Below the pieces are notes generated by a model. It ran no database searches and was not told where the DNA came from. It saw nothing but the letters and a program-made list of their open reading frames with translations. Positions 1 through 64,000 of a DNA stretch of 64,000 bases are shown in pieces (the first letter of the stretch is position 1; the number at the start of each line of letters is the position of its first letter). A program made the position numbers and the translations under genes. Location: assembly GCF_019264445.1 (NCBI RefSeq), contig NZ_JAHVAB010000084.1, positions 62,001 to 126,000 of the forward strand, read 5' to 3'. Source of the stretch: Hydrogenophaga sp. (GTDB lineage Bacteria > Pseudomonadota > Gammaproteobacteria > Burkholderiales > Burkholderiaceae_C).

Positions 1-228
1 GGCGGGTGGATGTTCTGTTGGCATGCTTACCGAAAAAACGTCGATTTCAATCACCTCCCGCGTGATCCGCATCACGACCCAGGGCTCGGTGACAGCAGGC
101 GCATCCGTGGGGTCAAGGTTGACATCGATGGGGATCCTGCGCTTCACTTCGCCAGTCTGGTTTTCGGCTGACGGCGTCTCATCTTGAAGGGAATCGATCC
201 ATGGACCGACGGGAATTTGTGGAGGCAT
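1..228. other. Left-edge stretch with two competing partial reading frames
   Basis: The left edge cuts whatever gene lies here. On the plus strand a frame is open from base 1 to a TGA ending at 171 and would encode the last 56 residues of a protein rich in His, Arg and Trp. On the minus strand a frame opens at an ATG at 228-226 and stays open to base 1, giving at least 75 residues of ordinary composition with acidic and hydrophobic stretches. The minus frame would overlap the start of the divergent Rieske gene by 28 bases, which is unusual. I recognise neither product and third-position GC does not separate them, so no gene is called. Confidence 0.3.
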
Positions 229-917
229 GTGCGTTGGGTAGCGGTTCACTGGCCGCCACACTGACGGGCACTGCCTGGGGCGCAGACGCCAAGCCCCGCG
301 CCTACCAGCGCGCGCTGCTGCTCGACGAGCTGGGCCAGCCGCTCAAGGCGAGCAACCTCAAGGCCCAGACCAACTACGTTTTTCACTACCCCTTTGAGGC
401 CACGCCCGTGTTCTTGCTGGACCTGGGCAAAGCGGCGGTCGCCACCCCGCTGCAGACGCGCGACAAGCAGAATTACCAGTGGCCCGGTGGCGTCGGCCCC
501 AAGCGCAGCCTCGTCGCGTTTTCAGCCATCTGCGCCCACAAGCTGGTGTACCCCACGAAAGACCTGAGCTTCATCAGCTTTCGCAAAGGCGCAGCCACCA
601 ACCCGCAAACGCCCAGCAAGGGCAGTGACCTGATTCACTGCTGTGCCGACCACAGCCAGTACGACCCGGCCCGCGGCGCGCAGGTGCTCAACGGGCCCGC
701 CGAGCAGCCGCTGTGTGCGGTGCTGATCGAGCACGATGCACGCAGCGACACGCTGACTGCGACAGGCACCTTGGGCGGAGAACTGTTTGACGACTTCTTC
801 AAGAAGTACGAGATGAAGCTCAGCCTGGAAGTGGGGCCCAACGCCCGCCAGACCGTCGCCCGCCAGACCGTGGTGCGCGAGCTGGATCGCTTCTGCCGCA
901 ACCCCGTGCGGTGCTGA
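201..917 (+). CDS. Tat-exported Rieske-type [2Fe-2S] protein
   Basis: This 238-residue protein begins with a twin-arginine type leader (RREF at residues 3-6, then a hydrophobic stretch and an Ala-rich cut region near residue 30), so it is probably folded in the cytoplasm and exported. Cluster ligands of Rieske spacing are visible: Cys111-x-His113 and Cys148-x-x-His151, the second within CCADHSQYDP. The two ligand pairs are farther apart than in classical Rieske domains, and Cys147 adds an extra cysteine. A GAAGGG Shine-Dalgarno lies 5' of the ATG. The likely role is periplasmic electron transfer; the partner enzyme is not in view. It converges on the aminotransferase gene with a gap of 34 bases. 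Confidence 0.75.
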   Translation: MDRREFVEACALGSGSLAATLTGTAWGADAKPRAYQRALLLDELGQPLKASNLKAQTNYVFHYPFEATPVFLLDLGKAAVATPLQTRDKQNYQWPGGVGPKRSLVAFSAICAHKLVYPTKDLSFISFRKGAATNPQTPSKGSDLIHCCADHSQYDPARGAQVLNGPAEQPLCAVLIEHDARSDTLTATGTLGGELFDDFFKKYEMKLSLEVGPNARQTVARQTVVRELDRFCRNPVRC

Positions 918-951
918 GCCCTCAGGCGGCGCCGCTGGATCGCGGTACGAC

Positions 952-2130
952 TCAGAGCCGTGAGAGTCGCTTGAGCGCTTCGCGCAGGGTGTCGTCCTTC
1001 TTCGCGAAGCAAAAGCGCACGACGCGCTGGTCAAAGCCGTCGCCATAAAAGGCCGAGAGCGGGATGGCGGCCACGCCCATCTCGCGCGTGAGCCACTGGC
1101 AGAAATCGCCTTCAGGCAGGTCGCGCTCGGGCACGGCCAAGCTGGAGATGTCCACGCACTGGAAGTACGTGCCCTGGCCGGGCAGCAACCGAAAACGCGT
1201 GGCGGCCAGGCCTTCGCGGAACAGGTCGCGCTTTCGCTGGTAGAAAGCCGCGAGTTCGACGTAGGGCGCCGGGTTGTCCATGTAGCTCGCGAGCGCGTGC
1301 TGCATCGGGGTGTTCACGGTGAACACATTGAACTGGTGCACCTTGCGGAATTCGGCCGTGAGCGCCGCAGGCGCCACCACCGTACCGACCTTCCAGCCCG
1401 TGACGTGGTACGTCTTGCCAAAGCTGCTGACGATGAAAGCGCGCGCGGCAAGGCCCGGATAGCGAGCCACACTCTGGTGCACCTGGCCGTCAAACACCAT
1501 GTGCTCGTAGACCTCGTCGCTGATCAGCAGCACATCGGTGGGCGCCAGCAGGTCTTGCAGTTGCTGCATGTCCGCTGCGCTCCAGACCATGCCGCTGGGG
1601 TTGTGCGGGCTGTTGATGATCAGGGCGCGCGTGCGCGGCGTGATGGCGCTGGCGATGCGGTCGAAGTCGGGCCGGAAGCTGCCCGGGGTGAGCGGCACGC
1701 GCACCGCCACGCCACCGGCCAGCTCAATGTTGGGTACGTAGCTGTCGTAGCACGGCTCCAGCACGACGACCTCGTCGCCCGGCTGTACCACCGACAGGAT
1801 GGCGGTGAGGATGGCTTGCGTGGCACCGGCCGTGACGGTGATCTCGGTGTTCGCATCGCAAGCCAGGCCGTACAGGGCTTGCATCTTGGCCGCCATGGCC
1901 TGGCGCAGCGCGGGCACACCCGGCATGGGCGGGTACTGGTTGTGACCCGCCTGCATGGCACGGGTCACGGCATTCACGAGGGCTGGATCACAGTCGAAAT
2001 CAGGAAAACCCTGTCCGAGGTTGACGGCGCCATGCTCGGCGGCCAGCGCCGACATGACCGTGAAGATCGTGGTGCCGACCTTGGGCAACCGGGAGGTGAG
2101 GGCGGGTGTTCGAGGCAATGGGGGGTTCAT
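952..2130 (-). CDS. Class I/II PLP aminotransferase (methionine aminotransferase-like)
   Basis: A 392-residue fold-type I PLP enzyme. The N-terminal part has the LGQGFPDF motif shared by kynurenine, glutamine and methionine aminotransferases. Further on are SDEVYEHM, which holds the Asp and Tyr that contact PLP, and SSFGKTYHVTGWK with the Schiff-base lysine. Length and motifs fit the YbdL-type methionine aminotransferase group, which transaminates aromatic amino acids and methionine. It starts 4 bases after the cysB stop and so is probably the last gene of the leftward lptF-lptG-cbiX-cysB run. Next to a cysteine regulon activator, a role in sulfur amino acid salvage is plausible but inferred. 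Confidence 0.85.
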   Translation of the reverse strand: MNPPLPRTPALTSRLPKVGTTIFTVMSALAAEHGAVNLGQGFPDFDCDPALVNAVTRAMQAGHNQYPPMPGVPALRQAMAAKMQALYGLACDANTEITVTAGATQAILTAILSVVQPGDEVVVLEPCYDSYVPNIELAGGVAVRVPLTPGSFRPDFDRIASAITPRTRALIINSPHNPSGMVWSAADMQQLQDLLAPTDVLLISDEVYEHMVFDGQVHQSVARYPGLAARAFIVSSFGKTYHVTGWKVGTVVAPAALTAEFRKVHQFNVFTVNTPMQHALASYMDNPAPYVELAAFYQRKRDLFREGLAATRFRLLPGQGTYFQCVDISSLAVPERDLPEGDFCQWLTREMGVAAIPLSAFYGDGFDQRVVRFCFAKKDDTLREALKRLSRL

Positions 2131-2134
2131 GGGA

Positions 2135-3079
2135 TCACAGCTCGTAGTCGTCAGGCGTGCCGCTCATGGCGCGCAGGATCAGGTCGCGCGAGAGCCGGTC
2201 GCTCAGCAGTTCGGCAAAACGCAGCACGAAGTGGCGCAGGTAGGTGCCCCGCTTGAAGGCGACCCGGGCCAGGTTGTGGCCAAACAGCTGCGCGGCGGGG
2301 CGCGCCACGAGATCGGGCGTGAGGTTCTCGCCCTGCATGGCCATTTCAGCCACGATGCCCACGCCCATGCCGAGCTTGACGTAGGTCTTGATGACGTCCG
2401 AGTCGATGGCCTCGAGCACGATGTTGGGCTGCAGGTGGCGCAGGGCAAAGGCCTGGTCGATGCGGGTGCGGCCCGTGAAGCTGGGGTGGTAGGTGATCAG
2501 GGGCACCTGCGCCAGGTCGTCCAGCGTGATGCGCTCGCGCTCGAGCAGGGGGTGGTCAAACGGCAGCACCAGGACGTGTTGCCATTCGTAGCAGGGCAGC
2601 GTGACAAGTTCCGGGTAGTTCACCAGCGATTCGGTGGCCATGCCGATCTCTGCCACCTCTTCCATCAGCATCTTGGCGACCTGGTCGGGCGAGCCCTGGT
2701 GCAGGCTGATGCCGACCTTGGGGTAGGCCTGGCGCAGCGCAGCGACGGGCCCTGGCAGCACGTATCGCGCCTGGGTGTGTGTGGTAGCGATCGAGAGCGT
2801 GCCGCTGTCTTGCGCGGAGTACTGCTCGCCGATGCGTTTGAGGTTGTTCACCTCGCGCAAGATGATGTCGATGCTCTTGAGCACCTGCTGCCCCGGCTCA
2901 GTCACGCGCTTGATGCGTTTGCCGTGGCGCGCAAAGATCTCGATGCCGAGCTCGTCTTCCAGTTCGATGATGGCCTTGGACACGCCGGGCTGCGAAGTGT
3001 GCAGCGCCTTGGCCGCCTCGGTGAGGTTCAGGTTGCGGCGCACGGCCTCCTGCACAAAACGAAACTGGTGCAGGTTCAT
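2135..3079 (-). CDS. cysB: CysB-type LysR transcriptional regulator of sulfur assimilation
   Basis: A 314-residue LysR-family regulator. Residues 1-60 form a winged helix-turn-helix (MNLHQFRFVQEAVRR, LTEAAKALHTSQPGVSKAI), followed by a linker helix and a two-lobed effector domain with TTHTQARYVLP, which is typical of CysB/Cbl proteins. CysB activates sulfate uptake and reduction genes and senses N- or O-acetylserine. Its start overlaps the stop of the upstream sirohydrochlorin chelatase-like gene by 4 bases (ATGA), so the two are translationally coupled. This makes biological sense because siroheme is the cofactor of assimilatory sulfite reductase. Confidence 0.88.
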   Translation of the reverse strand: MNLHQFRFVQEAVRRNLNLTEAAKALHTSQPGVSKAIIELEDELGIEIFARHGKRIKRVTEPGQQVLKSIDIILREVNNLKRIGEQYSAQDSGTLSIATTHTQARYVLPGPVAALRQAYPKVGISLHQGSPDQVAKMLMEEVAEIGMATESLVNYPELVTLPCYEWQHVLVLPFDHPLLERERITLDDLAQVPLITYHPSFTGRTRIDQAFALRHLQPNIVLEAIDSDVIKTYVKLGMGVGIVAEMAMQGENLTPDLVARPAAQLFGHNLARVAFKRGTYLRHFVLRFAELLSDRLSRDLILRAMSGTPDDYEL

Positions 3080-3441
3080 GGGGTGGTCTCCAGCGCAATC
3101 TGCGCAAGCAGCGCGGTCAGCCGCGGGTCTTCGCCAGCGGTCGGCAGCTTCTCAAACGTGACTTGGGGGTGCTCGGCGGTGAGCTCGGCCATGAGCACGG
3201 GCAGGTCTTCGCGCGCGTGCTTGCCCATGCCGAAGAACAAGGGCAACACGCGCACGCGGGTGGCCCCGCGTTGCACCAGCTCGCGTGCCGCCGTGGCCAG
3301 GTCGGGCTCACACAGTTCGAGGTAGGCGCACGACACCACCGCCTGGCCATCGCTCAGGGCGATCTGTTCGGCCACGGACTCGACGGGCAGGCGCCACAGC
3401 GGGTCGCGCGATCCGTGGGCAAAAACGATCACTCCCAGCAT
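3076..3441 (-). CDS. Short CbiX/SirB-like sirohydrochlorin chelatase
   Basis: A 121-residue single-domain protein with the class II chelatase signature: VIVFAHGSRD at the N-terminus, where the His binds metal, and LPLFFGMGKHAREDLP near residue 85, which carries the second His. This size matches short CbiX proteins that insert Co or Fe into sirohydrochlorin as dimers. Placed immediately upstream of and overlapping cysB, it most likely supplies siroheme for sulfite reductase. The metal specificity cannot be read from the sequence. Confidence 0.8.
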   Translation of the reverse strand: MLGVIVFAHGSRDPLWRLPVESVAEQIALSDGQAVVSCAYLELCEPDLATAARELVQRGATRVRVLPLFFGMGKHAREDLPVLMAELTAEHPQVTFEKLPTAGEDPRLTALLAQIALETTP

Positions 3442-3448
3442 GAATGTC

Positions 3449-4567
3449 CTACCTTCGCAGCACCAGCCACCCGAAAGCGCCCAGTGAAAAAACCGAATAG
3501 ATCAACGCCGGCGATGCCGCCGCCACCCAGGGTTGCCACTGGTTGAGGTTGCCGATGTAGCCGAAGACGTTGTTGAGCAGGAAGAAGCTGATGCCGATCA
3601 TCACGCCACCGAACACATAGCCCGTGATGCTTCCCGAGCGAAAGTGCAGGTAGGCAAACGGCAGCGCCAGCACCACCATCACCAGGCAGCTGAGGGGGTA
3701 GAAAACCTTGCGCCAGAACTCGATTTCGTACCGCTGCGCGGTCTGGCCGTTGGCTTCGAGGTGGCTGATGTAGCCAAACAGATCGGCTGTTCGCATCCGC
3801 TCGGGTTTGAGCAGAGCGACAGACACCATCTCGGCATTGATGCCGCTGGGCCAGCGGAAGCTGTCGGGTGCACTGCGCTGGATGCGGCCGGACGCCAGAC
3901 CCGCCGCGTCAAACTCGCGCCGCTGCACCTGGCGCAACGTCCAGGAATCGTCTGCTTCGATCTGACCCGTCTCGGCGTGCATGGTCGACACCAGAAAGCC
4001 CTGGTTGTTGAACTCGAAGATGCGCACGTTGCCCAGCTCGCCCTGGGGCGACATGGAGCCGACGTTGACCGAGAAGTTGCTGTACGGCTGCTTTTCCTTG
4101 AGCCACGCGCCCGTCTGCCCGAGGCTGATGTTCCCCTGGTAACGGGCCTTGAGCAGTTGCGCGGTCTTGTCCGACAGCGGGGACAAGTAGTCGCCGATGG
4201 CGAAGGTCAGTGCGACAAAGACGACACCCAGACCCAGCAGCATGCGCAGCGCGCGCCACGGCCCAAGCCCGCTCGTTCGCAGGATGGTGTACTCAGACCC
4301 TTGCGCCAGCCGGGCCAGCACGAACACGGAGCCGATCAGAACGGCAATCGGCAGCAGCTCATAGATGCGGCTCGGCATGAGCAAGGCCACGTAGAGCAGG
4401 GCGTGGGGCACTTCGTAGACCAGCGTTGGGTCCAGCGCCGAGGCTTTGCCCAGGGCGGGCAGCTCATCGACAAAATCAAAAAAGAAAAACAGCGACAGGA
4501 ACGCCAGCAGCACGAACGCCACCGCCGCGAACACCTCGCCATAGATCAGACGGCGAATGGTTCTCAC
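3449..4567 (-). CDS. lptG: LPS export ABC transporter permease LptG
   Basis: A 372-residue inner-membrane protein of the LptF/LptG (YjgP/YjgQ) family. There are three hydrophobic segments in the first 130 residues, a large periplasmic beta-jellyroll middle domain, and three more transmembrane segments near the C-terminus. With LptF and the LptB ATPase (not in this window) it extracts lipopolysaccharide from the inner membrane and passes it to LptC. Its start overlaps the lptF stop by 4 bases, the standard lptFG arrangement. It marks the organism as an LPS-bearing Gram-negative. Confidence 0.92.
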   Translation of the reverse strand: MRTIRRLIYGEVFAAVAFVLLAFLSLFFFFDFVDELPALGKASALDPTLVYEVPHALLYVALLMPSRIYELLPIAVLIGSVFVLARLAQGSEYTILRTSGLGPWRALRMLLGLGVVFVALTFAIGDYLSPLSDKTAQLLKARYQGNISLGQTGAWLKEKQPYSNFSVNVGSMSPQGELGNVRIFEFNNQGFLVSTMHAETGQIEADDSWTLRQVQRREFDAAGLASGRIQRSAPDSFRWPSGINAEMVSVALLKPERMRTADLFGYISHLEANGQTAQRYEIEFWRKVFYPLSCLVMVVLALPFAYLHFRSGSITGYVFGGVMIGISFFLLNNVFGYIGNLNQWQPWVAAASPALIYSVFSLGAFGWLVLRR

Positions 4568-5685
4568 GCGCGCGCTCCTTGTGCAACAGGCCGCGATGTG
4601 CGCCGGGCACTGATCAGGCCGCGCAGGCTGACGTTGTAGTGCCGCTTCAAGAACCAGAGCAGAGTCATCGCAAAAACGCCCCCGTGCAGGACGAACATGT
4701 ACCCGGCCAGACTGAAGAGGCCGCTGGCCACCCAGCTCTGGCCGAGGTTGAGCAAGTTGTAATAGAAAACGAAGGCGAACAAGGTGAAGAACAGGTTGCC
4801 GCCGCGACCCGCCCGCGGGTTGCCGGTGGTGGTGGCCACGGCAATCAGCACGAAGTTCATGGCCGTGAACGCCATGCCGATGCGCCAGCCCAGCTCCCCC
4901 AGGTTGGCGCGGCTGGGCTCGCGTATCAGGGTCAAGCTGGAGCGCGCCTTGAGTGCCTCGCCTCGTTCGCTGATGGCCGAAGAACCAATCTGCGTACCGT
5001 ACTCCTCGAACTCGCTCACCCGCAGGCTGCTCTGGTCTGCGGCAGCCTCCAGCCGCTGGCCGTTGTTGAGCATCAGGAATTGCTTTTCATCCAGCCACTC
5101 GATTCGCCCCGACCGTGCGGAGGTCACGGTCTCCCGGCCGTCGTTTTCGGTGCTGGAGATGAAAATGTTGCGCCCCTCGGTGCCGTCGGCGGTGTCCTTG
5201 TCAATGAAAAATACGCGGCGTCCGCTCGACGACTCCTGAAACTGCCCGGGCGCCACGCGCTCCAGATCGCCCCGGCGTTCGAAGCGGTCGCGCAAGCTGT
5301 CGGTCTGCTGGTTGGCCCAGGGCCACACAAAGAACACCATGAGCGTGATCGCCAGCAGGATCGGCCACGAAAAGCGCATCACCGGGCCGAGAAATCCCCC
5401 GAGCGAGCGGCCGCTGGAGAACCAGATGATCATTTCGCTGTCGCGGTACATGCGCGACAGCGTGAACACGATGGCGATGAAGAGCGCCAGCGTGAGGATG
5501 GTGGGCATGCGGCCAATGACGGTGTAGCCCAGCACCAGCGCGATCTCCTGCGGGTCGACGCTGCCACGGGACGCCAGGCCGAGCGTGCGAATCAGCAGCA
5601 TGGTCAGCACGATCGTGAAGAGCACCACCAGGGTGGCGCCGAAACTGCGGGCCAGCTCTTTGCGAATGGAAGAATGGAATAACAT
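4564..5685 (-). CDS. lptF: LPS export ABC transporter permease LptF
   Basis: A 373-residue permease partner of LptG with the same layout of three TM helices, a periplasmic domain and three TM helices. The start is placed at the ATG at 5685, giving MLFHSSIRKELARSF, the usual LptF beginning. A longer open frame running to 5880 was rejected because it crosses the pepA start and its extra residues are low-complexity Ser/Arg/Ala. The gene is divergent from pepA across only 25 bases, so the promoters must overlap the coding ends or each other, as is common for this conserved gene pair. Confidence 0.93.
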   Translation of the reverse strand: MLFHSSIRKELARSFGATLVVLFTIVLTMLLIRTLGLASRGSVDPQEIALVLGYTVIGRMPTILTLALFIAIVFTLSRMYRDSEMIIWFSSGRSLGGFLGPVMRFSWPILLAITLMVFFVWPWANQQTDSLRDRFERRGDLERVAPGQFQESSSGRRVFFIDKDTADGTEGRNIFISSTENDGRETVTSARSGRIEWLDEKQFLMLNNGQRLEAAADQSSLRVSEFEEYGTQIGSSAISERGEALKARSSLTLIREPSRANLGELGWRIGMAFTAMNFVLIAVATTTGNPRAGRGGNLFFTLFAFVFYYNLLNLGQSWVASGLFSLAGYMFVLHGGVFAMTLLWFLKRHYNVSLRGLISARRTSRPVAQGARA

Positions 5686-5710
5686 CGATCGAGAACAGGA
5701 AAACACGATT

Positions 5711-7228
5711 ATGGACTTCGAACTCAAATCCCTTTCTCCCACGCAGGCCGCGGCGCTGTCGGTCGATGCGCTGCTGGTTCTGGTCCCTGATGCGAAGCCC
5801 GCCAAGCCGTCGGGTGATGCCCTGTCCGATCTGGTGGCGAGTGCCACCCGGCAGGGCGATCTGGAGGTCGGTTTGGGCAAACAGCTGGCGTGTTACCGGC
5901 CGGCGGGCGTCAAGGCGGCACGTGTCGTGCTGGTGCGCTCGGGCGACGGCGCTGCGGTGTCGGTGCGCAAGGCGGTGAGCGCGGGAATGGCCGCGCTCAA
6001 GCAGCCGGGTGTCAAAAAGATCGGTCTGGTACTGAGCTTGCTCGATGCCGGGAACGACAGTGTGCGTGCCGCCGTGTCAGCCTGTGCGGAGGCGACGTAC
6101 GTCTACACGACCACCAAACCCAGTGCCAAAGCCAGGGCGTTGCAGCAGGTGACCGTGGGTGTGAGCGACGCGGCTGCCGTGCGAGACGGCTTTGACGTCG
6201 GTCGCGCGCAGGTGACGGGTGTGGAGTTCGCGAAGGAATGGGCCAACCGGCCGGCCAACCATGCGACGCCGACAATGCTCGCCGAGGCGGCGCGCAAGCT
6301 GGGTCGAAAGCCCGGCATCAAGACGGAGGTGCTCGGCCCCAAGCAGGTCGAGGCATTGGGCATGGGCTCGTTTCTTGCCGTGGCCAAAGGCTCTGCGGAG
6401 CCGCTGCGCTTCATCGTCATGCACTACAGCGGCGCAGCCAAAAGCAGCGCGCCCGTGGTGCTGGTGGGAAAGGGCATCACGTTTGACACAGGTGGCATCT
6501 CCATCAAGCCCGCCCCTGAAATGGACGAAATGAAGTTCGACATGGGTGGGGCTGCCAGCGTGCTGGGCACTTTCGCCGCGCTGGCCGAACTCAAGCCCGC
6601 CATCAACGTGGTGGGACTCATCCCCAGTTGCGAAAACATGCCCGACGGCCTGGCCGTGAAGCCTGGCGACGTGGTCACCAGCATGAGCGGGCAGACCATT
6701 GAAATTCTCAACACCGATGCCGAGGGGCGCCTGATCCTGTGCGACGCATTGACCTATGCATCGCGTTTCAAGCCCCGCAGCGTGGTGGACATCGCGACAC
6801 TCACGGGTGCGTGCGTCATCGCACTGGGTGGTGTGCGCTCCGGTTTGTTCTCGACGCGAGACGATCTGGCTCAGGCGCTGCAGCAAGCAGGAGAAACCGC
6901 GCAGGACCCGTGCTGGCGGTTGCCGCTGGACGACGAGTACGGTGAAGGACTCAAATCCAACTTTGCCGACATGGGCAACGTGGCCGGGCGGGCTGGTGGG
7001 GCCATCACCGCGGCGAAGTTCCTGCAGAAGTTCACGGCCGATCTGCCATGGGCGCACCTGGACATCGCTGGCACCGCCTGGAAGAGCGGGGCGGCCAAGG
7101 GTTCCACGGGCCGGCCGGTGCCATTGCTGCTTCAGTATTTGATCGATCAGGCTGCGGTCCTGGCGGCTGCAGGCCAGGCAGCGCCGGCGGGCAAAGCCCA
7201 TCGTGCGGCTCGCCCAGCCAAAGCCTGA
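5711..7228 (+). CDS. pepA: Cytosol (leucyl) aminopeptidase PepA
   Basis: A 505-residue M17 metallopeptidase. The C-terminal catalytic half has the two-metal site motifs VGKGITFDTGG, KFDMGGAAS and NTDAEGRL, the last being the M17 signature. The N-terminal half is the hexamerisation and DNA-binding domain. PepA trims N-terminal residues from peptides, and in some bacteria it is also a DNA-binding architectural protein for plasmid resolution and gene control. The start at 5711 was chosen over an open frame from 5585 because that extension lies inside divergent lptF and MDFELKSL is the expected N-terminus. Confidence 0.95.
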   Translation: MDFELKSLSPTQAAALSVDALLVLVPDAKPAKPSGDALSDLVASATRQGDLEVGLGKQLACYRPAGVKAARVVLVRSGDGAAVSVRKAVSAGMAALKQPGVKKIGLVLSLLDAGNDSVRAAVSACAEATYVYTTTKPSAKARALQQVTVGVSDAAAVRDGFDVGRAQVTGVEFAKEWANRPANHATPTMLAEAARKLGRKPGIKTEVLGPKQVEALGMGSFLAVAKGSAEPLRFIVMHYSGAAKSSAPVVLVGKGITFDTGGISIKPAPEMDEMKFDMGGAASVLGTFAALAELKPAINVVGLIPSCENMPDGLAVKPGDVVTSMSGQTIEILNTDAEGRLILCDALTYASRFKPRSVVDIATLTGACVIALGGVRSGLFSTRDDLAQALQQAGETAQDPCWRLPLDDEYGEGLKSNFADMGNVAGRAGGAITAAKFLQKFTADLPWAHLDIAGTAWKSGAAKGSTGRPVPLLLQYLIDQAAVLAAAGQAAPAGKAHRAARPAKA

Positions 7229-7241
7229 TCACGCCTGCGCA

Positions 7242-7676
7242 ATGACGGAAGTGGCTTTTCATTTCAATGCGCCCGACAAGCTCGGGTACGCGTGTCGTCT
7301 GTTGCGCAAGGCGTATCTTCGCGGAGCCCGCGTTGTGGCGTTGGTGGATGAGGCCGATCGGGCGGCGCTGGACAGCGCGCTCTGGACGCAAGTGGTGGGC
7401 GAGTTCGTGCCGCACAGCGGCCCGGGCGATCCACCCCACGTGCAGACACGTTCTCCCATCCACATCGCTTCCGATGGGGCGGCGCAGAACGGCGCGACCG
7501 TTTTGGTCAACCTGCGTGCCGAGGTGCCACCCGGCTTCGAGCGGTACGCGCGCGTGATCGAGGTGGTGACGGTGGACGCTGCCGATCGCGGCAATGCGCG
7601 CGAGCGCTGGAAGCACTACAAGGCGCAGGGGATCGAGCCTCAGCGGCATGACCTGCAGCTGGCACCGCAGGACTAG
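7242..7676 (+). CDS. holC: DNA polymerase III chi subunit
   Basis: A 144-residue protein starting MTEVAFHFNAPDK and containing YACRLLRKAY and PHVQTRSPIHI, all typical of HolC. Chi binds psi in the clamp loader and contacts the C-terminal tail of SSB, linking the replisome to single-stranded DNA. It starts 13 bases after pepA, the conserved pepA-holC order. The start was taken at 7242 instead of an in-frame upstream ATG at 7203, which overlaps the pepA end. Confidence 0.9.
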   Translation: MTEVAFHFNAPDKLGYACRLLRKAYLRGARVVALVDEADRAALDSALWTQVVGEFVPHSGPGDPPHVQTRSPIHIASDGAAQNGATVLVNLRAEVPPGFERYARVIEVVTVDAADRGNARERWKHYKAQGIEPQRHDLQLAPQD

Positions 7677-7880
7677 TCTTTCAATTTGTCGTGTCGTCGC
7701 GCGGGGTATGTGCCTCGCTTATGGGGCATTCAACGGCGTGATGTGCCTTGGGAAAACCCTTGAACGCCCCTGTGGGCGGGGCGGTGCGCGGAATCCGCTG
7801 GTTTTTTGGAGTATCTTTATGGGCGTGGAGAAAAAAAGTTCCCTCCGCATTCCAACCTCTCATCCTTTCCGAGGAAAACC
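7677..7880 (+). promoter_or_regulatory. livJ upstream region
   Basis: This 204-base gap between holC and the substrate-binding lipoprotein gene must carry the livJ promoter. A G/C-rich inverted repeat (CGCCCC then GGGGCG-like bases, about 7765-7782) is followed by a T-rich stretch around 7801-7820. I could not assign a convincing -35/-10 pair. GAGGAAAACC just before 7881 is a good ribosome binding site. Confidence 0.35.
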
Positions 7881-9065
7881 ATGCAACTGAACATCAAACT
7901 GGCCGTCATCGCGGCGGCTGTCGCTCTTGCCGCTTGCGGCAAAAAAGAAGAGGCTGCTCCTGCTGCCGCGCCTGCAGCTGCTCCAGCGCCTGCCGCCCAG
8001 GTCATCAAGATCGGTCACGTTGGCCCGACCAGCGGCGCCATCGCCCACCTCGGCAAGGACAATGAGAACGGTGCCAAGATGGCCATCGAAGAACTCAACG
8101 CGGCAGGCCTGACCATCGGTGGCGCGCCCGTGAAGTTCGAGCTGCTCGCCGAAGACGACGCAGCGGATCCGAAGCAAGGCACCGCTGCTGCCACCAAGCT
8201 GGTGGACGCCAAGGTGGCCGGTGTGATTGGTCACCTGAACTCGGGCACGACCATCCCTGCTTCGCAGATCTACAACGACGCTGGCATCCCCCAGATTTCT
8301 CCTTCCGCGACCAACCCCAAGTACACCCGCCAGGGCTACGCAGGCGCGTTCCGTGTGGTGGCTGACGACGTGCACCTCGGTGGCACGCTCGGCAAGTACG
8401 CCGTGGAAACCCTCAAGGCACAGAGCGTGGCCGTCATCGACGACCGCACCGCTTATGGCCAAGGCGTGGCTGACGAGTTCGAAAAGGGCGTGGTTGCCGC
8501 CGGCGGCAAAGTGGTCGGACGCGAGTTCACCAACGACAAGGCCACCGACTTCAACGCCATCCTGACCACCCTGAAGGCCAAGAAGCCCGACGTGGTGTTC
8601 TTCGGCGGCATGGACGCCGTTGCCGGCCCGATGCTCAAGCAGATGAAGCAGCTGGGCATCAAGGCCAAGTTCATGGGCGGTGACGGCATCTGCTCCAGCG
8701 AGCTGCCGAAGCTGGCTGCTGATGGCCTGGCCGATGACCAGGTGTTCTGCGCCGAAGCCGGTGGTGTCGAAGGCGAGCAAAAGGAAGGCATGGACAAGTT
8801 CCGTGCTGACTTCAAGGCCAAGTTCGGTGCCGACGTGCAGGTGTACGCACCTTACGTGTACGACGCTGTGAAGGTCATGGCCAACGCCATGGTCACCGCA
8901 GGCTCCGCCGATCCCAAGGTCTACCTGCCTGCTCTGAAGGCCACCAACTACAAGGGTGTGACCGGCAACATCGCTTTCGACGAAAAAGGCGACATCAAGA
9001 ACGGCGCGTTGACGCTCATGACCTACAAGGCTGGCGCTCGCACCACTCTGGCCGTGATCCGCTGA
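7881..9065 (+). CDS. livJ: Branched-chain amino acid ABC transporter substrate-binding lipoprotein
   Basis: A 394-residue periplasmic binding protein of the type I (LivJ) fold. The N-terminus has a lipobox (ALAAC, Cys at residue 19), so it is probably lipid-anchored, which differs from E. coli LivJ. The mature start is an Ala/Pro-rich tether, then IKIGHVGPTSG and the two-domain ligand fold with DDRTAYGQG and FFGGMDAV. An upstream in-frame start at 7806 was rejected because it would bury the signal peptide. A strong rho-independent terminator follows, and no permease or ATPase gene adjoins it here, so the permease partners must be elsewhere. Ligand specificity is inferred from family. Confidence 0.88.
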   Translation: MQLNIKLAVIAAAVALAACGKKEEAAPAAAPAAAPAPAAQVIKIGHVGPTSGAIAHLGKDNENGAKMAIEELNAAGLTIGGAPVKFELLAEDDAADPKQGTAAATKLVDAKVAGVIGHLNSGTTIPASQIYNDAGIPQISPSATNPKYTRQGYAGAFRVVADDVHLGGTLGKYAVETLKAQSVAVIDDRTAYGQGVADEFEKGVVAAGGKVVGREFTNDKATDFNAILTTLKAKKPDVVFFGGMDAVAGPMLKQMKQLGIKAKFMGGDGICSSELPKLAADGLADDQVFCAEAGGVEGEQKEGMDKFRADFKAKFGADVQVYAPYVYDAVKVMANAMVTAGSADPKVYLPALKATNYKGVTGNIAFDEKGDIKNGALTLMTYKAGARTTLAVIR

Positions 9066-9087
9066 TCCAGCCACTTGCTCCTTATTG

Positions 9088-9114
9088 AAAAAGCCACCTT
9101 CGGGTGGCTTTTTT
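9088..9114 (+). terminator. Rho-independent terminator after livJ
   Basis: A stem of AAAAAGCCACC and GGTGGCTTTTTT closes on a stable TTCG tetraloop and ends in a T run. It lies 22 bases past the livJ stop codon and is symmetric enough to work in both directions. Confidence 0.92.
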
Positions 9115-9213
9115 CATGGAGAAAGCAGGGCGATGTCCTACAGCGCCTGTGAGCGGTTCTGTTTATCTTTGGTGGATGGCCCAGTGAGAGGGCCTCAACC
9201 CACGGAGATACAC

Positions 9214-9666
9214 ATGGACAACCTGTACGAAGCACTTCGCGAGAGTCACGACACACAGCGCGCGCTGTGCCGCCAGTTGGTGCGCATCAAGCCAGACAAC
9301 CCTCGCGCCCTGGAGGTGTTCAATGCACTGCGGGTGGAGTTGGCAGCGCACGCGGCGGCAGAGGAGCGCTTCCTCTATGCACCCATGCTGCTGGACGACA
9401 TGGGCCTGAAGTCGTCGCGGCACGCGCTGGCCGAACACCATGAGATTGATGAATGCGTTGAGGCGCTGGCTGCGGCTCGTCAGCGCCCGAAAGCCTGGCT
9501 TGAATGCGCTAAAAAGTTGTCGCACGAGGTACACCACCATCTGAAAGAGGAGGAGACCAAGTTTTTTCAACTGTCTGGGAAAATTCTCACCGAGCGTCAG
9601 AAGGTGACGCTTGCTGCCAAATACCGACGGGACCTGCAGCGGATGCGGCGAGCAGGCGCTGCGTAG
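9214..9666 (+). CDS. Hemerythrin HHE cation-binding domain protein
   Basis: A 150-residue all-helical protein with the His/Glu pattern of a di-iron HHE domain: AHAAAEERFLY, LAEHHEIDE and HEVHHHLKEEE. Such proteins bind oxygen or take part in iron or nitrosative stress handling. The exact role is not readable from the sequence. The start at 9214 is preceded by CGGAGA at good spacing. The frame extends to 9085, but that part overlaps the livJ terminator and was not used. Confidence 0.82.
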   Translation: MDNLYEALRESHDTQRALCRQLVRIKPDNPRALEVFNALRVELAAHAAAEERFLYAPMLLDDMGLKSSRHALAEHHEIDECVEALAAARQRPKAWLECAKKLSHEVHHHLKEEETKFFQLSGKILTERQKVTLAAKYRRDLQRMRRAGAA

Positions 9667-9850
9667 TCGCTGAGATGGTTCAGAGGGTTCGACAAGTGAG
9701 ATGAGTCCACTGCGCGGAACGTCGAGCCCTTCTGAGGCGCTTAGCCCAGCGCCATGCGGCACATCGCCGCGACCATGCGTGACGCGCGATAATGCGTCGT
9801 ACCGCGTCATTCGCGGCCTATCTTCTTACAGCGCTTGGCAGAGATCTCTC
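9667..9850. other. Gap between hemerythrin and SGNH-like lipoprotein genes
   Basis: These 184 bases form the junction between the housekeeping block and the glycan locus. I see no RNA gene, repeat or clear terminator. The promoter of the following lipoprotein presumably lies here. Confidence 0.4.
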
Positions 9851-11152
9851 ATGACCCCTTCATCACACTCGGCGACATCAACGCGCTCGCGACTGCAGCG
9901 CATCTCGCTTGCATTTCTCTGCCTTTCGGCTCTGAGTGCCTGTGGTGGCGGAGGCGGGGGCTCTGCCTCCCTCGAGAGTACAGCCCAGGTACCGACACCG
10001 GCACCAGCACCCTCTCCGACGCCTGCACCCTCTCCGACACCCGCACCCTCTCCGACGCCCGCGCCTTCTCCGACGCCTGCACCTTCTCCGACGCCCGCTC
10101 CTTCTCCGACGCCCGCGCCTTCATTGGGGGATGCGCGTTCGTCCGCACGGTTGTTCTATTCGGGACACAGTCTCATGGACAACCCCCTTCCCGACTATGT
10201 GGAATCCATCGCACAAAGTCTCAACACCACAGTCGGCTGGAACCAGCAAAACGTGATTGGGTCGCCCATTCGCGTTCGAACTCGCGGCAACGATTCCAAC
10301 GCGTCGTCGTTCCCCGGCTACAGCACTGGCAAAAACCGAGCTGGCTCCAACCTGAATGTGGTGAGCGAGCTGCGTCAACCGCAAACCCTGGGTGGTCAGC
10401 GCTACGACACCTTGGTTCTCACGGAGCGCCACGACATTGTGGGCTCCTTGTTGTGGGAGAACACCGTCGCCTATGCCCGCCATTTCCACGAACGGTTGAT
10501 TGAAGGCAACGCTCAAGCCAACACCTACCTTTATCACTCATGGTTGGGGGTGCCCAACAAAAGTGCGCCCGCGGCATGGGTCAACTACGAACGGGCAATC
10601 GCCCCAGCCTGGCAATGTGTGGCCAGTCGGATCAATCAGTCGCTGCAATCAGAAGGCCGGAGCGATCGTGTGGTGTATCTCCCTGCCGGGCTGGCGCTGG
10701 CCAGTCTTGTTGAACAGGCGACGACACCGGGTAGGAGCGTTGCGGGGGTCACGGGTGCGAGCGCACGTGAAACGATGGACCGACTCTTCGTTGATGACGT
10801 GCACCTCACCTCGATAGGCGCTTATTACATGGCGCTCGTGAACTATGCATCGGTGTACCGCCGTTCACCTGTGGGTGCATGGGCCCCTGCAGGCGTGACG
10901 CCAACCCAAGCGCAAGCCCTGCAGAATGTGGCTTGGCAGGCAGTGGCTTCGCACTACAACTCGTTCACGTCGCCCGATCTGGCTCAGTGCCGTGCGGCGA
11001 TGCGCGACACCGTGTGTGCGGCGTTCTACAACTTCACCGGCCAGCCAGCTCAGACGGCGTCCTGCGTGGGCACCTTTACGTCGACCTCGCAGAGCAACCC
11101 GTTTTACTTCAACGCTGCATCGGATCGAAGCTACTGGTTCCCTGCGCCCTGA
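9851..11152 (+). CDS. SGNH/GDSL-like lipoprotein with a Pro-rich tether
   Basis: A 433-residue protein. Residues about 14-36 are a lipoprotein signal ending in LSAC followed by a Gly run. Residues about 45-90 are a tether with six repeats of SPTPAP. The rest is a globular domain that begins FYSGHSL, reminiscent of the GDS nucleophile block, and has VDDVHLTSIGAYYMALV near the end, like the Asp-x-x-His block V of SGNH hydrolases. It is related to the lipoprotein at 12836-13777, which shares GHSL, the DxxH block and YRRSPVG. SGNH proteins often move or remove acyl groups on glycans, so an exopolysaccharide esterase role is plausible. Catalysis is inferred. An upstream frame extension to 9701 lacks a signal peptide logic and was not used. 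Confidence 0.7.
   Translation: MTPSSHSATSTRSRLQRISLAFLCLSALSACGGGGGGSASLESTAQVPTPAPAPSPTPAPSPTPAPSPTPAPSPTPAPSPTPAPSPTPAPSLGDARSSARLFYSGHSLMDNPLPDYVESIAQSLNTTVGWNQQNVIGSPIRVRTRGNDSNASSFPGYSTGKNRAGSNLNVVSELRQPQTLGGQRYDTLVLTERHDIVGSLLWENTVAYARHFHERLIEGNAQANTYLYHSWLGVPNKSAPAAWVNYERAIAPAWQCVASRINQSLQSEGRSDRVVYLPAGLALASLVEQATTPGRSVAGVTGASARETMDRLFVDDVHLTSIGAYYMALVNYASVYRRSPVGAWAPAGVTPTQAQALQNVAWQAVASHYNSFTSPDLAQCRAAMRDTVCAAFYNFTGQPAQTASCVGTFTSTSQSNPFYFNAASDRSYWFPAP
10013..10120 (+). repeat. Six tandem 18-bp repeats encoding SPTPAP
   Basis: The unit TCTCCGACGCCTGCACCC repeats six times with silent differences, mostly at third positions, and encodes a Pro/Ala linker in the lipoprotein. In-frame units of 18 bases can expand or contract without breaking the gene, so tether length may vary between strains. 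Confidence 0.9.
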
Positions 11153-11247
11153 GGGTTGGCGCAGGTTTCGGCACTGAGGCGCCGTGATGCGTCGCGCGTG
11201 AGCGGCGCGCACACGGTCGTCACGGTGCCTTGTGAGGCTGGGCTTTC

Positions 11248-12702
11248 TCAGTAGGCGTTCTTGCCCACCAGCGCGCCGAGTGTTCGCACCAGGATGGTCA
11301 AATCCAGCCAGAGCGACCAGTTGTTGATGTATTCGATATCGGCCTCGATGCGCTGTTGCATCCGTTCGATCTCGATGGTCTCGCCGCGAAGGCCGCGTAC
11401 CTGGGCCAGCCCAGTGATGCCCGGTTTGATGTTGTGTCGCGCGAAGTAGGCGTCAATGCGTCGCGAATACTCCTCATCGTGCTGTACGGCATGCGGCCGT
11501 GGGCCCACCAGTGACATTTCGCCCTTGAGGACGTTGAACACTTGAGGCAGTTCGTCCAGGCTGGTCCGGCGCAAGAATGCGCCTACGCGGGTGACCCGTG
11601 GATCGTTGCGCTTGGCCTGTTGCACCACGCCCGCCTCGGGTTGGTGGACGAACATGCTGCGGAACTTCCAGATGTGGAATATCTTGCCGCTCCATCCTTT
11701 GCGAGCCTGTCGGAAGAAGATGGGCCCAGGACTGTCGAGCTTCACCGCGGCGGCGATGATCAGCAACAACGGCGAGATCATCAGCAGGATCAGGGACGCC
11801 AGCACAAAGTCTTCGACGGCCTTGAACAAGAGGCGGGTCCCCGTCAGCGGTGTTTCCGAGAGGGTGATGACAGGCAAGCCAGCGATTTCGCGCACGCTGT
11901 GATTGACCAGGAGCACAGAGAAAATGTCTGGAACCCAGTGCACCGCCACATGCCGGTCCAGCAGAACGAAGTACATGTCTTCGATCAGGTAGGACTCGCC
12001 CAGGGGGATGGCAAAGTACACGGTTCGAACGTCGTGGCGGTCGATCACGGCCAGCATTTCATCGAGCGGGCCGATGATGTTGGGCTCCTGAAGCATGGCA
12101 AAGTCGGAGGCTTCGTACAGGTGCGCGCCCGTTTCCCGTGAGCGCCCCTGATCGTTCGGGGAGAGCTCGAGGCACCCCACCACTTTTTGGTTGAGCCAGG
12201 GGTTGCCCGACACCTTGTGCTGCAGATACTTCGCCAGTTTGCCGGTGCCGACGATGAGCACGTTTTCTGCGGGGACGGCGTGCTGCATGATGCGGGTCTG
12301 CACCGCGCGGCTGATGAACTGCAGCGCCAGCTGCAGCACGTAGCCCGATACGTACAACTGCCCCAGAAGCAATCGGGAATAGGCCTCGGTCTGTTTGGTC
12401 ACGAAGCCCACGACCAGCAAAAGCCCATAAGCGAGGGACCACGCCTTGAAAAGCGTCAGCGCCTTGCGCGCCATGCTGCTGTTGCTGCGGTAGACGCCGA
12501 ACTGGTCGTAAGCGAATACCATCCCGATGCCGAGCAACAGAAGAAGAACCGAGTATTCGGCGGTGAGACCGCCAATCTGCTGACGAATCAGCAAGAAGGC
12601 CAATCCCATGACGGCCACAAGATCCAGAAGAGCCTGAACGGCCGTGGAGATGCTGCCGCGTCGTTTGAGGATGGACCGCAGGGGTCTCTTGGGTAGGGCC
12701 AT
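11248..12702 (-). CDS. Undecaprenyl-phosphate sugar-1-phosphate transferase (WcaJ/EpsL-like)
   Basis: A 484-residue polyprenyl glycosylphosphotransferase that starts a glycan repeat unit by placing a hexose-1-phosphate on undecaprenyl phosphate. The N-terminal half has four TM helices and a Rossmann-like domain (NVLIVGTGKLAK). The C-terminal half is the catalytic domain: a membrane helix, then FFRQARKGWSGKIFHIWKFR, RRTSLDELPQ and SLVGPRPHA. Glucose-1-phosphate is the usual substrate of this subgroup, but galactose is possible. The start is uncertain because a frame with alternative starts runs to 12774 and no start has a clear Shine-Dalgarno. It supplies the first step for the Wzx/Wzy genes at the other end of the locus. 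Confidence 0.88.
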   Translation of the reverse strand: MALPKRPLRSILKRRGSISTAVQALLDLVAVMGLAFLLIRQQIGGLTAEYSVLLLLLGIGMVFAYDQFGVYRSNSSMARKALTLFKAWSLAYGLLLVVGFVTKQTEAYSRLLLGQLYVSGYVLQLALQFISRAVQTRIMQHAVPAENVLIVGTGKLAKYLQHKVSGNPWLNQKVVGCLELSPNDQGRSRETGAHLYEASDFAMLQEPNIIGPLDEMLAVIDRHDVRTVYFAIPLGESYLIEDMYFVLLDRHVAVHWVPDIFSVLLVNHSVREIAGLPVITLSETPLTGTRLLFKAVEDFVLASLILLMISPLLLIIAAAVKLDSPGPIFFRQARKGWSGKIFHIWKFRSMFVHQPEAGVVQQAKRNDPRVTRVGAFLRRTSLDELPQVFNVLKGEMSLVGPRPHAVQHDEEYSRRIDAYFARHNIKPGITGLAQVRGLRGETIEIERMQQRIEADIEYINNWSLWLDLTILVRTLGALVGKNAY

Positions 12703-12835
12703 GGTCGCGAGTATAGGTGTGCGGTTGTGATGAAGAGACGTCTTGGAGCCCTCCAGGACGCCCATGCTTCCCAAACGTGCCGATGTTCACGTTTGCAGCG
12801 TCAGGCAGGTGGCGATGACGCCACGGCTGATCCGA

Positions 12836-13777
12836 TCAAAGCCGTTGTTGGACCCCCGTCTTGGGGTAGCGCGTGACGACCTCCCACACGGCTTCCTGCA
12901 TGGCGCGGGCGGTGAGTTCCTCCGGGGCTTTGGCGGTGGTGCCGTCGGCACGTTGCAGCCGATGGGGAAGGCCCACTGGGCTGCGGTGGTAGAGAACCGC
13001 ATAGTGGGTGAGGGCGACAAGGTAGTTGCCCAAGTCATTCAGATGGATGTTGTCCTGTGTGCCATCGGGATTGCGCGCGAACAGATCGTGGCGAGACGAC
13101 AGCCCCGGCATTCCGCCCGCCGCCTCGACGCGCCGAACAAATTGGGCCATCACCTGGCCTGCAGGAATGACATACACCGGTCCGCCGGTGTCGCCATGGG
13201 CCATGCCTTTGGCCAGCAGTTCGCCTTCCCAGTACTGGGTCAGGTCGTTGTCCAGCCGTTGCAGCCATCCTTGCCTGTCATCGAGGCTGTGCCAGGTCTC
13301 ATACAGATAAACGCGGGTGTCTGGGCGGTGCAGGCGCGCCTCACGCGACCACAGCCGCAGGTACTTGGGAGCGTCGAAATGCTCGATGGCGTCGCGAATC
13401 TCGACCATCTCGGTAAGGACGACGGCGTCAAACTCACCGCTGCGCACTGCTGCAAGCGCGTCCTGATAGCGAGGATGGGCGTTTTCCTGTTCAAAGCCGT
13501 TGATGGGTACGTCGGGCTCCCAATGTGACTTCAGCGAAGCGCCCCAACCGAGTTGCGACCGGTGGTCATGGCCCTGGCTGACCAGCTGCTCCAGCATGGC
13601 GGGCATGTCGCGGTTGACCAAACTGTGGCCCAGGTGAAAGACACGAAGTGCCTTGGTGGGGGGCGCCAGCGGCGTCGTGTACATCTGGTCGAGCGCATCC
13701 ACCGACAGGGACTTTTCGAATCCGCAAGCGCCAAGGGCCAACAAGAGCGCCAGCTTGGCAGAGCGCAGGTACAGCAT
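12836..13777 (-). CDS. Second SGNH-like lipoprotein, paralog of the protein at 9851
   Basis: A 313-residue protein with a lipoprotein signal (LALLLALGAC, Cys at about residue 18). Its domain matches the lipoprotein at 9851-11152: FHLGHSLVN near the start, LGWGASLKSH, VVLTEM, VYLYETWHS, and DNIHLNDLGNYLVALTHYAVLYHRSPVG near the end. It lacks the Pro-rich tether. The start at 13777 was chosen because it gives a proper lipobox; the open frame to 14239 runs back into the NRPS. It starts 38 bases after the NRPS stop on the same strand and may be co-transcribed with it. A deacylase or transacylase role on the locus product is an inference. Confidence 0.72.
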   Translation of the reverse strand: MLYLRSAKLALLLALGACGFEKSLSVDALDQMYTTPLAPPTKALRVFHLGHSLVNRDMPAMLEQLVSQGHDHRSQLGWGASLKSHWEPDVPINGFEQENAHPRYQDALAAVRSGEFDAVVLTEMVEIRDAIEHFDAPKYLRLWSREARLHRPDTRVYLYETWHSLDDRQGWLQRLDNDLTQYWEGELLAKGMAHGDTGGPVYVIPAGQVMAQFVRRVEAAGGMPGLSSRHDLFARNPDGTQDNIHLNDLGNYLVALTHYAVLYHRSPVGLPHRLQRADGTTAKAPEELTARAMQEAVWEVVTRYPKTGVQQRL

Positions 13778-13815
13778 GGTGTGTGGTTCTCCGAGCCTGT
13801 GCAGCGAAAGGCCGC

Positions 13816-16800
13816 CTATCCAACGCCTTGCGGCGTGACCGCGAGGTTGTCGCGCTGCGCGCCCGCCAAATGGCGACTCAAGTGGATGGCCAGTTCCGAC
13901 ACATTGGGCATTTCCAATATGTCGGCGTGTTTGCCCGGCACGCGTTCGATCACGATGTGGCTGGCCAGCGCATCCCATCCATAGGCGGCCTGTGTGGAGC
14001 GATCTCCTGCGGCCTGGAAGAAGGCCACAGGCATTTCGCTCGGCTGGGCCTTGTGCTGCCGGATGGCCTGTGCATACACCTGATTGCGACGCCCGCCGGG
14101 TAGTTCCCGCGCGGCATGCAGTTGGGATGCCTGACGGTACAGGTGCATGACGTGCTTCCAGCCGTCTTGTCTGAGCATGCGCCAACGCCGCGCGATGCCC
14201 GCCTTCAGATGTTTCCATCCGCGACCCGGGAATGCGCAATCGAGCATGACCAGCAACCCGATCTTCTCCCCCGCTTGCATCAACCTTTGCGCGACTTCAT
14301 AGGCGAGCACGCCGCCGATGGAGAACCCACCGAGGTAATAGGGACCATGCGGCTGCTGAGCTCGGATGAGTTCCACATAGGCACCGGCCAGCGTGTCGAT
14401 CGAATAGGGCGGCAGAGGGCTCTCCACAGGCAACTCGAGAAGATCAATCTCCTCCTGGGAAAAGAGGCCGTAGACGGGCATGTCGACCGTGATCTGGCGC
14501 GCCAGTTCGCGGTACATCTCGGCGCCAGCCAGCAAGAAAAGCCCGTGCGGTTGCTGCGACGGCCGCAGCAAGGCCATCGATTTGTCGCGCTCCTGACCAT
14601 GGCTCTCAAGTTGCCTAGCCATACCCATGATCGTCGGCTGCTCGAACACCATGGTCAGCCAGACAGGCCGTTGGAATTCGGTTTCCATCCGCCGGATCAT
14701 TCGAACAGCGAGCATCGAATGCCCGCCGAGGTCGAAGAAGTTGTCGTCGATACCGATGTGATCGTTCTGCAGCAATTCTTGCCAGATGGGCAACAGGCGC
14801 CGCTCGGTTTCGGTGCGAGGCGCCTGGCGGCGGCCTTTCGGGATGGCACGGGCACTCGGGCGCGGCAATGCCTGGCGGTTGATCTTGCCGTTGGGGAGCA
14901 CGGGCAAGGCAGACACCTGTTCGATCTGCGACGGCACCATGTGTTCGGGCAACCACTGACGCGCTGTCACCCGAAGGGCATCAAGATCCATCGGTCCATC
15001 GGGCGCCACCAGGTAGGCCACCAGACGCTGGTCACCGGGGCTGTCCTCGCGAACGACCGCCACGCAACGCTGCACGCCAGTCTGGCTGGCCAGAAACGCT
15101 TCGATTTCACCGAGCTCGATGCGAAACCCGCGCAGCTTGACCTGATCGTCCAATCGTCCGCCGTGTTCAAGGGAGCCGTCGTAGCGCCAGCGGCCTCGGT
15201 CTCCCGTGCGATAGCAGCGCTGTTCCTTGAGCTCTGGAATGTGTTCCAGCGTGCGGAAGCGCTCTTCGGTCAGCTCCGGGCGTTGCCAGTAACCATCTGC
15301 GACGCCATCGCCGCCGATCCAGATCTCACCCCACGCACCCACAGGCTGGAGATGGCCAAGCTCGTCCAGAACCAGGATCTGCGTGTTGTCGATCGCCCGT
15401 CCGAGGGAGGTCGGCGTGTCAGCCTCGACCTGCCAGCAGGTGGACCAGACCGTCGTCTCGGTCGGGCCGTACATGTTCCACACCTGGTCGCAGCGCTGCA
15501 GCAGTGCACTGGCGAGCGTCGGCGGCAGGGGCTCCCCGCCGACCAGGGCGCGCAAGCCGGGGGTCTTGCCCCAATCGGCCTCGAGCAACAGGTGCCAGCG
15601 CGAGGGCGTGGCCTGCATCACAGTGACGGCATGCGTGTTGATCAACCGCTTCAAGGCCGCACCGTCGGTGGCTTCCTGGTCTGAGGTCAGCACCACGGTA
15701 GCTCCCACGCTCAATGGCAGCAGCAGTTCAAGCACCGCAATGTCAAAGCCCAGCGTGGTGACGGCGAGCACCCGGTCGCCTGGCCGCAGTCCCGGTTCGC
15801 GGGCCATGCTGACAAGAAAATTGACGACGGCCGCCTGCGGCACGCACACACCCTTGGGACGCCCCGTCGAGCCGGACGTGTAAATCAGGTAAGCCGGCCC
15901 GTGTTCACCGCCGGATTCCAGGGGGGTGGCAGCGGGTACGCTGGTCCAGTCCTGATCCAGGTACAGGCAGGGCGTCTGTGCCATCCGGCTTGGGGTCAGG
16001 GTGGCTGTCGTACCGATGATCAGGGTGAGGCCCGCGTCTTCGATCTGATAGCGAATGCGGTCTTCGGGGTAGGTGGGATCCAGCGGGACATATGTTGCGC
16101 CGCTGCGGATCGTGGCCAGGAGCGCGACGACCAACTCCACCGACCTGGGCAGACACAGCCCAATGCGGCTGCCTGGGCCAAACCCGCGTGTGCGCAAGTG
16201 GGTTGCCAGTTTGCGCGAAGCCTCGTCCAGCTCGGCGTGAGTGACGCGCTGCGCTCCGAACACCAAAGCGATGGCGTCCGGGTTGATCTGCAGACCCTGC
16301 TCGAGGCAGGCTGCCAGCGAGGTGTCCGCCGTGCGTCTCGCCGGGCCTTCACCCCATGCGAGGAGTTGCTGACGGTGCGCGGGGAGCAGCGGGTCCCATT
16401 GCGATACGGCTTTGCTGCTGAACGCTTCGACCGAGTGCAGCATCAACAGCAACTGCTCGCCCATGCGCCTCACCGAATCGGCTTCGAACAAGTCCGTGGC
16501 GTATTCCAGAACGATGGAGTGGTCAAACTGCGGATCGACCACCACGGTGAGGTCGACCTGCGACGCGCGTCGATCCACATCGACGCGAGACCAAGTGCTG
16601 CCACCGAAGTCCACCTCTCGCACAGGCGTGCTCACGAGGTTGAACATCACATTGAACAGGGGGGGCTGCGAGGGCTCGCGCTGGTGATCGAGGGTGCGCA
16701 CCAGCAGCTCAAACGGCAGATCCTGATGCTCGTAGGCCCCCAGAGCTGCCCCTTTGACGCGGCGAAGCACTTCCGTGAAGTCCGGGTCGCCATCGAGCGA

Positions 16801-19761
16801 AGTCCTGATCACCAGAATGTTCACCAGCGTGCCAATGAGGTTCTCGCAACCCGGGTGATGGCGGTTGGCAATCGGCATGCCGACAGCGAGATCGGTCTGG
16901 CCGGTGTGCTTCAGCAGAAACACCTTGAACAGGGCCAGCAAGGCCATGGCCAGGGTGGCGTCTTGTTGTGTCGCCAGTGATGCCAGTGCATCGGTCAATC
17001 CCGCTGGCAGTGGCAGGCGAATGCTCGCTCCGCGAAAGCTGGCCTGACGCGGGCGGGGGTGGTCGGGGACCAGGGCGACAGGTCGCATCCCCTCCAGGCG
17101 CCGGCCCCAGTACGCGATTTCCTGCCGCTGGCGTTCGGTCTCAAACCATTGGCGGTGCCACCGGCTGTAAACGGCGTAACGTGGGGGCGGGCCAGGCAGC
17201 ACCGGTTCGACGCGGGCCATTGCCTGCCGATAGGCAGAGCTCAGGTCTTTGCCGAGCACAGAAAACGACCATTGGTCGGCCACGATGTGGTGCAACACCA
17301 TCAACAGAACGTGCTCTTGCGGACCCAGGCGAATCAAGGTCGCGCGCATCAGTGGCCACTGGTCCAGCGCGAAGGGGGGATGGCTCAATTCACTCAGGAC
17401 CGCCGCAAGAGCAGCTTCGTCCGTGCCTTCTGCTTGGCCAGGAAGATCCAGCAGCGCCAATTGAAAGTGACCGTCCTCGACCACGTTGGCCGCAAGACCC
17501 TGGTCGGTGGCGACAAAGCGCGTTCGCAGAATCTCATGGTGTTTCACGACCACCTGGAAGGCCTTTTCGAGGGCTTCAGGTTGTACGGTGCCTCGCAGCC
17601 TGAGGGCCAGAGGCACGTTGTAGGCGCTGCTCGCAGGCGCCATGGCCTGCATGAACCACATGCGCTCCTGCGAGTAAGAGAGCTGCGTCGACGTTTGCAG
17701 TTCCAGCGGATTGAAGGTGAGTTCCGTTTCGTTGCTGAGGGCCTGCGCCGGATGGGCCTGACCATCCTGAAGTGCGCCGAGAGCCTTGGCCATGCCATGC
17801 AGCGTGGGATCGGCGAACAATGTGGAGATGGGCATTTCCACCCCCCAGTGCTGGCGAACGCGCGACAGCAACTGGGTGCCCGTCAGCGAGTCGCCGCCGA
17901 GCCGCAAGAAGTGCGCGTCAGCGGGCACGTGGGGCACGTTGAGCACGTCGGCCCACAGCGGCGCGAGCTGGCTCATGAGCCGTTCGGTGGCGGCGCTGGT
18001 CTCGCGAGCGACCGGCGATGCCTTGAGCTGGTGGGCGGTGAGCTCACCCGACAGATACATGCGCTTGGCTTCGCGTCGCTGCAGCTTGCCGCTGGACGTT
18101 CGAGGCAGCGTGCCGCCACGCAAGAGCATGACGTCGAGCAGGTCGACTTCGTGGGCTTCGGCGATGTCGCGGCGCAAGTCGGCCTGCAGCTGCTCCAGCT
18201 CACTCGCAGGGAGCTGGTTGCGGCACTCGACCAGCAGCACCACCCGCTCATGACCGGCATGTTCCACCGGACAGGCGATAGCGCCTTTGGGGCGCACCCA
18301 TTTGGATGCCGCGAGGGCGGTTTCCTCCAGATCTTGAGGATGGATGTTGCGCCCGTGGATGATGATCAGATCGCTGTGGCGGCCGGTGACAAAGATTTCA
18401 CCGTTCTTGAAGAAACCGAGGTCACCGGTTCTCAGAAAAACGTTGTCACGGTCTTCTTCTGCGAGCTGGCCGCCGAAGCGCTCTCTGGACGCGTCGGGCT
18501 GATTCCAGTAGCCACGCCCCACGCTGGGACCGCGCACCCAGATTTCGCCGACCACGTGAGGCGCACATGGCACGCGGGTTTGCGGATCGACGATGCGCAC
18601 GTCCAGTCCTGGCAGCACGTGCCCACTGCCTACCAGTTCCCTCGACCCTTCGGCCCCTGCAGGCAGCTCGTGAACCTCACGCAGCTCCTCCATCCTGAGC
18701 CGGTCCACCGAAATGATCTGGGGCGCCGCACGAGAGTTGCCGAGCGACACAGCCAGAACCGCTTCAGCCAGTCCATACGACGGGGAGAACGCTTCGGGCC
18801 GGAAGCCACTTGGCGCGAAAGCCTCGGCAAACTTTCGCAGGGTGTTCGGGCGGATGGGCTCGGCTCCGCACGAGGCGAGCTTCCAGTGCTGAAGCGAAAA
18901 CGTCGCGTCGGGATAGCGGGCGAGCGCGTTGACGCAGGCTTCGTAGGCGAAATCGGGGGCTCCGCTGTTGGTGATGCCGTGGCGTTCAATGGCTTCAAGC
19001 CAGCGCAATGGCCGGATCAAAAACTGCTGAGTCGACATCAGGAAAGAGGTCGATCCATGGTGCGCGGGTACGAGCAAGCCATGCACCAGGCCGTAGTCGT
19101 GGAACCACGGAAGCCATGTCAGCGTTCGGTCGAGGGCTGAATCGATATCGGCAACCTGAATGACGGATTCGCACTGCGCCATCATGTTGTCGTGCGTGAT
19201 CTGTGCCCCACGGGGCTGCCCCGTTGACCCCGAGGTGTACTGCAGGTACCCCAGATCGTCTCCAGTGATCGGGCGCTCAGGCGCATCGCTGGGCAATGGG
19301 ACGGGAGGCGTGCCGCGCCAGTCGCCCAGACGGTCCAGCGTCGACCATTTCACGTGTGGCGCGTTGATCTCGGCTGCACCGATGTGCTCGCCGCGTGTGA
19401 AGGCCATGGAGACCTGGGCGTCATCGCACATTGAAAGCAGTCTGCGCCAGCTCAGCTTGGAGCGGCGCGCATCGGGTGCTGGTGCGGGTACGGCCACCAC
19501 GCCAGCCACGATGCAGCCCCAGAACAGCAGCACGGCATCGATGCAGTTGTCGTAGGCGAGGAGCACACGGTCGCCTCGCTTGACAGATTTCAGCAACGAT
19601 GCAGCGATCGTTTGGGCCGCGTTGGCGAGCTCTCCGTAGGTGAGCGTTTCTGCGGGTTGAAGATCGGCTTGCAGAAAAACCAGGGCGAGCTGATCCTTGA
19701 ACTGCTCAGACCTTTGGAGGATAAGGCTTGCAAAGGTGGACAAGGGGGTACTGGAGTTCAC
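13816..19761 (-). CDS. Lipopeptide NRPS: FAAL-PCP-C-A-PCP-TE
   Basis: A 1981-residue megasynthase that can both start and finish a chain. Residues about 1-590 are a fatty-acyl-AMP ligase (YTSGSTGQPRGAQ near 178), which activates a fatty acid for direct transfer to the carrier. A first carrier domain has its Ser in LGGDSLTG near 624. The condensation domain shows HHIVADQWS near 825. The adenylation domain has YTSGSTGRPKG near 1294 and a pocket code I read as D-I-L-Q-L-G-M-V-W-K, glycine-like by analogy and tentative. A second carrier (LGGHSML near 1680) and a thioesterase (GGFSIGG near 1812) follow. The start is GTG at 19761. Predicted output is a fatty acyl amino acid or a peptide with further units added in trans. 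Confidence 0.9.
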   Translation of the reverse strand: MNSSTPLSTFASLILQRSEQFKDQLALVFLQADLQPAETLTYGELANAAQTIAASLLKSVKRGDRVLLAYDNCIDAVLLFWGCIVAGVVAVPAPAPDARRSKLSWRRLLSMCDDAQVSMAFTRGEHIGAAEINAPHVKWSTLDRLGDWRGTPPVPLPSDAPERPITGDDLGYLQYTSGSTGQPRGAQITHDNMMAQCESVIQVADIDSALDRTLTWLPWFHDYGLVHGLLVPAHHGSTSFLMSTQQFLIRPLRWLEAIERHGITNSGAPDFAYEACVNALARYPDATFSLQHWKLASCGAEPIRPNTLRKFAEAFAPSGFRPEAFSPSYGLAEAVLAVSLGNSRAAPQIISVDRLRMEELREVHELPAGAEGSRELVGSGHVLPGLDVRIVDPQTRVPCAPHVVGEIWVRGPSVGRGYWNQPDASRERFGGQLAEEDRDNVFLRTGDLGFFKNGEIFVTGRHSDLIIIHGRNIHPQDLEETALAASKWVRPKGAIACPVEHAGHERVVLLVECRNQLPASELEQLQADLRRDIAEAHEVDLLDVMLLRGGTLPRTSSGKLQRREAKRMYLSGELTAHQLKASPVARETSAATERLMSQLAPLWADVLNVPHVPADAHFLRLGGDSLTGTQLLSRVRQHWGVEMPISTLFADPTLHGMAKALGALQDGQAHPAQALSNETELTFNPLELQTSTQLSYSQERMWFMQAMAPASSAYNVPLALRLRGTVQPEALEKAFQVVVKHHEILRTRFVATDQGLAANVVEDGHFQLALLDLPGQAEGTDEAALAAVLSELSHPPFALDQWPLMRATLIRLGPQEHVLLMVLHHIVADQWSFSVLGKDLSSAYRQAMARVEPVLPGPPPRYAVYSRWHRQWFETERQRQEIAYWGRRLEGMRPVALVPDHPRPRQASFRGASIRLPLPAGLTDALASLATQQDATLAMALLALFKVFLLKHTGQTDLAVGMPIANRHHPGCENLIGTLVNILVIRTSLDGDPDFTEVLRRVKGAALGAYEHQDLPFELLVRTLDHQREPSQPPLFNVMFNLVSTPVREVDFGGSTWSRVDVDRRASQVDLTVVVDPQFDHSIVLEYATDLFEADSVRRMGEQLLLMLHSVEAFSSKAVSQWDPLLPAHRQQLLAWGEGPARRTADTSLAACLEQGLQINPDAIALVFGAQRVTHAELDEASRKLATHLRTRGFGPGSRIGLCLPRSVELVVALLATIRSGATYVPLDPTYPEDRIRYQIEDAGLTLIIGTTATLTPSRMAQTPCLYLDQDWTSVPAATPLESGGEHGPAYLIYTSGSTGRPKGVCVPQAAVVNFLVSMAREPGLRPGDRVLAVTTLGFDIAVLELLLPLSVGATVVLTSDQEATDGAALKRLINTHAVTVMQATPSRWHLLLEADWGKTPGLRALVGGEPLPPTLASALLQRCDQVWNMYGPTETTVWSTCWQVEADTPTSLGRAIDNTQILVLDELGHLQPVGAWGEIWIGGDGVADGYWQRPELTEERFRTLEHIPELKEQRCYRTGDRGRWRYDGSLEHGGRLDDQVKLRGFRIELGEIEAFLASQTGVQRCVAVVREDSPGDQRLVAYLVAPDGPMDLDALRVTARQWLPEHMVPSQIEQVSALPVLPNGKINRQALPRPSARAIPKGRRQAPRTETERRLLPIWQELLQNDHIGIDDNFFDLGGHSMLAVRMIRRMETEFQRPVWLTMVFEQPTIMGMARQLESHGQERDKSMALLRPSQQPHGLFLLAGAEMYRELARQITVDMPVYGLFSQEEIDLLELPVESPLPPYSIDTLAGAYVELIRAQQPHGPYYLGGFSIGGVLAYEVAQRLMQAGEKIGLLVMLDCAFPGRGWKHLKAGIARRWRMLRQDGWKHVMHLYRQASQLHAARELPGGRRNQVYAQAIRQHKAQPSEMPVAFFQAAGDRSTQAAYGWDALASHIVIERVPGKHADILEMPNVSELAIHLSRHLAGAQRDNLAVTPQGVG

Positions 19762-19877
19762 TGAACGGAGAGATCCACCTGTGGGATGGGGTGGGTGTGC
19801 GAGACAGAGCTGGGTGGTCTTCGCCGCTTCGATGGGCAGGCCAGCACGACTGGCGACGAATCTTTATACCATGTCAC

Positions 19878-19937
19878 TCAGAGGGAAAAACGCCCTGGCA
19901 GGCTCAGCGAAAGGCTACGGCATGTAAGCGATTGCAT
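19878..19937 (-). CDS. Possible 19-residue leader peptide ahead of the NRPS
   Basis: In the 249-base gap upstream of the FAAL-NRPS, an ATG at 19937 is preceded by a near-ideal GGAGG (complement at 19942-19946) with six bases between. It opens a 19-codon frame rich in Leu and Ser that ends 116 bases before the NRPS start. The strong Shine-Dalgarno contrasts with the weak one at the NRPS GTG. It may be a translated leader or a chance match. A TATAAA hexamer lies just after it on the same strand (about 19863-19868). Confidence 0.25.
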   Translation of the reverse strand: MQSLTCRSLSLSLPGRFSL

Positions 19938-20010
19938 AGGTTCCTCCGATCTTTCTTTGCTCTGATTTTCGACAAACGTTTGCGTCGACAAGACGCGGTG
20001 TGCAGCCAAC

Positions 20011-21192
20011 TCAGGTGGCGCGCAGCAGGGACTTCATGTGCTCGATACGCCGAAAGAATTCGCGCTCGAACGTGCGCTCCCTGGCAAATGCGATGCCTGC
20101 TTCTGCCATCTTTCGCATGGTGCTGGGCGAGCGGCTGAGCTCGACGATGACCTGAGCCAAGGCATTCGAGTCACCCATGGGCACTTGCCGACCCGCGTCA
20201 CAGATCCTCAGAAGACCTGCAAACGCTTCGTTGTCGTAGCCCACGATGGGAACGCCACAGGCGATGGTTTCCAGATACGTGCAGGAGGGGTCGCCTTGGC
20301 GGTGGCAGCAGACGAACAGATCCACTGAGGTGCGCAGGTGTGGCATGAGCTCTGTAGCGAAGTCGAGCACCCCCTTGAGGTGCACTTGATTGTTCAGTCC
20401 ATTCGCTGCGATCTCGCTGGCCATCGAGGCTTTCAGCGGGCCGTCGCCAAAAATCTCCATGACAAAGGGCAGGCCCGCTTTCTTCAAAGCCACTGCGACG
20501 TTGACAAGGTGATCCGCACCCTTCATCGCGTTGAGTCGCCCCGAGAAAGCCAGGCGCAAAGGCCGCTCGGTGGTCCATGCGCTGGGCAGATCAACGAGCG
20601 ATCCCGCTGAAGGAATCATGTCTTCGCTCACTCGGCTGTCGAAGTACAGCAGGGTGTTGGCATTCAGGTCTTTGTAGGCCTCGTAGGTCGGCGTGCCGTT
20701 GCATTGCACACCAGCGGCATGCCGTGCTGAAGACTCGTTGGCCCTTTCCTGCCCTCTTGCCCAAGCCCTTCTGCGCCAGCGGCGCCAGAACGGAGGGTTG
20801 TCCGCGTCGATCACCTGATACCGCGTTTGCAGCGAATACTCGGTGACGAGCACATAGGGCACCCCCTGGCGCGCGCATTCCGCGGCGACGCCGTTCAACC
20901 GGTGGTCGGTGCCGCCCATGACCACGCCGGCAGACAGCATGGTTTCTCTGGCTTTGGCGGTGTCAAAGGGGGCGATCACGAGTTCGTAGGGCAGGGTGTC
21001 CGGGTCTACCCACAGATCGTCCAGGTTGTCGGTGCCTGGCGCCTCATCCGGCTCGGCCACAAGCGTGATCGGACCATCCCAGAGGTCCGTGTAGCTCTGC
21101 ATGCCACTCAGAAATTTCCCGGTGAGCCGAACCTTCCCAGGCCGGCCGATACCGATGGGCAGGCTGGGGGCAATGACGAGTTTGCGATTCAC
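20011..21192 (-). CDS. Glycosyltransferase family 4-type (GT-B) enzyme
   Basis: A 393-residue GT-B glycosyltransferase. The C-terminal half has LAFSGRLNAMKGADHLV, MEIFGDGPLK and the donor-binding region around PSCTYLETIACGVPIVGYDNEAF, where the usual EGFG-type glutamate motif is replaced. The start is GTG at 21192, giving VNRKLVIAPSLP, with GGAGG five bases before it. It overlaps the phosphopantetheinyl transferase stop by 4 bases (GTGA). Cotranscription with NRPS and PKS genes suggests it glycosylates either their product or the lipid-linked glycan. Donor and acceptor are unknown. Confidence 0.82.
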   Translation of the reverse strand: MNRKLVIAPSLPIGIGRPGKVRLTGKFLSGMQSYTDLWDGPITLVAEPDEAPGTDNLDDLWVDPDTLPYELVIAPFDTAKARETMLSAGVVMGGTDHRLNGVAAECARQGVPYVLVTEYSLQTRYQVIDADNPPFWRRWRRRAWARGQERANESSARHAAGVQCNGTPTYEAYKDLNANTLLYFDSRVSEDMIPSAGSLVDLPSAWTTERPLRLAFSGRLNAMKGADHLVNVAVALKKAGLPFVMEIFGDGPLKASMASEIAANGLNNQVHLKGVLDFATELMPHLRTSVDLFVCCHRQGDPSCTYLETIACGVPIVGYDNEAFAGLLRICDAGRQVPMGDSNALAQVIVELSRSPSTMRKMAEAGIAFARERTFEREFFRRIEHMKSLLRAT

Positions 21193-21908
21193 AAAACCTC
21201 CGCGGGCCGATGCCGGATGTGAGGCCGGTGGGCAACGAAACTGAAGATGTGTCCATGAGACACGATTTGAGAGCCCAACACCGGCGCATGAGGCTTGGTG
21301 CCCGGGCGACGGGCCGTGCGTGTGGCCTTGAAGGTCAACGCATCGGGGTCGAGTTGAATTTCGACATCCTGGAAGTCCAGCATTTCCTCGGTGCTGGGGT
21401 ACTGCCATTTGAAATAGGCTTCCTTGGCACTGAAAATTCGCGTGACCCAGCTCGTGCCGAGTGCGGGCGCCAGTCGGGACACGGTTTTCAGTTCGGCAGC
21501 GGTGCAGATCGAGGGCCACAGCGCAGGCTCTGCCCGCTCGTCCGTTTCGATGTCGACGCCCACCGATGCCCACTGGCTCTTCAAGGCCACGACAGCGGCG
21601 CAGCACTCGGACGAGTGAGAAATCGAGCCCACCAATGAGGTGGGCCACAGCGGCGAGCGGTCTTGCCGTGCCGGAATGGCGCAATCTGGCCAGCCCAGGC
21701 GGCGCATGGCCGCACGCGCAGCCGCCCGCCCAGCTGCAAACTCCCTTTGCCGGCGCAAAACGGCTCGCGCCATGGTGTCACGCTCTTCGGGCCACAGCGT
21801 TTCAGGGTGCCCATCCACACCGGTACAGACGACCGCGAGGTCTGGCCCCACCAGGGACTGCAACGCCACCTGAAGTTGCTCGTGGGTGGGCGTGACGGAG
21901 GCCAGCAT
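21189..21908 (-). CDS. Sfp/EntD-type 4'-phosphopantetheinyl transferase
   Basis: A 239-residue enzyme that converts apo carrier proteins to holo form with coenzyme A. Visible motifs are GSISHSSECCAAVV, SVGVDIE (metal-binding Asp-Glu pair) and FSAKEAYFKWQYP (WxxKEAxxK-like signature with FS in place of W). It starts 2 bases after the stop of the formyltransferase-NRPS and overlaps the glycosyltransferase after it. It is the expected activator of the four carrier domains in this locus, all of which have an intact GG(D/H)S serine. Confidence 0.9.
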   Translation of the reverse strand: MLASVTPTHEQLQVALQSLVGPDLAVVCTGVDGHPETLWPEERDTMARAVLRRQREFAAGRAAARAAMRRLGWPDCAIPARQDRSPLWPTSLVGSISHSSECCAAVVALKSQWASVGVDIETDERAEPALWPSICTAAELKTVSRLAPALGTSWVTRIFSAKEAYFKWQYPSTEEMLDFQDVEIQLDPDALTFKATRTARRPGTKPHAPVLGSQIVSHGHIFSFVAHRPHIRHRPAEVL

Positions 21909-21910
21909 GC

Positions 21911-24900
21911 TCAGTTGCTGCCTTGCCCGGCGCGCATGGCACGCCGCCTGGACATGGCATCCACCCGCATCTGCGCACGTTCAGCGGTCTCCTTGACCGC
22001 CGCCTCGGTGTTTGCAGGGCGGTCGTCGAGGTGTCGCGCCAGAGCTTCCAGTGTCGGGAAGCGGAAGATGTCCGTGATGCTGAGCTTGGTGCTGCCGAGC
22101 ACCTGACGGATTTCGCGGTGGGCCTGCACAGCGAGCAGCGAGTGGCCGCCCAGCGCGAAGAAGTTGTCTTTGGCGCCGACTTGCGGCACGCCCAGCACGC
22201 GCGCCCAGACCTCGGCAATCGTGCGTTCCACATCGTTTTCGGGCGCCACAAAGACTTCGGTGCGCTCGCGCAGCGTGGTTTGCGATGGTGCGGGCAAGGC
22301 CTTGCGGTCCACCTTGCGGTTGGGCGTGAGGGGGAACTCGTCCACGGTGACAAAGTGCGCGGGCACCATGTGCTCGGGCAGGCGGGTGGCGGCCCAATCG
22401 CGCAGGCGGTCGGTGGCCACGCCGCCGTCGGCCCGCAGATAGGCCACGAGGCGAACGTCACCAGGCTGGTCCTCGCGGGCCACGACCACCGCCTGACGCA
22501 CGCCATCGGCGGATTCCAGCACCGCCTCGATTTCACCGAGCTCGATTCGGTAGCCGCGGATCTTCACCTGGAAGTCGGCGCGGCCCAGAAAGTCGATACG
22601 GCCGTCCGCGCGCCAGCGGGCCAGGTCGCCGGTGCGGTACATGCGCGCGCCAGCGGGCGCGGCGCATTCGGGGCGCACAAAGGGATCGGCCGGAAAGCGC
22701 TCGGCCGTGAGATCGGCACGCTGCCAGTAGCCACGGGTGACGCCGTCGCCCCCGATGTAGAGCTCACCCGGAACACCCACCGGCACGGGCTGCTGGTTGT
22801 CGTCGAGCACGTACATCTGGGTGTTGGCGATCGGCCGCCCGATGTTGACCACTGCTTCGCCCGTGCTTGCTGTTTCGGTGGACGACCAGATGGTGGTTTC
22901 GGTCGGTCCGTACATGTTTTCGATGGACGCCTTCGTCACCTGCCCCAGCTCTGCCACCAGCGTGCCGGGCAGCGCCTCGCCACCGATCATGAGGTGTTGC
23001 ACCTGCGAGAGCGCCATTCGGGCCTCGTCGTTCATGGCAATCATGCGGGCCATGCTGGGCGTGCATTGCAGGTGGGTGACGCCATGGCGCTGGATCTGGG
23101 CGGCGATGGAGAAGTCGTCCTCCGCAACAACACTGGCCTGGTTGGTCAGGCGCAGCACCTCGGCCAATGGGGTCAGGCTCCGCAGCACCTGCTCGGTGGC
23201 AATGCCGTAGTCGATCAGGCAGGCGACTTCGCCGACACCGATGCGCTTGAGTTGCTCGACTCGGGCCACGCAGTCGTCCACGGTGCCGAAAAGGCCGGAG
23301 TCTTCGAAGTAGCGGAGGAAGGCGAAGTCGAGGATCGCGTCCATCTCTTCGTCGTTGAGCGAACGCAGGTCGAGGTCGAACGGGTTGTTCACGCCCGCCG
23401 GCTTCTTGAAGGCCGGGAACGCCCACGCGTATTGCTTGATGAGGCCTGCGGCACTGCGCAGGTAGTCCTTCATGGGTTCGCGGGCCACTGCGCGCGCCTG
23501 TTCGCGGTCAGCCGCCACATAAGTGTGCAGCATCAGCGTCACGGTGAAGTGGGCCGGATCGTGTCCCGCGTCGCGCAAGGCCTGGTGGTAGATCTTGATC
23601 TTGCTGCCGACCTCGTCCACGGTCTGACCCAACAGGTGGGTGAGCACGTTGGCGCCAATGGATCCGGCCTCCTTCCAGGTCTCGGGGTTGCCGGCGGTCG
23701 TGACCCAGACCGGCAGTTCCTTGGAGACCGGGCGTGGCTGCGTGACGACGTTGAAAGGCTCGCCGTTGACAGTGGGGAAGGGCACCGCTTCGCCGCGCCA
23801 GAGGCGGCGCAACTGGTCAATGGTCTCGAACATCGCCTTCTTGTTGTGGGGCGGCGTGTTCTGCGGGCGAAGCACGAAGTCGTCGGGTTGCCAGCCGGAG
23901 GCGATGGCCAGCGCTGCGCGGCCATTGGTGAGGTTGTCGATGATGGCCCACTCTTCGGCAATGCGCGCGGGGTGGTGCAGAGGGCCCACGCAGCTGCCAG
24001 CGCGCACGCCGATGTTTTTGGTGACGGCAGCCACCGCGGCGCCCGTCACCGACGGGTTGGGGTAGGGGCCGCCAAAGGCATGGAAATGCCGCTCGGGCGT
24101 CCACACCGCGCAGAAGCCATGCTGGTCAGCGAACTTTGCGCCCTCCAGCAGCAGCTCGTATTTCTTGGGGCCGGCGCCGTCGTCGTTACCCCAGTAGTAG
24201 AGGCTGAAGTCCATCTTCTGGGCAGACACGGGCGCACGGCCGCTGGAGACGAGCGCGCGGTTTTCGTCGCTGGAGAGCACGAGCTTGAAGCCGCGCGCCA
24301 GCGTATAGAACAGTTCCAGCACCGAGATGTCGAACGACAGGCTGGTGACCGCCAGCCAGACGCCCGGCGGGTCATGGCGAATGCGGTCGTCCATGCCCCT
24401 GAAGAAGTTGGCCACGTTGCGGTGTTCGACCATCACGCCCTTCGGGCGGCCGGTCGAGCCTGACGTGTAGATCATGTAGGCAATGTCGGATGGGCTCACG
24501 CCGCTGGCCGGGTTCGTGTCGGGCTGAGCCGCGATCGCAGTGTCCTGGTCGATCACCAGCACCTGGGCCTTGTGGGGCGGCAAGCTGTCGAGCAGTGTGG
24601 ACTGCGCGATGATCACCGGCGCGCCGCTGTCCTCGATATAGAGGGCAATGCGATCCGGCGGGTAGGCGGGGTCCAGGGGGACATAGCCGCCACCGGCCTT
24701 CTGGATCGCCAATGCGCCCACGAGCAAATCCAGCGAGCGCGGCGTGTACAGGCCCACCAATGTGCCGGGGCGCACGCCCATGGCCGCCAAACGGTGTGCC
24801 ACCCGATTGGCCCGCGCGTTGAGTTCGGCGTAGGTGAGCGCCGTGCCTTCGAACACCACGGCAGTGGCCTGCGGCGTGCGCAACACCTGCGCCTCGAAGA

Positions 24901-26539
24901 ACTGGTGCACGCAGGTGTTGCGCTCGTAGTCGCAGCGGGTGTTGTTCCAGCCGTAGAGCACTTGCTCGCGCTCAGCGGCAGACATGATGGGCAAGCGCCC
25001 CAGTGGGGTTTGCGCGGCGGCGGCGTCGCTCAGCAGGTCCAGCACACTCTGCAGACGCTGGGCCAGCTGCGCTGCGGCTGCATCGGGCAGACGCGTGGCG
25101 TCGTGCCAGAGCGACAGCGCGCCTTGCGCATCCACCTGCACAGTGACCGCACTGCCTTCGACGAAGCCGGCGCCCTCCGACAGACCCACCTGAGGCGTTT
25201 GCAAACCTTTGATGGCGGGGTCGCGCAAGGCCAGGTCAAGTGCGAATGCGGGTGCACGGCGCGCTTTGTCGAGCAGCGCGGTGCAATGTTCGGCAAAGCT
25301 GGAGAAGGGGGTGTCGCCTGCCGCAGCCAGGCGCAGGGGCACCCAGCGCGACAGGTAGCCGGGTGCGGTGGGCGTGGACCCGCACTGGTAAGCGAGGTCA
25401 AAGGCGGACTTGCCGCTCACGCGGGCCACCCAGGCCGCCACAGCGGCTACCAGGCGGTCACCTGCGAGGCCCGCGGGCGCGCGGAGTGGTGTTTGCTTCA
25501 GCGCGGCGGGCGCGCTGCTGGCGGTCACCGAAGGAAGGTCGATGGCTTGTGGCGACTGCAAGCAACGCCGCCAACCGTCTTCACCGGCCACCACGCTGGC
25601 CATGGCAGCAGTCAAAGCCTGCGCCTGGGCTGCGTCGAGTGAGTGCAGCCGATCACCCGCTCGTGTGACGGTGGAGGGGCAGACTGCTTGAGCCTTGAGA
25701 TCGCGCAAACCGGTCAGGCGCACGGGTCGCGAGGCGGTGGCGACCACCAGGCCCGCCGGTGTGGCCTCCAGCACGTCGCCAGGGGCGGCGTGGGTGGCAG
25801 CCTCTTCGAGTACAGCGCCTGTCACAGCAAACACGCGGCCACCGATCTCCACCTTGGGCACGGTCAGCGGGTTCCAGTAGGTGCTGTGGTCGAGCGCGCA
25901 GACCAGCGCCACCAGCGCTTCGCCATCTTGTGCAAAGTCCAGTCTTGCGGCTGCGGCTGGGCGGTCCAGGCGGGCGTGGTAGCTGCGCTGGCTGAGGTCT
26001 TGGCGCACGCGCTGCGGGCCTGGCCCGCGCAGGTCGGCCAGCAACTCGTTGAAGCTCTCCATGGCGGCTTCGTAGCAGCGTGTGTTGAGGGTGAGGGCCG
26101 TCTCGTTGGGGCCCATGTCGAACAGGCGCTGTTTGACGATATCGCCCTCGTCGATGCCGCCTTCGATCATGTGCCACGTCACGCCGTGTTGCTTCTCGCG
26201 GTGCAGGATGGCCCACACGGGCGCGTTCAAGCCAGCGTGTCGGGGCAGTGGGCCGTCGTGGAAGTTGATGGCGCCTTTGGCTGCGCGGTCCAGCACGGCC
26301 TGTGGAATCACCGACAGGTTGGCGATGCTGAACAGCCAGTCAAAGCGGACATCTGACAGCCGCTCACCCAATCCTTCGCCGGGCGCTTCGACCCGAATGC
26401 CTTGGTGCACGGCCCAAGCTCTGATGTCTGCATTGCGGGTGACCACCGCCTCGACCTTGTCGCCACCTTGCAGCACACGCTCTGCACACTGGATCAACAG
26501 GGACTCATTGCCCATCACCACACAGGAAAAGCTGCTCAT
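21911..26539 (-). CDS. NRPS: formyltransferase-half C-A(luciferase-like monooxygenase insert)-PCP
   Basis: A 1542-residue protein with no thioesterase. Residues 1-300 are a formyltransferase with catalytic elements INFHDGPLPRHAG and GGIDEGDI. Residues about 310-540 look like only the C-terminal half of a condensation domain, with no HHxxxDG. The adenylation domain starts near 545 (YTSGSTGRPKG near 695). After the SFDISVLEL motif it is interrupted by about 360 residues (about 778-1136) of a flavin-dependent luciferase-like monooxygenase (MDFSLYYWGND, FCAVWTPERHFHAFGG, VRAGSCVGPLHHP), then resumes to NMYGPTETT. I read the pocket as D-I-L-Q-M-G-M-I-W-K. The carrier Ser is in LGGHSLLA near 1463. 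Such insertions are known (MupA/Atu3671-like). Formylation plus N- or C-oxygenation of a loaded residue is inferred. Confidence 0.88.
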   Translation of the reverse strand: MSSFSCVVMGNESLLIQCAERVLQGGDKVEAVVTRNADIRAWAVHQGIRVEAPGEGLGERLSDVRFDWLFSIANLSVIPQAVLDRAAKGAINFHDGPLPRHAGLNAPVWAILHREKQHGVTWHMIEGGIDEGDIVKQRLFDMGPNETALTLNTRCYEAAMESFNELLADLRGPGPQRVRQDLSQRSYHARLDRPAAAARLDFAQDGEALVALVCALDHSTYWNPLTVPKVEIGGRVFAVTGAVLEEAATHAAPGDVLEATPAGLVVATASRPVRLTGLRDLKAQAVCPSTVTRAGDRLHSLDAAQAQALTAAMASVVAGEDGWRRCLQSPQAIDLPSVTASSAPAALKQTPLRAPAGLAGDRLVAAVAAWVARVSGKSAFDLAYQCGSTPTAPGYLSRWVPLRLAAAGDTPFSSFAEHCTALLDKARRAPAFALDLALRDPAIKGLQTPQVGLSEGAGFVEGSAVTVQVDAQGALSLWHDATRLPDAAAAQLAQRLQSVLDLLSDAAAAQTPLGRLPIMSAAEREQVLYGWNNTRCDYERNTCVHQFFEAQVLRTPQATAVVFEGTALTYAELNARANRVAHRLAAMGVRPGTLVGLYTPRSLDLLVGALAIQKAGGGYVPLDPAYPPDRIALYIEDSGAPVIIAQSTLLDSLPPHKAQVLVIDQDTAIAAQPDTNPASGVSPSDIAYMIYTSGSTGRPKGVMVEHRNVANFFRGMDDRIRHDPPGVWLAVTSLSFDISVLELFYTLARGFKLVLSSDENRALVSSGRAPVSAQKMDFSLYYWGNDDGAGPKKYELLLEGAKFADQHGFCAVWTPERHFHAFGGPYPNPSVTGAAVAAVTKNIGVRAGSCVGPLHHPARIAEEWAIIDNLTNGRAALAIASGWQPDDFVLRPQNTPPHNKKAMFETIDQLRRLWRGEAVPFPTVNGEPFNVVTQPRPVSKELPVWVTTAGNPETWKEAGSIGANVLTHLLGQTVDEVGSKIKIYHQALRDAGHDPAHFTVTLMLHTYVAADREQARAVAREPMKDYLRSAAGLIKQYAWAFPAFKKPAGVNNPFDLDLRSLNDEEMDAILDFAFLRYFEDSGLFGTVDDCVARVEQLKRIGVGEVACLIDYGIATEQVLRSLTPLAEVLRLTNQASVVAEDDFSIAAQIQRHGVTHLQCTPSMARMIAMNDEARMALSQVQHLMIGGEALPGTLVAELGQVTKASIENMYGPTETTIWSSTETASTGEAVVNIGRPIANTQMYVLDDNQQPVPVGVPGELYIGGDGVTRGYWQRADLTAERFPADPFVRPECAAPAGARMYRTGDLARWRADGRIDFLGRADFQVKIRGYRIELGEIEAVLESADGVRQAVVVAREDQPGDVRLVAYLRADGGVATDRLRDWAATRLPEHMVPAHFVTVDEFPLTPNRKVDRKALPAPSQTTLRERTEVFVAPENDVERTIAEVWARVLGVPQVGAKDNFFALGGHSLLAVQAHREIRQVLGSTKLSITDIFRFPTLEALARHLDDRPANTEAAVKETAERAQMRVDAMSRRRAMRAGQGSN

Positions 26540-26565
26540 GTATCGCTCCGAAAACGGGGAAAGAC

Positions 26566-27552
26566 TCAGGCCGACTTGGTGGGTCGACCACCCACGAGCT
26601 TGCGCTGCCAGAGGCAGCGCACTGCGTGAGAGACGAGGTCGCTCAGAAAACGCTCGGGGCCATGGGCGCGCTTGGTGCCGAGAGCCTGACGCAGCATCAA
26701 CAGCATCGAGCCGGCCAGGTAGGCCAGGGTGGCCAGGCCCGCGTACAGGGCGCCATGGTTCTTGGTGTAGTACCAGAGCCGGGAGTCAAACCAGTACCCC
26801 GGCATGCGCTTCCACGACTTCATGCCCGTGGATACCGAGCCAATGTGCATGATCCGGCTCTCTTTGACATATCGGCAATGCCATCCTGCGCGCTGCGCAC
26901 GCAGGCAGAGATCGGTTTCTTCGAAGTAGAGGAAGAACTTCTCGTCAAACAGGCCGATGTCGTCGAGCGTCTGGCGGCGGATCAGGAGGCTCGCGCCGGC
27001 CAGCCAGTCCACATCCATGGAGTCGCTGGGTTCAGGGATCGCGACGATGTGGCGGCGCAGCAGACGGGAAACAGGACCGGTGCGAGCCGCAGACTCGAAC
27101 TCGCTGAAGATGGAGGGAAAGCGAAATGCCGTGTTGTGATAGACGCCGTCCTGCCCGAAGGTGTAGCCACCTGCGAAGCCACACTTCGGGTGCATTTGCA
27201 TGGCATCCAGCAGCACGCGCAGCGAACCGGGTTCCGGAAAGGCGTCGGAGTTGAGGAGGTAAACAAAGTCGGGTGCGGAACCGTCGGGCAGTCCAAGCCG
27301 TATGGCCACGTTGTTGCCGGCGCCAAAGCCACCGTTGTTGCCCGATGCGACCACGCGAACGCGGTCCCATCCGCGAGCGAGCACCGTGTCCCGAATCTTC
27401 TCGTACGAGCCGTCCCCCGAGTCGTTGTCCACCACTGTGATGGCGCCGCTGATGTCCGCCATTTCCCTCACCGCAGACTCAAGTGCCTGCAGCGTCATGT
27501 CGGCCGTGCGGAAGTTCAGCAGGACCGTGAGAATGGTGGAGCCGTTGTTCAT
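26566..27552 (-). CDS. Family 2 glycosyltransferase (rhamnosyltransferase-like)
   Basis: A 328-residue GT-A enzyme. Residues 1-110 bear TVVDNDSGDGSYE, SGNNGGFGAGNNVAIR and LLNSDAF, where the DxD equivalent is NSD. Then come WLAGASLLIRR and FFLYFEETDLCLRAQRAGW, the acceptor-side ED motif. A C-terminal hydrophobic segment (residues about 275-295) suggests membrane association. The start overlaps the PKS stop by 4 bases (ATGA), and the stop lies 26 bases before the NRPS start, so it is sandwiched between two megasynthases in one transcription unit. This links glycosylation directly to the PKS-NRPS system. Confidence 0.87.
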   Translation of the reverse strand: MNNGSTILTVLLNFRTADMTLQALESAVREMADISGAITVVDNDSGDGSYEKIRDTVLARGWDRVRVVASGNNGGFGAGNNVAIRLGLPDGSAPDFVYLLNSDAFPEPGSLRVLLDAMQMHPKCGFAGGYTFGQDGVYHNTAFRFPSIFSEFESAARTGPVSRLLRRHIVAIPEPSDSMDVDWLAGASLLIRRQTLDDIGLFDEKFFLYFEETDLCLRAQRAGWHCRYVKESRIMHIGSVSTGMKSWKRMPGYWFDSRLWYYTKNHGALYAGLATLAYLAGSMLLMLRQALGTKRAHGPERFLSDLVSHAVRCLWQRKLVGGRPTKSA

Positions 27553-30500
27553 GGGTTCAGCGTCGCTTCGGCTTCGTGGATGCAGGTTTTGATGTGGCTT
27601 GCGAGCACTCGCACATTGGGCTCAAGCACCATGGAGTCGTGATCGCCAGGGACTTCAATGACGCGCAGGCCCGGCATGTGGCGTGTCCAGTCGTTGTCTT
27701 CGAACACGTACTCGCGCGCGGCGCTCACCCAGCGCCCGCGCGTCACCTTCCAGTGCTTGTCGAGGGGCGGGCGGAAGAGCACGGCTGGCCCGTTCCAGGA
27801 TTGCAGGGGATACACAGGCAAAGCCGCGCGGAAGGCCGATTCGATCTCCGCGTTGTGCAGTTGGTGGGCACTGGCGGTTGGTGCCGCGTCGCCGCGCCTG
27901 CGCTCCAGCTCCCATGCGATGCGGTCTTGCACCCACCGCTTGATGAAACCCAGGCCGCCGCGGCGCAGTTCAACGAGCTTGATGAGCAGCTTGTCTGCCG
28001 TCGAAAGGTAAGGGCGCACGGGCAAAGGCGTGTCGAGCATCACCAGCAGTGCCACTTTCTCGCCCGCAGCTTCCAGCTGGCGCGCGATTTCGTAGGCGGT
28101 AATGCCACCACCCGAGAACCCGCCCAACAGGTAGGGCCCTTTGGGTTGTACCTGCCGCATTTCGGCGATGTAGTCGGTTGCGGCTTCCACCAGGGTGTCG
28201 TGTGGCGCCTGATCGCCATACAGGCCACGCGCCTGCAGTCCGTAGAAAGGCCGACCCACGCCAATCAGGCGCGCGAGGTGCCGAAGATTGAGCACGTTGC
28301 CGAACATGCCTGCCACCAGGAAGAACGGGGTGCGTTCGCCTCCTTCGCCATCGTGCATCGCCACCAGATGCGTGAAGCGGCGTTTGGGGGCCGAGCTTGC
28401 CACGGGAGCGCCAGGTTCTCCATCGGTGGAGGTGTCGCCGATGCGCTCGCGAATCATGGCCGCGCACAACGCAATCGTTGGTGCCTCGAACAAAACGGAA
28501 ATCGGGAATTCGACGCGGTACGCCTTTTTGACCATCGCAAACAGCCGCACAGCGATCAGCGAGTGGCCGCCCAGGTCAAAGAAGCTGTCCTCAACGCCCA
28601 CCTGGTTCACACCCAGCAACTCTTCCCAGAACCCGACCAGCGTGCGCTCCACGTCGTTGCGCGGCTCCACATAGTCGCTGTCCAGATCGGGACGCTGGAA
28701 TTTCTGACCCGAACCCGCTTCTTCCGCCACGGCCTGTCCCGCTTGCTGGATGAGCGTCTCGAGCTTCATCGAAGACACCACGACTTGGGAAAGCCCCGTG
28801 CCCAGCACCCGCCCGAAGGCATCAGCGCCTTCGTTGGGCAGGATGCCCTGCGAGATGTTGTGCTGCAGCTGTTCCTCAGCGGGTGACAGCTTGATGTGGG
28901 TGTCGGTGCGCCGAGCATCTTCAAAGACCAGCTCGCGCGCATCAATCCGGGTGTTGGAGGTGGCAAAGCCGCCTTCCTGCAGCCGTTTGATGGAGAAGCC
29001 GAGTACCTCTACGCAGACCTGGCCCTCTGCGTCGCACAGGGTTACATCGAAGACCGCGAAAGGGGCATCAGCGCGGTTGTCCTGTGCGTTGCGCACCCAG
29101 CTCACCAGGTGGGCGGGAAGCGCGCGATGGACCCGCACCTCGCGGTACGAGACCGGCACCCAGAGGTGGTCGGGGGCATAGCCTGCAATGAGTCGCATCG
29201 CCCAGCCTGTGGCCAGATCGAGCAGGGCAGGGTGGAGCAGGTAGCCTTCTTTGTCGATGTCTGCGTGAAATGCAGACGGCAGTTGAAGGCGTGCGACGCC
29301 CTCGTTGCGGCCGTATGCCACCGACTGAAGGACACGCCAGCGTGGCCCGAAATCGAGGTGTTCTTCCTGGGGAGAACGGAGACCTGCGGGGTCTTCCTCC
29401 CGGTGCTGCAGGCATCGGCCTGTGATGTCAGCGATGTCCAGGGCAGGTGCGACGGGCAATGGACCCGGTACCAGCGTCGCCTGCGCGTTGAGCTGGAAGC
29501 CCTGACGGCCTTCAAACAGGACATCGCTGCGGATTTCCAGGGCATAGCCCTCATCGCTGCGTTCAAGTCGTGTCCGCACGGAGCGGGTCTGCCCGTCATT
29601 GACTTCAAGTGGACGGAAAAAGTACAGGTCGCGTATGGTGAAGGGGCCTGTTTCCCCGTTGCCACGCAACGCCTGGGCCGACAACTCAAGATAGCCGGTG
29701 CCCGGCAGCAACGCCTGGCCGCTCGCGGTGCGGTGGCCGTCCAGAATCCACCGATCCTGTGTTTGCCATTGCGCCATGAACACACGGTGACCAGCAGCAT
29801 CCAGGGTGGACTCGTCCAGCAGCGGGCTGCTGAGCGGTTGTCGTGGCGCCGGGGCCGCGTCACCCAGTCGGCTCGCCATGGCTTTTGCAGCCATGCCGAC
29901 TTCGTTCCAGATGCCCCAGTCGATGGCCTGCACGCGTGTGCGGTGACCAGCGCGGCTGTGCGCGTAGGCGTTGAGGTACTCGTTGGCGGCCACGTAGTCG
30001 ACTTGACCCGCTGGCGCGGTGACGGTACTGGTCGAGGAGAACAACACCATCTGGTCGATGCTGCCGTCGGGAAAGAGCTCGTGCAGGATCTGCATGCCAT
30101 GCACTTTGGGTGCAAACACTTCCTCGACGGCGCCCGATGTTTTTGTCAACAGCGGACCGTCGTCCACCACACCGGCTGCGTGCACCACCATGTGTATGGC
30201 GCCAAAACGCTGGCGGGCGAGGGCTATCGCTGCCTGCATGTCCTTGATGTTGCACACGTCGGCCGCCACCACGAGCACCTCGGCGCCCAGAGCTTCGAGC
30301 CGACGCACCGCACGGATACGCATTGCCTGTGCGCTGTGCCCATCCGCACTGCGCAGCAGGGCCTCCCATGTTTCGGTGGCAGGCAAAGGCTGGCGAGTGA
30401 GCAGTACCAGTCGCGCACGCTTCTCACGAGCCAGGCGTTCCGCCACCGTCAGGCCAATGCCGCCCAGACCGCCTGTGATGAAGCAGACGGTGCCGTTCGC

Positions 30501-33500
30501 GAGTTGCTGTAGCTCGGGATTGGCAGGCAACGCAAGAGGTGCGAAGCCCAGCTCAAACCGTTTTTCTCCGCGCAGGGCCGCCACACGGTTGCCAGGTTGC
30601 GCGAACAAGTCCTCCAGCACGCGGTCCGCCAGTGCTTCGATGGCTTCGGGCCGAGGCTTGGCTCGCCAGCCCTTTTCCACGACGGGCAACATGAGGTCCA
30701 GCACCGTGCAGGTGAGACCAGGCAGCTCTCGGGGCGCAACGCGCGCAGGACCCATCACCGTGGCCTTCTCAGGGTAAGGCAGTGGCTCGTCCCTGACGCG
30801 CACGGCGCCGGTGCTCAGCACCGTCAGGTGCAAAGGCTTGGGGAGGTTTTCCGCGACAAGCGCTTGCGACAGGAACAGGAGGCTGAAGAAACCCTGCTCA
30901 AGGTTGCGCTGAAAGAAATTGCTGCCTGGACGGAAGCGCTCGTCGCGCGTCACCAGCCAGCCATGCACGATCTGCTGCGGTACGCGGCCTGTGGCCATGA
31001 GATCTCGCATCAGGTCGTCGTAGCCTTCGCGGCCACGCTCGGGCGCCAGCAGGTACTCATCCTCGCTCACGCGGGCAAACACATCGCCTGCACGCACCAA
31101 GGTGACGCGGTGTCCAGCGGTTCGTAGGCGCGCCACAAGGCTTTCGGCCAGCCCCGCTTCATCCATGAAGAACAACCAGCTTTGCGGCGGTGTGCTTGCA
31201 AGATCCTGGGTGACGTCGAAATCCACATCGGCCTGGCGTGGCCGCCAACGCGGCTGGTAACCCCATTGACCGATGTCGTCCGACCGGATCAGAGGCGCAG
31301 CGGTTGGCGTCGCGTGGCGTGCTTCGCCGGGTTCGATGAAGTAGGGCTTGCGCTGGAACGCATACGTAGGGAGTGGGACGCGATGACGGCGTGCCTCACC
31401 CCAGATCGGCTCCCAGTCGACCGCGACGCCGTTGGCCCAGAGCCTGCCCAAGGTGCCGAGGAACCAGACGTCGTCGGCAATGGCGTGCTCAGGATGTCGC
31501 AGGGAGTTGATGACCTGCGATGAGGGAACCCCGTTTGCCTGACTGAGCGAGCCCAGCGCTTTGCCGGGGCCGACCTCCAGGTAGACCCGTTTCGGGTTGG
31601 CCTGTGTCAGTGTGGCCAGGCAGTCCGAAAAATTGACCGTGTTGCGCAGATGACCGACCCAATAGAGGGGATCGGTGGCCTGCTGTGCACTCAGGGGCTT
31701 GCCATCGCGGTTGGAGATGATCTGCAGCTGCGGCGCGCTCAGGCGAATGCTTCGAAGATAGGCTTCGAATCGACCCAGAATGGGATCGAGCATCCGCGAA
31801 TGGGCCGCAATGTCGATCTGGACGCGCTGCGGCTCGATCTCGCGGGCGCGCAGCGTCGCCTCCAGCGCATCAAGCGCGTGCTGAGGGCCTGACACGACGC
31901 AGAGCTCAGGCGCGTTCACGCTGGCCATGTCCAGCTCGTCGCCGAGCAAGGCGCGCACCTCTGCCGCAGGTAGCGGCACACTGAGCATGCCGCCCATGGG
32001 CACGGTATCGAACAACTGCCCTCGCAACAACACGAGGCCGATGCAGTCTTCGAACGACATGACCCCCGCCAGACACGCCGCAGTGTTCTCACCCATGGAG
32101 TGGCCCACCAGCGCAGCCGGTTTCACACCCCAAGACATCCACAGCTGAGCCAGTGCGTATTCCACGATCATGATCAGCGGCAACTGCACCGAGGGCCGCT
32201 TGAGCCTGTCCACCGCATCGGCGTGGTGATGGGCCTCGGGAAGCCACAGTGAACGGATGTCGTAATCCAACGAGCGCTGCAAGACGTCGAGGCCGCGATC
32301 CATCCAGTCCTGGAATACCGGCTCCGTGGCATAGAGCTCGCGGGCCATGCCTGCATACTGCGCGCCCCCGCCCGGGAACATGAAGATGACCTCGGGGTCC
32401 TCGCCCAGGTGGCTGTGGGTGAACACCCGTCGGGTATCTGTGCCTTCGAGGAGGGTTGCGGCCTCATCGTGCGTCGCAGCCACCAGCACGCGCCGGTGCT
32501 CAAATGCCCGACGACCTGCTTTGAGCGTGAACGCCACATCGGCGAGCGGCTGTTCGGGGTGCGAGCGCAAATGCGAGGCGAGCGCCTTGGCGTTTGCGTC
32601 CAGTGCGGCGCGCGAGCGCCCGGAGACGACCAGCAATTGAAATGGCCAGTCTGATGGATCCGAGGGCGCCACGACCGGGGCCTCTTCCAGGACCGCATGC
32701 GCGTTGGTGCCTCCGACGCCTAGCGAGTTCACACCAGCACGACGAGCTCCTTTATGGGACACCCATGGCCTGAGCGCATGGTTGACTTGAAAGGGGCTCG
32801 ACTCGAAATCGATGGATGGGTTCGCTTGCTCGTACCCCAGGCTCGGGGGGATTTCCTGGTGCTTGAGCGCCAGTGCGACCTTGATCAGGCTCGCCACGCC
32901 TGCAGCGGTGTCGGTGTGACCGATGTTGGTTTTGACAGAGCCAATGCGGCAGAAGCCGTTTTCGTTCGTCGTTTCGCGAAACGCCTGCGTCAGCGCGGCG
33001 ACCTCAATCGGATCACCAAGGTAGGTGCCCGTGCCATGGCACTCCACGTAGTCAATGGTCTCGGCCGATACACCGGCCACGGCCTGCGCCTCGGCAATGG
33101 CTTTGGCTTGGCCGTCCACGCTGGGCGCTAGGTAGCCCGCTTTGGCCGCACCGTCGTTGTTGACGGCAGTGCCTTTGATGACTGCCCAGATGTGATCGCC
33201 ATCGCGCAGTGCGTCTTCAAGCCGGCGCAACACCACGACGCCCGCTCCCGAGCCAAACACGGTGCCCTGCGCGCGATGATCGAAGGCATGGCAGTGACCA
33301 TCCGGCGAGAGGATCTCCCCCTCCTGAAAAATATAGCCCCTGGCGTGTGGCAGCTCGATCGTCACGCCTCCAGCCAGTGCCATGTCGCATTCGCCACTCA
33401 GCAAAGCCTGACTTGCGTAATGCACGGCGACCAGTGACGTGGAACAAGCGGTCTGAATGTTGACGCTGGGTCCCTTGAGGTCAAAGATGTGACTGACTCT

Positions 33501-34016
33501 GGTCGAGAGAAAGTCCTTGTCATTGCCCGTGTGGCGCAACAGGAACATGCCCGTATTGGCCACGAGATCCGGGTTTGAGCAGATATTGAAATAGAAATAG
33601 CTGCCCATACCGCAGCCGGCGTAAACCGCGATGGGTCCAGAGAAACTTTCTGGTGGATGCCCCGCACTTTCGAGTGCTTCCCATGCCACTTCCAGAAACT
33701 GGCGGTGTTGGGGATCCATGATGGCCGCCTCCTTCGGACTGAAGCCGAAGAAGTCCGCATCGAAATGTTCGAAACCGTCCAGCACCGCCGCTGCAGGTAC
33801 ATAGTTTCGGTGGCGCATGCGCTCCGCGCTTTCGCCAGCGGCCAGCAACTCCGCCTCCGTGAGCTGGCGGATGGACTCGATGCCTTGGCGCAGGTTGGAC
33901 CAGTAGGCTGTTGTGTTTGCTGCACCCGGAAGGTGAGCGGCCATACCCACGATGGCGATGTCATTCGATACGTCTGATCGCGTGTTCACACAGTTCTCAC
34001 AGGCACGGTCACCCAC
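27549..34016 (-). CDS. Type I modular PKS: KS-AT-KR-DH-ACP-TE
   Basis: A 2155-residue polyketide synthase module. The ketosynthase covers residues about 15-440, with the active Cys in TACSTSL near 188 and His residues in ECHGTGT and GHTDTAAG near 327 and 367. The acyltransferase has GHSMGEN near 640 and AAHS in the specificity region. Its extender is probably malonyl-CoA, but this is uncertain. The ketoreductase has GGLGGIG near 1185 and a Ser/Tyr pair (FSSTST, VDYVAANEY). A dehydratase fold follows with HRTASGQALLPG near 1432 and LHPALLDLA. The carrier Ser is in LGGHSLIA near 1815 and a thioesterase in GGFSGGG near 1966. DH placed after KR is not the usual order. The start is GTG at 34016, preceded by a G-run Shine-Dalgarno. 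Confidence 0.92.
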   Translation of the reverse strand: MGDRACENCVNTRSDVSNDIAIVGMAAHLPGAANTTAYWSNLRQGIESIRQLTEAELLAAGESAERMRHRNYVPAAAVLDGFEHFDADFFGFSPKEAAIMDPQHRQFLEVAWEALESAGHPPESFSGPIAVYAGCGMGSYFYFNICSNPDLVANTGMFLLRHTGNDKDFLSTRVSHIFDLKGPSVNIQTACSTSLVAVHYASQALLSGECDMALAGGVTIELPHARGYIFQEGEILSPDGHCHAFDHRAQGTVFGSGAGVVVLRRLEDALRDGDHIWAVIKGTAVNNDGAAKAGYLAPSVDGQAKAIAEAQAVAGVSAETIDYVECHGTGTYLGDPIEVAALTQAFRETTNENGFCRIGSVKTNIGHTDTAAGVASLIKVALALKHQEIPPSLGYEQANPSIDFESSPFQVNHALRPWVSHKGARRAGVNSLGVGGTNAHAVLEEAPVVAPSDPSDWPFQLLVVSGRSRAALDANAKALASHLRSHPEQPLADVAFTLKAGRRAFEHRRVLVAATHDEAATLLEGTDTRRVFTHSHLGEDPEVIFMFPGGGAQYAGMARELYATEPVFQDWMDRGLDVLQRSLDYDIRSLWLPEAHHHADAVDRLKRPSVQLPLIMIVEYALAQLWMSWGVKPAALVGHSMGENTAACLAGVMSFEDCIGLVLLRGQLFDTVPMGGMLSVPLPAAEVRALLGDELDMASVNAPELCVVSGPQHALDALEATLRAREIEPQRVQIDIAAHSRMLDPILGRFEAYLRSIRLSAPQLQIISNRDGKPLSAQQATDPLYWVGHLRNTVNFSDCLATLTQANPKRVYLEVGPGKALGSLSQANGVPSSQVINSLRHPEHAIADDVWFLGTLGRLWANGVAVDWEPIWGEARRHRVPLPTYAFQRKPYFIEPGEARHATPTAAPLIRSDDIGQWGYQPRWRPRQADVDFDVTQDLASTPPQSWLFFMDEAGLAESLVARLRTAGHRVTLVRAGDVFARVSEDEYLLAPERGREGYDDLMRDLMATGRVPQQIVHGWLVTRDERFRPGSNFFQRNLEQGFFSLLFLSQALVAENLPKPLHLTVLSTGAVRVRDEPLPYPEKATVMGPARVAPRELPGLTCTVLDLMLPVVEKGWRAKPRPEAIEALADRVLEDLFAQPGNRVAALRGEKRFELGFAPLALPANPELQQLANGTVCFITGGLGGIGLTVAERLAREKRARLVLLTRQPLPATETWEALLRSADGHSAQAMRIRAVRRLEALGAEVLVVAADVCNIKDMQAAIALARQRFGAIHMVVHAAGVVDDGPLLTKTSGAVEEVFAPKVHGMQILHELFPDGSIDQMVLFSSTSTVTAPAGQVDYVAANEYLNAYAHSRAGHRTRVQAIDWGIWNEVGMAAKAMASRLGDAAPAPRQPLSSPLLDESTLDAAGHRVFMAQWQTQDRWILDGHRTASGQALLPGTGYLELSAQALRGNGETGPFTIRDLYFFRPLEVNDGQTRSVRTRLERSDEGYALEIRSDVLFEGRQGFQLNAQATLVPGPLPVAPALDIADITGRCLQHREEDPAGLRSPQEEHLDFGPRWRVLQSVAYGRNEGVARLQLPSAFHADIDKEGYLLHPALLDLATGWAMRLIAGYAPDHLWVPVSYREVRVHRALPAHLVSWVRNAQDNRADAPFAVFDVTLCDAEGQVCVEVLGFSIKRLQEGGFATSNTRIDARELVFEDARRTDTHIKLSPAEEQLQHNISQGILPNEGADAFGRVLGTGLSQVVVSSMKLETLIQQAGQAVAEEAGSGQKFQRPDLDSDYVEPRNDVERTLVGFWEELLGVNQVGVEDSFFDLGGHSLIAVRLFAMVKKAYRVEFPISVLFEAPTIALCAAMIRERIGDTSTDGEPGAPVASSAPKRRFTHLVAMHDGEGGERTPFFLVAGMFGNVLNLRHLARLIGVGRPFYGLQARGLYGDQAPHDTLVEAATDYIAEMRQVQPKGPYLLGGFSGGGITAYEIARQLEAAGEKVALLVMLDTPLPVRPYLSTADKLLIKLVELRRGGLGFIKRWVQDRIAWELERRRGDAAPTASAHQLHNAEIESAFRAALPVYPLQSWNGPAVLFRPPLDKHWKVTRGRWVSAAREYVFEDNDWTRHMPGLRVIEVPGDHDSMVLEPNVRVLASHIKTCIHEAEATLNP

Positions 34017-34032
34017 TCATACCCCCCATTGG

Positions 34033-34051
34033 GTGAGCGATTATGGCTCAC
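34033..34051. promoter_or_regulatory. Inverted repeat just upstream of the PKS
   Basis: GTGAGC and GCTCAC form a perfect six-base inverted repeat around a seven-base loop, in the 61-base gap between the AAA ATPase stop and the PKS GTG start. It could be a weak attenuating hairpin or an operator half-site pair. There is no T run, so a classical terminator is unlikely. Confidence 0.3.
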
Positions 34052-34077
34052 TGGTTTGTTGTCCAGTGTGCGTTCAT

Positions 34078-34992
34078 TCACACTTTCGGGGGATCCGTGG
34101 GCGTCGAAAAGGAGCTGTCGCCAAAGTGGCTGTTTCCAAAGTGGCTGTTGCCCGATTGGCTGTTGCGGAAGTTGGTGTCACCCAGCACACCGAACTGACT
34201 GCGGTCATTGAGCACTTCGTCGACCAGATGAACGTCGATCAATCGGGCCTCTGCAGCAAATCCATAAACGAGTGCCGTGTCGCAGAGGATGTTGATGCTT
34301 CGCGGGATGCCTTGCGCGGCCTTCGCGATTTTTGAAGTGGCCAAAGGCGTGAACAACTGACGCTCTCGGCCGGCGACCTTCAGCCGGTGGTCAATGTAGT
34401 CACCGACTTCCACCGAATTCAGCGGCGAAATATAGAAATCGGCGGCGACGCGCTGCGCGAACTGTTGCAGCTCAGGCCGTTTGAGCAGCGTGCGCAGCTG
34501 AGGCTGACCGACGAGGACCACTTGCAACAGCTGGTCTTTGTCAGCGTTGATATTGGAAAGCATGCGCAGCGACTCCATCGCTGCCGGATTGACGTTTTGT
34601 GCCTCGTCAACGATGAGGACCACCCGGTTCTTCTTGCTGTATTCCGCGATCAGGAAACGTTGAAAGGCGTCGTAGCGCGCGACCGGCGATGTGCTTTCGT
34701 AGGGTTGACCGAAGGCCAGCATGATCCACTCGGTGAGGTCGGCGAGATCGGGGTGGGTATTCGTCACCAGCCCGACCTTGACATCGTTCCCCAGCTCATT
34801 GAGCAGCCTGCGGATCAGGGTGGTCTTGCCGCACCCGATATCACCGCAGATGACGGTGAAGCCAGCCCTGTTGTGAATGGCGTACTGCAACATGGTGTAG
34901 GCCAGGGAATGGCGCTTTCCCATGTAGAGGAAGTCGGGGTCTGGCTGGATGGAGAAGGGCTTTTCTTTCAAGCCGTAGAAGGATTCGTACAT
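34078..34992 (-). CDS. ExeA/GspA-like AAA+ ATPase of exopolysaccharide loci
   Basis: A 304-residue ATPase starting MYESFYGLKEKPFSI, the usual start of ExeA-family ATPases and of the relatives found in EPS/exosortase clusters. It has Walker A CGDIGCGKTTL near residue 48, Walker B VVLIVDEAQN near 125, and a sensor-type GIPRSINILCD near 235. The last 40 residues are a low-complexity Asn/Ser/Gly/Phe tail with NSHFGNSHFGDS repeats. These proteins are thought to energise or organise envelope assembly. It starts the leftward run that continues into the PKS. No exosortase or PEP-CTERM gene was seen in the window. Confidence 0.82.
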   Translation of the reverse strand: MYESFYGLKEKPFSIQPDPDFLYMGKRHSLAYTMLQYAIHNRAGFTVICGDIGCGKTTLIRRLLNELGNDVKVGLVTNTHPDLADLTEWIMLAFGQPYESTSPVARYDAFQRFLIAEYSKKNRVVLIVDEAQNVNPAAMESLRMLSNINADKDQLLQVVLVGQPQLRTLLKRPELQQFAQRVAADFYISPLNSVEVGDYIDHRLKVAGRERQLFTPLATSKIAKAAQGIPRSINILCDTALVYGFAAEARLIDVHLVDEVLNDRSQFGVLGDTNFRNSQSGNSHFGNSHFGDSSFSTPTDPPKV

Positions 34993-35207
34993 GTCGTGTG
35001 CGGTGGTGAATGCCGCAAATTCGGCAGCGATCGATAGGTTCCGCCAAAAGGGCCGGGAGGCAGCAAAACGAGGGGTTTGGTCGCTCGGTGAGGCGGATCG
35101 TCCAGCAAGCAGCCCCGCCTGTCCATCGATCCACTGTAAACATTATCGACTACGATCCCGCCACAAATCGCAACGGGCGGCGGCTGTGAATTCGATTGAC
35201 TGTACTT
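34993..35207. promoter_or_regulatory. Divergent intergenic region, AAA ATPase / WecG-like gene
   Basis: These 215 bases separate the leftward ATPase-PKS-NRPS unit from the rightward glycosyltransferase gene and must hold promoters in both directions. The segment around 35135-35165 is locally A/T-rich, which fits a -10 area, but I could not define convincing hexamer pairs. Confidence 0.4.
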
Positions 35208-35948
35208 ATGAACGATGTATGTGAAATATGTGGAGTGCCTGTCTCGCTGGGCGACCTGAACAGCCACGTCAGGCTGTTCACCGACCCCACGCTCAGAGCA
35301 GACGGAGCCTGGCTGCTCACGCTGAACACGGAAATGCTGGCTCGGGGCGTGCGCGAACCGGATTACTGGAATCTGGTCAAAAAGGCCGATGTCATCACGG
35401 CGGACGGGATGCCGCTGGTATGGGCGTCTCGAATCAAGTCCCCAAAGACGCCCATACCGGGCCGCACCACGGGTGTGGATCTTGTGGATGCGATCCTGCG
35501 CGGTGATGCCGTGGCGCCTTACGCCGTGATTGGTGGGAAAAGCCCGCTAAAAACCATTGAGCGCTATGGGCGTGTGGCGGTGGAGGCCTGCAAGTACGTG
35601 TTTGATGGTCGCGTGGACATGTCCGCGGAGCAGCTTGACTTGTTTTGTCGCGAATTGAGCCTTCGTGAGGTGCAAGTGGTGTTCATTGCCTTGGGTGTAC
35701 CCAAGCAGGATCAACTGGCTTTTGCGCTTCGCCAACGAATGCCGCGATTGATGCTGACCGGCATCGGCGGAACGTTCGAGATTCTCGGGCCAGAAGGCAG
35801 CCGAGCACCTCAGTGGATGCAAAAAACGGGCCTGGAGTGGGCGTTCCGCCTTTTCAACGAACCTGGGCGACTCTGGCGGCGTTATCTCATCCACTATCCC
35901 CGTGGCGTTTGGGCTTTGCTGAAGGATTGTGTGACCCTCGGGCGATGA
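35208..35948 (+). CDS. WecG/TagA/CpsF family glycosyltransferase
   Basis: A 246-residue enzyme of the GT26 family. The conserved core is TLNTEMLARG, KADVITADGMPLVWASR, GRTTGVDLVDAIL, VVFIALGVPKQD and GIGGTFEILGPEGSRAPQWMQKTGLEWAFRL, followed by the basic amphipathic tail (EPGRLWRRYLIHYP) that anchors such enzymes to the membrane. They add ManNAc, ManNAcA or glucuronate to a lipid-linked sugar, often as the second residue, so it may act right after the sugar-1-phosphate transferase. The start was set at ATG 35208; a TTG at 35196 is in frame. No strong ribosome binding site precedes either. Confidence 0.88.
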   Translation: MNDVCEICGVPVSLGDLNSHVRLFTDPTLRADGAWLLTLNTEMLARGVREPDYWNLVKKADVITADGMPLVWASRIKSPKTPIPGRTTGVDLVDAILRGDAVAPYAVIGGKSPLKTIERYGRVAVEACKYVFDGRVDMSAEQLDLFCRELSLREVQVVFIALGVPKQDQLAFALRQRMPRLMLTGIGGTFEILGPEGSRAPQWMQKTGLEWAFRLFNEPGRLWRRYLIHYPRGVWALLKDCVTLGR

Positions 35949-36480
35949 GGGGCGGTGCAGGCCCTGGTGCCGAAAAGGGTGAGCCGTCGAATTCGGCTGA
36001 TTCGTAAGCGGCCGCAACAATCGTATTTTGATCGGCGCGCTTTCTGCTAAGCGTTTTTGTACAGGACGATCCTCGCCCGCCGTCAGCCTCCCTGCAAGGG
36101 GCGGCCGCTTCCACGGACCACGTGGCGCTGCAGATTGCGCCTCTCGTCCGCATCGCTCACGCAACTTGTAACAAACGCCACCGAGACCGAATTTCGAGCC
36201 TCGATAATTGCGCCTTCGCATTGTGGATGTCGTGTGACCGTGTCGTTTGTCTCTGGTGTTTCAGGCTCAAAAAGCGTTGCGGGTATTGCATACCGCTCGA
36301 AGCTTGTGAGAGGCCGTTTGGCGGGTTCTCAGTGCTTTTGTAGCGCTGCATATCCCGTTCGTCGCCGTGACGTTATTCACGCTGACCGACCCTTGGAAAC
36401 TCTCACCCATGGCGATTCACAGCGCCCCCTTTAATCGAAGTTCGCATCAAAGCCCAGTCGTTTCCAGCAGGTCACCTTCC
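35949..36480. other. Long non-coding gap before the DUF1996 lipoprotein
   Basis: This is about 530 bases without a supported gene. Short open frames on both strands have no ribosome binding site or recognisable product. In-frame ATGs at 36409 and earlier could lengthen the next protein, but they would push the signal peptide inward. The stretch is less GC-biased than its surroundings around 36020-36060 and 36160-36300, so it may hold promoters or an untranslated leader. I found no hairpin strong enough to call. Confidence 0.4.
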
Positions 36481-37689
36481 ATGTCCAACCTCTCCCAACT
36501 TCGCACCCGCAGCTCGCAATTGGCCGCTGTATCGGTTCTTTTTTGCGGCGTCCTGTCCGCCTGCGGTGGTGGCGGCGGCGGTGACTCTGCCGCTGACCTT
36601 GAGGAAGCGCAGCGTGCTCGAAATCGCACGCCCACAACGGCACCTGCAAAGACTCCCGTGACGGCACCGGCACCGGCACCGGCACCGGCACCGACTACTT
36701 CACCGGCACCTGCACCTGCACCTGCACCTGCACCGGCGCCTGCACCTGCACCTGCACCGGCTCCTGCACCGGCTCCTGCCTCAATGATGCCGACGGTCAA
36801 TTCCGCCAGGATCCCAGCAAGCACGGCAGGCGCCAGCGCCGAAAGAGTCAGCACGACGGGCGAACGGCCGGGCGCTGGCGATGGCACGGGCGCTTTCCGG
36901 ACGGTTTGCGATTACAGCCACATGGCTTTCGACGACCCGATCGTGTATCCGGGGCAGCCAGGCCGCTCGCATTTGCACACCTTCTTCGGTAACACGGGTG
37001 TGACCGGCAATTCAACCGCCGCAACGATCGCAAACTCTGGAAACTCAACGTGTCGCGGTGGCATCGTGAACCGCAGCTCGTATTGGGTGCCATCAATGAT
37101 CGACACGCGTGACGGCACGCCGCTGAGACCTTCGGAATCACATTTCTATTACAAGACGGGCTACTACGGCGTGGTGCCAAGCTCTGTTCAAGTGTTGCCT
37201 GCAGGTCTTCGAATGATTGCAGGCGATGCGAAAAACACGACTTCGAGTGGTCCATTCGCCTACAGTTGCCACGGCGACAACATTGCTGCGCAGCAGGGCC
37301 CCGGTATCCCGAACTGCCCTGTGGGTTCTGAGGTCTGGCAACACATCTACTTCCCACAATGCTGGGACGGCGTGAACCTCGATTCGCCCGATCACAAGAG
37401 CCACATGGCATATCCGACGGCGGGTCGGGGTTGCCCTGCATCTCACCCGGTGCCGCTGCCTGAGATCACCTTCAACATTGTTTACCCGGTGACCGAGGCC
37501 AACGCACCTCTGCGCTGGCGCCTGTCCTCCGACAACTACGGTTCGAACCTCCCGGGAGGCTACTCCGCCCACGGGGACTGGTTCAACGGTTGGCGCGCAG
37601 ACATCATGGACACATTCGTCCGGAATTGCGATCGCCCCGCCATGGACTGCGGATCGCACATGCTGGGCGACGGTCGGGTGATCTATTGA
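36481..37689 (+). CDS. DUF1996 domain lipoprotein
   Basis: A 402-residue protein. The start at 36481 gives a signal peptide ending LSACGGGGGG, the same polyglycine lipobox style as the lipoprotein at 9851. Then comes a long Ala/Pro tether, encoded about 36660-36780, followed by a DUF1996 domain: YSHMAFDDPIVYPG, SHLHTFFGN, SYWVPSM, HIYFPQCWDGVNLDSPDHKSHMAYP, GYSAHGDWFNGW. DUF1996 occurs in secreted fungal and bacterial proteins and is proposed to have hydrolase or glycan-related activity, but none is established to my knowledge. Conserved His and Asp residues suggest an enzyme. Its place in a glycan locus suggests surface polysaccharide processing. Confidence 0.82.
   Translation: MSNLSQLRTRSSQLAAVSVLFCGVLSACGGGGGGDSAADLEEAQRARNRTPTTAPAKTPVTAPAPAPAPAPTTSPAPAPAPAPAPAPAPAPAPAPAPAPASMMPTVNSARIPASTAGASAERVSTTGERPGAGDGTGAFRTVCDYSHMAFDDPIVYPGQPGRSHLHTFFGNTGVTGNSTAATIANSGNSTCRGGIVNRSSYWVPSMIDTRDGTPLRPSESHFYYKTGYYGVVPSSVQVLPAGLRMIAGDAKNTTSSGPFAYSCHGDNIAAQQGPGIPNCPVGSEVWQHIYFPQCWDGVNLDSPDHKSHMAYPTAGRGCPASHPVPLPEITFNIVYPVTEANAPLRWRLSSDNYGSNLPGGYSAHGDWFNGWRADIMDTFVRNCDRPAMDCGSHMLGDGRVIY
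36664..36780 (+). repeat. Tandem hexanucleotide tract encoding (Ala-Pro)n
   Basis: Near-perfect repeats of GCACCG and GCACCT encode a long Ala-Pro linker between the lipid anchor and the DUF1996 domain. The unit is a multiple of three, so slippage changes tether length without a frameshift. Confidence 0.9.
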
Positions 37690-37705
37690 TGTTGCTGGAC
37701 CCCGG

Positions 37706-38344
37706 TCAAACCCGGGGTGCCGCGACAGTTTCCGTTGGCGGATTCAAAAGTGCCTTCGGCACCACGTATCTTGCGCCATGTGGCGCGGTCCATTCCAGGC
37801 GGATCCTCTGGTCTGCAGTGGGCAACTGGCTGACAACCACCTCCACGGGATAGAACCTGCCTGCAGCAAGCTCGACCAACTCGCCGGCGGTTGCGCCTTC
37901 GCCAGCGACCACTTTGCGCGCCACCAGCACCCTCATGTGCGGAGCATCGGCATGAAAACGGTACTTGCCACTCAAAGGCGCCTTGATCCACCCACTCCAG
38001 CGCACGGAGGCTGCTGCTGGCGCTGAAGTGCCTGCGGGCCATTGAACGGCCCCGTCGAAGTCGACCACTTCATCGACGCGAACCACCTGCGCGGTTCCGC
38101 GCAAGTCAGTTCCCGAGAAATACTCCGCCCGCAGACCTGTGCCCACGGCGTTGGCCGCCGTGCAGATGTCTGCGCGCTCGGCGGCGCGAAGCAGCTCTGC
38201 AGACATGCGATCGCCCGCACCTTCACGTTGGGCTGGCGCTGATCCGACGTGACGCCACACAAGCAGTGCTGCCACACTGGCCGCGACCAGGGTCAATGCG
38301 GTTCCGACAAGGATTCGCCGCGATGGAGTTGAAGATATCCGCAT
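37706..38344 (-). CDS. Membrane-anchored PA14-domain protein
   Basis: A 212-residue protein with one N-terminal transmembrane helix (residues about 10-30, no lipobox). It then has a PA14-like beta domain: GLRAEYFSGTDLRG, VRWSGWIKAPLSGKYRFHADAPHMRVLVARK and PVEVVVSQLPTADQRIRLEWTAP. PA14 domains bind carbohydrates in several glycosidases and adhesins. It is convergent with the DUF1996 gene (16-base gap) and points away from the export operon. A glycan-binding role in the periplasm is inferred. Confidence 0.75.
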   Translation of the reverse strand: MRISSTPSRRILVGTALTLVAASVAALLVWRHVGSAPAQREGAGDRMSAELLRAAERADICTAANAVGTGLRAEYFSGTDLRGTAQVVRVDEVVDFDGAVQWPAGTSAPAAASVRWSGWIKAPLSGKYRFHADAPHMRVLVARKVVAGEGATAGELVELAAGRFYPVEVVVSQLPTADQRIRLEWTAPHGARYVVPKALLNPPTETVAAPRV

Positions 38345-38436
38345 ACGTATGTGACTTTAGCCTCTGAGTCGCAGAACAGAAAGTCGGTTCCACTGGATGT
38401 CCATGCGCGTCGGCCGGCCGATCAGCCGCTTATTGT

Positions 38437-39300
38437 TCAGCGACCACGTGTCCATTGTGAAGAAGCGCGTCTCGACCGAACGGCGAGTGTCACCGCGGCA
38501 TAGACCACGAAACCCCAAGGCGCACGCAGGGCCATGCCGAGCACCATGCCCAGGGTCGGCGCCATTTTGCCTTCGTTGAGGAGCAGATGCGGCCACTTCT
38601 CTGCGATCTCTTTGACCCCTTGGTCCTGTCGGCGCCTGACCTTTACCAGGCGGCTGAATCCCTCAACCATGGGCCATTCGTAGGTGGCTGTCACGCCTTT
38701 GCGCTCATGCGGTGCGAAAAGCAATCGAACGTAGGTGTCGTCGGAAATGATGTCGGGAAACTTGCCCCACCGCGAACGGCCGGCTGCGTTGACAGCGAAG
38801 GCGCCAAATCCAGGTGCTTCGCTTTGAGCAAACGGCAGCATTTGCCAGAAACGTGCGTAGGCGCGAGTCACAGAAGACTGCGCTTTGGCAATGCGCGGGC
38901 TTCCGCTGGCGTAAAGAGGTGCTTCAGTGGCACTCAAGGCCTCGACCAGCATTCGGATCAAGCTCGGGCTCACCAGAACGTCGGCATCAAGGTACAAGCG
39001 CAGCTCACCGGCCGCAGTATCGTCGCCCACGTTCAGTGCATTGAGTTTTCCCGGCTGCGCAAGATCGATAACTTGAAGATCCCATCCGATGCGTGCAGCA
39101 GCGGATTCAAAGGAGCGAGCAACATCCACGGTCCGGTCTGTGCAGGCGTTGGCTACCACGAGCACCTGGACTGGCGTGTCCACAGGATCAGAGCCGAACA
39201 GCGCACGGAGGCAGGCGGCAAGGTACGCCTCCTCATTGTTGGCAGGCACGATGATCGCAAGTCCATGAGCGGCACGCTTGCTGGTGAGGGCTTGTGTCAT
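38437..39300 (-). CDS. Family 2 glycosyltransferase
   Basis: A 287-residue GT-A enzyme starting MTQALTSKRAAHGLAIIVPANNEE. It has VVANACTDRT, RLYLDADV (DxD nucleotide-sugar and metal motif, near residue 100), FPDIISDDTYVRLLF and RRRQDQG, the QxxRW-like position being changed. A C-terminal hydrophobic segment follows. The start at 39300 overlaps the stop of the upstream GT4 gene by 4 bases. A longer frame to 39474 lies inside that gene and was rejected. It is part of a leftward run of glycosyltransferases from 42083 to 38437. Confidence 0.84.
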   Translation of the reverse strand: MTQALTSKRAAHGLAIIVPANNEEAYLAACLRALFGSDPVDTPVQVLVVANACTDRTVDVARSFESAAARIGWDLQVIDLAQPGKLNALNVGDDTAAGELRLYLDADVLVSPSLIRMLVEALSATEAPLYASGSPRIAKAQSSVTRAYARFWQMLPFAQSEAPGFGAFAVNAAGRSRWGKFPDIISDDTYVRLLFAPHERKGVTATYEWPMVEGFSRLVKVRRRQDQGVKEIAEKWPHLLLNEGKMAPTLGMVLGMALRAPWGFVVYAAVTLAVRSRRASSQWTRGR

Positions 39301-40502
39301 GCCTGTCCTCGAAACAACCGGGCAAGCTTGCCCGCTTCCACGTCGATGTCGTGGCGCGCATTCACCCGCAGGCGTGCACGAGCGCCCATTTCCTGCATTC
39401 GGGAAATGTCGCAGCTCAACGCTTCGGCCAATGCGCATGCCAGAGCCTCGACATCCCCTGGCGCCACCAGCCACCCATCCTGGCCGTGCCGCACGAGCTC
39501 CGGGATACCCGCGACAGTGGTGGTGACCACAGGGCGTCCAAGGGCCATGGCCTCCATGATGACCACCGGGAGGCCTTCTGCAAAACTCGCCAGCACCATG
39601 GCTCTGGCTGCCAACATTTCTTCACGCACTTGCTGGCTGCTGATCCAGCCCGTGATGCGCACGTTGTCCTGCAAGCCGTATCGATGAATCATCGCCTCCA
39701 GCTCCTCGCGCATTTCCCCGTCGCCAGCGAGCACAAGTTCGAAATGAACGCCCTTGCCCTTTAGCAGATGCACGGCCTCCAGCAAGATGAGTTGCCCCTT
39801 CTGTTCGCAGAGTCGGCCCACGCAAACAAGGCGGGGCGTATCGGTCAGCACGGTTCGTTCAGCGCCCTCGTGGAAGCTCTTCTCCAAACCACAGTGCACG
39901 ACTTGAATGCGTTTCCAGTGTGCATGTGCTACCCAGCGGTAGAGTTGGCTGCGCCCGAATGAGCTGATGGCGGCGACGAATGCCGCACGCTCGATTTTCG
40001 TCCCGAGGTGAAGCGCTGTTGGTTGATCGAACTCCTCCGGTCCATGAACTGTGAACGAGTAGGGCGCTCCGCCCATCGTCCTGGCCAGCATGACGATCTC
40101 GCTTGAGTTCGTGCCAAAGTGGGCGTGTACGTGGTCGACGGGGCGTTGACGCAGCTGAGCCAGCATTCGACATGCTTCCGCCACGTAAACCAGGTGATAG
40201 GGGAGGGATCTGCCGGAGCCTCGACTCATGCTCCAGGCCAGACGCAGCGCCTGCAGGAAGGCAAACGGCGTGCGGAAAAACTGCGCGATCAGTGCCCCGA
40301 TCAGACCTTGCCAGCCATGACGCAAGACATAGAACGTCTTGCGTTGCTCCGTCACATCGTCCGGATCTACCAGCGGGTCAGCCCAGCCGCGCAAAGCGAA
40401 TCGCTGTACCTCGAATCCCGCGCGCTCCAAGGCCAGGATTTCTCTGCGAATGAAGCTATGGCTGACTTTGGGATATTGGTTGATGAAGTACGCGATTTTC
40501 AT
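39297..40502 (-). CDS. Family 4 glycosyltransferase (WcaL-like)
   Basis: A 401-residue GT-B enzyme. The N-terminus MKIAYFINQYPKVSHSFIRREILALER and the phrase HVHAHFGTNSSEI are typical of colanic-acid-type WcaL/AmsK transferases. The C-terminal donor domain has VCVGRLCEQKGQ, LVLAGDGEMR and ASFAEGLPVVIMEAMALGRPVV with the EGLPxxxxE motif, the second Glu being the usual donor-binding acid. It overlaps both neighbours by 4 bases, showing tight translational coupling. It probably adds one sugar of the repeat unit on the cytoplasmic face. Confidence 0.88.
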   Translation of the reverse strand: MKIAYFINQYPKVSHSFIRREILALERAGFEVQRFALRGWADPLVDPDDVTEQRKTFYVLRHGWQGLIGALIAQFFRTPFAFLQALRLAWSMSRGSGRSLPYHLVYVAEACRMLAQLRQRPVDHVHAHFGTNSSEIVMLARTMGGAPYSFTVHGPEEFDQPTALHLGTKIERAAFVAAISSFGRSQLYRWVAHAHWKRIQVVHCGLEKSFHEGAERTVLTDTPRLVCVGRLCEQKGQLILLEAVHLLKGKGVHFELVLAGDGEMREELEAMIHRYGLQDNVRITGWISSQQVREEMLAARAMVLASFAEGLPVVIMEAMALGRPVVTTTVAGIPELVRHGQDGWLVAPGDVEALACALAEALSCDISRMQEMGARARLRVNARHDIDVEAGKLARLFRGQA

Positions 40503-41068
40503 GGCTGTGATTGCCCTCTGGCGGTTGCGCCAACAATGATCGCCGTCAGAGAACCCATCTCAAGGATACAGTTCAACGACAGTCCTGCGAGATGTCTGCT
40601 CAGTGCCTCGTCCACTGCATGAAACGAGGCGGCCCGTATAGCGACGAATACGATCAATCCCGCCGTGCCCGCGCACGCCAGCCAGGTAGACCTTGGCGCC
40701 CCCCAAGCCAAGACGACCATTGCGGCGAAGACGGTTGCACCAACGACAGGCATGGCGGCAAGAAAAGCCTCCTGGTACTGCTGGCGTCCCTCGTACCAGC
40801 CGTGCGAATGGGCTGCCTTTCGCGCGATTTCCGTGAGCGCGGATTGAATGTCCAGTTGCTTGTTGATGCCCAGCAGGACCATGCCAGCCAGCAGGGTGTC
40901 CCAGACGAGCCTCTCGTGGTGGCTCAATGTGCGGTGGAGGTGGCCTGCGCGGCGCGTCACCCTGTAGCAGGCCCACGCTGCACAGATGTAAAGCAGAACG
41001 GTGATCCAGCCGCCCGGCGTGGGGTCGCCGATGCCAGGTGACCAGGCTCCGATCCATCCCTCGTTCAT
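40499..41068 (-). CDS. Small integral membrane protein of unknown function
   Basis: A 189-residue protein with about five hydrophobic segments (near residues 22-38, 55-72, 108-125, 130-150 and 165-182) and short charged loops. I recognise no family. It sits between two glycosyltransferase genes, overlapping the GT4 start by 4 bases and starting 16 bases after the next GT2 stop, so it belongs to this glycan unit. Possible roles are a membrane scaffold or a lipid-carrier accessory, but nothing in the sequence decides. Confidence 0.65.
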   Translation of the reverse strand: MNEGWIGAWSPGIGDPTPGGWITVLLYICAAWACYRVTRRAGHLHRTLSHHERLVWDTLLAGMVLLGINKQLDIQSALTEIARKAAHSHGWYEGRQQYQEAFLAAMPVVGATVFAAMVVLAWGAPRSTWLACAGTAGLIVFVAIRAASFHAVDEALSRHLAGLSLNCILEMGSLTAIIVGATARGQSQP

Positions 41069-41084
41069 GTGCCGCGCCCCACGA

Positions 41085-42083
41085 CTATTTGTATTCGATG
41101 AGCCGCCCGGAGCGTCCCAGCAGCTTGGTCAAGCCGAACTTGAGCACGCCCTGGGCTTCGGCAAACTTCCCGGCCACGCTGAAAAAAGCCAGGGCCGGCG
41201 ATCTGGTGCGAAAGGCGAGGCGAGCCCACTGCAAGGGATAGAGCAATGCCAGTGCGGCTGCACGAGGGTCGACTCCAACGACCAGGCCGGCAATCGCGAT
41301 AGGCAGAAGCAGTCCCCAAAGTACCGTGCGCGTCGTTTCTCGTACCCAGTGACGTTCGGGAGATGCGCCGTGCAGCCATGCGCCTTCGGCAAACGCGTGG
41401 CCTGCTCGCACGGTGCGGCGCCACCACTGTCCCCATCGGGTGATGGCAGCGTCGTGTCGCGTCATCTCGATATCCAACCGATGAATGCGCCACCCTTTTC
41501 TGCGCAGCCGCACGCACAACTCAGGCTCTTCTCCGGCAATCAGTTGGTCGCGATAACCGTTCACCTGAACCAGCGCATCGACGCGCATCAGCGCATCACC
41601 TCCGCAACTCAGCGCGTCGCCGATCGGGGTGTCCCATTCGAGATCGCACATCTGGTTGTAGATCGACGCCTCTGGATGACGTTCTCTGCGGCGGCCACAC
41701 ACCACGGCACAGTCCGGATGGGCATCGAGATACCGGCTCGCTTGATCGAGCCATCCTGGAACCACTTCACAGTCGCCATCAATAAACTGCACGTAGCGCG
41801 TTTGCGGGTGGGCATTGATCAGGAGGCGGTAGCCGGCATTTCGGGCGCGTGCAGCCGTAAAAGGTATGGCCATATCCAGGGCGAGCACCTCAGCCCCCAG
41901 ACCCTGAGCCATCTGCACCGATCCGTCGGTGGATCCCGAGTCCACGTAGACGGCTGCGGCAATAAACGGCACCACGGATTCGAGGCACACGCGCAGCCGA
42001 TCACCTTCATTGCGACCGATGACCACGGCACCTACGGACGGTGTGGGTCGCACTGTGTCGTTGTCGGAGTGTGGGGTATTCAC
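41085..42083 (-). CDS. Family 2 glycosyltransferase with C-terminal membrane segments
   Basis: A 332-residue GT-A enzyme. VGAVVIGRNEGDRLRVCLES, YVDSGSTDGS, FIDGDCEVVPGWLD (DxD equivalent DGD), CGRRRERHPEAS and GEEPELCVRLRRKGWRI mark the catalytic domain, and two hydrophobic stretches follow near the C-terminus. The start is uncertain. GTG at 42083 or GTG at 42053 both fit and neither has a clear ribosome binding site; the open frame to 42251 has no family-like residues. It is probably the first gene of the leftward glycosyltransferase run. Confidence 0.82.
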   Translation of the reverse strand: MNTPHSDNDTVRPTPSVGAVVIGRNEGDRLRVCLESVVPFIAAAVYVDSGSTDGSVQMAQGLGAEVLALDMAIPFTAARARNAGYRLLINAHPQTRYVQFIDGDCEVVPGWLDQASRYLDAHPDCAVVCGRRRERHPEASIYNQMCDLEWDTPIGDALSCGGDALMRVDALVQVNGYRDQLIAGEEPELCVRLRRKGWRIHRLDIEMTRHDAAITRWGQWWRRTVRAGHAFAEGAWLHGASPERHWVRETTRTVLWGLLLPIAIAGLVVGVDPRAAALALLYPLQWARLAFRTRSPALAFFSVAGKFAEAQGVLKFGLTKLLGRSGRLIEYK

Positions 42084-42301
42084 GATGTGGGCCAATCTGT
42101 TTGACTCGAGTCCGAGGAGGTCCCACCCAGTGTGTGGTTGTAAGCGCCATTGATGCGGTCCGTCCGGCGTCTGCTCACGCGACGCAGAGACTTTCGGGGT
42201 ACACCAAGAAAGCGGATGTAGTGTGCCATCGCAACGCACGGCGCCACCCAAGCGCAGCGGCTTCGCTCAAGCCGAATGAGGAGTTGTGTGACTTTGTTGC
42301 C

Positions 42302-42865
42302 TCAGGAGTCGAGGCGGGGTGCCGGCGGAGGTGCTTTCGGCGGCAGACAACGTGCGGGAATGCCAATGGCCGTGTGGCGTGCGGGCACATCCTGCAGCAC
42401 GACCGCATTCGCACCGATCACGGCATGCTCTCCCACGAAGACGGGTCCCAACAACTTGGCCCCCGCACCGATGTCGACGTGACCCGCGATGACAGGTGTT
42501 CCACCAGAAGCCAGTGTGCCTAGCGTGACCTGCTGAAAGATCAGGCAGTTGACGCCGATGCGAGCGTCAGGGTGGATCACGATGCCATTCGGGTGCGGGA
42601 GCAGGAGACCACCGCCAATCTGGCAGTTCACAGGGATGTCTGCGCCCGTGAGCGCGCTCCAGAAGCGGTGCCGGGCGGTGGCCCACAGGCGCAACGGATA
42701 CAACCAGGCGCCTCCGCTGCGCCAGCGCTGGTGGTCGCGAATGCTCTTCAACAGGCGCTTGCCAGGATTCCATTCCCCCGGGGCCAGTTGTTCGCGCTGC
42801 CAGTCGGGGGCTGAGGCGCTCAAGGGTTCGGCGGGCTGCTTGGGGTCATTCATCGCGACATTCAT
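42302..42865 (-). CDS. Hexapeptide-repeat O-acetyltransferase (serine acetyltransferase-like)
   Basis: A 187-residue left-handed beta-helix protein. Hexapeptide turns run from about residue 95 (IGGGLLLPHPNGIVIHPDARIG, VNCLIFQQVTLG, PVIAGHVDIGAGAKLLGPVFVG, AVIGANAVV) to the end, with the catalytic-type His in HPNGIVI. In CysE this fold acetylates serine, but such short versions in glycan loci (WcaB-like) usually acetylate sugars. The two lipoproteins with SGNH folds could act in the opposite direction. The start is ambiguous (TTG 42883, ATG 42865, ATG 42853). Confidence 0.82.
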   Translation of the reverse strand: MNVAMNDPKQPAEPLSASAPDWQREQLAPGEWNPGKRLLKSIRDHQRWRSGGAWLYPLRLWATARHRFWSALTGADIPVNCQIGGGLLLPHPNGIVIHPDARIGVNCLIFQQVTLGTLASGGTPVIAGHVDIGAGAKLLGPVFVGEHAVIGANAVVLQDVPARHTAIGIPARCLPPKAPPPAPRLDS

Positions 42866-43144
42866 CCTTGCATCTGCCTGCAAAGTGCCCGGTGCTTGGG
42901 GGCGGATATTCTGTTGACCACGTTCAAGAAGTGCAGGCGCGGATTGTGTATCTATTCACACCAGTTGCTACCAGCATTGGTTTAACATCCTCTGCGTAGC
43001 AACAAATTGTGACACGGCCCATGCGAGATGCAGTGCATCTTACTCATGCTGTCGTCGCGTTGATCACGTTGCGTCATCGTTTCAGTCTGAAAGAGCCGCA
43101 CTGGGCTGCCGCACCGGTCGTTCACATACCTAGGAATATCCAAC
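42866..43144. promoter_or_regulatory. Divergent region upstream of the export operon
   Basis: These 279 bases separate the acetyltransferase gene from the rightward export operon. The stretch 42930-43010 is A/T-rich compared with its surroundings and contains a GTGT-N8-ACAC inverted repeat around 42945-42960, so it is the likely control region for 43145-50333. I could not fix a -35/-10 pair. AGGA upstream of 43145 is the ribosome binding site. Confidence 0.4.
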
Positions 43145-43705
43145 ATGAAATCTGCACTGCAATCGATCCTGTTCTTGTGGCTGCTTCTTGTCGGTGCATC
43201 CGCAGGGGCGCAGTCCGCCACACCCTACCAGCTGCGTCATGGAGACGCGCTGACCGTGTCGGTTTGGAAGGAAGAGGCGCTGCGCATGGAAGTGCGTGTG
43301 TTGCCCGATGGGAGCATCACGTTTCCTTTGGCCGGTCGTATCGAGGTTGCGGGACTGACGACCCCTCAAGTGGAGCAGCGCATCACCAGCAAGATCAAGG
43401 AGTACATCCCTGAAGCGGTGGTCACCGTTGCGGTGACGGGTATCGACGGCAGCCGCGTTTATGTGCTGGGCAAGGTGGCCACTCCTGGGCTCGTGACGCT
43501 GATGTCGCCATCCACCACGGTTCTGCAGGTGCTCAGCCAGGTGGGCGGTGTGGACCGGTTCGCGGACGCGAACTCGATCCGGGTGTTGCGCCAGACCAGT
43601 GGTGGGTCCACGGTCTTGCCAGTGCGCTACAACGATTTGATGCGCGGCAGCTCTCTGGAAACCAATGTGGTTCTGCTGCCCGGTGACACGATTCTGGTGC
43701 CTTGA
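43145..43705 (+). CDS. Wza-like polysaccharide export protein (EpsE type)
   Basis: A 186-residue exported protein with a Sec signal peptide (cut after about GASAGAQS). It then has a polysaccharide biosynthesis/export domain (YQLRHGDALTVSVWKEEALRMEVRVLPDGSITFPLAGRI) and a SLBB-like domain (VYVLGKVATPGLVTL, VLQVLSQVGG). It lacks the C-terminal amphipathic helix that forms the Wza pore, so the outer membrane channel may need the beta-barrel protein encoded next. It opens the export operon. Its TGA falls within TTGAACATGATG, just before the next start. Confidence 0.88.
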   Translation: MKSALQSILFLWLLLVGASAGAQSATPYQLRHGDALTVSVWKEEALRMEVRVLPDGSITFPLAGRIEVAGLTTPQVEQRITSKIKEYIPEAVVTVAVTGIDGSRVYVLGKVATPGLVTLMSPSTTVLQVLSQVGGVDRFADANSIRVLRQTSGGSTVLPVRYNDLMRGSSLETNVVLLPGDTILVP

Positions 43706-43707
43706 AC

Positions 43708-44802
43708 ATGATGAAGGCACACACCTTTTTGTGCGCGGCCCTCGCCCTGTGGGGCAGCGCCGCGAACGCTCAGCAGTCCGTGAGACTCGGCGCTGAAGTC
43801 GAGAGAATCGAGAATCCGCTGCTTTCCAACGTGAGCCCAGGTGGTGCGACGGTGGTGCGGCTGTTGCCGAGTTATGAATACGAGACGCAAAGGGATCGAA
43901 TTCGCTCTCGTTTCACCTTGGGCGCTGTGCTTGAGCGATCGAGCAACACGCAGTTGCTGGCCAGTCGCGATTACCCGAGCCTTGGCTATACGTGGGGATA
44001 CACGTGGCCGACGGCGAGCCTTGAATTGCGGGCCAGCCTGGCCGAGTCCGCCACGCGCAACACGGAACTGCAAGACTTTGGCCGCGTGACTGTGGATAGC
44101 CGGGAGCGCACGGTGTTGGCGGGTGCCACATGGACCAAAGAGCTGACGGCACGCACGCGGATGGCCCTCGGATTTGAAGACAACCGCGTCAGCTACGACA
44201 CGCCGTTGCTCCGGGGCTACCGGGAGCAGGAGATCAACAGCCGGTTTTCGTGGGAAGCGTCGGAGCGGACCTCGTATTTCATCGAGCCCGCCCACGCGCG
44301 GTTGACGCCGTCGGGCGCTGGTGCCACATCCACATTGAATCGTTTGCTCGTCGGCATGACGGGCGAGCTCGCTCCCGATTGGTCGCTGACCGTGTTTGGT
44401 GGGCAAGCGCGCACCGGCAGCACACAGAAGAGGTCGGACAATGTCGGTGGCCTCCGTCTGAACTATGCGGGCAGTCGGATCTCGACTGCCGTGGAATGGG
44501 CTCGCGACATGGAACCCGTTGGCACGATCGCAGGCTACGCGCGCACTGAAGCGCTGCGTTTGCGCGTCGCGTACCAGCTCACCGACAAAGCGACCGTGGC
44601 AGCCACTGCGTCGCGCAGCCGGTCGGTCGGCTTCACGAGCGGCACGGGTAGCGTGATCAGTGTCACGCTTGAGAACGAACTGGCGGAGCGGTGGTCTTCC
44701 GTTCTGGGCGTTGAAGACCGACGGGCGACGGATGTGGTCGGGGCAACGGGTCGCGGCTGGGCCGTCCGGGCGGGGCTGGTTTACTTGTTTTCTGGCCGCT
44801 AG
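43708..44802 (+). CDS. Outer-membrane beta-barrel protein of the export operon (EpsL-like)
   Basis: A 364-residue protein with a signal peptide ending AANAQ and a mature part made of alternating-pattern beta strands rich in Thr, Arg and aromatic residues, ending in YLFSGR. It shows no enzyme motif. Proteins of this size and place in beta- and gammaproteobacterial EPS loci are putative outer-membrane exporters or assembly factors. The start is the ATG at 43708, two bases after the export gene stop (a second ATG is at 43711), consistent with translational coupling. Confidence 0.75.
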   Translation: MMKAHTFLCAALALWGSAANAQQSVRLGAEVERIENPLLSNVSPGGATVVRLLPSYEYETQRDRIRSRFTLGAVLERSSNTQLLASRDYPSLGYTWGYTWPTASLELRASLAESATRNTELQDFGRVTVDSRERTVLAGATWTKELTARTRMALGFEDNRVSYDTPLLRGYREQEINSRFSWEASERTSYFIEPAHARLTPSGAGATSTLNRLLVGMTGELAPDWSLTVFGGQARTGSTQKRSDNVGGLRLNYAGSRISTAVEWARDMEPVGTIAGYARTEALRLRVAYQLTDKATVAATASRSRSVGFTSGTGSVISVTLENELAERWSSVLGVEDRRATDVVGATGRGWAVRAGLVYLFSGR

Positions 44803-44813
44803 AGGCGATATTC

Positions 44814-46355
44814 ATGTTTGGTGACTACCAGCTCAGTCTGCACGACTACCTTTCGATCTTGCGCCGCCGGGCGCTGGTCATGATTTTGGCGTTTGGGGCC
44901 GTTCTTGCCGCATCCGTTGTCCTCGCGTTCGTGTTGCCGCGGATCTACGAGTCGACAGCGACCATATTGGTAGAGGGGCCGCAGGTGAAGGTCGCCGTGG
45001 AAGACGGCGCTGCGCGGCCGCGGCCAGAGGATCGCGTCAACCTCATCCGCCAGCGGTTGATGACCCGTGAGAATCTGACGCGAGTTGCGGAAGAGCACCA
45101 GCTTTTCACCGGTGGCGGTGAGAAGCGGCTTTCTGACACCGATGTGGTCAAAGCGATGCGCGCAAGCATCAAGCTCGAACTGATGCGGGGAGCCGCTGAG
45201 CCTTGGGATGCAAGACCGTCTGCCATCTCCTTCAATCTGTCTTTTCAGCACGGAGACGCTGAGAAAGCACTCGCGGTCACCCGTGAGCTGGCCAACATGT
45301 ATCTCGCCAGCAACCGCCAGGATCGCGTGGACAAGGCTTCGCGGACCACGGAATTCCTGACCGCCGAGTCCGAGCGTGTTCGCAAGGAGCTTGAGTCGCT
45401 TGAGTCGAAGATCGCGACTTTCAAGTCTCAGCAGGGCGGAGCAATGCCCGACAGCGCGGCATCGAGCCTTGTGGGATTGCCGAGCCTCGAAGCCGACCTG
45501 CGCAATGTCGAACGGGATCACCGCCTGGCACTCAATGAGTTGCGCTCGTTGCAGGTGGACTTGAGCGCCGCCAGACGCGGTGTGGTGGCTCCTGGTGCTG
45601 GCGCAGAGGTCGGTCCAAGCCAAACGGAGCAAGAGCTCGAGCGCGCTCGAACCGAGCTTGCCGGACTGCGGGCCATTTATTCCGACAACCACCCCGATGT
45701 GCGATCGCTTCTTCGGCGAATCCCCAGCCTTGAACAAGCCGTGAGCAATGAATCACGCGCGCAGACGCCAGCGCGCAATGCGGCACGTGAGCAGGCCAGC
45801 CTGGCGATTTCTCGCCTGGAAGCGCAGGTGGAGGCGGCCCGGTCAAGGGCGGATTTGCTGGCCAGCCAGCAGTCGTCTCTGAGGGGCAGCATCGGGCAGC
45901 TTCGCGCACAAGCCGCGAGGGCGCCTCAACTTGAACGCCAACTGGCCGTGCTGCAGCGCGACTACGAAGCAGCGAAAGCCAAGTACGAAGAGCTGCGCAC
46001 CCAGTTGTTGTCTGCCCAGGTGGTGGAGAACCTCGAAGGGGGGCAGCAGGCCGAAAAGTTCACGTTGCTTGAACCGCCTTTGCTGGCCGAGTATCCCCTC
46101 AAGCCCAACCGCAAAAAGGTGGTGGCAGCCGGCTTCTTCGCCGCGATTGTCGCTGCCTTGGGTGTGGCCTTCCTGCTGGAAATGTTGCTCGCACGCGTGT
46201 GGGGTGCCAACGCATTGACCGTCGCGGTGAACCAGCAACCGCTTGCGGTGATCCCGTACATCGACATCAATGCAGACGGTTCAGCCGTCGGAACATCTCG
46301 CGAACGCTCGGTCTTTGCGACGTTAATGGGTGCATTCCGCACCAGAACGCGCTGA
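44814..46355 (+). CDS. Wzz/GumC-type chain-length determinant
   Basis: A 513-residue polysaccharide co-polymerase. TM1 lies at residues about 18-40, a long periplasmic coiled-coil region runs to about 400 (ESERVRKELESLESKIATFKSQ, LEAQVEAARSRADLLASQQ), the conserved Pro-rich segment LLEPPLLAEYPLKPNRKK leads into TM2 near 440-460, and a short cytoplasmic tail follows. It sets chain length together with the polymerase and is paired with the separate tyrosine kinase downstream, as in systems where Wzc is split in two. AGAGGCG precedes the ATG. Confidence 0.9.
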   Translation: MFGDYQLSLHDYLSILRRRALVMILAFGAVLAASVVLAFVLPRIYESTATILVEGPQVKVAVEDGAARPRPEDRVNLIRQRLMTRENLTRVAEEHQLFTGGGEKRLSDTDVVKAMRASIKLELMRGAAEPWDARPSAISFNLSFQHGDAEKALAVTRELANMYLASNRQDRVDKASRTTEFLTAESERVRKELESLESKIATFKSQQGGAMPDSAASSLVGLPSLEADLRNVERDHRLALNELRSLQVDLSAARRGVVAPGAGAEVGPSQTEQELERARTELAGLRAIYSDNHPDVRSLLRRIPSLEQAVSNESRAQTPARNAAREQASLAISRLEAQVEAARSRADLLASQQSSLRGSIGQLRAQAARAPQLERQLAVLQRDYEAAKAKYEELRTQLLSAQVVENLEGGQQAEKFTLLEPPLLAEYPLKPNRKKVVAAGFFAAIVAALGVAFLLEMLLARVWGANALTVAVNQQPLAVIPYIDINADGSAVGTSRERSVFATLMGAFRTRTR

Positions 46356-46395
46356 GTTTTGTTATCTATCGCCTAGACTGAGGAACGGTCGTTTA

Positions 46396-47238
46396 ATGGA
46401 ACGCATCAAAGAGGCCATCGAGAAGGCCAAGAACCAGAGCCCTGTGCGAGAGCAGTCTGCGCCGTCCGCGCGGAATCCGGTTGCTGCCAAGCCGTTCAAA
46501 TCTTCCGCGACCGAGTTGCCCGCGGCATTGGACACGGAAATACAGTACAGGCAAACGCCTGTGGTGCAGCTGGATATGGCGCATCTTGAGCGGCATCGCA
46601 TCGTCGCCCATCAGAAGTTGCATCCTGCTTCTTGGGCGTTTGACTTTCTGCGAACGCAGGTTCTTCAGAAGATGGATGAAAACGGCTGGCGAACGCTCGC
46701 CGTGACCTCGCCCACCATGGAGTCGGGCAAAACCGTCGTCGCCATCAACTTGGCCATCGGTATTGCGCAACAAACCAACAGAACCTCCCTTCTGGTCGAC
46801 TTTGATCTGCGCCGACCACGCGTCGCCAGCATGCTTGGCCTGCAGCGGGACGTGTCGCTGAATCAGGTCTTGGCGGGGCAGGCCCGCGTGGATGAGGCCA
46901 TGGTGAATCCTGGCATCCCACGTTTTGTGGTGCTGCCCACGCAGAGACCCGTACCCAGCTCCGCAGAACTGCTGGGGTCGAGTCGTGTGGGTGCGCTCAT
47001 GGGAGAGCTGCGCGAAAACTACGCAGATCGGATTGTGGTGGTCGACTTGCCACCGGTTTTGGCGGCCGACGATGTTCTGGCGCTGCTTCCGAGAGTGGAC
47101 TGCGTGCTGATGGTGGTGGGCAATGGCGTGTCCACCAAGAAGGAAATCGAGGAGGCCATGGGTCGGCTCTCGAAGTTTCACCTGTTGGGTGTGGTGCTCA
47201 ACAAGGACGATGCACCTGTCAGGAACTCCTATTACTGA
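46396..47238 (+). CDS. CpsD/CapB-type bacterial tyrosine autokinase
   Basis: A 280-residue cytoplasmic BY-kinase. Walker A is SPTMESGKTVVAINLA near residue 110, with a GK dipeptide and deviant glycine pattern. Walker A' is LLVDFDLRRPRV, and Walker B is RIVVVDLPPVLAADD. The last residues are NSYY, a minimal tyrosine cluster for autophosphorylation. Residues 1-75 are a basic, poorly ordered region that may contact the chain-length protein. The start at 46396 is preceded by AGGAACGG. The frame extends to 46330 but that overlaps the previous gene. Confidence 0.88.
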   Translation: MERIKEAIEKAKNQSPVREQSAPSARNPVAAKPFKSSATELPAALDTEIQYRQTPVVQLDMAHLERHRIVAHQKLHPASWAFDFLRTQVLQKMDENGWRTLAVTSPTMESGKTVVAINLAIGIAQQTNRTSLLVDFDLRRPRVASMLGLQRDVSLNQVLAGQARVDEAMVNPGIPRFVVLPTQRPVPSSAELLGSSRVGALMGELRENYADRIVVVDLPPVLAADDVLALLPRVDCVLMVVGNGVSTKKEIEEAMGRLSKFHLLGVVLNKDDAPVRNSYY

Positions 47239-47346
47239 GCGCCCGGTCTTGTGCTTGCACTCCGCCCAATTTGTACCTCGCGTTGGGCACGCTTGAATCG
47301 AGCGCCACGCAGCGCGTCTTAAATCATCGACTGACTGGATCCAGAC

Positions 47347-48855
47347 GTGCCTGAGCATATACGCGCGCTCATCGTTGTGCTTGTGCTGAGCACAACGGTG
47401 TGGTGGATCGTCCGTCCAGCCATCGTGCAGATCATCCCTGCAGCCACGTTTGCACGGTGGCGGGTGCTCTGGTATGTGACGACGTTGGCGTGGTTCCTCG
47501 CGCACAGCTTCTGGATCTACGTATGCGTGATGGTCATTGCGCTGATGGTGGTCGGTCGGCGAGAGGTGCATGCCTTTGGCCTCTACCTGTTGCTTCTGCT
47601 CGCGGCACCTCCGGCGGCGGCGCCCATTCCCGGCATGGGCGTCATCGACCACCTGTTCATCCTGGACCACTACAGGCTGCTGGCGCTCGCCTTTCTTCTG
47701 CCCTGTGCCTGGCGCCTGGCAATGGAGTCGTCGGCAAGGCCTTACTCCAAGACGCTGGTTGACTGGTTGGTTGTCGGCTACCTGGTTCTCAACACGGTGT
47801 TGAGCTACCGTGAAGGGAACTTCACCAGTGACACGCGCGCGGCGTTCTTGCTCTGGATCGACTTCTTTTTGCCCTACTACGTGGCGAGCCGGAGCATCAA
47901 GGATGCCGAGGGCTTCCGTCACGCTCTGGCGGGGTTGGCGCTGGGGGGTGTCTTGCTCTCAGTCCTGGCTGCCATCGAAGTGCTGCGCAGCTGGAAGCTC
48001 TACGAAGCAGCCACCGCAGCGCTGGGGCTGCATACGTTCGGTGCTTACAAGACGCGAGGTATTTTCATCCGGCCCGCAGTCACCGTCATGGATTCGATTG
48101 TGGTGGGGTATGTGGTGGTGGTGGCTGCAGGTGGCTACCTCTACCTGCAGAGCCTGATTGAAGGCCGAGCCAAACGCTGGCTCGGCTGGCTCGGCCTGAC
48201 CGTTGGCGTGCTCGCGTGTCTGTCCCGGGGACCATGGGTGGGAGCCATGCTGCTGCTTTTCGTTTTCTTGCTCACGAGCGCAAACCCTGTCAAACGCATG
48301 CTGCAAGGCGCTGTGGTGGGAGCGTGTCTGCTATTGGCGCTGTCTGCCACGGACTTCGGCCAGCAGTTGATCAACTTGCTCCCGTTCATTGGCAGCCAGG
48401 AGCAGGACAACGTGGAGTACCGAGCCGATCTTTTGAACGTTTCGCTGATCGTGATCGAACGCAACCCTCTTTTTGGCGCATCGGATTTCATGTCTGCCCC
48501 CGAGCTGGAGGTCATGAGACAGGGGGAGGGCATCATTGACATTGTGAACAGCTACCTCGGCGTCACCTTGCATGCCGGACTGGTCGGGCTGAGCCTGTTT
48601 GTCGGCATGTTCTTGGGTGCCTTGCTGAAGCTCAGGCGTGGCATGCGCTGGGCCCGTCAATTCAAGGACACAGACGGGCTGCTGCTCGGTCGGGCCTTGC
48701 TGGCGTCTGTGATCAGTGTCATGTTCATCATTTTTACCGTCAGCGGAATCACGGCAGTGCCCACCATTTATTTCTCTTTGGTGGGCATCTCATGCGCGTA
48801 TTTCGCCGTGCAGAAATCCAAAACCAGAGTCCACCAGATGCGTGAACGTCGATGA
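47347..48855 (+). CDS. Wzy-like O-antigen polymerase/ligase family protein
   Basis: A 502-residue membrane protein with about twelve hydrophobic segments and one long periplasmic loop (residues about 345-405, GSQEQDNVEYRADLL to NSYLGVTLHAGL). It has the loop Arg, Asn and His residues that mark the O-antigen ligase/polymerase family, and a preceding CLSRGPWVGAM segment. It should polymerise lipid-linked repeat units on the periplasmic side. The start is GTG at 47347, 108 bases after the kinase gene. It overlaps the flippase start by 4 bases. A ligase role cannot be excluded from sequence alone. Confidence 0.82.
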   Translation: MPEHIRALIVVLVLSTTVWWIVRPAIVQIIPAATFARWRVLWYVTTLAWFLAHSFWIYVCVMVIALMVVGRREVHAFGLYLLLLLAAPPAAAPIPGMGVIDHLFILDHYRLLALAFLLPCAWRLAMESSARPYSKTLVDWLVVGYLVLNTVLSYREGNFTSDTRAAFLLWIDFFLPYYVASRSIKDAEGFRHALAGLALGGVLLSVLAAIEVLRSWKLYEAATAALGLHTFGAYKTRGIFIRPAVTVMDSIVVGYVVVVAAGGYLYLQSLIEGRAKRWLGWLGLTVGVLACLSRGPWVGAMLLLFVFLLTSANPVKRMLQGAVVGACLLLALSATDFGQQLINLLPFIGSQEQDNVEYRADLLNVSLIVIERNPLFGASDFMSAPELEVMRQGEGIIDIVNSYLGVTLHAGLVGLSLFVGMFLGALLKLRRGMRWARQFKDTDGLLLGRALLASVISVMFIIFTVSGITAVPTIYFSLVGISCAYFAVQKSKTRVHQMRERR

Positions 48856-50333
48856 GCTCATCCCCTGAGCCAGGCACCGCTGAGGCGCCTGCACCGCAAA
48901 GTTTTGGTGGTCGTGCACGATCCGGAACGCTCTGGATTGTGGCGGGCTTCGGGCTTGGGCAATTTTTGCGACTGGCTGCCAATGTCGTCCTTGCCTCGAT
49001 CCTGTTCGAGGAAGTTTTTGCCCTCATGGCCATCGTGCTTGCCGTGATGATGGGATTGGCCATGTTCTCGGACATTGGCTTGCAAACCAACGTCGTCCAG
49101 CACCCCCAGGGCGATGAGCCCGATTTCCTGAACACGGCGTGGACCCTTCAGGTGGTGAGGGGCATCCTTCTCTTTCTTGTCGCAGTTGCACTCGCGTGGC
49201 CGCTCTCGCGTTTTTACGGTGCGAACGACCCGAAAGCCTATGAGCTGCTCTACCTCATCCCTATCGTGGCACTGACGTCGCTGATCGATGGCCTGCAATC
49301 AGCCAAGGTCATGACCGCAGCCAGGCATTTGCGAATCAAGGAGGTGACCAAGATCGAGTTTCTTGTCGTGCCCTTCAACATGGGCGTGATGTTGCTGCTC
49401 GCCTGGCACTACCGGTCCGCCTATGCGTTGGCTGTGGCATCCGTGTTGTCTTCTGTACTCCACACGGTGCTCACCTACCAGATGCTGGAAGGCGCCAGAT
49501 CCCGATTCCGCTGGGCTCCTGAGGTGGTGAAGACCATCATCTCTTTTGGGAAGTGGGTGTTTCTGAGTACGTTGCTGACCTTCTTGGCCATTCAGCTGGA
49601 TCGCTTGGCGTTGCCGCGAATATTCAGCTTGGCCGAAGTGGGGGTGTATTCCATCGCTGCGAGCCTGGCGGTGATCGTGCCCACGCTGGCGGGGAAGCTG
49701 CAGTGGAGCGTGCTGTTCCCCTGGTACTCCCGAATGCTGGAGGAGGGCATGTCATTGCCCGAGGCGTTCGGGCGCACGCGCACGGCCATGATGGCGTCGT
49801 CCAGCTTCCTCTGCGCCTTGCTGGCTTCGGGTGCGTCCAGCTTCTTTGCGCTGGCCTACGACACCCGCTACACCATGGGTGGCATGCTGCTGCCCATCCT
49901 GGCGTGTGGCGCTTGGTTCAGCTGCCTGGAGACGATGTACGGGGCCACTTTTGTGGCGGCAGGCCGGCCCAAATGGTCCGCCCTTAGCAATGCGACCAAG
50001 GTCGCGACCTTCGCGTGCCTGCTGCTCCTTGTTGCGGTGTTTGACCTGAATATTCTGGTGGCAGCGTCCTTCCTGACATTGAGCGAGTTTTTGCGTTGGC
50101 TGGTCTGCCATGTGCTTGGGCGCCAGCTGGGCTTGCGCAACGCCCGATCCGAGATCGGCATGTTTGTTGTTTTCTTGGCCGTTTCGCTCGCCGGTTGGTG
50201 GCTGGTCGAGCATGCACCACTCATCTCAGACTTGAAGCCGTTCTGGCGGCTCGCCGTGTTGGGCGTCGTGGTCACGCTGTTGTTTGCGCCTTTGTTCGTG
50301 CGGTTTTTGCTGCCGCTTGTCAGAAGGCGGTGA
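48852..50333 (+). CDS. Wzx-like oligosaccharide flippase
   Basis: A 493-residue polytopic protein with twelve to fourteen TM segments. It has the MATE/MOP-superfamily start GRARSGTLWIVAGFGLGQFLRLAANVVLA, LQTNVVQ, and QLDRLALPRIFSLAEVGVYSIAASL in the middle, the usual helix 7-8 pattern of Wzx proteins. It moves lipid-linked repeat units to the periplasm. With the sugar-1-phosphate transferase, the chain-length protein, the kinase and the polymerase it completes a Wzx/Wzy pathway. It is the last gene of the operon; a terminator-like hairpin follows at 50384. Confidence 0.87.
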   Translation: MSSSPEPGTAEAPAPQSFGGRARSGTLWIVAGFGLGQFLRLAANVVLASILFEEVFALMAIVLAVMMGLAMFSDIGLQTNVVQHPQGDEPDFLNTAWTLQVVRGILLFLVAVALAWPLSRFYGANDPKAYELLYLIPIVALTSLIDGLQSAKVMTAARHLRIKEVTKIEFLVVPFNMGVMLLLAWHYRSAYALAVASVLSSVLHTVLTYQMLEGARSRFRWAPEVVKTIISFGKWVFLSTLLTFLAIQLDRLALPRIFSLAEVGVYSIAASLAVIVPTLAGKLQWSVLFPWYSRMLEEGMSLPEAFGRTRTAMMASSSFLCALLASGASSFFALAYDTRYTMGGMLLPILACGAWFSCLETMYGATFVAAGRPKWSALSNATKVATFACLLLLVAVFDLNILVAASFLTLSEFLRWLVCHVLGRQLGLRNARSEIGMFVVFLAVSLAGWWLVEHAPLISDLKPFWRLAVLGVVVTLLFAPLFVRFLLPLVRRR

Positions 50334-50383
50334 AAGCCGGCGATTTTTGGCGGGGGCGCTTGCACTGCATCGCGCACCAACAA

Positions 50384-50417
50384 AAAAGCCTCGTCTCCTT
50401 GCGGATCCGAGGCCTTT
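50384..50417 (+). terminator. Terminator-like hairpin after the flippase gene
   Basis: GCCTCG (50388-50393) pairs with CGAGGC (50408-50413) around a 14-base loop, flanked by an A run on the left and CTTT on the right. It lies about 50 bases past the flippase stop and suits the end of the export operon. It also marks the last resident sequence before the integrated element. Confidence 0.55.
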
Positions 50418-50421
50418 GTGT

Positions 50422-50614
50422 GATCAACCGGAGCTCTGACGAGCGTTGATCCCTGATTTTTGGCGGAGAGGGCGTCTGCCAAGCAGGGATTCAAATCGAT
50501 CCCAAACAGTCCAAATTTTTAGACTCCCCCCTCTGAGATGCGCCTGCGCACCGTCTCAAGGGATCCAATTCAATCCTCTGCAATCCAACCTACTATGGTA
50601 GAAAGGATGGTAGA
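50422..50614. other. Candidate attachment and control region of the integrated element
   Basis: Four small structures precede the recombinase gene. GATCAAC (50422-50428) and GTTGATC (50445-50451) form a perfect inverted repeat. TTGGC (50460-50464) and GCCAA (50478-50482) form another. The bases TGGCGGAGAGGG starting at 50461, with GATTCAAATC shortly after, resemble the complement of a tRNA-Ser 3' end (CCA tail and T-loop) but with wrong spacing, so this may be a degenerate att remnant. ATGGTAGA occurs twice, 12 bases apart (50595 and 50607), which could be recombinase arm sites or an operator. No intact tRNA gene is present. Confidence 0.35.
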
Positions 50615-50631
50615 TAAAAACATGAGGCATC

Positions 50632-51858
50632 ATGGCCAGAAAAGCAAAAGAACTGTCAGCATTGGAGGTCGGGCGATTGCGCGTTGCGGGGCATCACGCC
50701 GTTGGCGGCGTCGCGGGACTTTACCTGTATGTCAACGACGCTGGCGCAAGGTCTTGGGTCTTGCGCTTCATGGTTGGTGACAAGCGCAGGCATATGGGGC
50801 TAGGTGGCTTTCCGGATGTTCCTTTGGCTCATGCTAAAGAGAAGGCCCGGCAAGCGCGAGATGAAATCAGCAACGGCATTGATCCAATTGCCCAACGCAA
50901 AGCCGCCGTGAGCCAGTTGCTCGCTCAGCAAATGAGTGAGAAAACCTTTGAGCAAGCGGCTACTGCCTACATCGAAGCTCACGGTGACTCCTGGAAAAGC
51001 CCCAAACACCGTGCCCAGTGGGAGGCAACCTTGAAGGCTTACGTATATCCCGTCATGGGCAAGCTGCACGTGCGCGATGTCGGTCAGGAGCAAGTCCTCA
51101 AGGTCCTCGAACCCATCTGGAAGACCAAGAACGAGACCGCGTCCCGTGTGCGTGGCCGCATTGAAAGCGTCCTGGACTGGGCCACTGTGCGCAAGTACCG
51201 GAGTGGGGAGAACCCGGCGCGCTGGAAAGGGCATCTTGATCACTTGCTGGCGGCGCCGAGCAAAGTCAAGAAAGTCGAGCACCACCGAGCCCTCCCCATC
51301 GATGAGATGCCTGCCTTCATGACGGATCTGCGCAAGCGCGACGGCATGGCTGCGCGGGCGCTGGAATTCACGATTCTGACCGCTGCGCGAAGTGGCGAAG
51401 TGCGCGGTGCTTCCTGGTCTGAAGTTGATCTGGAAGCTGGCATCTGGACCGTGCCCGCTGAACGCATGAAAGCTGGAAAGGAGCACCGGGTGCCGCTTTC
51501 ATCGGCGGCACTACAACTGCTCAAGGCCTTGCCGCGAGTCGAGAAGGGCGAACACGTCTTTTACGCTCCACGAGGTGGGCAGCTCTCGGACATGTCACTG
51601 ACTGCGGTCATGCGGCGCATGGAGGTCGATGCCGTTCCGCATGGCTTCCGGTCCACATTTCGCGATTGGGCTGGCGAGCGAACCCACTACCCCAGAGAAC
51701 TCGCTGAACAAGCACTTGCCCACGCGCTGGACAACAAGGTCGAAGCCGCATACCGCAGAGGCGATGCGTTGGAGAAGCGCCGACAGATGATGACCGACTG
51801 GGCGGGCTATTGCGCGGGAAAGAAAAAACCCTCGATCAGCGATTTTCTGAAGGGCTAA
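50632..51858 (+). CDS. P4-type tyrosine recombinase/integrase
   Basis: A 408-residue integrase. Residues 1-90 form the DUF4102 arm-binding domain (GLYLYVNDAGARSWVLRF, HMGLGGFPDVPLAHAKEKARQAR), residues about 100-190 the SAM-like core-binding domain, and 210-400 the catalytic domain. The catalytic residues are visible: Arg in LTAARSGEVRGASW, His-x-x-Arg in PHGFRSTFRDW, a later His in ALAHALDN and the Tyr in KVEAAYRRGD. This family integrates genomic islands, commonly at tRNA genes. Its position at the end of the chromosomal glycan locus and next to a defence operon marks the border of a mobile island. GAGG precedes the ATG. Confidence 0.92.
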   Translation: MARKAKELSALEVGRLRVAGHHAVGGVAGLYLYVNDAGARSWVLRFMVGDKRRHMGLGGFPDVPLAHAKEKARQARDEISNGIDPIAQRKAAVSQLLAQQMSEKTFEQAATAYIEAHGDSWKSPKHRAQWEATLKAYVYPVMGKLHVRDVGQEQVLKVLEPIWKTKNETASRVRGRIESVLDWATVRKYRSGENPARWKGHLDHLLAAPSKVKKVEHHRALPIDEMPAFMTDLRKRDGMAARALEFTILTAARSGEVRGASWSEVDLEAGIWTVPAERMKAGKEHRVPLSSAALQLLKALPRVEKGEHVFYAPRGGQLSDMSLTAVMRRMEVDAVPHGFRSTFRDWAGERTHYPRELAEQALAHALDNKVEAAYRRGDALEKRRQMMTDWAGYCAGKKKPSISDFLKG

Positions 51859-51872
51859 CCCACCGTTTCGAA

Positions 51873-51902
51873 CGCCGAGAACTGGCCTGCTTGGTCTCGG
51901 CG
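51873..51902. terminator. Hairpin between convergent integrase and res genes
   Basis: CGCCGAGA (51873-51880) and TCTCGGCG (51895-51902) pair perfectly around a 14-base loop in the 91-base gap between the convergent genes. There is no T run, so termination here would be weak or factor-assisted, but the position fits a shared stop signal. Confidence 0.5.
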
Positions 51903-51949
51903 CTTGTAAGGCGGTTCAGCCACTGCCCTGGCCACCAGCTACTTTGCGT

Positions 51950-54900
51950 CTAGGGTAGGTGAGACGTACTTCCAAACGCTTGGGCATGTTCCACTAAGCC
52001 CGCCACATCCTTGAACTTGTCGTAAATAGTGGACTTGTCTCCGACAGCCAGCGCCTTGAAGTGCACGCGGCCGCATTCGATCTTGGCGCTCTCGGTGTTG
52101 CGCAGGTCGTTGTCGAAGAGGCTGCTCTTGGTCTCGACGACGAAGTAGAGGCGGTCGCCATCGGGCGTCGTTACCAGCACGGCCCAGTCGGGGTTGTAGG
52201 TGCCCAGCGGGGTGGGCACCTTGAACCAGCCCGGCAGTTTGGCATATACCTTGATCGCGTCGTTCTTCTCCAACTGGTCGGCGAAGTCGCGCTCGACCTC
52301 GGAGTCGTAGACGACGTGCTGGTAGACCGAGCGCTGCGCGTCCTGCAGCATGTTCCTCAGGTAGCCGGTCAGCTCTTCTTTCTCGAACAGCTCCTGCGCG
52401 TAGTACTGGTCATCGCCCAGGCGCTGGTAGCGGATGCCGTCCACCAGCACGACGCGCTTGCAGCGGTTGATACCGTCAGCCACGATCTCGATGAACTGCT
52501 GCGGGTTGCGCTTGAAGTCGTGCAGGCGATGGCTCTCGACCAGGATCTGCGCGATGCTGCGACGCGTCAGCTGGGTGCGGTTCTGTAGCTCGGTCAGGAT
52601 GTCCGGCAGCTCGATGTCACCTTCGTCCAGTACGACGACACTAGCGCCAGCGGTCTCCTGGGCCACGATGCCGGCCTGACCGATCTCCATGTTCGCCTTA
52701 CGCCACTGCAGGCGCACCTTGCTGATAGGCGGCGCTGCGATCACCGCGGCGATGCAGTCGCGGATCAGTTTGTCGTTGTTGAAGTGGACCCGGTAGGTGG
52801 TCTTGAACTTGATGCGGTCCCACAACGCCTTGAACTCGGGGCTGTCCAGCACTGCGCGCCGCACCGGCACCTGGCGTCGCTCGTCGGCGTTTTTGATTTC
52901 CAGCTTGCCGGCCACCTTACGCAGCAGCTCAAGGATCTGAGCGCGCTGAGCTTCCAGCTCAGGCGGCAGCGATAGGGTGCCTTCCTTGATGGCCTGGCGC
53001 AGGCTGTCCTGCACCTTGCCCTTGGCGTCGATCAGCCGCTGCGCTCGCAGGTGCTCGGCCAGGACCTTGGACGCGTCAAAGCCCAACGGCCTCGGCGTAC
53101 CGTCCGCTTGCTGGACAGCCACGCCCGCGAAGAGGTGGTCAGGCACCACACCGAACTGAAAGCCGTCTTCCTCAATCTCTTTCTGCAGGCTGTCTGCGAA
53201 CTGCTGGTAGCTCTCGTTGGCAATCACGGTCAGCGTGTTGACCTCGAAGCCTCGCAAGCGCAGTCCCTCCTGGTTCACGCACAGCCGCAGGCCACGGCCG
53301 ATGGTCTGCCGGCGCCAGCGTTCAGTGGATCGGGTGCTGAAGTTGCAGATCTGAAAGACGTTGGGGTTGTCCCAGCCTTCCTTCAGGGCCGAATGGCTGA
53401 AGATGAACTTTAGCGGCGAGGCGAAGCTGAGCAGCTTCTCCTTGTCGCGCATGATGAGGTTATAGGTGTCGTCGTCGGCCGCAGTGCTGCCACTGGTGTC
53501 CTTTAGCATCTCCACCGTCTTGCCGCCTACCTTCTTCTTGTCGATCGAGAAGTAGCCCTTGTGCACCTCGTGTGCAGCCGCGCTCAGGTCAACCTCGTTG
53601 AACATGCTGCGGTAGTCGGGGTGCCGCGCCCAGCGTTGGTACTCCTCTTCGAAGATCGTGGCGTACACACCTTTCTGCGGGTTGCCTTGCTCGTCGTAGA
53701 CGCGGTACTTGCCTACCTCGTCAACGAAGAACAGGCTCAGCACCTTGACGCCCATTGGGCGCAGACGCTTTTCCTTGTCCAGATGCTCCTTGATGGTGCG
53801 GCGTATCATCTCGCGTTGCACGGCCAGCGGATCCACTCCACCCCAGCTGTCGTCCACGCGCAGGAACTCCTGCCCACCGGGCAGGTGCAGTTCCATCAGG
53901 CCATCGATTTTGGGGCTCTTGGTGGCCGCCCGCAGCGTACCCACGCGCATGTTGGCGTAAACCTCGCGGCCCGTGGTCTGCTCCAGGTCGTCGCCATCCT
54001 GGACCAGCACCTCCTTGCGCTGGACGCTGCCAGCCTTCCCCAGCACGTCCAGTTCCACCGTGGCGGCCACCACGCCACGCTTGTTGCTGATGCCGATCAG
54101 CTTCAAGTAGGGCTTGTTGAACCCCTGCTCGACGGTGGCCGATGCCACCTCAATCTGCTTGACCAGCTTTTGCTCATAGGCGTCCACTGCATCGAGCCGG
54201 TACACCATGTTGTGCTTGTCTACGTGCGTGGCCGAGTAGCGCAGCGTGCAAAGCGGGTGCATGCGCGAAAGCGCCTTTTTGCCGCGCCCATCAATGCCGC
54301 CGTCCACGCTCTGCGGCTCATCCACGATGAGGATGGGTCGGGTGGCGCGCACCAGGTCGATGGGCTTCTCGCCGCCTGTCTTCTCACTGGCGCGATACAT
54401 GACGTTCTTGCTTTTCTCGCGGCGGAGGGCTTCGTCTGCTTCCTCCAGCGCGGCTTCCTGCTCGTCCCCGAACTTGTTGATCGCGCCGACGGTGATCACC
54501 ATGATCTGCACGTTCTGGCTTGTGGCGAAGTTGCGCACCTTGCTCAGGTTGCCGGAGTCGTACTGGAAGAACTCGTAGCCCTTGGCGCCAGGGTATAACG
54601 TCTCGAAATGCTCGCGCGTGATCTGCAGTGTCTTGTTGACGCCTTCCTTGATGGCGACCGAGGGCACCACGATCACGAACTTTGTGAATCCGTAGTTTCG
54701 GTTCAACTCGAAGGCCGTCTTCAGGTAGACGTAGGTCTTGCCAGTGCCCGTCTCCATCTCCACAGTGAAGTCCGGCGACAGCTTGGCGGAGGGCGGCACA
54801 CCGTTGCGCAACTGAACCGAGCGCAGGTTTTTTTCGATCTCCTCGTCCAGCAGGGTCAGGCGGTTGCCGATGCCCCCTTGCTCGGTGGCCAACATGCCGT

Positions 54901-55060
54901 CCAGCGAGCCTTGCGTGGCCGCTAGGTCATCGGAGGTACGCGCCGCACGCACCGTCACCGTAAACTCGGTGCGGCAGATCTCTTGCCCCCGGAATAGGTC
55001 GCAGACAGCCTTGATCGCCTCGGACTGGTAGGAGAGGTTCGCTTCGAAATGAAGTTTCAT
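51950..55060 (-). CDS. res: Type III restriction enzyme Res subunit (helicase-nuclease)
   Basis: A 1036-residue SF2 helicase fused to a nuclease. Helicase motif I is VEMETGTGKTYVYLKT near residue 101, motif II is VDEPQSVDGG, and motif VI lies in ERWRRQTIGRGLRL. The C-terminus has a PD-(D/E)xK nuclease core: YNPDWAVLV near 957 and FVVETKSS near 976. Type III Res proteins translocate or slide on DNA after recognition by Mod and cut near a recognition site. All key motifs look intact. It is the last gene of the leftward defence operon, starting 13 bases after mod. Confidence 0.92.
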   Translation of the reverse strand: MKLHFEANLSYQSEAIKAVCDLFRGQEICRTEFTVTVRAARTSDDLAATQGSLDGMLATEQGGIGNRLTLLDEEIEKNLRSVQLRNGVPPSAKLSPDFTVEMETGTGKTYVYLKTAFELNRNYGFTKFVIVVPSVAIKEGVNKTLQITREHFETLYPGAKGYEFFQYDSGNLSKVRNFATSQNVQIMVITVGAINKFGDEQEAALEEADEALRREKSKNVMYRASEKTGGEKPIDLVRATRPILIVDEPQSVDGGIDGRGKKALSRMHPLCTLRYSATHVDKHNMVYRLDAVDAYEQKLVKQIEVASATVEQGFNKPYLKLIGISNKRGVVAATVELDVLGKAGSVQRKEVLVQDGDDLEQTTGREVYANMRVGTLRAATKSPKIDGLMELHLPGGQEFLRVDDSWGGVDPLAVQREMIRRTIKEHLDKEKRLRPMGVKVLSLFFVDEVGKYRVYDEQGNPQKGVYATIFEEEYQRWARHPDYRSMFNEVDLSAAAHEVHKGYFSIDKKKVGGKTVEMLKDTSGSTAADDDTYNLIMRDKEKLLSFASPLKFIFSHSALKEGWDNPNVFQICNFSTRSTERWRRQTIGRGLRLCVNQEGLRLRGFEVNTLTVIANESYQQFADSLQKEIEEDGFQFGVVPDHLFAGVAVQQADGTPRPLGFDASKVLAEHLRAQRLIDAKGKVQDSLRQAIKEGTLSLPPELEAQRAQILELLRKVAGKLEIKNADERRQVPVRRAVLDSPEFKALWDRIKFKTTYRVHFNNDKLIRDCIAAVIAAPPISKVRLQWRKANMEIGQAGIVAQETAGASVVVLDEGDIELPDILTELQNRTQLTRRSIAQILVESHRLHDFKRNPQQFIEIVADGINRCKRVVLVDGIRYQRLGDDQYYAQELFEKEELTGYLRNMLQDAQRSVYQHVVYDSEVERDFADQLEKNDAIKVYAKLPGWFKVPTPLGTYNPDWAVLVTTPDGDRLYFVVETKSSLFDNDLRNTESAKIECGRVHFKALAVGDKSTIYDKFKDVAGLVEHAQAFGSTSHLP

Positions 55061-55073
55061 TGCAGCCCCTTCG

Positions 55074-57041
55074 TCACAAGCTGCGCACTTTGGAGATGCC
55101 GTGCTGCTCTAAGATGGCAGCCAGGTTAGTCTTCGCTACGTCATTTTCAAAAGCGCTGTCAAGGAACACGCACGTTACGTCGCCGGCTGGCGCGAGTTCT
55201 TTGCGCCAGGCCACAATGCCGAGCGCCAAGGGCTCTGCTTCGTCCACGTTGATGACTTTGTCCAAACACACAGTTAGCACGCCCCCACCAACGGCTTGAA
55301 CAGTCTTGCCGGCGATGGTCCGGACAAGCACTGAGACGCAAAGGTCCAGGCCGAGCTTAAGAAGTAGTTCGTGAAGAACGTCGTCCGAATTACGTCCCGG
55401 ATCAACGTGATCCAGTTGACCCAAGAGGCTAGCTGCCACATCTGATGTATTCGCCACCCAAGGGCGAATATTGGAGTGCGCAAGCTTCAAGGTTCGGAAC
55501 CCGGTGTCGCCTTCCCATTCAGAATTCTCTGAACGAACCTTTTTCGCAGACCGAATAAGCCGCTCTTTTGCCAACTCAACAAGGTTTTCAGGCCGGCCGC
55601 TAGCTCGGCACACCTCGATAGAAGCCTTGTGCTCCTCGTCGTGCTCGTCCAAGGCCTCAGGCAACTGAACCAAAATGAAACGACGTTTGGCCTCATCGGC
55701 TGCGTTCTGTGCCATGACGGCGTGGCCGGTCGTACCCGACCCGGCGAAAAAGTCCAAGATCAGATCGTCCCCGCCTGTCTGAGAAATCTCAAGCAGATGG
55801 CGTACTAGGCCAGTGGGCTTTGCGAATGGGAATGGAACGCCAAGCTCGTTCAGCTCCTTTGCGCTGTGTCTGTTCTCATACTTCGTGAGAATGTCTACGG
55901 GAATCTGCCCTTCCTCTTCCCGAGTGCTCAGCCAAATCTTCGTATAGATATTCCACTTCGATTGCTTGCCGTGCTCGTCAAGCAAGGGGGACGTATCGGT
56001 TTGCTTGAAGACGATGTCTTCTGCCGCCTTCATGTCGAGAAAGCTTGACTCCACAACTCGCCAACGCTTTCCTTCGGGGGGGATGCACTTGCTTCCATCA
56101 GGACACTCAATGAAGTAGCGAGCATTCTTTGATCGGCCCAAGGTCAATGAGGCCTGATACAAGCCCATGGTCCGATATGCCTGTCCGGCTCTAGATCCCG
56201 ACTCCTGAATTTGGTTGTAGACCGCTTCCTTCAGCGCATCACTTAGGCGGGTTTTGAAGCCTTTGGCCTCGTCTGACGACCTCCCGTACGCCAGGATGAA
56301 TTCCAAGTTTGGAGAAAAAAACTTGCCACTGTTCCCGCCGGTCTTCATGGATCGGCCGACGATTCCTATTCTGTTCTCCTCGCCATAGATTTCATCGCAG
56401 ACAGACACGAGGTGATGGATTTCGCGCTGACCGATGGATACGAAGATCAGTCCGTCTGGCCGGAGGAGGTTTCGCGCAAGCATCAGCCGCGGATAAATCA
56501 TGTTCAGCCAGTGGGTGTGGAACCGACCACCGGCTTCTGTATTGCTGGTAACTTTCCGTCCCCCCTCAACTTGGCCGGTCAGCGCTAAGTAGTGCTGGAG
56601 GTTGTCCTGAAAGTTGTCGGGGTAGACGAAGTCACTTCCTGTGTTGTACGGCGGGTCGATATAGATCAACTTGACCTTGCCGGCGTAGCTCTTCTGCAGC
56701 AGCTTCAGCACTTCGAGGTTGTCGCCCTCGATCATGAGGTTCTGTGTTCTGTCCCAGTCCACACTTTCCTCGGGGCAGGGGCGGAGTGTGCCGGCGCTGG
56801 GCGTCAGGGCGAGCTGGCGCGCAGCGCGCTTGCCGTGCCAGTTCAGACCGTACTTCTCTTCCGCGTCGGTCGCCGTGGCATCGCCGACCAGGGCCTTGAG
56901 CACGTCGATGTTGATGGCCGGACCGTTGGTGCCTTCGGTTACCAACTCAGGGAACACGGCCTTCAGCCGGGCCACGTTGTCGGCCAGGACGTCGGCGCTC
57001 TGGCTCTCTGGCATGCCGGGTTCGATCTTTTGGATGGACAT
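55074..57041 (-). CDS. mod: Type III DNA-methyltransferase Mod subunit
   Basis: A 655-residue beta-class amino-methyltransferase in which the catalytic motif comes before the SAM motif. IYIDPPYNTGSDF lies near residue 130 (motif IV, N6-adenine type) and LILDFFAGSGTTGHAV near 434 (motif I, SAM binding). The intervening 200-300 residues form the target recognition domain, which is what varies between alleles. Mod recognises the asymmetric site and modifies one strand. No simple-sequence repeat that could drive phase variation was seen near its 5' end. Confidence 0.92.
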   Translation of the reverse strand: MSIQKIEPGMPESQSADVLADNVARLKAVFPELVTEGTNGPAINIDVLKALVGDATATDAEEKYGLNWHGKRAARQLALTPSAGTLRPCPEESVDWDRTQNLMIEGDNLEVLKLLQKSYAGKVKLIYIDPPYNTGSDFVYPDNFQDNLQHYLALTGQVEGGRKVTSNTEAGGRFHTHWLNMIYPRLMLARNLLRPDGLIFVSIGQREIHHLVSVCDEIYGEENRIGIVGRSMKTGGNSGKFFSPNLEFILAYGRSSDEAKGFKTRLSDALKEAVYNQIQESGSRAGQAYRTMGLYQASLTLGRSKNARYFIECPDGSKCIPPEGKRWRVVESSFLDMKAAEDIVFKQTDTSPLLDEHGKQSKWNIYTKIWLSTREEEGQIPVDILTKYENRHSAKELNELGVPFPFAKPTGLVRHLLEISQTGGDDLILDFFAGSGTTGHAVMAQNAADEAKRRFILVQLPEALDEHDEEHKASIEVCRASGRPENLVELAKERLIRSAKKVRSENSEWEGDTGFRTLKLAHSNIRPWVANTSDVAASLLGQLDHVDPGRNSDDVLHELLLKLGLDLCVSVLVRTIAGKTVQAVGGGVLTVCLDKVINVDEAEPLALGIVAWRKELAPAGDVTCVFLDSAFENDVAKTNLAAILEQHGISKVRSL

Positions 57042-57076
57042 GGGTTCGTTCTTCTTCGACTTCAGTGATCAGGGGC

Positions 57077-57787
57077 TCAACTAACGGTGCCATCGGCACA
57101 TGCGTGGGTTGGCAGGGACGGCGGCAGATCGGCGGCAAACTCGACTTGGAGTCTGCTGACGCGCCGGACCATGGGCTGGTTGCCAGCCAATACAGCCAGC
57201 ATCATGCCAGCCATCAAGAGCAGGCCGTTGCAGTTGCGCACGGCGCCGATCAGCAGCGGCGCAGGAAAACCCTGCGTATAGCGGTGCAGGGCGTGAATGC
57301 CACCGTGCACGAAGGAGTTCAGCGCGGCCGCGTTGTTGTCCTTAAACGCCTGCAGGCCGAGCAGTGGCTGCGCTGCGGCCGGCTTGGCTGCCAGTTGTTT
57401 GAGCATGTCAGCCAGCATCGGGAGCTTGTTGGCCGCCGCCTCGGTGTCCTTCGACAGGGGGGCGGCGAGCTTCTCCACCGAGAGGTCCGTTGCCGCGTAG
57501 AGCAGCCACACGGCGCGCGTCAGGGCCTCAAGCTGCAGGCGAAGCAGGCTGAGCGCCGCTGTCGGCAGCCCTTGTGCTATCAGTACGCGGAGCGCTCGGC
57601 CATGCTCCAGTGCCACGCAGGCGGCACTGACGCTGGCGTTGATGCGTGTGGAGCCGTCGTAGGGGCTGTACTGCTCGGCGGCGATGGCCGCCATCACGGC
57701 TTCATCCAGCTCATCGGCTCGCGCAAGCGCCCGGCCCAGCGTGTTCAGTGCCATGTTGGCGTCGTGTGGTGCGGGGGCGTGCGTCAT
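57077..57787 (-). CDS. DUF6988-like helical protein of the defence operon
   Basis: A 236-residue, mostly helical, Ala/Leu-rich protein with HGRALRVLIAQGLPTAALSLLRLQLEALTRAVW, SFVHGGIHALHRY, and a hydrophobic segment (LLLMAGMMLAVLAG) near residues 188-202. I recall such proteins as the uncharacterised DUF6988 group, but this is from memory and not tested. The start at 57787 overlaps the DUF4391 stop by 4 bases. A frame open to 58402 lies inside DUF4391 and was rejected. The Glu/Arg/His pattern recalls HEPN-like or AbiV-like helical effectors only loosely. It may be an accessory or effector of the island. Confidence 0.6.
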   Translation of the reverse strand: MTHAPAPHDANMALNTLGRALARADELDEAVMAAIAAEQYSPYDGSTRINASVSAACVALEHGRALRVLIAQGLPTAALSLLRLQLEALTRAVWLLYAATDLSVEKLAAPLSKDTEAAANKLPMLADMLKQLAAKPAAAQPLLGLQAFKDNNAAALNSFVHGGIHALHRYTQGFPAPLLIGAVRNCNGLLLMAGMMLAVLAGNQPMVRRVSRLQVEFAADLPPSLPTHACADGTVS

Positions 57788-58557
57788 GCAGCCTCCCCGG
57801 AGAGGATGCGCTGAAAGGTCCGCAACTGGTTCTGCGCGAGATGAATCTCTTGATTCAGCGCCACTTGGCGGGCGATCTGCTTTTCCTTGTCGGCTTGGCT
57901 GCGCAGCTGTGCGATCTGCAACTTCAGCTGACGACAGCCCTGCAAGGCGGCGTGTCGTGCCTCGGCTTGTTCGCGCGTCAGGCTGGGTTGGAAGCTGCCC
58001 GTTTCCTCGGCGATGTCCAACGCACTCGCGGTGTCGAGCCAGCCTTGGTAGAGCGCGAACAGATCGGTCTGGGGCTGCTTGGTCAACGCCACGGCGGCGT
58101 AAAAGTCCTGCCCGCTGTCGGCATCTGGGAGCGGGACGGACAGGATGTGGCCATCCAGTACCGTCTTGTCCGCTTCGTTCTGAGACGCGCGGATGTGCGC
58201 GAGCGACAGGCTGACGCCGAGGTACGAGCTTGTGAGTAGCAGCACGGGGTAGGGCACAGCTCGATGCAGCAGCTCGGCCAGGCGGCTTGGTTTGATGCCG
58301 GGCTTCAGCTTCAGACTCAGCACCGCCACCTCCAAGTACTCGCGCTGCGCATCCATGAAAGCCGGCACGCCGATTAGGTGGGGCTTGAGAGATGCCAACC
58401 ACTGGACCTCATCGACCCCATCCAGCACGTGGCGCTTGTCGGCCGCAGTGGTGGCGCTGTGTTCGGCCAGCAACTTCTTGGGCACGCGCTGGTCTACCCG
58501 CGTGGAGTCAGGCAGCGCCAAAGCCGCAAAGACATGAGTTGTCGCATTGGCACTCAT
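57784..58557 (-). CDS. DUF4391 domain protein of the defence operon
   Basis: A 257-residue protein matching DUF4391. It has FAALALPDSTRVDQRVPKKLL at the N-terminus, a mixed alpha/beta middle with EYLEVAVLSLKLKPG and VLLLTSSYLGVSLSLAH, and a C-terminal helical segment (QLKLQIAQLRSQADKEKQIARQVALNQEI) likely to form a coiled coil. This domain is repeatedly found with SNF2-like helicases, Mod and Res genes, but I know of no tested activity. It overlaps its neighbours by 4 bases on both sides, so its dosage is tied to theirs. Confidence 0.75.
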   Translation of the reverse strand: MSANATTHVFAALALPDSTRVDQRVPKKLLAEHSATTAADKRHVLDGVDEVQWLASLKPHLIGVPAFMDAQREYLEVAVLSLKLKPGIKPSRLAELLHRAVPYPVLLLTSSYLGVSLSLAHIRASQNEADKTVLDGHILSVPLPDADSGQDFYAAVALTKQPQTDLFALYQGWLDTASALDIAEETGSFQPSLTREQAEARHAALQGCRQLKLQIAQLRSQADKEKQIARQVALNQEIHLAQNQLRTFQRILSGEAA

Positions 58558-60341
58558 GCCAGCAGCGCAGCCCCGAAAGCCTTGACGGTGTCCTCGCTGT
58601 CCCGGCCCGACACATTCTTGCCCGTGGCCTGCTCGATCAATGACAGCAGCGCGATGGCACGTAATCGAATAAACCCATCGAAGTCGTCGGATCTGATTGC
58701 ATCCACAGAGATCTGGTGCGACATCAGAAACTCGTCCAAGTTTGATGGAGGCACCTGCTTGGACTTCTGGATGCGTACCAGATAGTGGCTGGGAGCGTCG
58801 CCGCTGATGAAGCGGTTTGTGCTTGCCGCGAGGGGTGCCTTGTTGACGACGCTATTCCACTTATCCTTAGGGAGCTTCTGCTTCTCACACCAGGCGCGCG
58901 GAAAGATATGGTGGATGTCGATGGCGTTGTTGAAGTAGGTGTTCAGGTCGATGGGCGTACCGCTGACAAAGTCGCGCCCGCCGTGCTTCATCAGTAGCGC
59001 AGCGAGGCCCTTGTAGGCTGCTGCAAGGCGGCTTTGTAGCGAAAGCAGGCGGGTCGGGGCGAAGTTGGCATCGCGCACAGTGCGTGGCTCCGCGCCGCCA
59101 TCTATCCAAGCCACGACATCCTGCAAGTCCATAGCGAAGCGCGTCTCGCTGGCACCACCGTACAGCTCGCCCAGCACGCCGTTCCAATACCAGCGCAGCA
59201 GGCTTTGCTTGACGCCGTGCAGAGTCGTTCGCTCGCCCAGCTGTGCGCAGATCGCTGCCAGAGGGATCAGTTGCGTGGAGTAGGGGATGCTGCGGTCGTC
59301 GAAAATCTTCTCCTCGGCCAGCAGTTCTGCCGCACGCTTGAAGCCAAGCTCCAGAGCCGCCTCCAGTGCTTTGAAGTTGGACAGGTCTAGCCTCAAGACG
59401 TCGGCGCGCTTACAGCTCACCGGAGTTTTCTGGGCAAGGTGGCGCCGGTAGCTGGCCAGCAAGGTAATGGCTGTCAGGAAGCTGGTGCCATCCACCGCCT
59501 CCAGAACGTCGTGCTTGGCCGTCAGCCGTTCACGACGGGCATCCCAGTCGTCGCGGAGATTGAACTCATCGGCAGCGAAGGTGGCCGTCATCAGTTCGAA
59601 CACGGTGAGGGTCACACCTCCAGTGTTCACTTTCTCGAAGACCTGGCAAACAGCTTCACGTGGCGTGTCCTGGGTCAGCTCAATAGCTGGCACCTTGAAT
59701 TGCTGGAAGCGCAGCCATATCTCGTTGCGAAACTTCTGCATGAACTGCATCGCCTCCGCGCCGAACGCGTGGTGAGCACTAAATCCGCTCTCCCAGGCCA
59801 TGAATCCTTGGATGTCAAACAGCAAGGCGACGGGAAACAGGCGTTGGGCGTACTGATGATCGGGCGTGCTGAGATCTCGGTCAACCTTGCGGCCGAAGTC
59901 GGAGGTGATTTGCAGCGTCGCAGGTACCGAGATGACAGCTTCCTCCCGATCAGCGTCCGGTTCCAGGCATTTGGCCATGTCTAAGAAGTAGAGCCTCTGG
60001 ATTTCGACGCCTTTCTCTGTGCGCGTCGGCACGGGTTGGCCGCTGCGCAGCGCCAGATACATGGAGGTCAGGCGTTGCTGGCCATCGAGCACCAGGATCT
60101 TGGGGTTTGGAGCTGGTTGCAGGTTCACGCCCGCAAACAGTCGCGGTTTGAATGGCACCCCACCGGCCTCCAAAAACATGACAGCGCCGATGGGGTAGGA
60201 CAGCGACAGGCTCGCGATCAGAGAGCGAATGTGGTTGTCGTCCCAAACCCAACCGCGCTGGAAGTCAGGGAGCTGAATCTGGCCTGCGGCGATGCCATCG
60301 AGAACATCCTTCAGCGCGGGTTCTGCGGTACGAAAGCTCAT
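58554..60341 (-). CDS. DUF262/HNH protein (GmrSD-like)
   Basis: A 595-residue protein. The N-terminal DUF262 (ParB/Srx-like) part has IQLPDFQRGWVWDD, VLDGQQRLTSMYLA and VFEKVNTGGVTL, where the DGQQR motif is proposed to bind or hydrolyse nucleotides. The C-terminal part has IDIHHIFPRAWCE followed by NKAPLAASTNRFI, an HNH-type nuclease arrangement. GmrSD enzymes with these domains cut sugar-modified phage DNA. Here it is fused in one operon with a type III system, so it may handle modified phages that block Res. It overlaps the helicase stop upstream by 4 bases. Confidence 0.85.
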   Translation of the reverse strand: MSFRTAEPALKDVLDGIAAGQIQLPDFQRGWVWDDNHIRSLIASLSLSYPIGAVMFLEAGGVPFKPRLFAGVNLQPAPNPKILVLDGQQRLTSMYLALRSGQPVPTRTEKGVEIQRLYFLDMAKCLEPDADREEAVISVPATLQITSDFGRKVDRDLSTPDHQYAQRLFPVALLFDIQGFMAWESGFSAHHAFGAEAMQFMQKFRNEIWLRFQQFKVPAIELTQDTPREAVCQVFEKVNTGGVTLTVFELMTATFAADEFNLRDDWDARRERLTAKHDVLEAVDGTSFLTAITLLASYRRHLAQKTPVSCKRADVLRLDLSNFKALEAALELGFKRAAELLAEEKIFDDRSIPYSTQLIPLAAICAQLGERTTLHGVKQSLLRWYWNGVLGELYGGASETRFAMDLQDVVAWIDGGAEPRTVRDANFAPTRLLSLQSRLAAAYKGLAALLMKHGGRDFVSGTPIDLNTYFNNAIDIHHIFPRAWCEKQKLPKDKWNSVVNKAPLAASTNRFISGDAPSHYLVRIQKSKQVPPSNLDEFLMSHQISVDAIRSDDFDGFIRLRAIALLSLIEQATGKNVSGRDSEDTVKAFGAALLA

Positions 60342-63061
60342 GTCTTCTGCCCCTGCGAATCTGTCTGTTCTGTGCGGACTGCATCCCAGGTTGCTCCGAA
60401 GTGCTTGCGCAGGGGCTCCAGTGCGCTCGGCAGTGCTGCGGTGCAGGTCACGCCCAGGTACTGGGCAGCCCGGGTCGCACCCACATACATGAACTTGCCG
60501 AACAGTTCAGGCTGACCGACGGCCAACTGGTCGATGCCCACGAAAAAGACGGCCTCAAACTCCAAGCCCTTGATGTGCTGGACATCGAAGACGCGGACGT
60601 TGCTCTCTTGGCCGACCGCCTGGCCTTCCCGACAGGCAACGACTTGGATGTTTTGCGGGGCCAGCGCTTCATTCAACGCAACGGCAATCGTTTCTACCTC
60701 TGTCTCGGAGTTGACGAAGATCGCTGTGGAGGGCAATTTTCCATCCATGAACTGGTCAATCTCGCGGATCCGCGCGGCTAGCCATCGCACAATGGCGTCG
60801 TGCGATGCGTACTCCAAGAGGACCGGAGGCTCCCCTTCGTTGTCGACTTCGGCGGGCAGGATGGCGTCTTGATGGGAGCCCCCAATGCACTGGATGATGT
60901 CTCGGGCCACCTCGTTGAGTTGCCGGCTTTGGCGGTAGGTGACGGTGATTCGCCTGATGTCAACGTCGGCGAAGACCCACTGCAACTCTTCCGTAGATCG
61001 CGAGCCCCAGGTCGTTAACCGCTGATTGAAGTCACCGCAGGCGAAGAAGGATCGAAGGCGAGGGTGAGCCATTGCAGCCATGCAGGCCAGTTGGATCGGT
61101 GAAAAATCGGTGGCTTCGTCGACCACGATCTGGCTGCGAAGCGTGGACAGTGCTGGCTTCAGTGATGCCCATGCGGGATTCTCAATGTCCCGCATCACCG
61201 TGGGCCGCTGCAACAGGTCCCCGGCGGAACGCAGAATTGCCAACAAAACAACATCCAGCTCCAAGGGATGCAGGTCGCGGGGCTCGAATCCAGACTTCGC
61301 ATACCACTGCCCCTCATCCTGGCGCAGCCTGCGGAAGGCTCGGTAGCGCTTGGGGATGCCGTCGATGTATCGCTTAACCGGGTTCGTGAAGCGGCGGGCG
61401 TTCGTCTGCAGTAGCAAGCTTGCGCCTAGTGTGGCGAGATCAGAGGGAGGAAGCGTGCGGTCGCCGAGCCATTCGATAATCTTGCCGCTACGAGTAGTCT
61501 TGTTGGTAGAGCGCTTGGCCGAGGCGTTGCGAGCCTGAGTGCGGACGGCCTGCATGTAAGCGTTGATCGCAGCGGCGGCACCCACGCGAGGTGCTATAAC
61601 AACCTCGTCATCGTCATCTCCATCTTGATCGTCATCAAGGTCTCCTTCTGCGGAGGCCTGCTGCTGCAGGCTTTCAATGAACTTGGACAGGTCACTGATC
61701 AGGCCCTTGTTCCGAGCCAGTTGAGCATTCAGCGCAGCCTTGATTGCGGTGTCGGTTTCCTCTTTGAGGCCACCTACGAAGGTCTGAACGGCTGGTAGTT
61801 CACCGGCCAACGCGGCAAAGGTTGCAGGCCAAGTCACGGCTTCCTGCAGAGGCGCCTGTAGTCGCTTGCCCAGTTGATGGGCAGCAGGCAGTGATGCGCC
61901 CACCAGACCTTTCACGGCCTCTATCAATTCTTCCCGGTATGCATTACCTTGCCAGGCTTGAAAGTCCTCAAACCAGGTGATAGGCTGAGCTTCCGTCGAT
62001 GGCTGCAGGCCTGGCATCGCCGGCTTCAGAACGAAGGTGCCGCCACCAGAGGCGGTTCGCAGCACCCCGAATGTTTGCCGTGCCAGGTCTCGACGATGGT
62101 CCCCCCAAGTGCGGATGTTCTGGTCAGGAGCTGGGACGCCCTCTCGCGAGAAAGCCTCCTTCAGATACTGTTTCAGCAGTTCGGTCGGGGTGAACATCAC
62201 CCAGCTCTTGCCATGTGGCATTTGCTGAGACTGGGCAAGTTCCTCGGCGACCCGTTGTTCGTCCTCGTCCAAAAATTGAACGTCAAGCTTTTGGCCAAGT
62301 CGTCGGATCAGTGTTGTGGTCTTGCCAGTGCCAGGGGGTCCTAAAAGCAGGACGCGACGATTCAGCGGCAGGCGGAAGATCTCGTCCTGAAATTGGTCCA
62401 ACACCGGCTGGTCTCGCAGGCCCATCTTGGTGATGACGCTGCGTTTCATGCCCTCGATCACGTTCTGGCTTGCTTCAGCACTGGCCAGGAGTAGGGCCAC
62501 CAGGTCCTCGACCGGCGCAATCAACTCGGGGTGGCGCTCAAGCAGCTTCCGGAGTGACTCAATTGTGACGGTCGGAGCATCTTCCGATTGCACGACTGTG
62601 TATGCGTCCCACGCCCCAGCAAGTGGAGTCGGGCGGAGCTGTGCCCGCTCGATCACATGTAGCGCTTTGCCGTCAGGGCGCACGTACTCGTCACCGACGG
62701 GGAGGGCTGCCAGCCGACCGATGGGCGCGCGGTAGCTGAAAAGCCCTTGGGTGACCATGCCTTGTTCGGCACGGCAAAAGTAGTAGGTGGTGAGATGTCC
62801 GTCCTTGTCCTCGGCGACAACGCGCGCGATGGACGGTTCGCTCGCGAGCTTGCGGAACGCCGCTTCGTTCGCCTGATTTACGTTGTCAAGCGCTCGTGCT
62901 GCTCGATCCGAATTCAATGTGTTGCCTGCATTGGCGAGAGAGTCAACACCCAGTCGGTTTGGACTCGCCAGCCAGGACTTGGCCGTACTGGCGACAGCAT
63001 CCAACTTGCCGACGATCTCAGTTGCCAGCGGTTCAAGCCGCTGCCCGTCCTTTAAGGTCAT
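60338..63061 (-). CDS. UvrD/Rep-like SF1 helicase of the defence operon
   Basis: A 907-residue helicase. An N-terminal region of about 230 residues of unknown function contains VVAEDKDGHLTTYYFCRAEQGMV. Walker A is LLLGPPGTGKTTTLIRR near 242, Walker B IVVDEATDFSPIQ near 651, motif III region FFACGDFNQRLT, and C-terminal motifs VTYRQSRQL and FMYVGATRAAQYLG (motif VI-like). An acidic low-complexity stretch (DLDDDQDGDDDDE) lies near residue 480. Helicases of this class with extra N-terminal domains occur in several anti-phage systems. It is coupled by 4-base overlaps to both neighbours. Confidence 0.85.
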   Translation of the reverse strand: MTLKDGQRLEPLATEIVGKLDAVASTAKSWLASPNRLGVDSLANAGNTLNSDRAARALDNVNQANEAAFRKLASEPSIARVVAEDKDGHLTTYYFCRAEQGMVTQGLFSYRAPIGRLAALPVGDEYVRPDGKALHVIERAQLRPTPLAGAWDAYTVVQSEDAPTVTIESLRKLLERHPELIAPVEDLVALLLASAEASQNVIEGMKRSVITKMGLRDQPVLDQFQDEIFRLPLNRRVLLLGPPGTGKTTTLIRRLGQKLDVQFLDEDEQRVAEELAQSQQMPHGKSWVMFTPTELLKQYLKEAFSREGVPAPDQNIRTWGDHRRDLARQTFGVLRTASGGGTFVLKPAMPGLQPSTEAQPITWFEDFQAWQGNAYREELIEAVKGLVGASLPAAHQLGKRLQAPLQEAVTWPATFAALAGELPAVQTFVGGLKEETDTAIKAALNAQLARNKGLISDLSKFIESLQQQASAEGDLDDDQDGDDDDEVVIAPRVGAAAAINAYMQAVRTQARNASAKRSTNKTTRSGKIIEWLGDRTLPPSDLATLGASLLLQTNARRFTNPVKRYIDGIPKRYRAFRRLRQDEGQWYAKSGFEPRDLHPLELDVVLLAILRSAGDLLQRPTVMRDIENPAWASLKPALSTLRSQIVVDEATDFSPIQLACMAAMAHPRLRSFFACGDFNQRLTTWGSRSTEELQWVFADVDIRRITVTYRQSRQLNEVARDIIQCIGGSHQDAILPAEVDNEGEPPVLLEYASHDAIVRWLAARIREIDQFMDGKLPSTAIFVNSETEVETIAVALNEALAPQNIQVVACREGQAVGQESNVRVFDVQHIKGLEFEAVFFVGIDQLAVGQPELFGKFMYVGATRAAQYLGVTCTAALPSALEPLRKHFGATWDAVRTEQTDSQGQKT

Positions 63062-64000
63062 TCATTACTCCCTGTAGATTTGGAATCCAACACGATCAGG
63101 TAGGCCAATACCTCAAAGTCATTCATGCCGGCGAACTCACCGCGCATGGCATGGGTGCCGCCCGGGGAGAAGAGGCTGGCGACCGCGCGCTCTTCCCCCT
63201 TTCCGACGATAGAGCCCACCGCAGCTGCGAGCAGCTCTTGGGCGTGACGCATATCGGAGAATTGGCGGGTGCGTTTTGCGTGACGCGCCACAGCCCCCGC
63301 GTCCGGCAGCTCGCGACCCATGCTCAGGCGTTTCAGGCGATCCAGCGCGTGCTTGGCCTGCACATAAGGCAGCAGCACTGTGCCGTGCTCGCCGATGTGC
63401 ACTAGATAGACCGGCGCTAACGGGTAGTGGGGGTCGACGGCCTTGTCGGCTGCGACGCCCTCTGCCCGCAGGCAGAAGAGCATGCCGGGCGGGATGTCAG
63501 TTTCGTGGGTGGTGGTGACGGCGGAAACGCCCAGGGGCATGCTCTCCAGCTTGCCAGGGTGGGCCTTGAGGTAGCGCGCCAGGTCGATGCGGTAATCAGT
63601 GAGGGTCAGGTCCGTGATGGAGACACCGCTGGACAGATCCTCCAGATCGATCACGGCGTCCTGCAGCTTCAGCAACTGCTTACGCCGATACTCCAAATCG
63701 TTCATCGGGTCGCCAGATTGCTGCTCGATGATGTTCTCTTCACCTGTGGCCGAGACATCTAGCAGCACCATGCGACCACTAACGCGTTGCTCCAGTCCGA
63801 TGTACTCCTCCAGCTGCATGTTGGGCCAGAAATTGACGAGCTGGATATTGGCGTTGGGCGAGCCCAGCCGGTCTACCCGGCCGAAGCGCTGAATGATCCG
63901 CACCGGGTTCCAGTGAATGTCGTAGTTCACCAGCCAATCGCAATCCTGCAGATTTTGGCCTTCGCTGATGCAATCAGTCGCGATCAGCAGGTCGAGTTCA
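63058..64000 (-). CDS. SNF2-like helicase, C-terminal part (cut by window edge)
   Basis: The gene enters from the right edge and only its last 314 residues are visible. They start with LIATDCISEGQNLQ and DWLVNYDIHWNPVRIIQRFGRVDRLGS, the helicase motifs V and VI of SNF2/RapA-type SF2 ATPases, followed by about 240 residues of unrecognised C-terminal domain. A GTG within this frame (63930) is not a real start because the conserved helicase core continues upstream of it. It overlaps the UvrD-like gene by 4 bases and is the first visible gene of the leftward defence operon. Confidence 0.88.
   Translation of the reverse strand, partial: ELDLLIATDCISEGQNLQDCDWLVNYDIHWNPVRIIQRFGRVDRLGSPNANIQLVNFWPNMQLEEYIGLEQRVSGRMVLLDVSATGEENIIEQQSGDPMNDLEYRRKQLLKLQDAVIDLEDLSSGVSITDLTLTDYRIDLARYLKAHPGKLESMPLGVSAVTTTHETDIPPGMLFCLRAEGVAADKAVDPHYPLAPVYLVHIGEHGTVLLPYVQAKHALDRLKRLSMGRELPDAGAVARHAKRTRQFSDMRHAQELLAAAVGSIVGKGEERAVASLFSPGGTHAMRGEFAGMNDFEVLAYLIVLDSKSTGSNE

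Follow-up and report, generated by a model that had tools for sequence, protein, structure and literature searches.

An NRPS-PKS cassette within exopolysaccharide loci of alpha- and betaproteobacteria, with a probable role in glycan decoration

The window, the whole 64,000-nucleotide stretch of Hydrogenophaga sp. DNA that was analysed, carries a full Wzx/Wzy exopolysaccharide (EPS) locus at 11248-50333, as identified by ORF calls, Pfam and NCBIfam. An initiating transferase, glycosyltransferases (GTs), Wzx, Wzy, Wzz with a BY-kinase, and Wza are all found together. Within it, three megasynthases, a phosphopantetheinyl transferase (PPTase) and two GTs form a leftward block; the genes at 12836-13777 (SGNH-fold lipoprotein) and 34078-34992 (ATPase) are members of the same run. 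The block is flanked by a WcaJ-type transferase on one side and by Wza, Wzz, a BY-kinase-type ATPase, Wzy and Wzx on the other, with WecG, DUF1996, PA14, three more GTs, a hypothetical gene and a serine-acetyltransferase-like gene lying between it and the export set. Four-base overlaps are present at two junctions, PKS/GT2 and PPTase/GT4. The first-pass annotation had described this gene set with its coordinates, both overlaps and the position of the block between the sugar-1-phosphate transferase and the export genes, and was correct in these respects. A phage-type integrase adjoins the edge of the locus. The main features are:

11248..12774, minus strand: WcaJ-type undecaprenyl-phosphate sugar-1-phosphate transferase, the initiating enzyme (TIGR03023 477 bits, cut-off 411; Bac_transf)
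12836..13777, minus strand: SGNH-fold lipoprotein (SGNH_B), probable esterase/acyltransferase
13816..19761, minus strand: NRPS, FAAL-PCP-C-A(Gly-like)-PCP-TE, lineage-specific accessory line (Pfam, NCBIfam; code DILQLGMVWK)
20011..21192, minus strand: GT4 family glycosyltransferase, overlapping the PPTase by 4 bases (Pfam, NCBIfam)
21189..21908, minus strand: Sfp/EntD-type 4'-phosphopantetheinyl transferase (4PPT_N and ACPS)
21911..26539, minus strand: core NRPS, formyltransferase, residual region, A(Gly-like) with inserted monooxygenase, PCP and conserved basic tail
23156..24208, minus strand: MupA/Atu3671-type luciferase-like monooxygenase insert, residues 778-1128 of the core NRPS (TIGR04020 485 bits, cut-off 244)
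25643..26539, minus strand: formyltransferase domain, residues 1-299 of the core NRPS
26566..27552, minus strand: core glycosyltransferase of the GT2 family, overlapping the PKS by 4 bases (Pfam, NCBIfam)
27549..34016, minus strand: type I PKS, KS-AT-KR-DH-ACP-TE (Pfam, NCBIfam; active-site motifs)
34078..34992, minus strand: AAA_22 ATPase of the 'XrtA-associated' type (TIGR03015 276 bits, below the cut-off of 324.5)
35196..35948, plus strand: WecG/TagA/CpsF glycosyltransferase (PF03808, E 3.2e-34)
38437..39474, minus strand: GT2 glycosyltransferase (Pfam)
39297..40502, minus strand: GT4 glycosyltransferase, EpsE-like (below cut-off)
41085..42251, minus strand: GT2 glycosyltransferase (Pfam)
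42302..42883, minus strand: serine-acetyltransferase-like EpsC homologue (NF041874 121 bits, cut-off 150)
43145..43705, plus strand: Wza-type polysaccharide export protein (Poly_export and SLBB)
44814..46355, plus strand: Wzz-type chain-length protein (PF02706 above cut-off; TIGR03007 210.6, below the cut-off of 278.85)
46330..47238, plus strand: BY-kinase-type ATPase (TIGR03018/TIGR01007, below cut-offs)
47347..48855, plus strand: Wzy-type polymerase/O-antigen ligase family (PF04932 47 bits, cut-off 31.7)
48852..50333, plus strand: Wzx-type flippase (PF13440 128 bits, cut-off 23)

Between 9.7 and 50.3 kb the tested ORFs gave no match to ABC, MFS or RND exporters, leaving Wzx/Wza as the sole export route seen. 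Elsewhere in the genome PF01648 has a single match, in a short frame of 150 aa that is AcpS-like by size. XrtA-associated families give the top scores for the Wzz, the kinase and the ATPase, as in XrtA/PEP-CTERM EPS loci, but all three lie below the family cut-offs, and the genome has no match to the exosortase family PF09721; we therefore rejected an XrtA/PEP-CTERM identity. The SGNH lipoprotein has the fold, the serine and the D-x-x-H motif of SGNH hydrolases and acyltransferases.

By Pfam the core NRPS (FT-NRPS, 21911-26539) consists of a formyltransferase, a stretch without a match, an A domain with the monooxygenase inserted between motifs a4 and a5, and a PCP. A structure model and fold search place the formyltransferase fold over residues 1-299, ahead of A-PCP as in LgrA. 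Its catalytic N/H/D residues are kept in all 120 aligned rows (the window protein and its 119 nearest full-length relatives), as is the PCP serine. The A-domain code, DILQMGMIWK, is found in these rows unchanged or with one or two similar-residue changes; compared with DILQLGLIWK, which we take to be a glycine signature, it predicts that the domain takes glycine. The TIGR04020-type monooxygenase at a4-a5 is also a feature of the glycine modules of the myxothiazol and melithiazol pathways (presumably MtaG and MelG), but their upstream chain-accepting condensation domain is not found in the FT-NRPS. The protein contains no HHxxxD motif and has no Pfam Condensation match. Residues 300-530 were considered as the back half of such a domain and the idea was rejected: one comparison left a weak collinear trace (E 0.02, probability 2.4), BLAST found nothing collinear, and the matches of a 545-residue model in a fold search were taken up by the formyltransferase part. 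As HHxxxD is absent and the formyltransferase fold covers residues 1-299, the FT-NRPS looks like a loading module unable to accept a lipid.

The neighbouring protein is a type I cis-AT PKS module in which KS (Cys/His/His), AT (GHSMG), KR (GGLGGIG and YVAAN), DH (GHRTASGQALLP, with a spacing one residue longer than usual, and HPALLD), ACP (GGHS) and TE (GFSGG) all have intact active-site motifs. Its AT specificity motif, read by eye from the translation as IAAH, decides nothing; in the consulted part of one source IAFH is read as malonyl for another PKS (PMC3908369).

We drew 397 other Pseudomonadota genomes evenly and found FT-NRPS relatives in 14, with the PKS adjoining in 11 of these. Every one of the 11 pairs had at least three EPS marker classes within about 20 kb, while none of ten control windows had two or more and only one had a single marker. 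As nine of the 11 pairs, from nine genera, belong to one family, the number of independent events is lower than 11. Among named loci with the PKS and FT-NRPS, at least one EPS marker was present in the fetched flank for 35 of 38, WecG being the sole marker in 11 of the 35. Two of the three marker-less loci are on contigs shorter than 11 kb; the third, L047, has only an acyltransferase and a Wzy_C protein below cut-off, and its initiating-enzyme and flippase matches do not fit the contig. The locus of Hydrogenophaga flava NBRC 102514 (L014) has both the PKS and the FT-NRPS as full-length frames. In plasmid records of Ruegeria, Parasedimentitalea, Paracoccus, Aminobacter, Shinella and Neorhizobium the pair adjoins polysaccharide genes. 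EPS markers were found in none of seven loci with unrelated NRPS or PKS genes, five of which are shorter than 15 kb. Two Myxococcota fragments of about 11 kb each (L039 and L043) hold a piece of the FT-NRPS and neither PKS nor EPS markers. Three further genomes (G276, G446 and G549) gave more distant matches that are not the PKS and FT-NRPS pair; G446 and G549 had no EPS markers in the stretch covered, and two of the three G446 places are on contigs shorter than 10 kb.

The linkage of the megasynthase block to EPS genes is not chance, and the evenly drawn pairs and named loci together place the block within the EPS locus. The first-pass annotation had named, as one finding that would show two pathways that merely adjoin, that most relatives carry the block away from EPS genes; across the relatives checked this was not the case. 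Two independent pathways, brought together by chance or island assembly, could leave a patchy distribution, and two same-genus genomes indeed had no match to the core GT2 at E 1e-60; the integrase at the locus border also fits. Set against this are the control windows, the unrelated loci and the repetition of the linkage in many genera with differing gene orders, and we regard such an origin as very improbable.

The PKS, GT2, FT-NRPS and PPTase make up the conserved core in Hydrogenophaga and Rhodobacterales. An SGNH protein often accompanies them, and some of the Rhodobacterales loci have a relative of the SGNH lipoprotein close to the core. In Rhizobiales the core is present in rearranged order. 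With the core GT2 as the sole query against 250 genomes of the family, the PKS and FT-NRPS were found in three of the five other genomes matched. The core is linked to EPS genes in alpha- and betaproteobacteria, in many genera and differing gene orders.

The remaining megasynthase (13816-19761) is a FAAL-PCP-C-A-PCP-TE line that ends in its own thioesterase. It is missing from the Hydrogenophaga-type loci L010, L017 and L037, where WcaJ and the SGNH gene are present, and no orthologue was matched in the named Rhodobacterales loci; the match of this class in L067 is a C-A-PCP-TE NRPS. Fatty acid input through this line is limited to some loci, and the FAAL-NRPS is a local add-on, not part of the conserved core. 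The first-pass annotation had also proposed one glycolipopeptide, or a glycan decorated with one formylated, oxidised lipopeptide. Two lines ending in thioesterases and an FT-NRPS without HHxxxD or a working condensation domain make a single formylated lipopeptide from all three megasynthases unlikely, and the loci without the FAAL-NRPS also count against it; we rejected this product as the principal reading.

The cassette probably, though by no means certainly, serves the EPS pathway by making a small oxidised acyl group that is then put on the glycan. We infer its substrate, product and glycan attachment as follows. The PPTase would arm the carrier domains of the megasynthases, and the FT-NRPS would load and formylate glycine, its embedded flavin monooxygenase hydroxylating the alpha carbon. 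In the consulted part of one paper, glycine modules with such a monooxygenase carry out alpha-carbon hydroxylation in the solanimycin B, myxothiazol and melithiazol pathways (PMC10204066). The PKS may then receive the formylated, alpha-oxidised starter, add one (or a few) malonate units, reduce and dehydrate, and its thioesterase would release the small oxidised acyl group. This would be joined to a repeat-unit sugar before Wzx flipping and Wzy polymerisation; the co-encoded GT2 would deal with either the acceptor or the sugar once acylated, and the SGNH lipoprotein may trim or move acyl groups on the polymer outside the cell. In this Hydrogenophaga the FAAL-NRPS may separately contribute a second group, an N-acyl-glycine.

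As a rule thioesterases act by hydrolysis or cyclisation, and PKS and NRPS lines that end in one normally release free acids or lactones; no acyltransferase to pass the acid onto a sugar was identified in the core. The PPTase and two GTs of the block would be enough for a glycosylated natural product. The cassette might make a small molecule, free or glycosylated, for secretion into the matrix, and be co-inherited with EPS genes through a common biofilm life, perhaps with shared regulation, Und-P-linked sugars or exit through Wzx/Wza. We consider this unlikely: all 11 pairs from the evenly drawn genomes have EPS genes around them, and across the loci read no natural-product-type exporter was seen repeatedly. 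Aminobacter has TolC and Shinella a type I secretion set, each a single case.

RkpA has a role in making a lipid-like or acyl anchor or primer. A product of this kind, at the reducing end or the cell surface instead of on the repeat unit, would suit the loci in which the FAAL-NRPS supplies a fatty acid, but it is distinctly unlikely here, as the core has no fatty-acid-loading domain, the named Rhodobacterales loci gave no FAAL-NRPS orthologue, and loading with glycine together with the single KS indicates a short chain. The likeness that favours an anchor is a type I PKS gene within a polysaccharide synthesis and export cluster, as described for the capsule loci of Burkholderia (wcb, WcbR) and Rhizobium (rkp, RkpA); the part of that description consulted mentions no FT-NRPS partner (PMC3908369), whereas the present cassette is a hybrid NRPS-PKS that brings a PPTase and lies in Wzx/Wzy loci.

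Other known systems resemble single parts of the cassette. The myxothiazol and melithiazol glycine modules likewise carry a flavin monooxygenase insert at a4-a5 of a Gly-like A domain, but, in the sections consulted, the module ends the chain and leaves an amide (PMC10204066); the FT-NRPS appears to start its line, with a formyltransferase in front, a PKS neighbour and an EPS locus around it. LgrA of linear gramicidin is among the solved matches of both FT-NRPS halves, although the formyltransferase here scores higher against Fmt and ArnA, whose complete fold it shares, than against LgrA; the Gly-like A domain contains an inserted oxygenase, and the partner is a PKS. The best solved match of the insert is the oxygenase domain of puwainaphycin PuwE (6ket, E 1.5e-101), from a cyanobacterial lipopeptide pathway and not from a glycan locus. 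We recognised no description of the gene set in the open-licence literature, which leaves most subscription papers outside, and no structure of a polymer or metabolite turned up for any organism carrying the cassette.

A different chemistry is conceivable, though we hold it to be a long shot. The formyltransferase and monooxygenase might together strip the glycine nitrogen, N-formyl-alpha-hydroxyglycine on the carrier breaking into formamide and a glyoxylyl thioester, which the PKS could extend to an unsaturated aldehyde acid of the 4-oxocrotonyl type. This reactive aldehyde group, set along the exopolysaccharide, would give a self-crosslinking matrix and a widespread, unrecognised EPS class.

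Decoration of the repeat unit remains the reading we prefer, and it suggests that the EPS of carriers bears an undescribed amino-acid and polyketide group. If so, a few per cent of Pseudomonadota species (11 of the 397 sampled) would bear an NRPS-PKS-built group on a polysaccharide. Structural work on EPS, which seeks sugars and simple acyl groups, could miss such a decoration, and genome mining, which files the cluster as an orphan metabolite, could miss its role in the glycan. The PKS, formyltransferase/oxygenase-NRPS and GT2 form a marker gene set for choosing strains for structural work, and the cassette is a concrete test case for the transfer of non-sugar groups onto bacterial glycans. 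Across alpha- and betaproteobacteria, a small assembly line of a type usually devoted to antibiotics is conserved within clusters for sugar polymers.

The window is part of contig C21 in a genome of 4.43 Mb and carries a complete Wzx/Wzy exopolysaccharide (EPS) locus at 11248-50333, with a WcaJ-type initiating enzyme, Wza, Wzz, a BY-kinase-type ATPase, Wzy, Wzx, WecG and several glycosyltransferases. Among named organisms, the closest relatives at this locus are Hydrogenophaga. Within it a leftward block runs in the order ATPase, PKS, GT2, formyltransferase-NRPS (FT-NRPS), phosphopantetheinyl transferase (PPTase), GT4, FAAL-NRPS, SGNH lipoprotein and WcaJ, separated by 61, -4, 26, 2, -4, 249, 38 and 61 bases. 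The main genes are:

13816..19761 (-), FAAL-NRPS
21911..26539 (-), FT-NRPS, with a glycine-like A domain carrying an inserted luciferase-like monooxygenase, and a PCP
26566..27552 (-), core GT2
27549..34016 (-), PKS, KS-AT-KR-DH-ACP-TE

Our re-check of the open reading frames agreed with the first-pass annotation in its genes, coordinates and overlaps, including the gaps of -4 at PKS/GT2 and PPTase/GT4. The genome has two PF01648 matches, the PPTase of the block and a 150-residue frame that is AcpS-like by size.

Also encoded in the EPS locus are a DUF1996 protein (36367-37689), whose linker is rich in proline and alanine, and a PA14-domain protein (37706-38344); the Ruegeria locus L065 has PA14-domain proteins too. 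A second GHSL-motif protein, with a lipobox-like stretch followed by a long proline-alanine linker, is encoded at 9701-11152, just beyond the WcaJ gene, and has a 44% relative in the diverged locus L071. Immediately after Wzx, 50632-64000 holds genes for a phage-type integrase, then a Res-type restriction enzyme, a DNA methylase, DUF6988, a GmrSD-type nuclease and a UvrD-like helicase, and looks like a defence island.

That the megasynthases are part of the EPS locus had been proposed from this one sequence, and comparative linkage now strengthens the proposal. Among 398 evenly drawn Pseudomonadota genomes, this one included, 14 others had an FT-type match. The PKS adjoined the FT-NRPS in 11 of the 14, and around all 11 pairs, within about 20 kb, lay EPS markers of at least three classes. 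Nine pairs came from one family, though from nine genera. Ten 40-kb control windows were taken from seven of these genomes: none held two markers, and one held a single marker. The other three matches (G549, G446, G276) were 34-38% identical. The stretches seen at G549 and G446 held no EPS marker, two of the three G446 places being on contigs under 10 kb. At G276 a different NRPS adjoined a PKS, with Wza, WecG and initiating-enzyme matches about 20 kb from that PKS. The G446 genome has three distant FT-NRPS genes (C131, C157, C159; 31-35% identity), perhaps an ordinary metabolite cluster.

With the FT-NRPS as query, named genomes yielded 48 loci, 38 of them with both PKS and FT-NRPS. The ten left out of the count were three FT-NRPS fragments lacking the PKS (L031, L039, L043) and seven unrelated NRPS/PKS loci (L049-L051, L053-L056; five under 15 kb), and no EPS marker was found in either group. 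L039 and L043 are Myxococcota assembly fragments, outside the alpha- and betaproteobacteria, with FT-NRPS pieces 52-61% identical to ours. At least one marker lay in the fetched flank of 35 of the 38 loci, WecG being the sole marker in 11 (L011, L019, L020, L021, L022, L024, L025, L028, L036, L044, L052). The three without were L013 and L040, on contigs under 11 kb, and L047.

We located the initiating enzyme and flippase genome-wide for nine loci (L011, L019, L021, L022, L024, L025, L028, L030, L047). Both lay 2-6 kb past the flank in L021, L022, L024, L025 and L028, 2 and 8 kb past it in L019, and 6 and 17 kb past it in L011, at coordinates compatible with the same contig. For L047 the coordinates of both matches were incompatible with its contig; its PKS has an Acyl_transf_3 protein upstream, together with a Wzy_C protein that scored below the cut-off, and genes of housekeeping type on the opposite side. 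The PKS is split into two open frames in L015 (4630-11137) and five in L046 (4776-11142), through decay or assembly error.

The core GT2 alone, searched against 250 genomes of the family including this one, matched five others. Three of these carried PKS (43-51%) and FT-NRPS alongside, and the 45-60 kb read at each also held other glycosyltransferases and one or more of the following: flippase, Wzz, Wza, Wzy, initiating enzyme. As a glycosyltransferase query may itself favour EPS loci, this result speaks to the PKS and NRPS rather than the EPS genes. The fourth match (G209) lay among EPS genes with no PKS in 17 kb, and the fifth (G115) had no further marker in 20 kb. Plasmid records of Ruegeria, Parasedimentitalea, Paracoccus, Aminobacter, Shinella and Neorhizobium place the PKS and FT-NRPS pair next to polysaccharide genes, in sets that vary among sugar transferases, flippase, WecB, Wza or Wzy. 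The pair diverges in Aminobacter and Shinella, and the Shinella GT2 relative is about 17 kb off. As gene order varies between loci, the EPS linkage withstands rearrangement.

Among the 11 evenly drawn loci, PPTase accompanied the pair in ten, GT2 in nine and an SGNH protein in seven. The FAAL-NRPS is an accessory gene, present in six of the named Hydrogenophaga loci (L009, L014, L015, L016, L018, L019), with a 46% relative truncated by the flank end in L011. It was absent from the stretch covered in L010, L012, L017 and L037, and the named Rhodobacterales loci gave no orthologue. The match of this class in L067 is another NRPS, and those in G422, G507, G118, G212 and Neorhizobium reach about 29-30% (about 510-535 residues where length was given). 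In Paracoccus Arc7-R13 a small C-A-PCP-TE NRPS adjoins WecB. In the cyanobacterium Gloeothece (L070:13866-18978) a core GT2 relative overlaps a C-A-PCP-TE NRPS by 8 bases, with a run of PEP-CTERM proteins alongside. These NRPS genes near glycosyltransferases hint that single-module NRPS products might be passed to glycans more widely.

RkpA/WcbR-type PKS genes are located in capsule loci (PMC3908369), the nearest precedent known to us; we found no description of the present gene set in the literature searched, most subscription papers being outside its scope. SolF has a monooxygenase insert between a8 and a9 (PMC10204066). The FT-NRPS insert lies in a module with a formyltransferase in place of the chain-accepting condensation domain. 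Judging by domain order, the FT-NRPS could either retain N-formyl-alpha-hydroxyglycyl or lose formamide and hand on glyoxylyl; the PKS would next add one malonate, or a few, followed by reduction and dehydration.

The first-pass annotation had read the product as a glycolipopeptide, or a glycan bearing a formylated, oxidised lipopeptide, which we replace with two separate products. Gene content, motifs and EPS linkage are directly observed, and substrates, products and their position on the glycan are our reading of them. The FAAL-NRPS of this genome would form a separate N-acyl-glycine line, and the widespread core would make a short, oxidised, glycine-derived acyl group that is probably placed on the glycan.
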